Of a stretch of 17,671 bases of DNA, positions 1-17,671 are shown one piece after another; within the stretch, counting starts at the first letter, position 1, and every line of letters begins with the position of its first letter. A model generated the notes under the pieces. That model was given only the letters and a program-made list of their open reading frames with translations. It had not been told where the DNA came from and searched no databases. Both the position numbers and the translations under genes were made by a program. This DNA is from Lentisphaeria bacterium (lineage in GTDB: Bacteria; Verrucomicrobiota; Lentisphaeria; Oligosphaerales; Oligosphaeraceae): positions 1 to 17,671 of the forward strand of contig JAEEXV010000322.1 in the NCBI GenBank assembly GCA_016287975.1. Reading direction: 5' to 3'.

Positions 1-2076
1 GAAGGCGAGCTGGCTGAAGAGTTCGGCGAGGTGGTTTTCAATGGGGGTGCCCGTCATGGCGACGCGGTGTTCGGCGCGGAGGGCGCGGGCGGCCTCGGCG
101 GTGGCGCTTGAAGCGTTCTTGATGGCCTGCGATTCGTCCAGGACGACATAGTCGAAATGGATGTCGGCGAGCCGCGCCGCGTCCTGCCGCAGGGTGCCGT
201 AGGTGGTGAATACGAGGTCGTGGCGGGCGAACCACTCTGGCGCGAAGGTGCGGCCGGGGCCGTGGTGGCAGGCGGTTGTGAGGTGCGGCGCGAAGCGTTG
301 GCATTCGGCCTCCCAGTTGAAGAGCAGCGAACTGGGCATGACGATGAGCGACGGTCGGCCAGGGGCGTCGTGGTGTCGCATTTCAAGGAGCGAGAGGACT
401 TCGATGGTCTTGCCGAGGCCCATGTCGTCGGCGAGGATGCCGCCGAGGCCCGCCTGCTGGAGTCCGCGGAGCCACCCGAGGGCGGTCTTCTGGTAGGGGC
501 GCAGGGCGGCGTGGAACTCGGGCGTGGCGTCCAGCGGGGCGGGGGCGGGGAGTGCGTCGAGGCCACGGAGCAGGGCGGTGTATCTGCCGTCGGCGTCGTG
601 GAGTTGTTCGGCGAGGATGGCCTGGAGGAGGGCGGCCTGCCGCTGGCGGAGGCGCACACGCTGGCTGTCGGATTCGCCGATTTCGACGAGGGCGGTGAAG
701 CGTTCAAGCCATTCCTGGGGGAGGATGCCGTAGGTACCGTCGTCGAGCCGCACGCTCTTCTGGCCTTTTCGGGCGGCCTGGAGAAGCAGCGGCAGTTCGG
801 CCTTGGCGGTGCCGAAGTCGAGGGAGGCGTCGACTTCGAGCCAGTCGATGCCGAAACTGGCGACGGTGAAGTCCTTGGAGACGGGGCGGCGGTAGTTCTT
901 GCCTTCGGCGGTGATTTCCCAGCCTGAGAGGACGAGGGTGCGCACGGCGGCGTCCAGTTGCGAGGGCAGCAGTTTCCAGCCTGGATCCTCGTCCCCCCCG
1001 GTGCGGGTGACGAGGCGGAAGCCGAGGCGGCGCAGCTCCTCGGCGAGGCGCGTTTCGGCGGCGTAGTCGCGGAGGATGACGCCGCCAGGCGTGGAGAGGC
1101 GCTCCTCGTCGCTGTCAGGCGCGCAGGCGGCGCCCGCGTAGTCGAAGGTGAGGTCGCACTGGAGTTGCTCCTGCCCCAGGTGCTTGAAGCGCGCGGCGGC
1201 GATGTAGAGGCGTCCAGTCGGCTCGACGGCGCCGACGGGGCAGCGCATGGTCTCGGGGAGGGCGGTGAGGTCGGCGCCGCCGTCCAGCGTCAGGGTGCGG
1301 ATGGCATTGGAGAGTTCGGCGGCTGGGAAGACGGCGGGAAAAGAGGCCATCCAGGACGCGAGCAGTCCGAAGGCGCGGGAGATGCGGACGGGATACAGGT
1401 GGTCGCCCGCGATGACCCAGCCCGCCTGGCCGAGGGCACGCCAGTCGCGGAGGTCGTAGTCGCGCTCTGGCGCGCCGAGCCAGAGGCGGGGGCGGCCGTC
1501 AGGGAGCGCGAAGAACCACGGCGTGGGGCCAGTGTGGACGGACAGGCGGTGCAGGCGCCATTGCGCCTCGTCCCGCCTGGCGCTCCAGCGCACTTCCGAC
1601 GCGGCGGCGAGGGCTTCCAGGAACTCCTGCTGCTTTGCGACGGGGACGGCGCAGGCGTTGCCGCGCGTGCCTGCCGTGTGCAACAGGTGCGGGTGGAGCA
1701 ACTGCAGCAGGCGCTGGTCGGCGGCGGCGGGGACGGTCGTCTCCGAATCCAGTGTCAATGGCCGCAGCGCCGACTGCCCCTCGGTCGGCCGCCACCAGAT
1801 CTCGACCCGCAGGTCGTCGGCGACGGCGGCAGGTGTGCGCCCCAGTTCCAGGACATAGAGGATTGTGATGCCGCAGCCTGGGACGATCGGCGGCATGAAC
1901 GGCGGCGCCTTCGGCCTGCGCGCCTTGGACGGGACGCCGCGCGCGGCCTTCGCCTGCGCGCGCAGATAGCCGCGCTCGTATTCGACAATATTCCCATCCG
2001 CATCCACCTGCGTGTCGGCATTGCGGCGACGGCGGGGACGGCGCTCTGGCTCATAGATGAGATCGTCGTCTGGCAT
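1..2076 (-). CDS. SNF2-family DEAD/DEAH-box helicase, N-terminal 692 residues (runs off left edge)
   Basis: Reading the minus strand from ATG 2076 gives an open frame with no stop to the window edge. Visible SNF2 motifs in order: an RPYQ motif (about residues 526-529), Walker A GLGKT (553-557) inside DDMGLGKT, the DExx box as DESQ followed by AIKN (647-650), and motif III TGTPIEN (675-681). Lobe 2 (Helicase_C) must lie to the left. The first ~520 residues are a family-variable N-terminal region of the kind found in bacterial SNF2 proteins; its role is unknown. These proteins are ATP-dependent double-stranded DNA translocases that remodel protein-DNA complexes. An in-frame TGA about 20 nt upstream of ATG 2076 rules out a longer start. 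No Shine-Dalgarno sequence is visible; instead a pyrimidine-rich (on this strand) 9-bp repeat array lies 22 nt upstream. It may be co-transcribed with the DUF1846 gene, since I see no promoter in the gap. There is no defence-system neighbour in view. Confidence 0.93.
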   Translation of the reverse strand, partial: MPDDDLIYEPERRPRRRRNADTQVDADGNIVEYERGYLRAQAKAARGVPSKARRPKAPPFMPPIVPGCGITILYVLELGRTPAAVADDLRVEIWWRPTEGQSALRPLTLDSETTVPAAADQRLLQLLHPHLLHTAGTRGNACAVPVAKQQEFLEALAAASEVRWSARRDEAQWRLHRLSVHTGPTPWFFALPDGRPRLWLGAPERDYDLRDWRALGQAGWVIAGDHLYPVRISRAFGLLASWMASFPAVFPAAELSNAIRTLTLDGGADLTALPETMRCPVGAVEPTGRLYIAAARFKHLGQEQLQCDLTFDYAGAACAPDSDEERLSTPGGVILRDYAAETRLAEELRRLGFRLVTRTGGDEDPGWKLLPSQLDAAVRTLVLSGWEITAEGKNYRRPVSKDFTVASFGIDWLEVDASLDFGTAKAELPLLLQAARKGQKSVRLDDGTYGILPQEWLERFTALVEIGESDSQRVRLRQRQAALLQAILAEQLHDADGRYTALLRGLDALPAPAPLDATPEFHAALRPYQKTALGWLRGLQQAGLGGILADDMGLGKTIEVLSLLEMRHHDAPGRPSLIVMPSSLLFNWEAECQRFAPHLTTACHHGPGRTFAPEWFARHDLVFTTYGTLRQDAARLADIHFDYVVLDESQAIKNASSATAEAARALRAEHRVAMTGTPIENHLAELFSQLAF

Positions 2077-2098
2077 GCGGCAATAGGCAGGGAATCAA

Positions 2099-2161
2099 GG
2101 GACCGAAGGGACCGAAGCGACGGAAGCGACCGAAGGGACGGAAGGGACCGAAGGGACGGCA
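2099..2161. repeat. 9-bp tandem repeat array 1 (7 units, G[G/C]GAC[C/G]GAA)
   Basis: Seven consecutive 9-nt units on the plus strand: GGGACCGAA twice, GCGACGGAA, GCGACCGAA, GGGACGGAA, GGGACCGAA and a degenerate GGGACGGCA. Variation is confined to unit positions 2 and 6 in all but the last unit. It fills most of the 142-nt gap between the DUF1846 stop and the helicase start, ending 22 nt before the helicase ATG. In the helicase-sense RNA it would be pyrimidine-rich (UUCGGUCCC type). Related to the arrays at 8485-8574 and 12563-12688. Confidence 0.95.
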
Positions 2162-2218
2162 TAGAAAACCATCCCCCGCCTTTTCCTGGAATCCCGCCTA
2201 TCCTTTGTATCCCTTGGT

Positions 2219-3727
2219 TTACGGGAACAGTTTCCTGGTCGGGGGGAGCGGGTCGTAGGTGTAGGAGATGCCGAGATGTCGGAGGCCGGCCTCGTCGCCG
2301 CGCCCTGGCAGATGGGAGAGGTGCACGTCGCAGTGGTTGAGGCGGGTGAGGGCGTCGAGGGCGCGCTTGGCGTAGAGGTCGCGGGAGGCGGAGGCGACGA
2401 GGATGATGAGCGCCTCGGAGAGGTTGATGCTGGTGCGGCTGCTGGTGCCGAGGCCAGTCTTGAAGGAGGCGACCGATTCGAGGATGTCGGGCAGCAGCAG
2501 ATGCTGGCCGCGCGGGATGCCTGCGAGGTAGGAGGCCGCGTTGAGGATCATGGCGACGGAGGAGTGCATGAGGCTGGAGTTGACGCCTGTCATGATGGTT
2601 CCGTCGTCGAGTTGGATGGCGGCGCCGCAGTAGATCCCGCCGTCGCCTTTTTTCTCGGCCTCGCAGCGCTTGACGGCCTCGCGGGCGGCGGCGACAACGG
2701 GGCGGTCGGTGGTCTTGAGGTTTGCCTTCTGGATGAGTTCGTCGGCGCGTAGGACGGTGGCCTCGCTGGCGCGTCCGAGGTGGTATTCCGCGTCGTACTG
2801 GAAGTATCGGCGGATGATCTCCATTTCGGCGGCCTTGCGGACGGCGGCGTCGTCGACGATTCCTGCGGCGATGCAGTTGACGCCCATGTCGGTGGGTGAC
2901 TGGTAGCCTGCGCTGGAGCCAGAGATCTTGGTGAGCATGGCGCGCAGGAGCGGGAACGCCTGCAGATCGCGGTTGTAGTTGACGGCGGGAATCTGGTAGG
3001 CGTCGAAGTGGAAGTTGTCGATGGCGTTGTTGTCGCGCAGGTCGGCGGTGGCGGATTCGTAGGCGATGTTGACTGGATGGTTCAGGGGGAGGTTCCAGAC
3101 GGGGAAGGTCTCGAACTTGGCGTATCGCGCGGCGCGCCCCTGCTGGTATTCGTGGTACATCTGGTTGAGGCAGGTGGCCATCTTGCCCGAGTTGGGGCCT
3201 GGCCCCGTGACGACGACGAGTTGCTGCGTGACGGGGATGTACGGATTGGCGCCGAAGCCCTCGGGGCTCGCGATGCGGTCGAGCTTGTTGGGGTAGCCGT
3301 CGATGGACTGGTGCAGAAAGACCTTGAGGCCGTGGCGCTCCAGCCGCTCCTTGTAGGAGACGGCGGCGGGCTGGCCGTTGAAGCGCGTGATGACAATCGC
3401 GGTCACCTCGATGCCGTTGGCGCGCAGGTCGTCGATCAGTTTGAGCGCGGCATTGTCGTAGGTGATGCCGAAGTCGGCGCGGATGCGCTTGCGCTCGATG
3501 TCCTCGGCATGGATGCAGATGATGATGTCGGCGGCGGTCGCAAGCTGGCGGAGCAGGCGCAACTTGACGTCGGGGTCGAAGCCAGGGAGGACGCGGGCGG
3601 CATGGAAGTCGCCGATGAGTTTACCGCCGAACTCCAGATAAAGGCGGCCCTCGCCAGAATGGCTGCGGGTTCGGATCGCGGCGGCCTGCGCTTCAAGATA
3701 TTTCTCGTTGCTGAATGCGGTTTCCAT
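2219..3727 (-). CDS. DUF1846 domain-containing protein
   Basis: A 502-residue protein, the usual length for DUF1846. Recognised from family-conserved blocks: YLEFGGKL near residue 30, HAARVLPGF near 43-50, a glycine-rich loop GPGPNSGKMATC at 175-186, the segment KFETFPVWNLPLNHPVN around 204-220, and SPTDMGVN around 277-284. DUF1846 proteins are cytosolic; the function is not established and should not be guessed beyond a possible nucleotide-binding loop. No signal peptide or membrane segment is visible. ATG 3727 is preferred over an in-frame TTG five codons upstream because AGGGA (3734-3738) is well placed for the ATG. The start lies only 16 nt downstream of the rpsU terminator U-tract, so expression probably depends on read-through or on a promoter inside the rpsU 3' end (a GATAAT, 3807-3812, sits at the rpsU stop but lacks a clear -35 box). 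Confidence 0.95.
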   Translation of the reverse strand: METAFSNEKYLEAQAAAIRTRSHSGEGRLYLEFGGKLIGDFHAARVLPGFDPDVKLRLLRQLATAADIIICIHAEDIERKRIRADFGITYDNAALKLIDDLRANGIEVTAIVITRFNGQPAAVSYKERLERHGLKVFLHQSIDGYPNKLDRIASPEGFGANPYIPVTQQLVVVTGPGPNSGKMATCLNQMYHEYQQGRAARYAKFETFPVWNLPLNHPVNIAYESATADLRDNNAIDNFHFDAYQIPAVNYNRDLQAFPLLRAMLTKISGSSAGYQSPTDMGVNCIAAGIVDDAAVRKAAEMEIIRRYFQYDAEYHLGRASEATVLRADELIQKANLKTTDRPVVAAAREAVKRCEAEKKGDGGIYCGAAIQLDDGTIMTGVNSSLMHSSVAMILNAASYLAGIPRGQHLLLPDILESVASFKTGLGTSSRTSINLSEALIILVASASRDLYAKRALDALTRLNHCDVHLSHLPGRGDEAGLRHLGISYTYDPLPPTRKLFP

Positions 3728-3743
3728 TTTGGTTCCCTGCAAG

Positions 3744-3780
3744 AAAAAAGCGAACAGAGGAGAGAATCTTCTGTTCGCTT
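3744..3780 (-). terminator. Intrinsic (Rho-independent) terminator after rpsU
   Basis: An 11-bp perfect stem (3748-3758 pairing with 3770-3780), extendable to about 14 bp with one G-U pair and a 5-nt loop, is followed on the minus strand by six T residues (3749-3744). On the plus strand no comparable T-run follows, so it acts in the minus direction. It begins 33 nt after the rpsU stop and its U-tract ends just before the DUF1846 Shine-Dalgarno sequence. Confidence 0.9.
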
Positions 3781-3812
3781 GTCGATTTGGAAATGCCTTT
3801 GGACGGATTATC

Positions 3813-3977
3813 CTATCGGATCTTGCCCTCGGCGCGGCGACGGGCCTCGCACGGTTTCACGTAGTATTCGCGGCTACGGAGTTCGTCCAGCGTGTCTTCC
3901 TTGTCCATCTTCTTGCGCAGATGACGGAGGGCGCGCTCGATCGTGTCGCCCTTGCGGAGTTTGACTTCTGCTCCCAT
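3813..3977 (-). CDS. rpsU: 30S ribosomal protein bS21
   Basis: A 54-residue basic protein beginning MGAEVKLRKGDTIERALRHL, with the LRKKMDKED segment, the SREYYVKPCEARRR block and a basic C-terminus, all typical of bS21. bS21 sits on the 30S platform near the anti-Shine-Dalgarno end of 16S rRNA and helps initiation. The start is fixed by family length and by a nearly full-length Shine-Dalgarno sequence, AAGGGGGTGA, 7 nt upstream. The gene has its own putative promoter (4066-4093), an 80-nt leader with a small GNRA-type hairpin, and a strong terminator, so it looks like an independent transcription unit between the GH-like gene and DUF1846. Confidence 0.96.
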   Translation of the reverse strand: MGAEVKLRKGDTIERALRHLRKKMDKEDTLDELRSREYYVKPCEARRRAEGKIR

Positions 3978-3984
3978 GTGGTAA

Positions 3985-3994
3985 TCACCCCCTT
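3985..3994 (-). promoter_or_regulatory. Extended Shine-Dalgarno sequence of rpsU
   Basis: AAGGGGGTGA matches nine of ten bases of the ideal anti-16S complement AAGGAGGTGA, 7 nt before the ATG. It is one of the two strongest ribosome-binding sites in the window (the other precedes the DUF6259 gene). Upstream CCC (in TTCCCGCCAAGGGGG) and ATCAC could pair with its GGG and GTGAT, so it might be switchable; that is inference. Confidence 0.75.
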
Positions 3995-4033
3995 GGCGGG
4001 AATTTGTTCCGAATCCTGTGATGAAAGTGCAGC

Positions 4034-4047
4034 GGGCGTCTCCGCCC
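4034..4047 (-). promoter_or_regulatory. Small GNRA-capped hairpin in the rpsU leader
   Basis: The rpsU-sense RNA reads GGGCG-GAGA-CGCCC: a perfect 5-bp G+C stem capped by a GAGA tetraloop, about 12 nt after the expected transcription start. It could be a leader structure bound by bS21 or only a stability element. The structure is seen; the role is inferred. Confidence 0.4.
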
Positions 4048-4065
4048 CGAAATGTCAACTTGGTT

Positions 4066-4093
4066 AATGTATCCTCTGCACTGGATTTTGCAA
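4066..4093 (-). promoter_or_regulatory. Putative rpsU promoter (TTGCAA-16-TACATT)
   Basis: On the minus strand TTGCAA (4093-4088) is separated by 16 nt from TACATT (4071-4066), each four of six against the sigma70 consensus, in the only A+T-rich patch of the 140-nt gap. The -10 hexamer is identical to those proposed for the symporter and dehydrogenase genes, which raises confidence a little. Confidence 0.45.
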
Positions 4094-4117
4094 CTGCACG
4101 CGGCGCGAAAATGCGCG

Positions 4118-7100
4118 CTATGGCAGGGAGAATTCGATGGTGTATTCCTGGCTGGTGCGGGCGGTCAGGGCGACGGGCTGGAAGAGCGTCTCGAAGGTGG
4201 GCATTTTGACGCCGCCGTCCCAGAAGACGAACTGCGAGCAGCGTTCGGCGGGGGAGACGGCGGCGCTCACGGCGAGGGCGCCCTTGCGCCAGGCCATGGA
4301 GGCGGGCTTCGCCTGGAGCATCTTCTGGTAGTCGCGGACGAGCCGCTTGCCGCCGAGGATGCGTTCGGGGAAGGCGGGCATGGAGTGGAAGCGGAAGGTG
4401 ATGTCGCGGCTTTCGCCGTCGGGGTTGAAGACCTTTGTCGTGATGGAGACCTTGGCGGGCGTGAAGCGGTAGGTCTTGGTGAGTTCCAGCCCCGCGTGCA
4501 CGATGCTGTCCTTCTTGGTGAGTCTGCGGAAGAGGCGCACTTCGAGGGCGCCGTCCTTGGCGGCGACGGCCTGCACGGCGTAGGGGCGGCAGGAGAGGAA
4601 GCCGCCGCGGCCCCAGAAGGCGTCGCTGCCAATGGGGCTGGCGTGGTTGACGACGATGCCGTCTGCGGTGACCGCGAACTGCTCGCCGCGGATGAGCCAG
4701 GAGACGATGGTGCCGCCGTTTGCGAAGTCCAGGGTCAGGCGGTAGTTCGGCGCGGTGACTTCGGCCTTGCCGCCAGGCTGCGGCTGGAACTGGAGGCCGC
4801 CTGCCTTGGCGGGCTTGAGGCCAGTGTAGTCGGGCGGGATTTCGTCGGCGTTGGCCTGTCGGCGGACGGCCTCGGTGCGCGCGGCGGCCTTGGCGATGGC
4901 GGGGCGGCGTCGGGCGAGGAGTGCTTCCAGGTCGGCGGCGGTGTAGACGGCGCCCTGCGGGCGTCCCTCGTCGAGGGTGTAGAGATTCCAGCGGAGGGCG
5001 CCGACCTGGAGGAGGATTCCGTCGGCGAGTTCCTTTCCAGTGGGGGCGAAGGTCTCGCCGCTGTCGACGGTCCGCAGAGTGTAGGTGGCGTCTGGTTTGA
5101 GGCCTGGCAGTTTGAGGCGGAAGAAGCACTCTCCGCCGTCCCAGAAGTTACCGACGCCCAAGAGGATGCGATGGCCGTTTTTCCAGGCGGCGCACTGGAG
5201 CATCTCCAAGTCCTTGAGGGCGGGGTGGCGGACGTCGGCGTTGCCGTGGAAACTGCTTTTGGGCAGGTCGCTCACGGGGATGGCGACGGGCGTGGGGAGG
5301 CGGGTGCCGCCGAAGCGGATGTCCTCGGTCGCGGCGATGATGCGGTTGGTGCGCGCCATTGCGGCGAAGCCACGGTTGTCGGCGCCGTTGGGGAAGAAGT
5401 AGAGCATGGAGCCCTCCCAGCCGTTCAGGAAATAGGAGAGGGTTTCGAAGGCCATCGCCTCTGGAGTGGTGATCCAGGTCTCGACCTGGTGGCACTGCGG
5501 GAAGGCGATGAGTTTCGGGCGCCTGGCGGGATCGGGGATGCGCGCGGCGAGGAACTCCTTGACCTCGCGGCCCGACTGGTATGCCTTCAGCTGCTGGCCG
5601 ATGACAGGTTCGTAGGCGTTGAACATGTTGTAGAAGAGATACGGTCCCCACGAGTTGATCCACGGAATCTGGTCCATGTAGTCGGGGGCGGCGTACTGGT
5701 AGTAGAGTTGCCAGGTCGCCTCGCGGAGGCTTTCGCTGGTGACGGCGGGCAGGAAGTGCCCGCCGCCCGCGGCGGCGGCGCGTTCGGTGTTGACGACGAC
5801 GCGGGCGTTCTGGCGCGAGCGGAACCGTATCCACTGGGGCCGCCATTTGCCGAGGATCTCCTTGGGCCAGGCGGCGCGCACCTGGTCGGCGGGCAGTTTG
5901 GAATCGCGGATGAAGGCCTCGCGGCAGCGGTCGCACCAGCAGCCCTGGAAGTTGTCCTGGGGCTCCCAGTTGGAGATGAGGAAGGCGTGGCGCTCGTCCC
6001 GCATGCGCCGCGTCAGGATGGAGGCGACGTTCTCCTGGAAATAGGGTTCGTTGGCGGCGGCGACCTCGGGGCAGAGGAAGCCCTTGTTGTAGCCCTTGCC
6101 CGCCATGAAGTGGCTGCCGTCCAGCAGGCGGTATTTGACCTCTTCGGGCTTGTCGGCGGCGCCCATGTCGTAGCCGTTGCTGGGGCCTGGCTGGGTCGGC
6201 CAGATGGCGGTCTGAAAGCCGTTGCGCTGATAGTTTTCACGGGCGGCCTGGTTGTAGCCTGATCCGCCCAGGGCGCCCTTGGCGGCGTTGAAGCCCATGG
6301 CGGCGGCGGAGTCGGTCCAGACGCCGACTGCGTCGCCAGGCAGGATGCAGTTGCTGCCGAAGAAGAATCCAGTGAGGAAGCGCTTGGGCTGGGGGGAGTT
6401 CGGGGCGGGGTCGGTGTAGAGCAGGAAGGTGGTCTCCTCGCCATAACGGCCGTTGTTTTGGAAGCGGCAGCGGACGGGGATGGGGGCGTGTCCAGCGGGC
6501 AGGTCGGACTGCATCAGGATGTTGCCCAGGGAGACCTCGGAGGTGCCGCGGCCGTAGCGCGAGATTTGCAGGGCGCGGGGCAGCACGGGGATGATCCAGC
6601 GGTCGCCTTCCTGTCGGGGCGGTTCCAGGTAGAGGGGGCAGGCGCCCAGGACGCGCACGCCCTTCGGGAGCGTCAGTTCGAGTCGGGGCCTGACGCCCTT
6701 TTCCTGGCTGGGGTTGCTGACCCAGAATCCCAGGAAGCAGGCGCGCCCCTGGGGCATTCGGAAGCCGCCTGGGATGAAGCCCCAGGGCATGGCGGTGGCC
6801 TTGAGGCCGCTGGTGGCGGCGGCCTTGCGGAGGGCGAAATTGCGGGTCTCGATGCGGCCCATGCCATAGAGGTGCAGGGAGAAGCGCACGATGGTGGTGG
6901 TCTCGGGCACCTGGAAGACGATCTGTTCCTTGCGGAACTCGGGGGAGAGGGCGAGAAGGGTCCTGGTCTGCGGCCCCACCTTGACATCCATCTTGGACAT
7001 GGATTGGATGAATAGGTAGGCGGCATTGCTGCCTGGCTTCTTGCTCAGGCGGCTGCGGATCTCGAACTCCAGGACGTAGGTGCCAGGTTCAGATACCTTG

Positions 7101-7462
7101 ATGTTGCGATAGGCGCCGCTGTGGCAGGCGGGCTTGCCCTTGCCGTCCTGCTGCGGGGCGATGCCCTCTTCCAGCGCCTCCATGAGGAAATTGCCATTGT
7201 CGACGGTGCAATGGAACCACTGGTTCAGGTCGGGATCCTTTGGGGTGGGGCCGCGTCGCGGGCCGAGGTTGAAGCCGTAGCGCCAGCCAGAGAAGTCCTT
7301 CCAGTCGTTGAGTTTCCCATTGGCGGGCGGGAGGATGTCCTCGCCCTGCGCTTGCAGGGCGGGGATGCGTGCGCGGGAGAGGTCGACGGAGACGCCGCCC
7401 TGGTCGAAGGCGGCGTGGAGCATCGTGGCCAGCAGGGCGAGGCAGAGGACGAGGCGCTTCAT
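4118..7462 (-). CDS. Large secreted glycoside-hydrolase-like protein (clan GH-A / GH42-like core, flanking beta-sandwiches)
   Basis: 1114 residues with a Sec signal peptide (MKRLVLCLALLATMLHA, cleavage near 17/18), so it is exported. Residues ~20-350 look like beta-rich, carbohydrate-binding-type modules. Residues ~360-730 look like a TIM barrel with aromatic, substrate-facing stretches; SNWEPQDN (497-504) is followed by a Cys cluster C508-x-C510-xx-C513-xxx-F that resembles the Cys motif next to the acid/base Glu of GH42-type beta-galactosidases, making E500 a candidate catalytic residue. Residues ~875-1114 form another beta-sandwich of galactose-mutarotase type. I cannot assign a GH family or substrate. 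ATG 7462 is supported by AGGAG (7469-7473) six nt upstream. It is the last gene of the symporter unit, 62 nt after the upstream gene with no terminator between. A long plus-strand open frame across it (4052-6262) is a G+C artefact. Confidence 0.8.
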   Translation of the reverse strand: MKRLVLCLALLATMLHAAFDQGGVSVDLSRARIPALQAQGEDILPPANGKLNDWKDFSGWRYGFNLGPRRGPTPKDPDLNQWFHCTVDNGNFLMEALEEGIAPQQDGKGKPACHSGAYRNIKVSEPGTYVLEFEIRSRLSKKPGSNAAYLFIQSMSKMDVKVGPQTRTLLALSPEFRKEQIVFQVPETTTIVRFSLHLYGMGRIETRNFALRKAAATSGLKATAMPWGFIPGGFRMPQGRACFLGFWVSNPSQEKGVRPRLELTLPKGVRVLGACPLYLEPPRQEGDRWIIPVLPRALQISRYGRGTSEVSLGNILMQSDLPAGHAPIPVRCRFQNNGRYGEETTFLLYTDPAPNSPQPKRFLTGFFFGSNCILPGDAVGVWTDSAAAMGFNAAKGALGGSGYNQAARENYQRNGFQTAIWPTQPGPSNGYDMGAADKPEEVKYRLLDGSHFMAGKGYNKGFLCPEVAAANEPYFQENVASILTRRMRDERHAFLISNWEPQDNFQGCWCDRCREAFIRDSKLPADQVRAAWPKEILGKWRPQWIRFRSRQNARVVVNTERAAAAGGGHFLPAVTSESLREATWQLYYQYAAPDYMDQIPWINSWGPYLFYNMFNAYEPVIGQQLKAYQSGREVKEFLAARIPDPARRPKLIAFPQCHQVETWITTPEAMAFETLSYFLNGWEGSMLYFFPNGADNRGFAAMARTNRIIAATEDIRFGGTRLPTPVAIPVSDLPKSSFHGNADVRHPALKDLEMLQCAAWKNGHRILLGVGNFWDGGECFFRLKLPGLKPDATYTLRTVDSGETFAPTGKELADGILLQVGALRWNLYTLDEGRPQGAVYTAADLEALLARRRPAIAKAAARTEAVRRQANADEIPPDYTGLKPAKAGGLQFQPQPGGKAEVTAPNYRLTLDFANGGTIVSWLIRGEQFAVTADGIVVNHASPIGSDAFWGRGGFLSCRPYAVQAVAAKDGALEVRLFRRLTKKDSIVHAGLELTKTYRFTPAKVSITTKVFNPDGESRDITFRFHSMPAFPERILGGKRLVRDYQKMLQAKPASMAWRKGALAVSAAVSPAERCSQFVFWDGGVKMPTFETLFQPVALTARTSQEYTIEFSLP

Positions 7463-7524
7463 GGGGTTCTCCTGTCAGAGGCGGTGGGACGTGGCGGGGG
7501 AAGGGAGGCGCGGATGCCGAAGAA

Positions 7525-8460
7525 CTACTGCGGCGGCAGTTTTTCCAGGGTAGTCTGGATGTCGAGGGTCAGGGTGTCGTGGGGCTTCAGCGGGAAGGCG
7601 CAGCCGCCCGCGGCCTCGATTTCCATGAAATAGGACGGGTCGTTGTAGACGCTGTAGCGGATGCCCTGCGGGAGCGGGGCGGTGTCTGGCGCGGAGTCCG
7701 CGATGTCGATATGGTTCTGGCCTGGCGGGAGCGGTGCGGTGGCGCGGGTGACCTGCCAGCCGATTTCAGGGAGGCGCAGCGAGATCTGCGGGGTCTCGGG
7801 GCCCAGGGCGACCTGCCAGCGGTCGGTCGCGGAGGTGCGGATGGCGGTGACGCCGTCTGCGGTGGTGCGCAGGGGCGTGGTGTCGGTGTAGAGGTCGCGC
7901 ACGGGAAAGCCCGCGGGGAGCAGGGCGGTGGAGGCGGGGCCTGAATCGAACTGGCAGAGCGACCACGGGGCGAGCAGGAACTCGCCCTCGGACAAGGCGC
8001 GCGCGCCGATGTACTCGATGCTTTCGCGCTGGTCGAAGAGCCCTTTCGCGACGGAGACGGTGCGTCGGAAGATGCAGGGGATGCCGAGTTGACGGGCGTT
8101 GACGAGGTCGACCTCCGCCCAGACGGTCAGGGTGTCCGCGCTTTGGGACTCGACCTCGAAGCGAGCGTTGACGAGCGAGGGCGGGACGCGCCAGGCGCCC
8201 GTGCCGTATTCATAGCCGAAGCAGGTGCCCTCGGGCGCGGGCCAGATGCCGTCGCCGCCAGGGTTCAGGTAGCCTGTGCGGACGGTCGTGTGCCCTGTGA
8301 TCGCCGCCGCATTGACGCGGCTCACGACCACGCCGTCCACCGAATAGAAGATGCGGGCCTCCAGATCGGGGGCGAGCACGGCGGAGAGCGGGCCTTTGGA
8401 GACGGTGAGCGCGGGACGCCCCGCGCTGCGGAAGAGTTGCAGCAGTTCGGCGAGGGTCAT
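7525..8460 (-). CDS. Aldose-1-epimerase-like beta-sandwich protein, DUF6786-like
   Basis: 311 residues, no signal peptide, mostly alternating beta-strand pattern. The NPGGDGIWPAPEGTCFGYEY block (about residues 67-86) and the C-terminal YNDPSYFMEIEA ... LKPHDTLTLDIQTTLEKL resemble DUF6786/DUF4380-type proteins, which have a galactose-mutarotase-like fold. A role in sugar recognition or anomer interconversion is plausible but inferred; I do not see a secure catalytic His/Glu set. The frame is open well upstream, but that extension runs through the 9-bp repeat array and the 3' end of the symporter gene, so ATG 8460, where the family-like sequence begins, is chosen. No Shine-Dalgarno sequence precedes it; the upstream RNA is pyrimidine-rich. 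Lies between the symporter and the GH-like gene, on the same strand. Confidence 0.72.
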   Translation of the reverse strand: MTLAELLQLFRSAGRPALTVSKGPLSAVLAPDLEARIFYSVDGVVVSRVNAAAITGHTTVRTGYLNPGGDGIWPAPEGTCFGYEYGTGAWRVPPSLVNARFEVESQSADTLTVWAEVDLVNARQLGIPCIFRRTVSVAKGLFDQRESIEYIGARALSEGEFLLAPWSLCQFDSGPASTALLPAGFPVRDLYTDTTPLRTTADGVTAIRTSATDRWQVALGPETPQISLRLPEIGWQVTRATAPLPPGQNHIDIADSAPDTAPLPQGIRYSVYNDPSYFMEIEAAGGCAFPLKPHDTLTLDIQTTLEKLPPQ

Positions 8461-8484
8461 AGGAAACGAGAGGAAGGAGGCGAA

Positions 8485-8574
8485 GCGACGGAAGGGACCG
8501 AAGCGACGGGAGGGACCGAAGCGACGGGAGGGACCGAAGCGACGGAAGGGACCGAAGCGACGGAAGCGACGGAA
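8485..8574. repeat. 9-bp tandem repeat array 2 (10 units, mostly 18-bp dimers)
   Basis: Ten contiguous 9-nt plus-strand units alternating GCGACGG[A/G]A with GGGACCGAA, ending in two GCGACGGAA in a row; a degenerate unit (GGAGGCGAA) precedes at 8476-8484. Higher-order period is 18 nt. It lies between the symporter's 3' hairpin (8581-8600) and the start of the next gene, 24 nt from ATG 8460. Same unit family as array 1. Confidence 0.95.
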
Positions 8575-8580
8575 GATGAG

Positions 8581-8600
8581 GGTGCGCCGTGTGGCGCACC
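8581..8600 (-). terminator. Perfect 8-bp G+C hairpin just after the symporter stop
   Basis: GGTGCGCC and GGCGCACC flank a 4-nt loop, a perfect 8-bp stem 12 nt downstream of the symporter TAG. No U-tract follows in the minus direction, so it is not a classical intrinsic terminator. It could be a 3'-end stabiliser, a partial terminator giving differential expression of symporter versus downstream genes, or a boundary of the repeat array. Confidence 0.5.
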
Positions 8601-8612
8601 CTGTGTGCCAGG

Positions 8613-11075
8613 CTACTTGTCTTTGGGCTTTTCGCCTTCGACCTGGGCGAACTGGGCCTTGTCGGCGAGGGAGACATTTCCGTCGACCTGCCCGTTGTCC
8701 AGCGGGTTGACCTTGCGCTTCTTGAGGTCGATGAAGAGCTGGCGCAGGTCGCGGACGCCGCCGATGCCGAACCAGAACATGGTGATGAAGGCGCCGACGC
8801 AGGGGACGATGAGCAGGTCGATGAGGTAGTAGTTGCCCCACCACTTGAGCGGCCACGGGGAGATCTTGTTCCAGATGGCGGTGGTGACGAAGAGTCCAAG
8901 GAAGGAGTAGACGAAGGAGTAGCAGAACATGCCCCAGGCGATGCACTTGTCGCCGCGGGTGTATTCAGGCGTGATGCCGATGAACTTCTTCCAGAGGTTG
9001 TGGAAGGAGAACTTCTCGGGCTGCTTGGTCTCGCCGTCCACGGCGTACTTGCCGCGGTGCAGCATGCGTTCCATGTTGAAGGGCTCCTTGCAGGTCAGTT
9101 TGGAGACGACGATGTAGAGCGCCGTGCAGATGAGCATGACCATGAAGTAGAACTCGTAGGAGTTGATCGGGCACTTGGTCGGGTTCATCTCCCACTTGAT
9201 GATGGGGTTGAAGGGGCGCGAGGCGCGGACCAGGAAGCGGCCGACCGCCTCGTCCCACTTGTGGCGGGCGAGCCACGGGAAGACGACGTCGGCCCAGCGG
9301 CGGTTCAGGAAGGCGGTGAAGCCAGAGAGGAGCATGCCCGCGATGAGGCTGGTGAAGGCGCCTGCGGTGGTGCCGAAGCGGCTGTAGAGGCCGAAGATCA
9401 TGACGGGGCCGCAGCCGCCCATCCAGAAGCTGCAGACCATGCTGACGTAGAGGCTGATGTAGTCCATCTGCGCCATGAAGAAGGAGCCGCAGAAGAAGAA
9501 GACGCCGATGGAGATGGCGACGATGCGGATCATCCACATGTGCTGCTTCGGGGTGAAGCCGCCCTTCTTGAAGGGGAGGACGCAGTCCTGCGCGATGGTC
9601 AGGGTCGCGGAGTAGATGCGGGTGTCGTCGGTGGAGAGCATGGCGAGTACCATGAGCAGGGCGAAGAGACCGAGGAGGCCGCCGGGGAGCATCTTGCGCA
9701 TGGAGGTCGGAAGCATCAACTGGTGGTAGAGGGCGCGGAACTGCTGGAATTTGGCGTTGGCGTCGCCGTCGCTGTCCTTGAGCTTGGCCTGCAGGTCGGA
9801 GACGAGCTTGTCGTCCTTGGCGGCCTTTGCCGCCTCGATCTGCTGGGTCAGCGGGATGTGCTGCGGGTTCATGCCCTCGAGCATGGTCTGGTGGACGGTG
9901 TCGAGATAGGGCGTGTCGAGGTTCTTCTTCTGGGAGAGGCCGTTGGGGTTGTCCCAGCCAGTGATGCGGCCGTTCGCGTTGCGGATGGCGGTCGGGGTGG
10001 AGGGGCGGTGATCGTTGGCGGGCAGTGCCTCCACCTTGGCGATGACCTGCTGGCGCAGTTCAGGTGATTCCTTCTCCAGGACCTCGTTGGCGACGCGCGT
10101 GGAGATGCGGGTGCGGACGATTTTGGCGTCGCCGCGGAAGTCGTAGTTGTTGAGCAGGGTGATGATGGAGACGCCGATCAGGACGTAGAAGGTGGCGCCG
10201 AGGAGGTTGCGCCAGGAGCCCAGGATGTGCGCCATCTTCTGCTCGTGGGCGGTGCGTGCGGCGGAGCTGGTGCCCGCGCCGATCCAGGAGGCGCGGTGCA
10301 GGAAACTGGTGACGATGGGCAGCATGACCAGCGAGAATAGGTTGAAGTCCCGCAGGTTCTTGATGTCGGTGGGGTTGAGGAAGCTCTCGCCTGAGACGCG
10401 GTCCATCATGGTGGGGACGATTTCCCTGGACCAGGAGAACTTGAAGAGGATGAAGAGGATGAAGAGGGTGAGGAGGGGGTAGCAGCAGAGGCCCTGGATG
10501 GCGTCGGTGATGACGAGGGAGAGGGTGCCGCCGAAGCAGATGAGGGAGATGGCCATGATGAGGATGATCACCAGGAGGATCATATAGGTCTGGATGACGA
10601 TGGGGCCGATATGGATTTTGGAGGGCAGGTCGAGGAAATAGATGAAGAAGCGGGCTCCGATGGCGGGCATGATCATGTTGGCGAGCATCTCGGCGATGGA
10701 GCGCAGGCCCGAGGCGAAGATGCGCAGGGGGCGGTTGTAGCGCATTTCGAGGAACTGCCCGAGGGAGAGGGCGCGGGTCTCGCGGAAGCGGTAGGTGCAG
10801 TAGCCGGTGAGGCTCAAGATGATCGTCAGCGGCGCGATGAGCCGCGACCAGAAGGTGACCGCGAAGCCGGTCTTGTAGTGGGTCTCGACATACGATGCCA
10901 GGGTGATGATGGCGAGCGCGTTGGCGACGTCCCCGATGCAGATGACATATCGTCCGCAGATTCGCCCCGCCGCCAGGAAGTCCGCCACCCCTCTCACATA
11001 TCGTCGTGAATAGAACCCCATATAGAGGACGAAGGCAAGCGGGAGAAGGACGATGAGGTAGTCGTACCAGTTCAT
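8613..11075 (-). CDS. Sodium:solute symporter family protein, 820 residues with large insertion and C-terminal extension
   Basis: Inner-membrane cation/solute symporter of the SSS (SLC5-like) family. TM1 is at residues 3-23, followed by the family-typical YVRGVADFLAAGR and many hydrophobic helices. LAMLSTDDTRIYSATL (477-492) matches the conserved S/T-rich sodium-site helix. Usual length is 450-600; here a hydrophilic, charged insertion of about 150 residues (311-462) interrupts the transporter, and further helices follow to about 770, with a hydrophilic tail rich in K and D. The substrate is unknown; sugar or sugar acid is inferred from the neighbours. ATG 11075 starts at the family N-terminus MNWYDYLIVLLP; the open frame upstream crosses the promoter and is not coding. 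No Shine-Dalgarno sequence is visible. First gene of the unit symporter - epimerase-like - GH-like, driven by the promoter at 11155-11183. Confidence 0.92.
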   Translation of the reverse strand: MNWYDYLIVLLPLAFVLYMGFYSRRYVRGVADFLAAGRICGRYVICIGDVANALAIITLASYVETHYKTGFAVTFWSRLIAPLTIILSLTGYCTYRFRETRALSLGQFLEMRYNRPLRIFASGLRSIAEMLANMIMPAIGARFFIYFLDLPSKIHIGPIVIQTYMILLVIILIMAISLICFGGTLSLVITDAIQGLCCYPLLTLFILFILFKFSWSREIVPTMMDRVSGESFLNPTDIKNLRDFNLFSLVMLPIVTSFLHRASWIGAGTSSAARTAHEQKMAHILGSWRNLLGATFYVLIGVSIITLLNNYDFRGDAKIVRTRISTRVANEVLEKESPELRQQVIAKVEALPANDHRPSTPTAIRNANGRITGWDNPNGLSQKKNLDTPYLDTVHQTMLEGMNPQHIPLTQQIEAAKAAKDDKLVSDLQAKLKDSDGDANAKFQQFRALYHQLMLPTSMRKMLPGGLLGLFALLMVLAMLSTDDTRIYSATLTIAQDCVLPFKKGGFTPKQHMWMIRIVAISIGVFFFCGSFFMAQMDYISLYVSMVCSFWMGGCGPVMIFGLYSRFGTTAGAFTSLIAGMLLSGFTAFLNRRWADVVFPWLARHKWDEAVGRFLVRASRPFNPIIKWEMNPTKCPINSYEFYFMVMLICTALYIVVSKLTCKEPFNMERMLHRGKYAVDGETKQPEKFSFHNLWKKFIGITPEYTRGDKCIAWGMFCYSFVYSFLGLFVTTAIWNKISPWPLKWWGNYYLIDLLIVPCVGAFITMFWFGIGGVRDLRQLFIDLKKRKVNPLDNGQVDGNVSLADKAQFAQVEGEKPKDK

Positions 11076-11154
11076 GGCGGATTTTTGGGGGAATGGTGTG
11101 GTTTGCAGATGGGAAAAACGGAGGCAGGCCCGCGACGTCGGGCAAAATTGCCTT

Positions 11155-11183
11155 AATGTAATCACATTCCACGGAGATGCCAA
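11155..11183 (-). promoter_or_regulatory. Putative symporter-operon promoter with overlapping palindrome
   Basis: On the minus strand TTGGCA (11183-11178, five of six) is spaced 17 nt from TACATT (11160-11155, four of six). The -10 hexamer is one arm of an inverted repeat, AATGT-GATT-ACATT (11155-11168), a plausible operator that would block RNA polymerase. The transcript would have a leader of about 73 nt before ATG 11075. Confidence 0.6.
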
Positions 11184-11320
11184 CAGGCGAGGCAAAAAAA
11201 CGGTCCGTGGCCCTTGCGCGCGGCGGATTTGCCCGCGATGGAATAGTCGTCTCAGGCGCAAGCGGCGGCCTCGCCGTCGCGGGCTGCCCCGCGCGGCAGG
11301 CGGAATATGGATGCAGGGAG
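11184..11320. other. Intergenic stretch without a recognised feature
   Basis: This G+C-rich spacer lies between the symporter promoter and the dehydrogenase 3' hairpin. It contains short self-complementary patches (for example CTGCC...GGCAG near 11284-11299) but no open frame with coding character, no RBS and no repeat. I see nothing else in it. Confidence 0.5.
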
Positions 11321-11347
11321 GTGGCTGGGGCGGTCCGCCCCAGCCAC
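11321..11347 (-). terminator. Perfect 12-bp G+C hairpin after the dehydrogenase stop
   Basis: GTGGCTGGGGCG pairs perfectly with CGCCCCAGCCAC across a 3-nt loop, 23 nt downstream of the dehydrogenase TAG (11371). As with the hairpin at 8581-8600 there is no U-tract. Position and stability suggest a transcription end or 3'-stabilising structure that separates the dehydrogenase unit from the symporter promoter. Confidence 0.6.
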
Positions 11348-11370
11348 GGGTGGCAGTCGTCGGGGGTGCG

Positions 11371-12411
11371 CTATTCGGGCATCTGGAGGAGGACGCCGAG
11401 GGCCTGTCCTGGGGTGGTCAGGAGCATTTCGGCGGCGTCGGCGACCTTCTGGATGGGGAGGCGGTGGGTGACAAGGGCGTCGACGTTGAGTTGCCCGCGC
11501 GCGATGCGCAGGGCGATTTCACGGGCGTTGCGCTGCGAGGTGAACTGGACGAAGGTCTGGGGATAGTCCTTGCCATATTCCCAGTCGTGGTCGTGGTAGC
11601 CCGCGCCAGTGCGGGAGGAGACGAGGATGTCGAGGTTGCCAGTGGAGGCGCCGCCGTCGACGGGGACGCGGCAGCCGCCGACGAGGACGGCGCGGCCCAT
11701 GATGTGGCCGTCGGCCGAGACCTTCATGCATTTCTTGATGTCCATGAAGGACTTCTCGGCGTTGCCGCCGAAGGCGAAGAGGGCGAAGTCGAGGCCGTAG
11801 GGCTTGGAGAACTGCTGGCTGGCCTCGACCGCGTCGGCGTTCATGAAGTCGACGGTGTTGATGGCGCATTTGGCGGCGATCTCACGGCGGAGCGGGAGGG
11901 ATTCCCAGCCCAGGACATGCGCGCCTGAGAGGTGGTAGAGCTGCCCCGCGAGGTTGCCGACGATGCCCATGCCGAGGACGGCGCCGTATTCGCCGAGTTT
12001 GGGCGCGGTGCGCCGCACGGCCTGCAGGGAGGTCGCGGCCAGCGAGAAGAAGGTGGCCTGCTCGAAGGTGACTTCGTCGGGCAGGGGGACGACCAGGTTG
12101 ACGGGGACGCAGGCGTACGAGGCGTGCGGGGCGCCGCCGCCCATCGCGCCGACGCGCATGCCGACCTTGAGGTCCTTGACGTCGCCGCAGGTGGCGACGA
12201 TGGTGCCCGCGGCGGAGTAGCCGAAATGGGCGGGCGCGAGGCTGGCGTCGGGTTTGGCGCGGCGGTTGCGCGGGAGATTCATTTCCGTTCCAGGGCTGAT
12301 GAGGGTGCAGGCGACTTTGACCAGCACTTCCCCTGGTTTGAGTTCGGGCACCTCTTCCTCGATTGCATCGACACGGCCGTCGCCGTAGACCACTGCTGCC
12401 AGGCGTTTCAT
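11371..12411 (-). CDS. Zinc-type alcohol dehydrogenase-like (MDR superfamily) oxidoreductase
   Basis: 346 residues, cytosolic. It has a GroES-like N-terminal half and a Rossmann domain with GMGIVG (147-152). The ISPGTE block (38-43) and HFGYSAAG (62-69) place it in the MDR subgroup in which the usual catalytic-zinc GHE motif is replaced by GYS; the structural-zinc Cys tetrad of classical alcohol dehydrogenases is not visible either. It probably oxidises or reduces a sugar-derived alcohol with NAD(P), substrate unknown. ATG 12411 is chosen because the family N-terminus KRLAAVVYGDG follows it and the promoter lies upstream; the open frame continuing to 12951 crosses the promoter and repeat array 3. 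The ribosome-binding site is weak (GGAG about 13 nt upstream). Divergent from the DUF6259 gene, with which it shares a 346-nt regulatory region. Confidence 0.9.
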   Translation of the reverse strand: MKRLAAVVYGDGRVDAIEEEVPELKPGEVLVKVACTLISPGTEMNLPRNRRAKPDASLAPAHFGYSAAGTIVATCGDVKDLKVGMRVGAMGGGAPHASYACVPVNLVVPLPDEVTFEQATFFSLAATSLQAVRRTAPKLGEYGAVLGMGIVGNLAGQLYHLSGAHVLGWESLPLRREIAAKCAINTVDFMNADAVEASQQFSKPYGLDFALFAFGGNAEKSFMDIKKCMKVSADGHIMGRAVLVGGCRVPVDGGASTGNLDILVSSRTGAGYHDHDWEYGKDYPQTFVQFTSQRNAREIALRIARGQLNVDALVTHRLPIQKVADAAEMLLTTPGQALGVLLQMPE

Positions 12412-12472
12412 GTTGCGATTCAGACTCCGCTGTTTTGTTTGCTGTTTGAGCCCCCCTTCCGTCGCTTGGCAT

Positions 12473-12501
12473 AATGTAGCGCACCCCGACGCTCTTGTAA
12501 A
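12473..12501 (-). promoter_or_regulatory. Putative dehydrogenase promoter (TTTACA-17-TACATT)
   Basis: On the minus strand TTTACA (12501-12496, five of six) is separated by exactly 17 nt from TACATT (12478-12473, four of six). The predicted start leaves a leader of about 55 nt. Spacing and -10 hexamer match the symporter promoter. I found no convincing plus-strand promoter for the divergent gene in the 12502-12742 interval. Confidence 0.6.
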
Positions 12502-12562
12502 TAGCAAAATGGGGACAAGTTGATGGCAATTTGTGGAAAAACGCGCGGCGAAGCCTCGGGCT

Positions 12563-12688
12563 GGGACAACTGGGACAACTGGGACAACTGGGACGGCTGG
12601 GACGGCTGGGACGGCTGGGACAACTGGGACGGCTGGGACGGCTGGGACAACTGGGACAACTGGGACAACTGGGACGGCTGGGACAACT
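12563..12688. repeat. 9-bp tandem repeat array 3 (14 units, two alleles GGGAC[AA/GG]CT)
   Basis: Fourteen perfect 9-nt units with only two variants: A = GGGACAACT and G = GGGACGGCT. The order on the plus strand is A A A G G G A G G A A A G A. It occupies the divergent promoter region between the dehydrogenase (ends 62 nt upstream of its -35 box) and the DUF6259 gene (69 nt before its ATG). It shares GGGAC and the 9-nt period with arrays 1 and 2, but positions 6-9 differ. GGG recurs every 9 nt on the plus strand. Confidence 0.97.
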
Positions 12689-12757
12689 GGGGTGTTTCTT
12701 GAATGACGGTGTAGATTATCGGGGAAACGCATATCGTTGTCAAAAGGAGGAACGCAC

Positions 12758-14797
12758 ATGGATTTTACCGCAATTGGAACGGGGCTCGGCGTTGTGCTGG
12801 CGGACAATGGCGCCATTGCGTCGATTCGGCGCCATGGGCGGGAGCTGGGGGCTCCTGCGGCTGAGGCGTTCACGATGGAACTGCTGGATCGGAACGGGGA
12901 GGCGCTGCGTCTCAGAAGCCGCGAGTTCCGCCGCGAAGGCGGCGTCTTCACGGCTCATCCCGCGATGCCCTCGCTGAAGGTTGCGATCGCCGTGCGCGCG
13001 GATCGGGACTTCGTGCGCTTCCGCCCCCAGGTCACGGGCGTGCCAGGCGACTGGGTGGTGTCGTGGATCGACGCGCCCCAGGTGTGCTATCCGCTGCGTC
13101 AGGGCATCGACCTGGTGCTGCCGCTGCACGACGGCGTGATCATCTCGGATCCGACCTTGCGGAAGGCCCCCTACCATCCCATCGGCTTTGCGAAGCGCGG
13201 ACAGCCCTACGGGACCTTCTACCCTGGACGCGCGCAACTGCAGTGCATGGCCTTCTGCCGCGGAGGGGACGGCGTCTATTTCGCCGCGCAGGATCCCCAT
13301 TGCGCGACCAAGGCGGTCGAATACGAGGTCTGCGGCGAGGCCGTGCGGCTGAGCCTGCAGACCTTCACGGGCTGCGACTTCGGCCAGGACTACCGCCCCG
13401 ACTGGGACTACGTCCTCGCGGGCATCGACGGCGACTGGCAGTCCGCCGCCGAACTCTACCGCGACTGGGTGGAGGCGCAGAACTGGCTTCCGCCGATGGC
13501 GGACTATCCCGAATGGATGCGGCAGTCCCCCGTCGTCGCGATCTATCCAGTGCGCGGGCACGGGCGCGACGTGGGGGAGATGGAGCCCAACTGCTACTTC
13601 CTCTACGTGAACGCGATGCCGCACATTCGGCGGTTCCAAAAGGAGTTCGGCGCGCCCATTCTGGCGCTGCTGATGCACTGGGAGGGGACCGCGCCGTGGG
13701 CCCCGCCGTTCGTCTGGCCGCCTTTCGGGGGCGAGGCGGCGCTGGCGAAATTCCGCGATGCGCTGCATGACAGCGGCAATCTGCTGGGGCTGTACTGCTC
13801 GGGGACGGCGTGGACATGCAGCAGTTCGATTCTGCCTGGATACGCGCCAGGCTGCACGCCAGAGCAGGAGCGGATGATGCTGCGCGGCCCCAAGGGGGAA
13901 CTGGAGGCGTCGGTCTGCAATGGCCTCCAGAGCCAGCGGCTGGGCTATGAACTGTGCCTGGCCGAGGCGCCCGCACGGAAGATCGTCCTGGACGAGATCC
14001 TGAAGATGGCGGACTTCGGGGTGGACTACGCGCAGTTCTTCGACCAGAACCACGGCGGCTGTGTCCACAACTGCTTCGCGCGGGACCACCACCATCCGCC
14101 CGTGCCAGGCGGCTGGCAGGCGGCGATGCAGCACGGTGTGATGGCGGAGGCGGCGCGGGAAATCGGGGCGCGCGGGCGAAGCATGCTGCTGGGCTGCGAG
14201 AGCGCGGCGGCGGATGTCTACGCGCAGTTCCTGTCGCTCAACGACGCGCGCGCGTCCTTTGTGCGATACTACGGGCGGCCGATTCCCATGCAGCAGTATG
14301 TGCTGCACGGGCGCAGCGCCAACTTCGCGGGGAACCAGGGCGGGACGCGCTGGATCTGCGACTTCAGCCGCTCCCCCTACAACCTGAACCGTCGCCTGGC
14401 CTACGCCTTCAGCGCGGGCGACCTCCTGAGCGTGACGCTCAAGGAGGACGGCCACGCGCATTGGTGCTGGAGTTACGAGTGGGACCGCCCCGCGCCGCCG
14501 CAGCCAATGTTCTGGACGCTGATGCGCAACCTGAACCAGGTCCGCCGCCAGTATCCAGAATACCTTCTCCTGGGGCGGATGCAGAGGGACGCCGCCGCCG
14601 TGACGGGCGAGACGTGCGTCGAATATGACTGCGAGGGACGCAAGCGTGAGTTCCCCGCGTTCTGCCATTCCACGTGGCAGGCCCCCGATGGCCGCCGCGC
14701 GCTGATCGCGGCGAACTACCTGGACCGCCCGCAGCGGCTCGCCATCGACGGAAAACCGACGACCGTCGCCCCGTGCAGCGCCATTGTGGTTGGTTGA
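12758..14797 (+). CDS. DUF6259 domain-containing protein (putative glycosidase-like TIM barrel)
   Basis: 679 residues, no signal peptide, so probably cytosolic. The N-terminal ~240 residues are beta-rich (sandwich-like), followed by a TIM-barrel-like region (~255-600) with VDYAQFFDQNHGG (423-434), MLLGCESAAADVY (476-488) and many Trp/Tyr/His residues, then a short beta-rich C-terminus. The pattern fits DUF6259 proteins common in Lentisphaerota and Planctomycetota, thought to be glycoside-hydrolase-like; D424 or D429 are candidate active-site acids by analogy with other barrels, which is inference. ATG 12758 is fixed by AAAGGAGG (12743-12750) seven nt upstream; an in-frame TTG at 12737 would swallow that site. 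It is the only confident plus-strand gene, divergent from the dehydrogenase across repeat array 3. A minus-strand open frame over the same span is a shadow. Confidence 0.85.
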   Translation: MDFTAIGTGLGVVLADNGAIASIRRHGRELGAPAAEAFTMELLDRNGEALRLRSREFRREGGVFTAHPAMPSLKVAIAVRADRDFVRFRPQVTGVPGDWVVSWIDAPQVCYPLRQGIDLVLPLHDGVIISDPTLRKAPYHPIGFAKRGQPYGTFYPGRAQLQCMAFCRGGDGVYFAAQDPHCATKAVEYEVCGEAVRLSLQTFTGCDFGQDYRPDWDYVLAGIDGDWQSAAELYRDWVEAQNWLPPMADYPEWMRQSPVVAIYPVRGHGRDVGEMEPNCYFLYVNAMPHIRRFQKEFGAPILALLMHWEGTAPWAPPFVWPPFGGEAALAKFRDALHDSGNLLGLYCSGTAWTCSSSILPGYAPGCTPEQERMMLRGPKGELEASVCNGLQSQRLGYELCLAEAPARKIVLDEILKMADFGVDYAQFFDQNHGGCVHNCFARDHHHPPVPGGWQAAMQHGVMAEAAREIGARGRSMLLGCESAAADVYAQFLSLNDARASFVRYYGRPIPMQQYVLHGRSANFAGNQGGTRWICDFSRSPYNLNRRLAYAFSAGDLLSVTLKEDGHAHWCWSYEWDRPAPPQPMFWTLMRNLNQVRRQYPEYLLLGRMQRDAAAVTGETCVEYDCEGRKREFPAFCHSTWQAPDGRRALIAANYLDRPQRLAIDGKPTTVAPCSAIVVG

Positions 14798-14837
14798 TTT
14801 TGGCCAAAAGAAGCTTGTTGACGACCGATTTGATTGA

Positions 14838-15292
14838 TTACGGCAAGATGATGAACAGGGACTCCGTTGTGTCGCCGAATCCGTCCGCCAGGCGCTTGAC
14901 GAGCGGCGCCAAATCCTTGTCCGAATCCTCAAGTTCCCCGTCGGCGGCGTAAACCGCATACGACGTGCCGTGGTCGTCGCACGCGCCCCCTATCCGCGTC
15001 GACTGCTCCATGCTTCCCGCCTTGGGTCAGGAGGAACATGGCCATCCGGATGGCCGCGCCGATCTCCTCGTCGCACTCCTTCTGCGACGCCTCGCCTGAA
15101 AGAATGCGCGCATACGGAAGGCGGAACGATTTCTCAAGCGCCGGTTCGCGCCACTCGAACTTGAACATGCGGCTCTGGATGCCGTGTCCGCCGACAAAGC
15201 GCGTCAGCCCCTCGTCCGATTCAAGTTCGGCGGAAGCGGGGCTTCTACTCCTCGACCGCTTCCGCGTGTTTTGCCGCAATGTCGTTTTCCAT
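14838..15292 (-). pseudogene. Small unknown gene broken by two frameshifts
   Basis: Coding-like text continues across three frames. ATG 15292, preceded by GGAG, gives MENDIAAKHAEAVEE and hits TAG at 15245-15247. The next frame continues with SAELESDEGLTRFVGGHGIQ ... EEIGAAIRMAMFLLTQGG to about 15010. A third frame continues with TRIGGACDDHGTSYAVYAAD ... LVKRLADGFGDTTESLFIILP to TAA 14838. The spliced product would be about 150 residues. I do not recognise the family. It lies 23 nt after the broken gene at 15316-15772, as in an operon, and is convergent with DUF6259. Three CCGG sites fall in or next to it, unlike the rest of the window. Either genuine decay or sequencing error in a low-quality patch. 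Confidence 0.6.
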
Positions 15293-15315
15293 GCGTGTCT
15301 CCGTTCCCCGTGCCG

Positions 15316-15772
15316 TCATACCGGCGGTTCAAACATCTTGTGGAAGAACTCGCGCTTGAAGAACGACGGGCACTTCCTCATGTTGCAGTCGTTGACGCAC
15401 TTGATCTTGGTGTCGGGCTTGATCTTGGTGCCGTCGACCTTTGTGATGGTCACGGTCGGTTTGACTGCTGTCATCGCCTTGAGCTTGCTGGCGTCCAGCC
15501 AGTCATGCTTGCCGTACACCTTGTGGTTCGCCCGAAGCATCTCGGCGTAGGCGATGGCCACGTCGATGCGCGCTTGTCGCCTGAAAGTCTTCAGGGGATA
15601 CCCTGGACTTGATGGTGTCGAGATATGCCCTTGCTGAATCATAGTTGTCACGTTTAATATGTGAGTTGCAAGCGTTGTGAAAATCCTCTTGGGGGATTAT
15701 GGCATGATATAAAGTGTTCCGTTTGGAATGCAACTCGGAAAGATTGTTTTTTTGGGGGGGAGGGGTAATCAT
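15316..15772 (-). pseudogene. Small unknown gene with one frameshift
   Basis: One frame reads NNLSELHSKRNTLYHAIIPQ ... DYDSARAYLDTIKS-type sequence up to SPEDFQA near 15590. The text then continues in another frame as ARIDVAIAYAEMLRANHKVY ... CVNDCNMRKCPSFFKREFF to TGA 15316. The best ATG is 15772, but the frame from it runs through a T7G7 homopolymer (15747-15760), so the start is uncertain. Base composition is clearly more A+T-rich (about 15610-15750) than the neighbouring genes. The product is unknown; the helical, charged N-part and Cys-rich tail match nothing I recognise. Confidence 0.5.
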
Positions 15773-16124
15773 TTCGCGGTGCCTCCTGTTGCCCAGTCTC
15801 GCCTGAAGCCGTGTAAGGAACACGGAGGCGGCTGGAGAGAAGAACTGCCCTTCTTCCAGACGATGTCCAAGGGGGACTCCAGTATCGAGCCAAATGGGCG
15901 GAAGGCCAGCCCAGACTTCACGCCAGTCGGAACGAAACGATCCAGTGTCACTTCACAGCCGACGCCTTCGCTCGCCTGCGGCTTGCGCGGCGTGGCTGGC
16001 TGAAGAAGCCAGGGGAGGTCGTCGCCTGCTGCAACGACGGGCTACGCCCCGTTTGTTTCAAACTGGAGGGTTCCTTGGACGAGAGGAATCATGGCCTGAA
16101 GGCCGAAGAACTATGCGTGCCACG
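15773..16124. other. Non-coding or decayed stretch, no confident gene
   Basis: This 350-nt interval between the broken genes and the aldo/keto reductase stop has short open frames on both strands (for example minus 15769-15951, 60 codons), none with an RBS or family resemblance. It contains small inverted repeats: CTGGCT/AGCCAG around a 5-nt loop near 15999-16015, and GGCC/GGCC near 16094-16105. No transposase or terminal inverted repeat is visible. It may be remnant DNA; I cannot say of what. Confidence 0.4.
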
Positions 16125-17375
16125 TTATCCGTTGAGTTCGGCGACGATTTCCCGCAGATGGCGTGGAATTTCGATTTTCTGCGGGCATTTGGAGAGGCAT
16201 GCCTTGCAATCCACGCATGCGTCCGCACGGCCCTTTGCAGGCAAAGCCGCATATTCCGTGGTGAATCTGCTGCGGTCGCCGCCTTCGCGGTAGCGGTTGT
16301 AGGCGCGGAAGACGTCTGGAATCATGACGCCTGCGGGGCATGGCATGCAATAGCGGCAGCCAGTGCATTTCGACGAGCCAGTGCGCTTCCAGTTCGCGGC
16401 CTCGGCGGCCTGTCGGAGCACGCTGCGCTCCTCGTCCGTCAGCGGACGGAAATCCGTGAACGTGCGGATGTTGTCCTCCAGCTGTTCCATGGTGGACATG
16501 CCCGATAGCACGACCTGCACGTTTGGCAACGAGCCGATGAAGCGGAACATCCAGGAGGCAGTCGAGGCCTCGGGGGCGGCCTTCCGCAGGATGGCCTCCG
16601 CGTCACGGGAAATGCTTGCCAGGGTGCCTCCGCCAAGAGGTCCCATGACGGACACGGGGATGCCGCGTCTTGTCAGCGTCTCATAGAGGGTGTGTGAGGC
16701 GGAATCCCAGTCTCGGAAGTTCAGCTGAACCTGTGCAAGGTCCCATTCGGCGGAGGAGGCGATTCGGTCCAGGCACTCAGGCCCGCCATGATAGGAGAAT
16801 CCGACTCGCCGCACAAGCCCCTGGCGCTGTTTTTCCTTGATGAACTCGTATGCGCCGAGCTTCTGCGCATGCTCCCAGTTGCCGTCGTTCAGCCAGTGGA
16901 TGAAGTAGAAGTCGAAATAGCCTGCGCGGGTGCGGCGGAGCTGTTCGTCGAATGTTTCCTCCATCTCCCTGCGGCTGTTGAGTTCCCAGGCGGGCAGCTT
17001 GTCCGTCAGGAGGTAGGATTCGCGCGGATGCGAGGCGAGGGCCTGGCCGATGAACTTCTCGCTTTCGCCGCCGTGGTACATGTAGGCGGTGTCGAAGTAG
17101 TTCAGGCCCGCCGCAAGGGCGCGTTCAACCATCGCCGACGCCTTCTTGCGGTCGATTCCACTGCCGCCTTCGGGGAGGCGCATCATGCCGAAGCCAAGCA
17201 GCGGCGTCGAGAAGGGACCGCCCTTGTGCGGACGGCGCGTGATCGGCCCGATGGCGTTTTGGGTTGACTTTTCACTGCCGTTCTCCGACGCCTGGCCACA
17301 GGAGATGCCAACGGAGCCAAGAGCCCCCAGCGCCGCGAAGGCAGTCACGCCCTTGATGAATTCACGTCTGTCCAT
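16125..17375 (-). CDS. Tat-exported aldo/keto reductase with C-terminal 2x[4Fe-4S] ferredoxin domain
   Basis: 416 residues. The N-terminus MDRREFIKG followed by a hydrophobic stretch is a twin-arginine signal; VGISC (22-26) resembles a lipobox, so it may be a Tat-exported lipoprotein. Residues ~55-320 form an AKR barrel with the tetrad D95 (FDTAYMY), Y100, K126 (TDK) and H160 (FIHW). The tail carries two cluster motifs, C337-xx-C340-xx-C343-xx-C346-P and C387-xx-C390-xx-C393-xxx-C397-P. Fe-S insertion in the cytoplasm fits Tat export of a folded protein. It is likely a redox enzyme that draws electrons through the clusters; substrate unknown. ATG 17375 is supported by AAGGAG (17384-17389) eight nt upstream. 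A 44-codon ORF ends one base upstream, allowing translational coupling. Confidence 0.93.
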   Translation of the reverse strand: MDRREFIKGVTAFAALGALGSVGISCGQASENGSEKSTQNAIGPITRRPHKGGPFSTPLLGFGMMRLPEGGSGIDRKKASAMVERALAAGLNYFDTAYMYHGGESEKFIGQALASHPRESYLLTDKLPAWELNSRREMEETFDEQLRRTRAGYFDFYFIHWLNDGNWEHAQKLGAYEFIKEKQRQGLVRRVGFSYHGGPECLDRIASSAEWDLAQVQLNFRDWDSASHTLYETLTRRGIPVSVMGPLGGGTLASISRDAEAILRKAAPEASTASWMFRFIGSLPNVQVVLSGMSTMEQLEDNIRTFTDFRPLTDEERSVLRQAAEAANWKRTGSSKCTGCRYCMPCPAGVMIPDVFRAYNRYREGGDRSRFTTEYAALPAKGRADACVDCKACLSKCPQKIEIPRHLREIVAELNG

Positions 17376-17376
17376 G

Positions 17377-17511
17377 TCAAATGCTCCTTCCAAGTTGATA
17401 GGCTTGTTCGGGATACTTTGTACGATTGACTGCGCCGACAGGCCAGACATCTGACGCGCTGATTTCCGCTGCGGCAATCGCCATGTTCCGAATGAAATCA
17501 CGTAGGTTCAT
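17377..17511 (-). pseudogene. 44-codon micro-ORF resembling a damaged Tat signal peptide
   Basis: ATG 17511 opens MNLRDFIRNMAIAAAEISAS, which reads like a canonical Tat leader (NRRDFIKNMAxAAAGxSA) in which RR became LR and a Gly became Glu, then 24 unrelated residues to TGA 17377-17379, one base before the reductase ATG. Its ATG overlaps the TGA of the preceding fragment (ATGA). Most likely a remnant of another Tat-exported protein; alternatively a short coupled leader peptide. Confidence 0.4.
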
Positions 17512-17671
17512 AATTCCAGTCCGTCTTCACTTCGTCTTAACAAGTTTCGCCTGGCCGTGTCAATCAGGCGGCATCCCGCCTTTAGGGCCTCGTAAACGGC
17601 TGTCTCCGCCGCTACGCCGCGAAGCGTCCAGGTGCCCAGGCCAAGCCTTGGCATCTGGAAGCCCGTGTTGA
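17508..17671 (-). pseudogene. N-terminal fragment of a second aldo/keto reductase (truncated, also cut by right edge)
   Basis: The minus strand from the window edge reads MPRLGLGTWTLRGVAAETAV ... AGCRLIDTA, the classic AKR N-terminus (GLGTW, cofactor-side RLIDTA). After LIDTA the expected catalytic Tyr segment (Y-x-NE) is absent; the frame continues with 14 unrelated residues to TGA 17508-17510. The breakpoint is near 17552. The visible part has 53 codons; the 5' end is outside the window. So the gene has lost its C-terminal three quarters. Confidence 0.75.

Follow-up and report, generated by a model that had tools for sequence, protein, structure and literature searches.

Near-elimination of CCGG in the DNA of an apparently Victivallales-like bacterium, with long selection by a Type II restriction-modification system as the probable cause

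The window, that is, the whole 17,671-nt stretch of DNA that we have analyzed, has a genuine and very strong bias in its composition, the near-elimination of the tetramer CCGG. The word occurred 9 times against 135.5 copies expected from a maximal-order Markov model (observed/expected ratio, o/e, 0.066, Poisson 95% limits 0.030-0.126; z -20.7). The lineage has probably been under long selection against CCGG, exerted by a CCGG-cutting Type II restriction-modification system that is perhaps lost by now. Such a system would have been long resident in the lineage, CCGG sites left occasionally unmethylated would have been cut, and site-destroying mutations would have been favored, whatever the codon phase and the synonymous change involved, until few sites were left. 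The resulting avoidance signature could outlast the enzyme.

CCGG content of the window

The nine copies were found at positions 254, 998, 2286, 9682, 10804, 10867, 15046, 15141 and 15321, exactly where an earlier note on this DNA had placed them, and there was no tenth. The note's estimates of about 65% G+C and some 200 expected copies were also close to the values obtained (64.8%, and 195 under independent bases). It had further proposed a Markov-corrected count of all 256 tetramers, which, when run on the window, left CCGG far from a ratio of 1 and with the lowest z of all. By ratio, CTAG was lower still (0 vs 23 expected, Markov); most bacteria under-represent CTAG (PMC4687349). The palindromes GGCC, GCGC and CGCG were abundant, as had been remarked, with 142, 259 and 227 copies, respectively (o/e 0.665, 0.90 and 0.78), while GTAC (0.41) and GATC (0.64) were other low palindromes. 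CCGG was scarce after each of the four 5' bases (o/e of ACCGG 0.13, CCCGG 0.05, GCCGG 0.08 and TCCGG 0.03), and with every flanking context depleted the avoided word is the 4-mer CCGG itself.

The window contains the following features, given with their Pfam matches.

1..2094, minus strand: SNF2-family helicase, truncated at the window end (PF00176, 8.5e-45; PF08455, 3.7e-8); open frame extending to 2094, with no start codon assigned; CCGG at 254 and 998
2219..3742, minus strand: DUF1846 protein (PF08903, 4.1e-148), used for placement of the organism; one CCGG (2286)
4118..7462, minus strand: 1114-aa protein with no Pfam match; zero CCGG over 3.3 kb
7525..8480, minus strand: portion, used in the codon tests, of the ORF 7525-8946 (weak match to PF20583, DUF6786, 2.8e-4, below the cut-off); zero CCGG
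8613..11072, minus strand: sodium:solute symporter family protein (PF00474, 7.1e-12), portion of the ORF 8613-11261; three CCGG (9682, 10804 and 10867)
11371..12420, minus strand: alcohol dehydrogenase GroES-like domain protein (PF08240, 5.3e-6), portion of the ORF 11371-12951; zero CCGG
12737..14797, plus strand: DUF6259 protein (PF19773, 3.5e-18); zero CCGG
14929..15952, minus strand: less-depleted stretch of open frames without Pfam match; 3 CCGG vs 5.8 expected
16125..17501, minus strand: aldo/keto reductase with ferredoxin domain (PF00248, 3.2e-42); zero CCGG

When seven of the window genes were shuffled synonymously (500 shuffles), 99.2 CCGG were expected (sd 6.0, minimum 79) and 4 were observed. 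The earlier note had described Pro-Gly pairs as written CCA-GG or CCT-GG throughout. In eight gene portions the proline codon of these pairs was CCA in 14 cases, CCT in 10 and never CCG, which bears the description out except for two pairs with CCC.

Among the scanned ORFs of the window, Pfam searches matched no restriction or methyltransferase gene, and a PF09561 endonuclease beside a C5-methyltransferase was likewise absent. Neither the Rfam scan nor the tRNA scan of this DNA gave a match, and viral contigs searched with one window protein gave none either. The less-depleted stretch, a 1-kb interval picked post hoc, holds three of the nine sites (o/e 0.52), and the remaining window has an o/e of 0.046. 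A piece of this stretch (15316-15696) showed 35% identity across 85 residues with a gene that the comparison genome G037 (contig L090, 3307-3927) has next to an EcoRII-type cassette. This resemblance suggests that the stretch may be foreign, and it is possibly either foreign or decaying. The window also has three minisatellites with a 9-base unit (which can also be read as 18 or 36), each of them intergenic (2097-2159, 8481-8575 and 12559-12691) and with units that include AAGGGACCG, GAAGCGACG and CTGGGACAA.

That the depletion could be an artefact of counting, composition or assembly has to be considered for a single 17.7-kb contig. We regard this as extremely unlikely, because the ratio and z given above were obtained after Markov correction, the genes are open and synonymously recoded, and the same pattern was present in other assemblies.

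Selection or deamination

The loss of CCGG could also have come from mutation alone, if the inner C were methylated by a solitary or restriction-linked C5-methyltransferase and then deaminated, giving CTGG or CCAG. The earlier note preferred this explanation over restriction avoidance. It is favored by the known creation of C-to-T hot spots through 5mC deamination (PMC12907096), by C5-methyltransferase domains in 28 of the 47 genomes of the order that we have compared, and by CTGG/CCAG being above expectation in the window (o/e 1.28). The last value agrees with the note's remark that these words are common. However, the median was 1.14 over 48 sets (the window and 47 genomes), several relatives with normal CCGG reached 1.29-1.33, and the excess of CTGG/CCAG was uncorrelated with CCGG loss over these sets (Spearman -0.05, p 0.73), so that the matched excess looked for was not obtained.

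We have then compared the three codon phases of CCGG, written here as xCC-GG, CCG-G and C-CGG with the hyphen at the codon boundary. In the window, four-fold sites before GG had C in 6/95 cases, compared with 301/390 before GA, GC or GT. Proline codons followed by G never had G as third base (0/131 vs 89/174 before other bases), and arginine was never written CGG after a C-ending codon (0/184 vs 39/178 otherwise). The Fisher p values for the three phases were 3.7e-39, 3.1e-28 and 8.8e-14, respectively. Pooled tests of the window with the genomes G034, G035 and G036, set against eight control genomes, gave 15/703 vs 1255/2822 for xCC-GG (controls 573/1016 vs 1652/3811), 11/838 vs 475/1266 for CCG-G (controls 501/1209 vs 679/1570) and 2/880 vs 190/1446 for C-CGG (controls 329/1399 vs 569/2106, slightly low, p 0.022). 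Thus, the three genomes were emptied in all phases like the window, and the eight controls were not.

The bases that took the place of the missing ones were examined as well. At four-fold sites before GG the replacements were T 27, A 30 and G 32, with a baseline of 15, 19 and 55, and hence T was not favored over A (27:30 vs 15:19, OR 1.14, p 0.83). Nor was A favored over T in proline codons before G (27:21 vs a baseline of 7:4, OR 0.73, p 0.74). The pooled odds ratios were 1.15 for T:A and 0.40 for A:T, the A:T ratio in proline codons being below 1 also in the controls (0.60). Arginine avoided the C-CGG phase via CGC, CGT, CGA and AGG, with AGG raised after C (8 vs 1 in the window; 129/880 vs 102/1446 pooled; 76/1399 vs 74/2106 in controls).

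Deamination in the C-CGG phase would yield Trp or Gln only, and yet this phase, which offers no synonymous deamination products, was emptied equally. This favors selection against the word CCGG. Moreover, a Vsr match accompanied at least 10 of 13 PF09561 loci among the matches listed; Vsr repairs T:G mismatches of the deaminated 5mC type. Since all phases were emptied and the replacements had no transition bias, we consider methylation followed by deamination a very unlikely cause. The codon-phase and replacement tests favor the restriction avoidance that the earlier note had placed second.

Placement of the organism and CCGG in its relatives

The window apparently comes from a Victivallales-like bacterium, judging from its DUF1846 protein. 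This protein was at most 73% identical to its homologues in the comparison genomes. Its nearest named sources were Victivallales and Lentisphaeria MAGs, several of them from ruminant stomachs. A protein search also gave close relatives, the best being 99% identical. In a one-gene DUF1846 tree of 31 sequences the window grouped with G043, G005 and G001-G004 (seven members, support 100/98), and the depleted pair G035/G036 formed a separate branch (100/100). G034 has only a fragment of the gene and was not placed, although stretches of its DNA were 84-96% identical to G036.

CCGG was sampled in 3-52 kb per genome for 46 of the 47 order genomes. G027, with masked DNA only, was left out, and the 47th genome (G006) came from outside the order search. 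Three of the 46 sampled Victivallales genomes were strongly depleted, namely G036 (o/e 0.01, 2/157 observed/expected), G035 (0.07, 15/204) and G034 (0.14, 6/44). Seven more were moderately depleted (0.37-0.58), which brings the order genomes with an o/e of 0.58 or less to 10/46, and the other 36, many of similar G+C, were at 0.69 or above. Adding contigs L204 and L206 of G036, with its two methyltransferase islands excluded, gave 3/282; the two islands together had 58 CCGG vs 116 expected. If the one-gene tree holds, near-elimination of CCGG would have arisen at least twice.

The pooled CCGG counts excluded the methyltransferase-carrying contigs L107-L109, L112 and L156, the short loci L019-L058 and the masked contigs L061, L063 and L141 (in the phylum sample also L180 and L182). 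Contigs with methyltransferase matches were kept for G008, G010, G016, G019, G035 and G037 (L113, L115, L120, L123, L110, L111 and L153). Genes outside the window were predicted with a simple script, without an annotation pipeline.

Two further observations were made in these genomes. GATC was strongly low in the non-island samples of G033-G036 (0.12-0.36), which suggests a second restriction history. In both G036 and G035, a family of dispersed repeats of about 200 bases (L156, 1293-1493) was numerous, with copies of roughly 70-88% identity among the matches listed.

Restriction systems of the relatives and the origin of the avoidance

The HpaII endonuclease family PF09561 was matched in 2 of the 47 order genomes, the depleted G034 and G038 (o/e 1.08). 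In G034 the gene row comprises a C5-methyltransferase, the HpaII endonuclease (PF09561, 9.1e-91), a RadC-like gene and Vsr, and the cassette contig is itself depleted (3 CCGG vs 36). The target of HpaII is CCGG, and its neighborhood with this endonuclease suggests that the G034 methyltransferase targets CCGG too. Methyltransferases 53-63% identical to it were present at PF09561 loci of at least seven other genomes among the matches listed. Compared with the known HpaII system (PF09561 with a C5-methyltransferase and often Vsr), the depleted relative thus has the same cassette, whereas it was not found in the window and the 11 other carriers are weakly or not depleted.

PF09561 was not matched in the two relatives with the strongest depletion, G036 and G035, or in G043 and G005, the window's nearest relatives (genome completeness not given). 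The two segments directly adjoining the cassette in G034 recur at the G036 locus C92 (96% and 84% identity), where they enclose an open frame of 684 codons that encodes a Schlafen group 3 helicase domain (6e-72). The frame is followed by a vsr stub, the last 31 codons of the gene, which was identical to G034 vsr at 30/31 positions, 84% identical to the Vsr of G037 and 64% to that of G036's other island. A vsr-bearing system was thus replaced at C92. The lost system would best be read as HpaII-type, though this is one reading among others, and vsr also occurs in the G036 island C32, together with another system. The flanks lying farther out from the G034 cassette adjoin each other in G036 about 3 kb upstream of the bordering segments, a displacement which indicates that the region was also rearranged. 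G035 has a 31-codon C5-methyltransferase start, followed by stops, that is 76% identical to that of G034, with EcoRII-type ones nearly as close; the matching place in G036 is a shorter interval without this piece.

The locus has the features of a defence hotspot, seen at L204 13166-16458 (G036:C92) and L205 10361-13203 (G037:C59). It holds the HpaII cassette in G034, the Schlafen-type helicase in G036 and a different open frame of 642 aa in G037, with vsr (or what is left of it) and a NUDIX-like gene as neighbors.

Several other candidates were not adopted. The G036 islands C44 (a methyltransferase and a Type II endonuclease model) and C32 lie in less-depleted DNA, with 5 CCGG vs 16 and 53 vs 100, respectively. 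The C5-methyltransferases of G037 and G039 have EcoRII-type endonucleases as neighbors and that of G042 lies beside a homologue of such endonucleases, so that none is CCGG-specific by its neighbor. The CCGG o/e was 0.54 in G037 and 0.42 in G039, and 0.97 in G047, which also bears a homologue. The N4/N6 methyltransferase family PF01555 was matched in 41/47 order genomes, none of the matches being in G036, and was uninformative. So was a search for the MspI family, matched in 0/47 order genomes, since its controls had no match either. As a separate observation, island C32 (L108, 3581-9632) encodes a C5-methyltransferase, a GHKL ATPase, an Mrr-helicase, a 193-aa protein and Vsr, and has zero CCGG at 3260-8600 (7.4 expected), with many in the surrounding DNA.

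In the phylum, PF09561 was matched in 11 of the 387 genomes drawn. The o/e of CCGG was 0.73-1.20 in 11 carriers (10 sampled phylum genomes and G038) and 0.64-1.15 in the 8 readable of 10 genomes without a PF09561 match (medians 0.85 vs 1.12, p 0.052). One carrier, G227, is doubtful, with a weak 33-bit match and an EcoRII-like neighboring methyltransferase. The carrier ratios show that the presence of HpaII is not a sufficient cause. They agree with the account in PMC4687349, in which avoidance depends on the residence time of the Type II system and follows long residence, and in which an avoided site is often the relic of a system since lost.

An HpaII-type system, known from relatives and not found among the scanned window ORFs, would be the best candidate agent, and by analogy with these relatives we infer that a Type II system of this kind was once present in the window's own lineage. 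A driver distinct from Type II restriction of the chromosome (phage or plasmid DNA that arrives already purged of CCGG, a nuclease of another kind, or CCGG being costly for structure or regulation) would fit the lack of a PF09561 match in the two most depleted genomes and in the seven moderately depleted ones. We judge it improbable, given that the depletion spans long ordinary genes at synonymous sites and that a ratio of at least 0.69 in most order genomes argues against a general physical cost. A more specific scenario is rather unlikely but has some plausibility. It holds that the near-elimination, arisen at least twice in Victivallales, is a long-lived fossil after an HpaII-type system was swapped out at the defence hotspot, or else that an unrecognised CCGG-targeting agent outside PF09561 maintains it groupwide.

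Returning to long selection by a Type II system, the phenomenon is already known, and the window is most likely a strong example of restriction-site avoidance. As in the description by Rusinov et al. 2015 (PMC4687349), the word is a strongly under-represented 4-bp palindrome, and the avoidance there is common to relatives with or without the system, as traces of lost systems. The differences are that the cut-off in that work was 0.78 (Kr statistic, whole genomes), against 0.066 here and 0.01 in G036, and that the agent for the window is drawn from relatives, with no system identified in its own genome. Endonucleases of the PD...K...D/E CCGG family (Cfr10I, Bse634I, NgoMIV, SgrAI, BsaWI, AgeI and Kpn2I, with EcoRII and others) share a CCGG/CCNGG core; the seven members with uninterrupted CCGG require flanking bases (PMC6344858), whereas the window is depleted in all flanks. 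Among the best matches of a literature search there was no report of such avoidance in this uncultured group.

With the codon-phase test, selection can be told apart from deamination, and the HpaII carriers lacking depletion indicate that presence of the system predicts avoidance weakly. G034 has the cassette, G036 has a replaced cassette and a vsr stub, and from this pair one could measure the time for which avoidance persists once the enzyme is gone.
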